The notes under the pieces: model-generated
The model's database searches: none
Seen by the model: the letters and a program-made list of their open reading frames with translations, nothing else
Told to the model about the DNA's origin: nothing
Shown here: positions 1-22,168 of the stretch, one piece after another
How positions within the stretch are numbered: the stretch's first letter is position 1
Layout: each line of letters starts with the position of its first letter
DNA from: Parvularia atlantis
Taxonomy: Eukaryota; Opisthokonta; Rotosphaerida
DNA length: 22,168 nucleotides
NCBI GenBank assembly: GCA_943704415.1
Contig: CALSCO010002418.1
Location: 1 to 22,168, forward strand
Reading direction: 5' to 3'
Position numbers and translations under genes: made by a program

Positions 1-114
<114 letters not shown>

Positions 115-116
115 AG

Positions 117-132
117 TAAGCAAGCAAGCAAG
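117..132. repeat. (AAGC)n short tandem repeat
   Basis: A few copies of AAGC with one variant unit bridge the CA run and the RasGAP stop codon at 134-136. Confidence 0.75.
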
Positions 133-133
133 T

Positions 134-3100
134 TCAGTTCCCAACGGCCGAGCCGCTGTCACCCGCTGGCGTCGTCCACGCCGAGGGCGACGCGGCCAAC
201 GCGGCCAGGGTGTCGGTGGGCGCACCAGCGCGCGGGCTGAGCGGCAGCGGCGGCACGTTGCGCGTCTCTTCACGATGCTGCGCGCAGGGTCGGTCAGCAC
301 GAGTGCGCCCCGCAACTGCGGCGCGAACCATCGCGCGCGTGTGCGGCCCGCTGATGATCGGGCTGAGCGTCATCGTCATGCCCGTGTCGCCTGCGATCTG
401 GCTGCGCGGCTGCGCGCCGAGCTGCACGCAGCGCTGGCCCAGGCGCCCGACCTCGCCGTAGATCTCGGCGATGCTTGGTTGCTGGCGCGGCCGTCTGAGC
501 GATCGCTCGCCGTGGCCACACGCGCACCCAAGCGCACCGTCACGAGCGTCGGGTGGGAGAGGATCTTGCTCGTGAGCATCTCAAACGTGCCCCGGACCTC
601 CTCCAGCTCGCGCGCGAGATCGAGCGTGAGCCGGGCAGACGTCGTCGGCGTGGTCTGCTTCGGCGGCATCTGGCGGTACGGCCATGAGCTTCGTGCACAC
701 ACCGAGCAGGCGCGCCGCACTGCAAGCACGCGGATGAACTGGCGCATCTCGTCCATGTTGTCGGTCACGAACGCGTTGATCTCGCCCATGAACGCGGCCT
801 CCTTGGCAGACTCGCCCACGATGTTGGCCAGGTTCTGCATGATCTTGGCGATGAGGGTGAGCGCGCGGTTCGTGCGTGTGTCGGCGGGCTCTGCGGCGAA
901 CACGGCGCAAGAGTCAGTCGTGCGCTCAGCAGGCGGCGCCCGTCGCACCCGATATCAACCCGTGCACGGCGGGCGTCATCACCGCGGGGCAAACGAGGCG
1001 CAGGAAGAAGAAGCCGCTGTGCCCGCGCACATCGTACGCGCGTTCGCATTACGCGGTGATGGCGCGCACCTCACGGCCGTAAAGCGAATCTTGGGGTCGG
1101 TTGGGAACTTGAGCGTGACTTGCTCCTGGATGATGCTGAAGAGCGTGCGCATCTCGCTGCGTCGCGAGTGAGCGAAAGCGCCCGCACACACGACGCACAC
1201 GACGTGCACGCACATCGGCACGGCATCCAGCGATGCGTAGATCGCGTCCAGGTACAAGCGCACGTACTGTAGCAGGCGCTTTGTGTTGCGGCGCACATCT
1301 TCGCCTGCGACGCGCGTGTGAGGCATGTGCAACGGTGCACGCCACGCGCACCCTCCTCCAGGCGCGACAGATCGACCTCGCACGACTGCTTGTTGGCAAA
1401 GACGGCCTTGGTCACGTGCGACAGCGCCGCGCGCAGGTAGTCGCCCGCGATCTGCCTCATGAACTGGTCCATCGTCTTGGTCGCGACCGAGTTGCCGCGG
1501 AAGATGACGGCAGGGTCGTCTGCCCACATGCACAAGACATGTCAACACGCGACGAGCGAGTGCACCCGCGCCGGCGCGCGCCCGCACCCGTGCTCTCGAT
1601 CTCGGCGCAGATCAGCTTGGTCAGGTTGCTGATCGCCGCGTTGGACGAAATCCACACGCGCACGAGGTGCCGCGCCACGACGTCGCGATCCGTCACGAGC
1701 ATGTCCAGCAGCGCGCGCACGGCGACCTGGTCCTCCTTGAGCAGCAGCTGCGAACGGTTGGTGCGAGTCAGCCCCTTGCGCGCGGCTGCAGCCGGTCTGT
1801 CGCACCTGCAGGAAAGTGCGGTACTCGCCCAGCGGTAGCACGACCTCGGTCTTCAGCTCGGCCTTAATGCGCAGCGACATCGTCTCGCCACTTGCGGCCT
1901 CGCCCTCGCCGCTGCTGATCATGTTGGACGCCGTCGAGATGGCCGAGTTGATCAGCGCGCCGCTCGCCGACGTCACGGCCGAGATGATCGACGTGGACTC
2001 TTTCTGCTTTGCGGTGCGCTTCAGCGTCTTTGGAGGGTGCGAGGGCGGGCGATGCGCACCGACGATGACGAGCCGAGCGCGGGTGCGAGCGTGAACCACT
2101 CGTTGACCGCGCGCCTCTCGAGCGTGATGCTCGGGATGTCCAGCTCGCCTGGACGCGGCGTCAGCACGTGCTCGCGGCTCGGCGGCGCGCACCAATGTCG
2201 ACCGTGCGCGTGGCCGGGAACGCCGGCTGGCTGACGACGCGGATCGACAGTATCTGGAACGGCTTAATGTCGCTGCGGGGCGCGTCTGAGTGTGTGAGGC
2301 ACACGGCAGACGAGACACGGGCGTGCGCATGCACGCACTCGAGCACGATGCGCTCGTTCCAGAGCGGCGCGAGCGAGTTGGCGCACACGGACGATGTGGC
2401 CTCGTGCCACCGGTCAAGCATGACCTGTTCGCAAACGCGCGCGTTAGGTGCCGCTGCGCGTGGGTTGTGCGCGCGCACGATGCAGTACGGGTTGGCCGTG
2501 CGCCGGATCGGGTCGACCGGCAGCAGGCCACGCGCCTCAACGATGGTGAGCGGGAGCGACATGATCTTGCGGTGCTGCTGCGCGAGCTCTTGTGCTGCCC
2601 GCGGGCGTGAGCAGCCCAGCAATGCGACATCTCGGCGCACGCGCGCGCACCCGGCAGCTCAATCGACGAGCATAGGCGAATCAGCCGCAGCCACTCGAGC
2701 AGGTCGGCGTCCGAGTCGACGGCAAAGTAGATCTTGTTGCTGCCTGCACACGCGGCGATGCGGTTCATGCGCGATGTGCGGCGCCGCTTAGGTGCACGCG
2801 CACCCTGCGACTCAGACAGCTCGAGCAGGAACACGCCCTTGCGGTCAAAGAGCGACTCGTGGATCGGGCGCACGGTGCAGCCCTCCAGCTGGACGACCTC
2901 GGACGGCTTGAGCGACTGTGCGCAGCCCTGTGCGTCAGCGCGCATGCCGAAAGGGACTCGCACGGCGTACGTTCTCCGACTCGAAGCTGTACAGCAGGCG
3001 CGCGGGCGACATGAGCACGAGGAACCGGCTCTTCCACGCGACCGACGACGACGCCATGCCCGTGAGTGCTGGCGACGACGTCAATGCTCCCGCAACACGG

Positions 3101-4548
3101 CAGAGCGCGCAGCCTTGTGCGCACTGGTCCGCTGCACGCGGCCCGCTTTGGTGCTGCCCTGCAGGCTCGACACGGACGCCTTGCTGTAGTGCTCCGCGCC
3201 CGTGTGCTCGTCGATGAAGATGTCGGCGTCGCGGTCGGCGTCGACGTCCTCGAGCGCCTGCGCGGGCGCGGGCAGGATCAGGCGACGCGCACCAGTGGCG
3301 CCTGTGCGCGCGCACCTTAAACACGCGGTCGCAGCCGGCCTTGACGCGCGTGGGCAGGCGCGCCTCCAGCTGCTCGCAGATCGTCAGCGTCTCCTTGACG
3401 TAGCGCACGCGCGTGAACTCGAGCGCCTGGAACCTCTGCGAGCCAGTGGCGGTTAGCTCGGCTGTTGTGCGTGCGCCCCGGCGGGGCGCGCACGTCGAGC
3501 AGCGACGGCATCCAGCGCTTGTAGTACAGCTCCTGGCGGTCATCGCAGATGCTCTTGCACTGCTCCACCTGGATCTCGCTCGCCCGGGCCTTCTCGCGCG
3601 CGACCTGCGCCTTCATCACGGCCTGGGCGACCAGGACTGTTATCGGCCACGCGCGCACGTGCAGCGGGCGCACACCTTGCTCAGATCGGCCGGCGTGTTG
3701 GAGCGCGTGAGCGAGAGCGTCTTCGCTGGCAGCGCGTTGCTCTTGTCCTCGGCCGCCTCGAGCTCCTTGAGCAGCTTGTCGTGGTTGTCCTTGGCCTGTT
3801 TGGGTCGCGCGGATGCAAGCGCGGATGCATCAGTGCTCGCGGACGCCGCGAAGGACGCGCGCCTTCTTGAGCGACGAGAAGGCGTCCTGCAGCTCGTCCT
3901 TGTAGCGCGTGCCCTCGGTCACGAGCTGCGCGGATGGCGCACGCGGTCACGTCGCGGCACGGGGCACATCGACGGCGCGCGCACCGCCTTCTTCAGCGTC
4001 TCGTTTTCCTTGACGAAGCTCTGGAACGACTCGACGAGGAGCTTGCCGATCTGGTTCGTGAGCTGGCGCTGCGGCGACGGAGGGACGAGTGGTGAGCGCG
4101 CGCGTGACGCGGGCGCGGCGCCGCGCACGTGCAGATTGCCGATCTCCTCGACCTCGCCCACGAGCGCCATCCACGCGTCCCACAGCGAGCCCTTGCACGA
4201 CGACGACGACTTGCGCTTGGCCTGCAGCACGCTCTGCGCGAGCTTGACCATGTTTTTGCTGTGCTCACGGTCCGTCAGCGGCACCCGATGTGCGCGCACA
4301 CGCCCCTCCCCGCCGCCGCGGCGCACCTGTACTCGTCCTCGATCTGCTGCCGGCGCTTGAAGAAGCCGTGCATGTCCTTGAGCACGTCCAGCCCGTCGCC
4401 CGCGTGCGCGCAGACCGCGTCAAAGTGATCCTGCCAGTGGTCGCGCACACACGCGCATTGCATCGTGCGATCCGCCGCATCCGCCGTCAGCCGCGCCGGC
4501 ACAGCTCGCGCAGCCCGATCGCACCAGTAGCGTCGCCGAGTACTTCAT
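134..4548 (-). CDS. F-BAR / PH / C2 / RasGAP multidomain Ras GTPase-activating protein
   Basis: Predicted to bind curved membrane and switch off a Ras-type GTPase. The 26-exon model encodes 987 aa. An F-BAR region (about residues 1-300) starts with an FCH-like stretch containing FFKRRQQIEDEY, followed by long helices. A PH domain (about 303-403) has the closing-helix Trp in LLEWLRLIRL. A C2 domain (about 412-500) contains ANPYCI and SLAPLWNE. The RasGAP domain (about 600-850) has VIFRGNSVATK, whose Arg is the expected arginine finger, and FFFLRLVCPAVM. A low-complexity tail ends in TGA. Introns: 278-328 (optional, in frame), 482-537, 670-720, 891-948, 1017-1069, 1157-1213, 1305-1351, 1520-1587, 1748-1805, 2004-2059, 2149-2192, 2273-2326, 2425-2478, 2595-2650, 2744-2803, 2916-2970, 3069-3124, 3258-3315, 3436-3493, 3623-3675, 3796-3862, 3926-3984, 4069-4128, 4259-4326, 4431-4524. 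The 5' end is least certain: the ATG at 4548 needs the 94-base first intron, while an internal ATG near 4459 would keep a Trp before DHFDAV. Acceptors at 2004, 2595 and 2916 have near-equal alternatives. Confidence 0.9.
2273..2326 (-). other. Candidate GC-AG intron in the RasGAP gene (C2 domain)
   Basis: No GT donor here keeps frame into the next exon. A GC donor (GCACGC) with the acceptor CCGCAG gives a smooth C2 strand (ECVHADIKPF). The 54 bases are also open in frame, so retention would add 18 residues; that alternative is not excluded. Confidence 0.6.
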
Positions 4549-4648
4549 CGCGGCAGGCGCCAAGCGGCAGGCGGCAGGCGGCAAGCGGCAGACGGCAAAG
4601 CCGCGCGATGAAGAAGAAAGCGCGACACAACAGTGACACCGCCCATCC
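4549..4648. promoter_or_regulatory. Spacer between TPR gene stop and RasGAP start
   Basis: This 100-bp spacer must hold both the 3' end of the TPR gene and the promoter or 5' UTR of the RasGAP gene, which share a strand. Half of it is the 7-bp tandem repeat at 4552-4600. I see no TATA box and no AATAAA. Confidence 0.55.
4552..4600. repeat. 7-bp tandem repeat, seven units (GGCARRC)
   Basis: Seven consecutive heptamers match GGCAGGC, GCCAAGC, GGCAGGC, GGCAGGC, GGCAAGC, GGCAGAC and GGCAAAG. The array ends three bases short of the RasGAP ATG at 4548, so it sits in that gene's 5' UTR or core promoter. On the coding strand it is a pyrimidine-rich GCYTGCC array. It is either a neutral minisatellite or clustered binding sites. 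Confidence 0.85.
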
Positions 4649-5820
4649 TCACTGCGGTGCGTCACTCTGCTTCGCTGCCGCAGCTCCGGCCTCGCGCTCG
4701 AGTTGGTCGAGCTGAGCAAGGTTCGCAGCGATCTGCTGCACGGCCGAGTGCTCCGGGGGGAGCAGCCGGTCGCGGATCTCCTTGGCCTTGCGCACGAGCG
4801 GCCGCGCCATCGCAAACTGCCCGCGGCGCATGTACACGAAGCCAAGATTGTTGAGCGCGGTCGAGACTGAAAACGCGCGCATGAGATGCAGTGGAGGCCG
4901 GTATGGGCGGCGCACCGGGCACGTTGTTGTCGCCAAAGATCTCCATCAGCCGCGTGAGCGCGTGCCAGCAGTGCCACTCGGCCTCGGCCAGCTTGTCGGC
5001 CTCGATCTGCATCGCCGCGATCGACGAGCTGCTCGCCAGGAACGCCTGCGTCATTTCCTCGACCTGCTCGTCCGGCACGGTCTCGAGCTGCTTGGCGTAG
5101 CACGTGTTGTTCTCGGCCAGCAGCGCAATCGCCCGCGGGTGGTTCTCGGCGTGTGCGCGCAGGGCCATGGCCAGGTTGAGCGCGGCCGTCAGCGTCGAGC
5201 GGTGCTCGCGGCCGACCGCGACCTGGTACGTGTCGAACGCCTGCTGGTACATGAGCACGGCGCGGTCGACATTGCCCTGACGCTGGCGATGGCGCGACGG
5301 ATCAGCAGACGTGCAGAAGAAGCACACGCAACACGCGCACCCGCCACACGTAGCCCAGATTGTTGAGCGCGCTTGCGTACGCCGGGTGCGCCTTGCCAAA
5401 GTGCGCCTCGATCACCGCCAGCGCCTCCTCGCCCAGCTTGAGCGCCTCGCCCCACTGCGCCTTGTCGATGGCCGCGCCCATCTCGTTGTTGAGACCCTGC
5501 ACGCGCGCCACGAGCTCGGCGTCCTTCGGGTCGATCGGCTCGGCGTGCTGCTCGTGCGCGCCCGCGTCGCCGTGCGCATGGCTGTGCTCGTGGCCGTGGC
5601 ACGGCTGGCCGTCGGCGTGGCTGTGGCCGTGCTCGTTGTTGTCGCCGGGCCTCGTCGTGAAGAAACGCGCGACCAGCCGCGGCACGATCGCAGCGGCAGC
5701 GGGCAGCACCAACCGCGGGCGCACGGCACGCAGCACGGGCGCAGAGGCGCGATGCAGCGCGCGGCGAACGGTGAACGACAGCATTGGCCAGAGAAAGCGA
5801 AATGCGCGGGACCCGATCAT
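4649..5820 (-). CDS. TPR-repeat protein with mitochondrial-type presequence and His-rich segment
   Basis: Three exons encode 354 aa; introns are 4867-4915 and 5283-5340. The first 59 residues have no Asp or Glu and many Arg, ending in LVARFFTTR, which looks like a mitochondrial matrix presequence. Residues 64-92 then hold ten His (HGHSHADG, HGHEHSHAHG), a plausible metal-binding linker. The rest is TPR repeats of kinesin-light-chain style, for example NNLGYVWRRQGN and NNLGFVYMRRGQFAMA. TPRs bind other proteins; the partner cannot be read from sequence. TTC19-like or KLC-related mitochondrial proteins are possible families, neither proven. The ATG at 5820 overlaps the TGA of the upstream monooxygenase gene; an in-frame ATG at 5784 would give 342 aa and a 36-base leader with the presequence largely kept. 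The stop is TGA at 4649-4651. Confidence 0.88.
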
Positions 5821-8130
5821 CACTCAGCCCAGAACGTGCGCACGAGGCCGGTCGCCTTGAGCACGAGCTCGAGCGCGCGGCCGGCGAGCGTGTCGGAGAA
5901 GGCGTCGGGCAGGCGCGCCTGGGCGCCCTTGCCGTCGACGACAAAGTCGCGCAGGCGCGGCGCGAGCGTCGCCCAGCCGTACGACACGGTCGTGTGCGGC
6001 CACGCGGCGAAGATGTGGCCCTCTGTGCGCGACCGTCAGCGGGCGTGTTGGCGCGCACGTGGACGAGCGGCGACGCGCACCGGACGACTTGTACCAGCTC
6101 GTGCACCCGGCAGCCCAGACGGACTTGCTCAGCGCCCGCTGAATGTTGGCGTTGAAGTGCTCAAACACGTCCGTGCGGACCTCGACCGAGCGCAGGTCGG
6201 CATCGAGCGTGAGCCGCACCATCTTGCAGATGTAGTTGACTTGCTGCTCGCATTGCATGTCAGCGGGCGCGGGCGAGCGCGTGCGTATGCGCACCATCTC
6301 GATCGTCAGCAGCGCCGAATTGTGCCCGCTGCCAGTCGACGGGCCGAGGCACATCAGCAGGTTCGGGAAGTGCGGGATCGACATGCCTGGCAGTGCGCAT
6401 CGCGTCAAGCGGTGCTGCCAGCGCGGGCGGCACGAACACATACCGAGGTACGCCTCGGGGCCGCCACGCTGCTCCCAGAACTGGTCAAGCTCGACGCCGC
6501 CGCGGCCGCGCACGGTCATCGGCACCTTGCCCACCTGGAAGCCCTGCGAGCGCGCGTGCTGCGCCGTTAGCCAACGGCGCCCACGCTCACACACACACAG
6601 CGCCGCACGGCGCACCGTCGCAAACACAATCACGTCTGCCGGCACCGTCACGCCCTCGCGCGTCACTAGGCCGCTCTCCGTCGCGCGCGCGATGCCGCCC
6701 GTCTCCAGCCGCACGTTGGGCTTCTCGAGCGTCTGCAGAAAGTCGTCCGAGACGATCACGCGCTTGCAGCCGATCGGGTAGTCGGGCACGAGCTTGCTGC
6801 GCAGCTCCTTGTTCTGCCCGCGCAGCGTCAGCACTGCACAACTGCGCACGCGCACGCACCTTGACGCTCTGCTTGATGTTTTGCCTGGCCAGCATCATCG
6901 CGACGGCGTTGAGCCACGTGTCCTTCTGGAACGCGAAGAAGCGCAGCTCGCACTGCGCGCGCGTCGTCCCGCATGAGCGCGCTCGCCGTCGGCCAGGCAC
7001 AGCGCACCGTCCAGAACAGCAGCATGCGGTACAGGAACATGAGGCCCGGCACGAAGCGGAAGAGCCACTTGGCGATCGCGGTGTAGTTGTAGTTGTCTGC
7101 ACGTGCGCCTGTGCGTGTGAGCAGCACGCGGACGGCGCAGGCACGCACGCACGCCGCGGCATGATCCAGTTGGGCGAGCGTTGCATGATCGTCAACTGCT
7201 TGACGACCGGTTGTATCTGCGGCGCGACCTGAATGCCGCTGCACTGCTGTCAAACGGAGCGTGCACACGCCGCGCCGTCGCGCACCTCGCCGCGTTGCCC
7301 ACGAGCGCCACGTTCTTGCCTGCCAAGTCGATCGTGTGGTCCCACCGCGCCGTATGCACCATGCGGCCCTGGAACTTATCAAAGTCGGCGATCTGCGCCC
7401 GCGCGCGCGCGCCGTTTGCCTCAGCCACCGCCACTCGCTTGCGCAGGCCGACAACGCGCCTCCGGGTAGCGCGGGATGTGCAGGCCGCCGACGCAGCTGA
7501 CCACGAACCGCGCCAGCACCACGCTCGTCTCACGCGTCTCGGTATGCCGCGTCGTCACCTGCCACAGCGACCGGTCCTCGAGCCACTCGACCGCGATTGC
7601 CTGCGCCGTCCGTGGTCAGACCGCCAGCGGCTCGCACAAGGCCACGCCACACGCGCCTCGGTGTTGAACCGGATGCGCTCGCGCACGCGGTACTTGATCG
7701 CCACCCGCTCAAAGTAGCCCAGGATCTCGGGCTGGAGCGAGTAGAACTTGGTCCATTCTGCGCCCGATGCATCAGCGGCGCAGCAGCATCCCGACGGACA
7801 TCCGTGCCGCTGTTGAGCTCGAAGCTGAACGAGTACAGGTGCGACGCGACCTGCCGGCGCCGTCAGCAACCCCGAAGTGCCACCGCGCGCGCCACCGCTA
7901 CGCACGTCGCAGCCGCAGCCCGGGTACTGGTTATCCCACCAAGTACCAGACAGGTTGGCGTTCTTCTCCACCACGACAAAGTCGTCCACGCGCGCGGCCT
8001 CGCGCAGCCGCACCGCGGCGCAGATGCCCGACGGTCTGGCAGGATGATCAGCACGGCGCGCCCGATCTGCACGGACGGCCACGCACCCAGCGCCGACAAC
8101 GACGGCGGTGAGCACGGCCGGCGCTTCCAT
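5820..8130 (-). CDS. Type I Baeyer-Villiger monooxygenase (FAD/NADPH)
   Basis: Flavoprotein predicted to insert oxygen next to a ketone using NADPH and O2. Fourteen exons encode 529 aa, normal for the family. In order: FAD-binding VVVGAGPSGICAA near the N terminus, GTWWDNQYPGCGCDV, ASHLYSFSFEL, then FQGRMVHTARWDH, which fits the FxGxxxHxxxW(P/D) fingerprint separating BVMOs from FMOs. A second Rossmann loop VGNAASGIQVAP follows, with Ala where the middle Gly usually sits. Later come PIGCKRVIVSDDF, DVIVFATGFQ and FPNLLMCLGPSTGSGHNS. The substrate is unknown. Introns: 6023-6080, 6244-6294, 6387-6443, 6544-6615, 6814-6859, 6953-7007, 7097-7152, 7239-7285, 7393-7459, 7601-7656 (or 7601-7650 with a GT donor), 7758-7807, 7851-7905, 8036-8086. 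Those at 7393 and 7758 need GC donors. The start ATG is at 8130-8128; the stop TGA (5822-5820) shares its A with the TPR gene ATG. Confidence 0.94.
7393..7459 (-). other. GC-AG intron in the monooxygenase gene (donor GCGCGT)
   Basis: The upstream exon reads LHIPRYPE and the downstream exon IADFDKFQGRMVHT, and the frame changes between them. Only a donor at GCGCGT directly after the Glu codon joins them in phase, with acceptor GGGCGCAG. The 67 bases cannot be exonic because length and frame do not allow it. Confidence 0.75.
7758..7807 (-). other. GC-AG intron in the monooxygenase gene (donor GCACGG)
   Basis: Splicing at GCACGG joins FELNS to EWTKFYSLQPEI, as the family requires. The nearby GT donor (GTCCGT) breaks the frame. 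The 50-base length is typical here. Confidence 0.7.
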
Positions 8131-8192
8131 TGCGACACGGGCGTCCCGTCGGCGAAATGGTGTCGCACGCACTCGTCACGTGACGCAGAATT
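8131..8192. promoter_or_regulatory. 62-bp divergent promoter between monooxygenase and TELO2, with palindromic CACGTG box
   Basis: Start codons of the two genes lie 62 bp apart on opposite strands, so all basal promoter signals for both must fit here or inside the first exons. A perfect 12-bp palindrome CGTCACGTGACG sits at 8174-8185, eight bases before the TELO2 ATG. TCACGTGA is the core bound by bHLH factors of the Cbf1/USF type in other eukaryotes; use of the site here is inference. No TATA box is visible. Confidence 0.7.
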
Positions 8193-11162
8193 ATGACACC
8201 AGCGATGCCGCAGGCCTTCGCGGCCGCGCTGCGCGAGGTGTGCTTGCCCGCGCTTCGACTCGGCGCGCTGCTCCATGCGGCGCGGCAGGCGATCGAGCGC
8301 GCAGACGGTGATGCGGCCGTGACGGACGCGCTAGCGATGGGCGGTGGGCCGGTGCACGTCGCGATCGCCGAGCTCGTGGCGGCCGTGGACCGGTGCGAGC
8401 GCACGGCCGCGCTGAGCGAAGCCCTGCGGCTGCTGCGCGTCGTGCTGAGCGGCGTGACGCTGGTGGACGTCGTCGAGGCGATCAGGCGGTGCGGCTGCCA
8501 CGCGTTGACGCGCTGCGGCACGCGCTGAACGCTGGTCGCCGCGATCGCAGACACAGCGCGGGCGACGAGATGGTCGCGGCGACGTGGCGCGACATCGTGC
8601 AGCTGCTCGTGAGCGTGCCCGACCGCGTGGCCAACCGGCTGCAGCAGCAGCAGCCGCGCGCGGACACGTTCTTCGCCCCGCGGTGCGCTCTCTCGCTCGA
8701 CGTGTGCGATTACACTCACACCCTGCGTAGGCCGTTCCTGGCGCGGCTGGCCGGGCAGGCAGTGTCGCTTGATGCGGCGCTCGCGGCTGAGATCGTCGGC
8801 AAGATCTGCGCGCACGGCTACACGGACCTCTGCGCAGCCGCGCTGCTCGCGGCGCGTCAGCGGCACGGCGCGCTCGTCGGGCAGCTGCCGTCGGCGCACC
8901 AGGAGGGGCTGCTCGTCGCCGCGCTGATGCACAACGAGCGGCAAGCAGCGCGCGGGCCGTGGTACAGCAGCACCGTGCAGCTCCTGCACGCGCTCTGGCC
9001 CGACGGTGCGCTTGTACCGAACACCAGCTCACGCTTACAGCGCTGCCGCAGAGCCGCACGACGCCGCGCTCAACCACTGGCTGACGAGCAAGGCGCTCGT
9101 GCGCCGCCAGCGTCACGGCGCGCCGTTCAGCCGGCTCAACGTGCAGGCGCTCGTGCGCTTCGCCGCCGCGCGGTCAACGGCACTGCTGGGCGAGATGCTG
9201 CGGCACACGCTGCGGCTGTGGTCCGACAAGGGCTGGCTGCGCTTCGCCACGGCCGAGGAGCAGGTCACGGTCACCGCGGCGCTGCTGCTCTGCCTGGGCC
9301 ACGCGCCGCCCGACGTAACCGACGCGGGCACGTTCCTGGCCGACTTTATGCGCGCCGTGCAGGGGTACCTGCTGAGCTCGGTGGTGCAAGTGCGGCTGCT
9401 GGGCATGGTGCGCGCACTTGGCACCGTTGCGGCTACGTGCAGTGCCTGACGTGCGACAGGTCACGGCCGAGGTCGTGACGCGGCGTCTGGCGAGCGGTGC
9501 CACGGCGCTTGACTTTGGCATTGAGACGAGCGAGGTCTTCCGCGCGCTCCCGAGCGAGACGCAGCAGCTGTGCGTTTCTGCGTGCCGCGCGCTGCTGCTG
9601 ACGCTGCGGGTGCAGGCTGCGCGGGCTGCGCACGCTGGTGGATGACGACCGCACAGCGTACGAGGTGTCGCTGCACCAGATCGACGTCGATATTACGCCC
9701 GCACCCGCTACAATGCCTGCGCCGGCACCCGATGCGGCACCTGCAACGTCGACGGCGGTGCACGAGGAGGAAGAGGAGGAGGACGACGACGGTCTTGTGC
9801 CGTACCCGATTACGCCGGAGCAGATGTCGACGCGCGCGGGCGTGGCGCTGCCGCCGGTTCAGGAAGCCGTGCCGCCGCTCAAGGCCGTGAAGGTGCGCCG
9901 TGCAGGCCGAAATTGCGCACAGCTGGCTGACCGTGTGCTGTAGGTGCCGGCGTACGTGCGCGACTGCGCGCGAGGGCTGCGTGCCAAGGACGACTTTGCG
10001 CGTGTGGAGGCGAGCCTGCGCGTTGCGGCGCAACTCGTGTGCCAGGCCGGCGCGACCGAGCTGGCCGAGTGCGGTGCAGACCTGGCGGGCGTGCTCGTTC
10101 GGCTCGAGGCAGACTTTGCGTTCGAGCAGTTTGAGCAGTGCCGGCGGGACGCGCTCGTGGCGCTCGTGGCGTGCGCTCCCGCGGTGGTCGTGCCGCACCT
10201 GGCCGCGCAGTGGTTCGAGCGCAACTACACGGTCGTGCAGCGCGCGCTCATGCTCGAGTGCCTCGGGCAGGGCGCGCAGGAGCTCGCCGCGGCGGACACG
10301 GGCGCGGTCGTGCCAGTCGGAGGCGTCGAGGTGCTGGCGCCGCTCGTGCGCCGCAGCGGGACCGCGTCCGGGCTCGACATCGTCAGCGCGCGCATCGCAG
10401 CCAACACGCGGCGGTCGACGCACTCGCTGCGCGCCGTGGCCGAGCACAAGACGCAGCGCGATCGGGCGGCCGCGCGACCGAACCGTCTCGCGCCCGTCGC
10501 CGGCCTGTTCATCTTCCCGTTCCTGCAGCGGCGGCCGGCGTCGGTTTCGCTCGTCATCTCGGCGCACGCGTCGGCCGGGGCTGCACTCGAGAGCGCCTTT
10601 GCGGTCGAGCAGGGCGTACTATTGACGAAGCTGCTGCAGATGGTCGCGATCGTGTTGCACCACATGGGTGCGTGCAGCAGCAACCGCATGCACAGGCAGC
10701 GCTGAAAGACGCGCACAGGGAGCACGCCGCACGTCGCCGCGATCTCGCAGGCCGTGTGGGAGGCGGTGCTCGGCCTGCGCTTCCACGGCAGCGTGGCCGT
10801 GCGGCGCGCGGTGCTGATGGGTGTGTCGGTGCGGCCTGCGTGCCGTCTGCGTGGCTGACGAGTGCAACGTCAGTTCTCGCCGTGTTGGTCGCGTCCGTGC
10901 CGAGCCACGTCCTGCTCGACCGGCACCTGGCCGACATGGTCGAGGCGCGCGAGTGGTGCGACGGTGCGTTGCGTGATCCGATCTGCCTGTCGTTCGCCTT
11001 GTCTGGCTGAGCGTCGCGGGCTGCGCAGACGTTTTCCACAACGAGCCCGATGCCGAGAGCCGCGAGCTGGCAGCGCACGCATCCAACCTGATCGTGGGCG
11101 TGGTGCAGAGCTCGCCACAGCTGCAGGCGCTTGTACAGCGGCAGCAGCAGCAGTCACTTTGA
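8193..11162 (+). CDS. TELO2: TELO2 (Tel2), core subunit of the TTT complex
   Basis: Helical-repeat scaffold that, with TTI1 and TTI2, helps HSP90/R2TP mature PIKK kinases (ATM, ATR, mTOR, DNA-PK family). Ten exons encode 831 aa, almost the human length (837). Family marks in order: WRDIVQLLVSVPDRVANRL, VVQVRLLGMVTAEVV with ALDF shortly after, an acidic run followed by GLVPYPI (compare human DDEFVPYDM), VPAYVRDC (human APAYVRDC), APVAGLFIFPFLQR (human VAGHFFFPLLQR), LRFHGSVAVRRAVL, LADMVEAREW. The acidic segment before VPY resembles the CK2-phosphorylated region that recruits R2TP in other species. Introns: 8489-8550, 8683-8730, 9006-9051, 9408-9459, 9570-9615, 9893-9943, 10668-10718, 10821-10873 (least certain; donor GTGTGT), 10964-11028. 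It ends QRQQQQSL then TGA, 11 bp before the next gene. Confidence 0.95.
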
Positions 11163-11173
11163 CCTTGCCGCTG

Positions 11174-12937
11174 ATGGGCAGCGCGATGCCGTCCACCACG
11201 AACCGCCGCCTGCTGGCGATCTACGCCGCCGTGCTGCTCGACATGACGGCGGTCGGGATGGTCCGTGTCGCACACGAGCGAGGCGCGTGACGTCTGAGCA
11301 CGCGCCTCGCAGGTCGTGCCCGTGCTGCCGGCGCTGGCGCAGTCGCTGGGCGCGTCGCCAGCCGCGTTCGGACTCAGCAGCACCTTCTACGGCGTTGGGC
11401 AGCTGCTCGGGTGCGCCCCTCACGCGCATCGACGACGAGGACGCGCGGCTGCTGACGCGGAGGACGGCAGCGCGCCGGTGATGGGCGCGCTCACGGACCG
11501 CTACGGCGCGCGCACAGTGCTGCTGCTCTCGCTCGTCAACTCGGCCGTGTTCTACGTCCTCATGGGCGCGGCGCCGTCGCTGGGCGTGTACCTGCTGTGC
11601 CGCAGCATCATCGGCTTCGCGAAGGCGCGTCGTGGCGGCTCTGCGCACGGTGGGAGGGACGCGGCTGACGTGAGCGGCGCGCAGCAAACGATGACGGCGG
11701 CGCAGGCGTACACGAGGTGCGCGCCGTTCGCGCACTGATCGCGACGCTGACGGACGTGCTGCGGGCACACGGGCGGGCGGCAGCGACCTCACGGGCAACG
11801 CCGAGCGCACGGCGGCGATGGGTCGGCTCGGGGCGATGGCCATGCTCGGGTTCATCGTCGGCCCACTGCTCGGCTCGCTCCTCAACAAGTACTACTCGCT
11901 GCGCGCGCCGACGATGGTCGCGGGCCTCGTGTTCCTGCTGGACGCGGCGTGGGTCCTGCTGACGATGCCGCCGAGCAAGGTGCGCCGCGCGGCTGCCGGC
12001 TCGAGGCTGGTGGACTGAGTGTGCGCAAGCCGAGCGATGGCGTCGCACGCACGCACGCCGCGTTCAGCTGGGATACGGTCGTCGGCGGTATGCGGCAGAC
12101 GCTCGCGGCGGTGCGTGATGCGCGCTGAGCTCCGTCCGCTGCTGAGAGGCCACGGCAACGGCAGGCACGGCGCGCGTTCACTCTGCCGGAGCTGCAGGGC
12201 ATCATGACCGTGCGGCTGCTGGACCAGGTTGTGACACAGTTGATGCAGAGCGTGTTCCTGCTGTACGTGCAGCGCAAGGTGCGCGGCCGTGCTGCAGACG
12301 TGCGCCGCTGCTCGCTCACGTGCGGTGCGGTGACAGCTCGGCATGGACCCGTCCAACAACGGCTTCGTGCTGAGCTACTTTGGCGCGCTCGGCGTGGTGG
12401 CGCAGGTGGTTGTTGTGCCGCGCCTGGCGCACGTCCTGCGCGAGGACACGCTGGCGCTCGCCGGTGCAGCGGGCATGACGGCGGCGTACTTTGCCGTGCG
12501 TGCGCGGTGCGTGCCCTTGCGGCAATCGCTGACAACGATCGCACGGGGTGCGCAGCTCATGCAGGCCACCGCGGTGTCTGCGTTCGCGGCGGTGCTGGCG
12601 CTGCTGCAGCTGTCGCACGGCGTGCTCGCGACGTGCCTCACGTCGGCGTACACCAAGGCCGTGCCGATCCAAGAGCGCGGCAGCTACCTCGGCGTGTCGT
12701 CGTCGAGCGAGAGGTGAGCGCCGCAGCTGAGACGTGCAGCGCTGACTGCGCCGCGCAGCCTCGTGCGCATCGCCGTGCCCACGCTCGCCGGCGTGCTCCT
12801 GCAGCGCTCGGTCGACCTGCCGTTCACGGTGCGCTCAACGTCCGTGCGCTTCTCCACTCTGAGTCGGCCGCCACCGCAAGGCCTCGACCGTGCTCTCGCT
12901 CGTCATGACCGCCTTTCTCGCGTCACGGCGCGCGTGA
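11174..12937 (+). CDS. Major facilitator superfamily transporter (TetA/MFSD9-10 type)
   Basis: Polytopic proton-coupled type transporter; substrate unknown. Eleven exons encode 401 aa. TM1 is LLAIYAAVLLDMTAVGM. The loop 2-3 signature reads GAPVMGALTDRYGARTV. Then come SIIGFAKQTMTAAQAYTSD and MLGFIVGPLLGSLL, matching the drug/tetracycline-resistance branch, and the second half ends with VRIAVPTLAGVLLQR and a hydrophobic tail. Introns: 11261-11312, 11411-11470, 11625-11684 (GC-AG), 11717-11783, 11980-12029, 12111-12164, 12279-12336, 12496-12555, 12714-12758, 12829-12880. The exon at 11685-11716 is only 32 bases. The start ATG is 11 bp after the TELO2 stop; a second in-frame ATG lies at 11186. 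The second half has less family signal, so the intron ends at 12030 and 12165 rest on frame and hydrophobic pattern. Confidence 0.9.
11625..11684 (+). other. Candidate GC-AG intron in the MFS gene (donor GCGCGT)
   Basis: Removing these 60 bases joins SIIGFAK to QTMTAAQAYT, as the family alignment demands. There is no in-phase GT donor. A CTGAC branch-like site precedes the GCAG acceptor. The stretch is open in frame, so retention would insert 20 residues into a conserved helix. Confidence 0.7.
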
Positions 12938-12992
12938 AGCAGCAATGTGTATCACGCACATGTCCAAGGGAAGACTCGAGATCTGTGACAGC

Positions 12993-15079
12993 ATGGCATC
13001 ACGCGACGGTCTGTGCGATCGGGCGCCGCGCGGCTCGCTCACTCGGCTCGCGCGGGGCAGTGTGGCTGCTCGACTACGGCGCGGGCAACGTGCGCAGCGT
13101 GGCCAACGCGATCCGCAAGGCCGGCCACACCGTGCGCACCGTCGCCGCGCCGGCCGACCTCGCCGCGGCCGACGTGCTCGTCTTCCCCGGCGTCGGCTCG
13201 TTCGGGAGCTGCGTGGCCAAGCTGCAGCAGCAGGGCTTCTGGGAGCCGCTGCGCGTCTACATTGCGTCGGGGCGCCCGTTGATGGGCGTGTGCCTGGGCA
13301 TGCAGCTGCTCTTCGCGGGCAGCGATGAGTCGCCCGGCGTGGCCGGCCTCGGTGTGATCCCCTCGCACATCACCAAGTGCGCGGATCGCGCGGCACGCCT
13401 CGTCCGCGCGCTGAGCGCGTGCCGCCAGGATCGACAACACGCACGTGTCGGTGCCGCACATCGGCTGGAACGGCGTACACGTGTTGCGCGGGTACGCCGC
13501 CTTCCCGCTGCCTGAGGCGCTCGGTCATTACTACTTTGTGCACTCGTACTGTGCGCTGCCGACGGTGCGCCGGGCCGCGTGCGTTGATGGGTGCCACTGA
13601 CGGTCGTGGGGGCGTGAACAGGAGGCCAACACGGACTGGGTCCTGCTTACGACCGACTACGGGCCGACGCGCTTCGTCAGCGCCGTGCAGCGCGCCAACG
13701 TCTTTGCGACGCAGTTCCATCCGGAGAAGAGCGGCGCGCTGGGCCTCGCGCTGCTCAAGCGCTTCCTAGACACGGCCGGGGCGGTCGCCGCGGTGGTGCC
13801 GAAAGCCCTGCCCGCGCCGCCGGCCGATGCGCGCACGCGTCTGACGAAGCGCGTCATCGCGTGCCTGGACGTGCGCACGAACGACGACGGCGATGTGGTC
13901 GTCACCAAGGGCGACCAGTACAACGTCCGCGAGGTGCGCTTTACGCGCGGCACTTCTACCGCGCTGACCCGGTGATACGCAGGCCGGCGCCGTGCGCAAC
14001 CTCGGCAAGCCCGTCGAGCTCGCGCAGCGCTACTTTGAGGAGGGCGCGGACGAGGTGCGCGGCGCATTTGCGCTGGCCCGTGATGGCTGACACGGCTGCA
14101 GATCACGTTCCTCAACATTACCAGCTTCCGCAGCAGCCCCATGCGCGACGCACCGATGCTCGAGGTGCTCCGGCGCACGTCCGAGCAGGTCTTTGTGCCG
14201 CTGACGATCGGTGGCGGCATCCGCGACGTGACCGACCCGGACGGCACGGTGCGCGGCAGCTTGGCGTCTGCGCGGTGCGGGCGGCTGAAGGGCATCGCGC
14301 AGGTGCACTCGGCGGTCGAGGTCGCGTCCGAGTACTTCCGCTCGGGTGCGGACAAGGTCTCGATCGGCTCGGACGCCGTGTACGCCGCGGAGGAGTGGCT
14401 GGCCAGCGCCGGCAAGAAGACCGGCGCAAGCTGCATTGAGCAGATCGCGCACGTCTACGGTGACGCGCTCGGTGCCGTCCGCCTCGTGCTGACGGCGCGT
14501 TCAGGCTCACAGGCCGTCGTGATCTCGGTCGACCCGAAGCGCGTGTATGTGGTGAGCCGCGACGCGACGCCGCACCACGTGATCGAGACGCCCGACGTGG
14601 GGCCCAACGGCGAGACGCTGTGCTGGTACCAGTGCACGGTCAAGGGCGGGCGCGAGACGCGCGACGTGGATGTGCACCAGCTCGTGCGGGCGTGTGAGGG
14701 TGCGTGATCGCCGTCATTGTTGTTGCGTGCCTGTCTGAGGGCGTGCCGGCAGACCTCGGCGCAGGCGAGATCCTGCTCAACTGCATCGACAAGGACGGCA
14801 CCAACTCGGGCTTTGATCTGGCGCTCGTGCGCGACGTGCGCGCGGCCGTGCGCATCCCCGTGATCGGTGCGATGCGCATCGTTGCGGAGCGACACACAGT
14901 GTACTCACACCCTTTTCGCAGCGTCGAGCGGCGCCGGCCGCGCTGAGCACTTCGGCGAGGTGTTTGAGCAGACGGGCGCCGAGGCCGCGCTCGCCGCGGG
15001 CATCTTTCACCGGCGCGAGGTGCCCATCGCCGCCGTCAAGACGCACCTGCGTGAGCGCGGCATCGACGCACGGACGTGA
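12993..15079 (+). CDS. HIS7: Imidazole glycerol phosphate synthase, HisH-HisF fusion
   Basis: Bifunctional enzyme of histidine biosynthesis: the N-terminal glutaminase makes ammonia, which the C-terminal (beta/alpha)8 cyclase uses to turn PRFAR into IGP and AICAR. Ten exons encode 540 aa (yeast His7 is 552). Glutaminase marks: [25 protein letters not shown], nucleophile Cys in [11 protein letters not shown], His-Glu in QFHPEKSG. Cyclase marks: [10 protein letters not shown] with the catalytic Asp, [64 protein letters not shown]. Introns: 13009-13060, 13377-13428, 13565-13621, 13934-13982, 14055-14101, 14249-14302, 14460-14504, 14700-14752, 14867-14921. Exon 1 is just 16 bases (MASRD plus one base), and joining it to exon 2 gives [15 protein letters not shown], which decides the start. 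The gap to the MFS stop is 55 bp. Confidence 0.97.
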
Positions 15080-15525
15080 CGCCTGCTTGCTTGGTCTGCG
15101 GAACGGAGAGGGACACAGACGACAACGTGGTCATATCACTCGCTTGATGGGAACAAGCAGCTTGAGCGGCACGTCAACAGCTGAGAGGTGATCGCCAGAA
15201 GGGTGTTTGTTGTAGCCGCCGATGAGGATGATGAGAAGGTTGTCGATGGCGATCAGCGCGCTGGCCTGCGTTCATCACAGAACCAGCAGTCCAGACGCCC
15301 TTTCCGCCGTCAGCCGTCGGATCATGATTGAAGCGCGCCAGAGCCTTTGAGTTCAAGAGCCGTTCAGTTGGGGTCGGGGCGCGGGACCGGGAGGGCCGAA
15401 CAGTGGTGACGCCTCCCGCGATCAGCACACGTCCGTCCGCCAGGCGCGTCGCCTTGGGCAGATCAGGGCGGCTTCAAGTTGCCGGTCAGAAACTTTGCCG
15501 TTGTTGAGCAGCCGCCAATGCCATA
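15080..15525. other. 446-bp intergenic region, the largest gap
   Basis: This gap follows HIS7 and precedes the MCRS1-like gene, both on the plus strand. It looks less GC-rich than its surroundings and contains a decayed Kelch-like coding remnant on the minus strand, described separately. The HIS7 3' end and the MCRS1-like promoter must also lie here; I see no clear motif for either. Confidence 0.6.
15131..15515 (-). pseudogene. Kelch / galactose-oxidase-type repeat remnant
   Basis: Three minus-strand pieces in different frames resemble Kelch blades. LLNNGKV lies near 15490-15512. TRLADGRVLIAGGVTT lies near 15415-15460, with RFNHDPTADGGKG and WTAGSVMN downstream. NLLIILIGGYNKHPSGD lies near 15190-15240 and runs to a TGA at 15131. 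The motif LxDGRVLIAGG is typical of Kelch blades in galactose-oxidase-like proteins. No start codon fits, stops fall between pieces, and no GTGCG...GCAG intron joins them well. I read it as a broken host gene; a short, poorly modelled live gene is the alternative. Confidence 0.4.
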
Positions 15526-16957
15526 ATGGCGACGAAACGATCACGTGACGAGGTCGAGCTGGATGACGCGGCGGGCTGGACGGCCCACGACGACCTGCTG
15601 CTGGTGCACGCGGTGCAGCAGACGTGCGACCTGGCCACGGCGCGCCACAGCGTCAAGTTCAGCGCACCGCGCAGCCCGCGCGCAATCGAGCGCCGGTGGA
15701 GCCGGCTGCTGCGCGACGCCGATGCGAGCCGCGACGCTGTCGAGCGCGTGCTTGGCCTCGGCCTGCAGCCCGGCGACCTGCCGAGCGGCAACGTGCCCTG
15801 GAGCGACGTCGAACTGACGGCCGTCGTGGCATCGCCCGTGCGCAAGAAGCCCAAGGGCGCCGCGCCAAAGTACACGGCGGGCGAGGCGCAGGCGATCATG
15901 TCGTCCGCGCCGGTGCGCCCGCGCTGACCGAGTCACGGCCGCGACGCTGACGGCCTGCCCAGGGCGTGTTCCACGCGTCGCGCACGCCCGCGGCCGTCGT
16001 GCAGCTGATGAGCAGGCTGTGGTTCTTCGAGCACCAGGCCGAGCTCTCGCTCGCGACCGACTTTGAGCGCTTTCCGCACAAGCTGCAGGACGTGCTGCGC
16101 CGCGTCAGCCGCCAGGCCGAATTCACGTGCGTGGCCTGGATGCGCCTGTGCGCGGCGCGCTGACGGTGGGCGCGCGGGAAGCTTCCCGCGCGAGGTCATC
16201 CTGCCAGCGCCGCCCGAAAAGCCGCGGCTCAAGGGCCCGCGCCGGTCGGCCGCGTACATCGTCCCGCGCGAGCCCGAGCCAGACGTGCAGGTCGACGTCG
16301 GCGTGGAGGACTTTGACGCGAGCGCGGCAGCCGGCGCAGCAGCAGCGGTGGAGACGAGCGAGGACGCGCCGCAACAGGAGGCCGTCGGCGAGCAGGGCAG
16401 CAAGGAGGCGCTGCGCAAGCGGCACTTTTTCCAGCGGCGGCGGCACATGCTCCAGCTCGAGAGCGAGATCGCGGCCGACCGGTACTTTGAGTTTGGCAAG
16501 CGCACACTGGCCGTGCTGCGGGGCGAGTTTGCGCGGTTCGAGATCCGGTCGAAGGAGGTGCCGTGCGCGGCGCGCGTGCAGGCGTGGACGCTGCTCACCG
16601 GCGTCTCGCAGGCGCTCATCGGGCACAAAACCGACACGAACAACGTCGACATCGACCTGGCTAAGGCCGGCGCGGTCAGCCGCGTGTCGCGGCGCCAGGC
16701 GATCCTGCGCCTCGAGCCCGACTGCTGCTTCCACGTGCTCAACATCGGCGCGCGCCCGCTGTACGTCTGCGGCGAGCCGGTGATGCCCGCGACCAACTGC
16801 ACGCTGCGCGACGGCGACCTGCTCGAGGTGCGCGTTGTGCGCCGTCCTTGCGCAGCGCAGCGGCTGCTGACGTGCGCGCCAGATCGGCGGCCTGCCGTTC
16901 ATCTTCAACAGCAACAACTGGCTGCTCAACAAGGCGCGCAAGCACTGCCTTGAGTGA
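15526..16957 (+). CDS. MCRS1: MCRS1-like (microspherule protein 1) FHA-domain protein
   Basis: Nuclear chromatin-complex subunit by homology: MCRS1 belongs to INO80 and NSL complexes in animals. Four exons encode 430 aa (human 462). The N-terminal MCRS_N domain shows WTAHDDLLLVHAVQQTCDLA, VKFSAP and IERRWSRLLRD. A KRSRDE-type basic start suggests nuclear import. After a charged linker and a helix around KRHFFQRRRHMLQLESEIAA comes the FHA domain with VSRRQAIL, PLYVCGEPV, NCTLRDGDLLEIGGLPFIF. The Gln in SRRQ, where most FHA domains have His, matches MCRS1 proteins (SRKQ) and supports the assignment. Introns: 15913-15962, 16148-16181 (34 bases), 16828-16882. A TCACGTGA box lies at 15540-15547, inside the first codons. 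Confidence 0.93.
16148..16181 (+). other. 34-base spliceosomal intron in the MCRS1-like gene
   Basis: It starts GTGCGCGG, ends GGGAAG and contains CTGAC. Removing it joins AWMRL to FPREVILPAP in frame; reading through meets a stop. It is among the shortest introns here. Confidence 0.75.
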
Positions 16958-17013
16958 GTTGTTTTTGTGCACGGGGGCTTCAGGGGTATCGCCACGCAAT
17001 CAAGATCTTGCTC

Positions 17014-17610
17014 ATGGCTGCGGAGGACGGCGCGAACGCACACGGCGCGACCGGCAGCGGTGCGGCGAGCACGACGGGCAGCAGCGCATCGGGCGTGACG
17101 CGCACGTGGTCGTGGTACAGCGACAACCTGGGCGAGCCGGCGAACCGGGTCCTGCCGGAGCTGGCGCTGTTCATCGGCGGGGCGGATGCGCGCGACCGGT
17201 CGTGGCTGGCGCAGACGGGCATCACGCACATCGTCGACGCGAGCAACATGCGCCTGACGATGTGCGAGCCGCTGCCGAAGCACGTGCGCGTGCTGCGCGT
17301 GCCCGTGGACGACGCGCCCGCGTGCCGGATCGACCAGCACTTTGGGCAGTCGAACCACTTCATCGACGAGGCGATCGAGGGCGGCGGGCGCGTGCTCGTG
17401 CACTGCATGGCCGGCGTCAGCCGCTCGGCCTCGCTCGTCATCGCGTTCCTGATCTGGAAGCGCAACTGGACGATGCGCGCGGCCCTGGCCTCGCTCGAGC
17501 GCGCGCGGCCCATCGTCAACCCCAACGCGGGCTTCCGCAAGCAGCTGCTCGAGTACGAGGCCAAGGTGCACGAGGTGACCAAGGGGCTCAGGGCGCCGCT
17601 GCCGCCGTGA
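17014..17610 (+). CDS. Dual-specificity protein phosphatase (DUSP)
   Basis: Cysteine phosphatase that removes phosphate from Tyr and Ser/Thr of protein substrates such as MAP kinases; the substrate is not readable. One exon, 198 aa. An Ala/Gly/Ser/Thr-rich N-terminal tail of about 30 residues precedes the catalytic domain (about 45-190). The P-loop HCMAGVSRSASLV fits HCx5R, with Cys131 as nucleophile and Arg137 binding phosphate. An Asp in VPVDDAPACRID is the likely general acid. Also typical are LFIGGADARD, ITHIVDAS, FIDEAI and RPIVNPNAGFRKQLLEYE. It is the only gene here without introns. The ATG at 17014 is the first suitable one; it begins 56 bp after the MCRS1-like stop. No extra targeting or docking domain is visible. 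Confidence 0.94.
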   Translation: MAAEDGANAHGATGSGAASTTGSSASGVTRTWSWYSDNLGEPANRVLPELALFIGGADARDRSWLAQTGITHIVDASNMRLTMCEPLPKHVRVLRVPVDDAPACRIDQHFGQSNHFIDEAIEGGGRVLVHCMAGVSRSASLVIAFLIWKRNWTMRAALASLERARPIVNPNAGFRKQLLEYEAKVHEVTKGLRAPLPP

Positions 17611-17868
17611 GCCGCTGGACTGCGGGGCCGCTGCTTGTGCAGACGAGGCGCGGAACAACTACAACAGCAAGCACGCACATCTCATCCACGCACGGACTCG
17701 CTCGTATCCCTCACGCATTGCTGCGCGCACCCCACCTCCCTCAAGCTCCCTTTGTTACTCTTTCCCCCTCCCGACCACGCAGCGCAGCGACACACGCCCG
17801 CGACGCAGCCGCGACGCAGGGACGAGGTGCGTCGATCGTTGACCACTTGTCGCTGGCCAAACCGGTCG
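17611..17868. promoter_or_regulatory. Upstream region of the membrane-protein gene with pyrimidine-rich block
   Basis: Noncoding 258 bp between the phosphatase stop and the next ATG. A C/T-rich stretch at about 17725-17773 could act as an initiator or promoter element. No TATA box is clear. Confidence 0.4.
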
Positions 17869-17884
17869 ATGGCGCTGCCGCCGC

Positions 17885-17934
<50 letters not shown>

Positions 17935-19692
17935 GCGGGAGGCGCGCGCGCGCTCAATCTCGACTGCGAGCTCGTCGTGCCGCTGGACCCGCTCAGCGCA
18001 GTGGTGCGCCGCGTCACGCGCGCTGCGTTGCGACGCCGCACTGACGCCGAGGGCGCGCAGGGCCTCGCGACGCCGTACCTCCTGCGCGCGCGCAACGCGA
18101 CGCAGGGCCCGTGCCACATGGCCAGCGCGGCGCAGCGCGCGTTCGTCGAGGGCGTCGTGGTCGATGTCGACACGGCGCAGCTGTACGTCTACAACCCGCT
18201 CGTGGTGCGCGCATCCCGCGTCCGGCAACCGGCATCGCCGACACTGCGCAGATCGACGAGGGATCGATGCCGGCCGCCTTCCCGCTCGTCCCCGCGCTGC
18301 CGCGCAACTACGTCGCCGCGCTATTCTTCGGTGCGCGCACGTGACGTGCGACCAAGGCCGCGCGGCGCGGCTGACGGTGTCTGTGCACGGCAGGGTTCAA
18401 CGGGAACTCGCTGCGCCTCGTCGGCACGCCGCTGGACGACGGCTACGACTCGCTGTTTCAGGGCGCGTGCCTGCAGGGCGTGCTGACGGGGTCGATGCCC
18501 GACTACTTTGGGCGCTTCGCGTACTGCAACGCCCTCGCGTTCTTCTCGCACGTGCGATCGCTCATCGACGCCGGCCGCCTCGTGGTGCGCGCGCGTCATC
18601 GCTGCTGCTGCCGCCCGCTGATGCGCGCTCGCCCTCGCACAGGTGCCGCCGCTCGGCCGCGAGACTGACAACCTCTACTGCCCGTCCATCCGCGACTTCT
18701 CGGTCGTCGACGCGACGCAGAGCGACGGCGTCGTGACAAGCTACCTGCTGACGCAGACCGGGCGGGTGGCGCAGAACACGGTCACGAACCAGGTCGAGCT
18801 GATCCGGGCGGGCGAGAGCTGGGTGATCATCACGGGCGCGGGCGACCAGGGCCTGCTCGTCAACTACATCGCACCCGCGCTCGGCTGCCGCTCGTGGCTC
18901 GTGCCCGACCTGGCCAACCACGGCAACCTCACGGCCGCGCTTGCGCTCAACGAGATCCAGGCCGCGTATTTCCAAGCCGAGCCGGTGGCGCAGGTGCCCG
19001 GGCTCAACCCGATGGTGCTCACGAACGGCACAATCAACACCAACAAGCTCAGTGCGCTGCGCGCGGGCCTGGCCCAGAGCGTCGTCGCCGACATCTCGCC
19101 ACTGCACGAGGGCGACACGGTCATCTACTGCGAGGCCATGGCCAGCGTCACGACCAACCGCCTGCACACGTCGCAGCGCCTCTACGTCGGTGCGCCCTCG
19201 CCCGAGCCCAACAAGGCCGTCGACCTGTTCTCGTACCTGGCGGCGCGCTTCGTGCAGTCCTACGGTGGGTCCTGTGCGCGGCATGGGCGCGTGCTCACGT
19301 CGCGCCCGCGCACTCGCAGCCGACCTGCAGTGCCAGACACTGCTCAACCGGACCTGCCCGATCGTCATGGTCAACAACAGCCTGGGCGTGTACACAAGCG
19401 CGACGATCCAAGTGGTGCGCGGACACTCGCGGGTGTGTGGCGTACGTTGCTAAGCACGCGCGCGCGCCAGCTCAACATAATTGAGGCGGGCGCGTTCCTC
19501 GGCGAACCCTACTGCGTCACAGTCGGGACGGCGTCGGCGCTGGGCGTGACGCTGCTGATGCTGACGCTGCTCGACCTCGTCTTCTTGCTCATCTGGTGCT
19601 TTGGCGGCAACGACGCCCTGCCCGTGCAGTCGTACCACGAGGCGCGCAAGAAGGAGAAGGAGCTCGAGCTGACCCAAGTCGGGAGCGCGTAG
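17869..19692 (+). CDS. Type I membrane protein of unknown family, poly-Leu signal peptide
   Basis: I do not recognise a characterised family. Six exons encode 514 aa. The N terminus is MALPPP followed by 15 Leu and then AAGGARA, a clear signal peptide. A luminal or extracellular domain of about 430 residues has sparse Cys and N-glycosylation sites (NAT, NLT, NGT, NRT, NNS). Readable blocks include ETDNLYCPSIRDFSVVDAT, GAGDQGLLVNYIAPALGC and TAALALNEIQAAYF. A single transmembrane segment (GVTLLMLTLLDLVFLLIWCF) and a short charged tail ending LELTQVGSA follow. Introns: 18205-18251, 18331-18393, 18585-18642, 19265-19319, 19415-19470. From memory only, the central block reminds me of uncharacterised secreted proteins in early-branching fungi; unverified. 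It is the only gene here ending in TAG. It converges on the subtilase gene, 170 bp away. Confidence 0.87.
17887..17931 (+). repeat. (CTG)15 trinucleotide repeat encoding poly-Leu
   Basis: Fifteen uninterrupted CTG codons form the hydrophobic core of the signal peptide of the membrane-protein gene. Perfect codon identity indicates a young or actively slipping microsatellite. Confidence 0.97.
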
Positions 19693-19862
19693 GCATTCTT
19701 CTTCCTGCCAGTGTGTGATGTTGCTTTTGACCAGGCTAACGAACGAGCAGGGCGATGAGGGGGCAGCAAGCGAACAATCGACAAAAGCAAACAGAGGACG
19801 CCACATAAGAGGCTCAATACGCTGGCGGCGGCCCTTGCGTCCAGTAGCCCTGCGCGTGCGCA
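19693..19862. other. Convergent 3' region between membrane-protein and subtilase genes
   Basis: This 170-bp tail-to-tail spacer is visibly richer in A and T than the genes around it. Both 3' UTRs and poly(A) sites must lie here or overlap. I see no exact AATAAA on either strand. Confidence 0.5.
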
Positions 19863-22168
19863 TCAGCCGCACGACACACCAAAACGGCGCAGACGAACCT
19901 CCTGCTGCTGCTGCTGCTGCGAGGGCGGCGGCGGCGAGCTCGGGTCCGGCGCGACGCGGTTGTACGCGTACGGGTCGCCCGGGTAGTGGCCGCCGCTGAC
20001 CGGCAGCAGCGCCGTGTTCTCGTTCACGACCTCGGCAAGCGAGCTGCTGATGACCAAGGTCGTGTTCGAGCCGGCTGGGTGCTTGCGGCACGAGCGCAGG
20101 ATGGCCACGGTTGACGCCACAAAGCCGATGAAAAACATGAAGATCATCGCGACGTTGTTGAGCTTCCCGCGCAGGTAGACCTCGCAGCTGGTGCCCGAGT
20201 AGCCCGCGAAGCACTCGCACGCAGCGCCCGTCGTGCTGTTGTTGCCGCTGAGCGAGACGCACTCGCCGCTGCTGCTGCACGTCGTGTCGGCCGAGCAGGC
20301 CAGCGGCGCCTGGACGAGCACGCGCAGCTCGAGCGTGGGCGTCGTTCCGCTGCGCTGCACGCGCACTCGCAGCGGCGTGCCTGCGATGTATGGCAGCGTT
20401 GTTGGGGCGACGGTGACGGGCGTGCGCTCGCCGGCCTGGCCCGAGCTGCTGGCGGCCGCGGCTTCCCATTGCCCACCGGCGGTCTGCGCCTCGAGCGTGA
20501 CGGTGAGAGTGTACTTCGCCGTGCTGCCGGCAAAGTTGCGCGCGTAGACCTGCGACAACAAGCTGAGTGGCCTGAACAACGCGAGCGCCCTGCAGCGGCG
20601 ACGCACCCACACGCCGACGTCGCCCTCCTTCTGTAGCTCGAAAGGCACAGTGGTTGCCAACGTCTGCCCTGACGCGAGCGTGCCAAGCTGCGTCTCGCAG
20701 CGCCCAACGCACGGCGTCGCCTGGATGAGCGAGTAGGCGACGGGCGAGCCCTCCGGGAAGAGCAGGTTGTTCGGGTCGTTCAAGCGCTGCCCGCGCGAGA
20801 AAAGACAGTTTGAGTTTGGCATCCGCGCAAGGGCGACCACGCGACGCACGCACGCACCTCCTCCTTGCTCTGCGTCTGCAGCAGCGACACGATCTCGTCG
20901 AACGACAGCCACGGGTTCTGCTCAAACAGCATCGCGACAATGCCGCCGACGTGCGGGGCGGCCATGCTCGTCCCGCTGAGCGCACACGGGGTAAGCACGC
21001 GCGCGCTTGTGTGCGGCACGCACCTTAGCAGGGCCACGTCGGTCGGCGAGCGGTAGTACGCGCTGCGTACGATATCGCCGGGTGCCCACACGCGCACGCA
21101 CTCGCTAGGCCACGCACGTAGCTGTGGTCAGTACACGTAGCGAAGGGTGTCGTGGCCGGACGCACCCGTAGTTGCTCGAGGGCGACGCCTCGCCGCGCTC
21201 GTTGTGGTTGCCGACGGTGATGGCGACGAGCGAGCGCGCGGGCGAGAACAGGCACGCCGACAAGGCGTCGTTGCCGGCGGCGACGACCGAGTAGAACCCG
21301 GCATTGTAGGCGTCACGGATAGTCGTGTCGAGCGAGAGCGTCGAGTTGCCGCCGAGCGAGAGCACAATCACGGCCGGGAGCTGCCCGTTGGAGACGACGT
21401 AGCAGATGCCCTGGATCACGACCGAGTTGTAGCCCGAGCCGTACTCGTTGAGCACCTGGGCGCGATCGTGCGTGCCCCAGTGTGAGCAGCCCGTGCACAA
21501 GGAGGGCCACGCACGAGGCGCACCTGCACGCCCAGCAGGCGCACGTCCTTGGCGACGCCGTACATGCGGCCGCCGACGATGCCGGCGACGTGGGTGCCGT
21601 GACCGTTGCAGTCGTCGCACGCGCTGCCCGTGAACGAGCGGAAGATGCTCGCGCGGCCCTCAAACTCGACGTGGTCGACGCGGATGCCCGAGTCGACCAC
21701 ATACACGTTGACGCCGCGCCCCGTGTAGTTGTAGTAGTAGCGGTCGTCCATCAGCCCCAACCGCGTCTTGGATAGCGCGTCCAGCGCCCACGACTCGCGC
21801 CGCACGTCTTGGATGTGCGTCGTCGCCGCGCGCAGCTCCGGGTCGGCCTCGACGTAGGCGACCTGACGCCATCCCCGTGTGAGTCCCACGCGGACATCAC
21901 GTCACGTCTTGGCGGACGCACCACGTCGTCCAGCGCGGCCAGCGCGTCGACGCAGGCCTCGTCCGCGCACGTCGCGACGACGTACTGCGTCACGCCGGTG
22001 CACGCGAAGGCGCTGCGCACGGCCGCGCCGCGGACGCCGCTGATACGCGCGCGCGCCGCAGTGACGTCGGCCACGTCGTCGCGCAGCCGCACGAGGTAGC
22101 GCCCCTCGGGCGACCTGTCGTGTGCGCACGCGGCCACTCAGCGCACGCAGCGGACGTCGTGGGGGGGG
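19863..22168 (-). CDS. Membrane-anchored subtilisin-like serine protease (S8A, proteinase-K type) with EGF-like domain; 5' partial
   Basis: Secretory-pathway serine endoprotease. About 636 residues are visible; the signal peptide lies beyond the window. An I9 inhibitory propeptide begins [12 protein letters not shown]. The catalytic triad is Asp in [14 protein letters not shown] (21692-21694), His in [13 protein letters not shown] (21590-21592) and Ser in [12 protein letters not shown] (20966-20968), with oxyanion Asn in VVAAGND. After a beta-rich C-terminal domain comes an EGF-like module ([11 protein letters not shown], then [13 protein letters not shown]), a transmembrane helix ([16 protein letters not shown]) and a cytosolic tail with PPPP and poly-Gln. 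Introns: 20550-20606, 20787-20857, 20976-21023, 21105-21165, 21456-21523, 21863-21921, 22115-22146 (32 bases, inferred). The GTSMA Ser motif is completed across the intron at 20976. A plain secreted proteinase K has neither the EGF module nor the anchor. Confidence 0.93.
22160..22168. other. G-run at window end
   Basis: The window stops in eight or nine consecutive G inside the 5' part of the subtilase gene. This may be a real homopolymer or a sequencing or assembly edge artefact, so the partial first codons there should not be trusted. Confidence 0.6.

Follow-up and report, generated by a model that had tools for sequence, protein, structure and literature searches.

GTGCG-type 5' splice sites predominate among the modelled introns of an intron-dense, GC-rich genome with a canonical U1 5' end

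The window (the whole stretch of 22,168 nucleotides that was analysed) is modelled as ten genes. Predicted on the minus strand are a gene with 25 introns (134..4548), for which a Pfam search of the first 849 amino acids returned F-BAR (FCH), PH, C2 and RasGAP domains, a gene with 2 introns judged TPR-like by eye (4649..5784), a flavin monooxygenase of the Baeyer-Villiger type identified by a PDB match (13 introns, including three GC-AG introns once the model had been refined, 5820..8130), and a subtilisin-like protease with 10 introns that runs off the contig (19814..22168; PDB 2b6n, E 2.2e-53 for the first 355 amino acids). The plus strand is predicted to encode an MFS transporter (9 introns, 11174..12937; Pfam PF07690), a fused HisH-HisF protein (HIS7, 9 introns, 12960..15079; PDB 1jvn, 601 bits), a microspherule-type protein (5 introns, 15526..16957; Pfam MCRS_N, with FHA slightly below the cut-off), an intronless dual-specificity phosphatase (17014..17610; Pfam), and two genes without an assigned identity that contain 12 (8205..11162) and 6 introns (17869..19692).

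Three gene-finder settings gave similar pictures of the introns in the window: 61 of 78 had a GTGCG donor in a run without a donor matrix (run A), 71 of 90 when a learned donor matrix was used and only GT-AG introns were allowed (run B), and 71 of 84 GT-AG introns, besides 10 GC-AG introns, when GC donors were also permitted (94 in total). The initial annotation had listed 83 introns in nine genes, a tally that run B raises to 90 introns in 10 genes; its statement that acceptors are mostly GCAG agrees with run B (GCAG 53, CCAG 13 and ACAG 12 of 90 introns), and the exceptional donors it had listed were modelled as such, namely GTATG in the minus-strand intron ending at 6443, GTGAG at 12714 and GTCCG at 11261. 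The models were compared with solved proteins at 38 junctions in five genes, 29 of which were gap-free; among these 29, 23 were GTGCG and none was GTRAG. In HIS7, eight of the nine introns fell within the alignment span and six were gap-free, for example GAG|GTGCGCG...GCAG (14055..14101, plus strand) and the exceptional ACG|GTGACGC...TCAG (14460..14504, plus strand), which a model permitting GC donors exchanges for a GC-AG intron at 14465-14512, a poorer fit by reading. The monooxygenase likewise contains a gap-free exceptional intron, TCG|GTATGTG (6387..6443, minus strand), and its model was broken because GC-AG introns had been forbidden, the PDB match rising from 170.8 bits with GT-AG only to 203.6 bits with GC-AG introns. 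Two of its GC-AG introns on the minus strand, GAG|GCGCGTT (7393..7459) and GAG|GCGCGTG (7601..7656), were gap-free, and an alignment gap was left near the third, GCG|GCACGGA (7758..7807, minus strand). Gene finders trained on GTRAGT, or forbidding GC-AG, will mis-model this genome.

To count donors beyond the window, an unsupervised gene finder, whose sole prior was that introns start with GT and end with AG, was run without a donor matrix on 262 kb (the window and 240 kb of the same genome). Among the 845 usable introns, 584 (69%) had a GTGCG donor, compared with a base rate of 9.7% (2989 of 30864 GT sites), while GTRAG and GTRAGT accounted for 13 and 2 donors, respectively. The resulting donor logo was dominated by -1G (0.66), +3G (0.88), +4C (0.81) and +5G (0.85), and GT-AG was the best-scoring of 12 pairs of boundary dinucleotides tried (-310611; runner-up GT-CG, -311037). 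The genome is GC-rich (69%) and intron-dense, with 1034 introns in 182 kb of coding sequence (5.7 per kb), and intron lengths are tightly distributed (median 55 nt, quartiles 51-59 nt). A CTRAY branch motif was present in 44% of the 845 introns, CTGAC in 293 of them, and the last CTRAY most often lay 11-21 nt from the intron 3' end; the initial statement that a CTGAC or CTAAC-like branch site is common is borne out less strongly than worded. Two earlier procedures were set aside: pairing of donor, branch and acceptor words in raw sequence (GTGCG 14.3% vs 8.3% background), in which rare words scored equally high, was abandoned for the gene finder, and a first gene-finder run that admitted a matrix after 12 introns, with possible self-reinforcement, was superseded by the matrix-free run.

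GTGCG is a very common word in this genome (2531 occurrences on both strands of 222 kb, dinucleotide expectation 2309; about one per 90 bases per strand), so that its abundance alone proves nothing. Avoidance of GTGCG in exons, which had been expected beforehand, was not found (523 occurrences vs 334 expected from synonymous shuffles), and the motif is therefore insufficient by itself. The idea that any modelling would pick so frequent a word could also draw on the learned donor matrix used both in run B and in the homology-gene models, and on a stricter run in which introns were given no oligomer composition, which yielded a smaller set with GTGCG in only 51% (131 of 256; +4C 72%). Such an artefact is nevertheless hardly credible in view of the matrix-free excess over the base rate and of the predominance of GTGCG at gap-free junctions with solved proteins. 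The same two results confirm, at the level of gene models, that a GTGCG-type donor is real and used by most modelled introns, and extend the donor described in the initial annotation beyond the window.

GC pressure acting alone on a neutral +4 would fit the high GC content of the genome, and the shifts from A to G at +3 and from T to C at +6 are also directed towards G+C. However, C and G follow GT about equally often in general (37.4% and 36.8% of all GT sites), whereas they occupied +4 in 684 and 60 of the 845 introns, respectively, and a purine at +4 was found in 6% of modelled donors vs 49% of all GT sites. Moreover, G at +4 would wobble-pair with Psi5 of U1, yet it is avoided. We therefore consider this account, which the initial annotation had offered as one option, insufficient alone and distinctly unlikely.

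Compensation was apparent at positions that pair with U1. Donors lacking -1G had +6T in 46% of cases vs 23% (52% vs 23% in the model permitting GC donors). GC-AG introns, which make up about 10% of introns, were enriched, in the model with the learned matrix, in -2A (69/107 vs 321/945 in GT-AG introns) and +3A (48/107 vs 43/945), with +4C in 91/107 vs 833/945. As the learned matrix itself favours +4C, the comparison was repeated with columns -2, +3 and +4 made flat (-2A 58/104 vs 307/946, +3A 43/104 vs 43/946, +4C 70/104 vs 796/946) and without matrices, where donors with -1G and +5G gave -2A in 37/42 vs 154/466, +3A in 22/42 vs 23/466 and +4C in 36/42 vs 406/466. With flat columns, +4A rose in GC-AG introns (9/104 vs 24/946, p 0.003) and +4C fell (67% vs 84%, p 6e-5), so that +4 is not wholly untouched. 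The whole unfiltered GC class of the matrix-free run, in which many calls are noise, had +4C in 83/192 (43%) and showed no excess of -2A (63/192). The gain of +3A thus holds across the reruns and that of -2A in the cleaner sets, while +4C, though less pronounced, remains the state of most GC-AG introns (67-86% depending on the setting). Since GC-AG introns gain the U1-pairing -2A and +3A while +4 stays mostly C, U1 pairing is used and +4C seems to be read elsewhere than by U1, perhaps, as we infer, at the U6 step. Compensation by other factors, one of the options in the initial annotation, is partly supported: it is visible at -2, -1/+6 and +3, and the retention of mostly C at +4 points to a non-U1 reader.

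The compensation also bears on the proposal that an introner-like family of mobile introns carried GTGCG, in which case the donor would reflect descent rather than recognition. The uniform intron length fits this proposal, as do 555 weak intron-intron matches vs 125 in shuffled introns (E<0.01). The shuffling, however, preserved only dinucleotides in a fixed frame, so the excess may be due to composition; the best pairs are no more than about 75-90% alike over 32-70 nt (the top one about 84% over 45 nt), and the compensation between -1 and +6 and between -2 and +3 is a sign that recognition has been under selection. We judge the proposal unlikely.

An altered U1, or a second U1 gene, that pairs with GUGCG would be a simple account of the donor and had been suggested in the initial annotation, together with a comparison of the U1 5' end with the donor. 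Only one U1 gene exceeded the threshold (41 of 149 candidates scored), and its 5' end, read from the gene, is the canonical AUACUUACCUG, without a change matching GTGCG; the remark that +4C weakens pairing to U1 was right. The U6 gene, which is interrupted, carries GAUACAGAGAAG, found as a single copy in an exact pattern search, and keeps ACAGAGA. When U1 5' ends differing from the canonical one at positions 5-6 were sought by pattern (ATACNNACCTG), 46 matches were obtained (reversed control, 5), of which 34 were the over-represented word ATACGCACCTG, the perfect U1 5' end for GUGCG. Ten of the 46 were fetched as candidate variant U1 genes and rejected: none looked U1-like or gave an Rfam match with E of 1 or less, and five shared one repeat no more than 300 bases from the beginning of a contig, whereas the others differed in sequence. 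Not all matches sit close to contig ends and face inwards (C181:35694 and C377:3211, for instance, do not). Reverse-complementing the donor CAG|GTGCGTAT likewise yields ATACGCACCTG, and the remaining matches may stem from this. Variants too divergent for Rfam, or absent from the assembly, could escape such a search. An altered U1 appears very improbable, and, taken together, the three options of the initial annotation are partly supported. Because U1 and U6 look normal at the DNA level, where modifications of the RNAs are invisible, +4C seems to be favoured by something else than pairing with U1. Genes for METTL16 (PF05971, 181 bits; best PDB match U6 A43 N6-methyltransferase, E 2.5e-48), SNRNP27K (PF08648) and LUC7 are present; once a 48-nt GC-AG intron had been removed by hand from the SNRNP27K query, its alignment with 6qw6_X placed a Met opposite chain residue 141.

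Our preferred reading, held with moderate confidence, is that a major-type donor has drifted to G(T/C)(G/A)CG, that the canonical U1 still selects it, and that +4 is read by a later, non-U1 step. Splicing would be of the ordinary major (U2-type) kind in a very intron-dense, 69% GC genome, and U1 would select sites by pairing at -2, -1, +1, +2, +3, +5 and +6, among which compensation is seen statistically, while a +4 pyrimidine, mostly C, would be retained although A would pair with U1. Position +4, opposite Psi5, is the only one at which pairing with U1 is rarer in real donors than at random GT sites; as a pyrimidine is kept there, the likeliest reader is a later step and not U1. Published structures and genetics suggest that this step may consist in docking at the ACAGA box of U6, with +4 then facing the U6 adenosine methylated by METTL16 and with assistance from proteins such as SNRNP27K; strong GC pressure may have tipped the choice between tolerated pyrimidines towards C. 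A more specific version, in which the U6 ACAGA step with METTL16 and Met141 of SNRNP27K retained demands +4C/U rather than +4A, and U1 measures -2, -1, +3, +5 and +6, is advanced tentatively and we regard it as rather doubtful. If this version is true, the published link of METTL16 and Met141 with +4A would not hold universally, and GTGCG would have originated separately here and in mamiellophycean algae.

The component that reads +4 is a live question. Canonical introns of Micromonas have AG|GTGCGT and an NCTGAC branch at a printed distance of 43-52 bp, most mamiellophycean genes having few or no introns (PMC3879977), and Micromonas U1 is canonical, with 22.2% GC-AG introns in M. pusilla (PMC3033335). 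The GTGCG core, canonical U1 5' end, GC-rich genome and GC-AG introns are shared with the present genome, in which a CTGAC-type branch motif occurs in part of the introns; intron density differs. No candidate for the chlorophyll a/b-binding protein (PF00504) was found in 16.25 Mb, and from its sequence the genome is therefore probably not that of a green alga and apparently non-photosynthetic. A thymidylate synthase gene was also located; on inspection by eye, to which no weight is given, it had no DHFR ahead of it. In Ostreococcus lucimarinus, introns outside chromosome 2 have GTGCGTG and GACTGACG, and the authors thought complementary snRNA changes worth exploring but judged a single ordinary spliceosome likelier (PMC2483917). 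The atypical GTGCG core and CTGAC branch are alike, but the strong consensus there belongs to an intron-poor part of the genome, whereas here the genome is intron-dense and U1 and U6 were read directly; the question, raised for Ostreococcus in 2008, of whether altered snRNAs are required for GTGCG donors can be answered for this genome with apparently not. GTGCGT donors have already been published for Ostreococcus and Micromonas, and a canonical U1 for Micromonas; the present genome is a new, probably convergent case.

In Saccharomycotina, switches from +4A to +4U left the pairing bases of U1 and U6 unchanged and go with loss of METTL16 and of SNRNP27K or its Met141 (PMC10581693); published work ties +4A to U6 m6A and SNRNP27K. 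A changed +4 with unchanged pairing bases is found here too, but both factors are retained and C, not U, occupies the position, which makes this intron-dense genome a counter-example to the simple form of the rule. With METTL16 and Met141 retained, the yeast rule predicts +4A and not the observed +4C, a point that weighs against the preferred reading. Aureococcus anophagefferens is a photosynthetic alga. Its genome resembles the present one in high GC content (69.5%), many GC-AG introns and a canonical U1 5' end, the GC-AG share being 39.6% vs about 10% here (PMC3033335).

A two-strand, unsupervised gene model, for which an extra 240 kb of the same genome was added for training, was started from the codon statistics of long ORFs and the single rule that introns run from GT to AG, with no donor matrix. 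Of the 848 introns obtained at convergence, 845 (median 55 nt) were kept once those near sequence ends were removed. GTGCG was the donor in 584 of these 845 modelled introns, against a background of 9.7% of all GT sites, while GTRAG occurred in 13 and GTRAGT in 2, bearing out the initial annotation that GTGCG dominates over GTRAGT. The donor logo gave -1G 0.66, +3G 0.88, +4C 0.81, +5G 0.85 and, at +6, C 0.49 and T 0.30 (+1 being the first intron base); the acceptor logo gave CAG 0.88. The GTGCG share was similar across four contigs (extremes 62/105 and 61/78), and GT-AG was the best of 12 boundary pairs tried, ~430 log units ahead of the runner-up. Removing intron oligomer composition lowered sensitivity (256 introns, 131 with GTGCG). 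Intron retention would break the reading frame in 680/845 cases, and intron density was 5.7 per kb coding sequence. GTGCG was not avoided in exons (523 observed, 334 expected), so further information must lie in the branch site, in length and in composition.

The window is the entire contig, opens with CT and CA simple repeats (1-120), and was modelled with ten genes, including predicted genes for a fused HisH-HisF, a flavin monooxygenase, a subtilisin-like protease, an MFS transporter, a dual-specificity phosphatase and an F-BAR/PH/C2/RasGAP protein. Five predicted proteins from the learned-matrix run were aligned to solved chains and their junctions scored by script: 38 junctions fell within alignments, 29 of them without a nearby gap (GTGCG 23, GTGTG 2, GTGCC 2, GTGAC 1, GTATG 1; +4C in 25), and four of the nine gapped junctions were GTGCG. 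When GC donors were allowed, GC-AG introns, with donors of the form AG|GCRCG, made up ~10% (107/1052, 262-kb genome sample). Homology supports these predicted introns: in the monooxygenase they lifted the match score to 203.6 bits, previously 170.8, and removed the gap at two of the three junctions that had one, and an SNRNP27K GC-AG junction aligned to the solved protein with no gap at the junction.

An altered U1, one explanation offered initially, was not borne out when U1 was compared with the donor, the single U1 located carrying the 5' end AUACUUACCUG; a U1-like 5'-end pattern had 46 matches, and none of the 10 inspected resembled U1, though a U1 that is divergent or missing from the assembly could have escaped detection. 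The U6 ACAGAGA box and U2 GUAGUA were normal at the DNA level, where RNA modifications do not show, and U5 was located. Given these U1 and U6 sequences, +4C mismatches U1 position 5 and faces the middle A of ACAGA; a U1-pairable base stood at +4 in 6% of modelled donors vs 49% of all GT sites. U1-type compensation was seen elsewhere in the donor, +6T rising to 46% in donors without -1G vs 23% otherwise, and -2A and +3A being commoner in GC-AG than in GT-AG introns (model allowing GC donors). If U1 read +4, GC-AG introns should gain +4A as well. In the first model, whose matrix itself favours C, +4C was found in 91/107 GC-AG vs 833/945 GT-AG introns. With matrix columns -2, +3 and +4 neutral, the corresponding counts were 70/104 vs 796/946 for +4C, 9/104 vs 24/946 for +4A (p 0.003) and 43/104 vs 43/946 for +3A; without matrices, donors being limited to -1G and +5G, they were 36/42 vs 406/466, 2/42 vs 7/466 and 22/42 vs 23/466. 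The response was therefore weak at +4 and about ninefold at +3. Simple GC drift, one form of the GC pressure also proposed initially, is ruled out by the C:G ratio at +4 of the modelled donors (684:60). GC content is 69% (counted over 222 kb). Overall, U1 pairing is in use; the main constraint on +4 is a different one, which calls for a pyrimidine, mostly C.

Two factors have been associated with the +4 preference, SNRNP27K Met141 and METTL16, the methyltransferase for the U6 A that faces +4; yeasts that lost them switched to +4U with no change in U1 or U6 (PMC10581693). Here, unlike in those yeasts, METTL16 and SNRNP27K with its Met are retained, so the yeast route does not apply; LUC7 is also present. 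The likelier route is a shift in what the U6 step prefers, and GC pressure would then have favoured C over U. METTL16 (contig C232, 9077-10381, minus strand) was modelled as intronless, vs the genome mean of 5.7 introns per kb coding.

The GTGCG core is shared with Ostreococcus lucimarinus (GTGCGTG; PMC2483917) and, together with a canonical U1 (PMC3033335), with Micromonas (AG|GTGCGT; PMC3879977), so the donor pattern was already known. New are its setting in an intron-dense, apparently non-photosynthetic genome, the direct reading of U1, U6, METTL16 and SNRNP27K within one genome, and the GC-AG comparison separating +4 from U1-paired positions. A search of the assembly (16.25 Mb, 616 contigs) gave zero chlorophyll a/b-binding candidates, so the source is probably no photosynthetic alga.

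The single U6 gene found contains a 48-nt insertion, by our own delineation, at 1560-1607 of the fetched stretch L002 (G000:C142:8879-8926), which interrupts the catalytic AGC triad (AUUA/insert/GCAUGG); excision restoring AGC would require GU-UU or UU-UG ends, not GT-AG, and its hairpin is not significant (z -1.64). A ~200-nt repeat with ATACGCACCTG, possibly subtelomeric, lies near the start of 5/10 inspected contig stretches (L033:121, L034:120, L035:261, L036:183 and L037:58).
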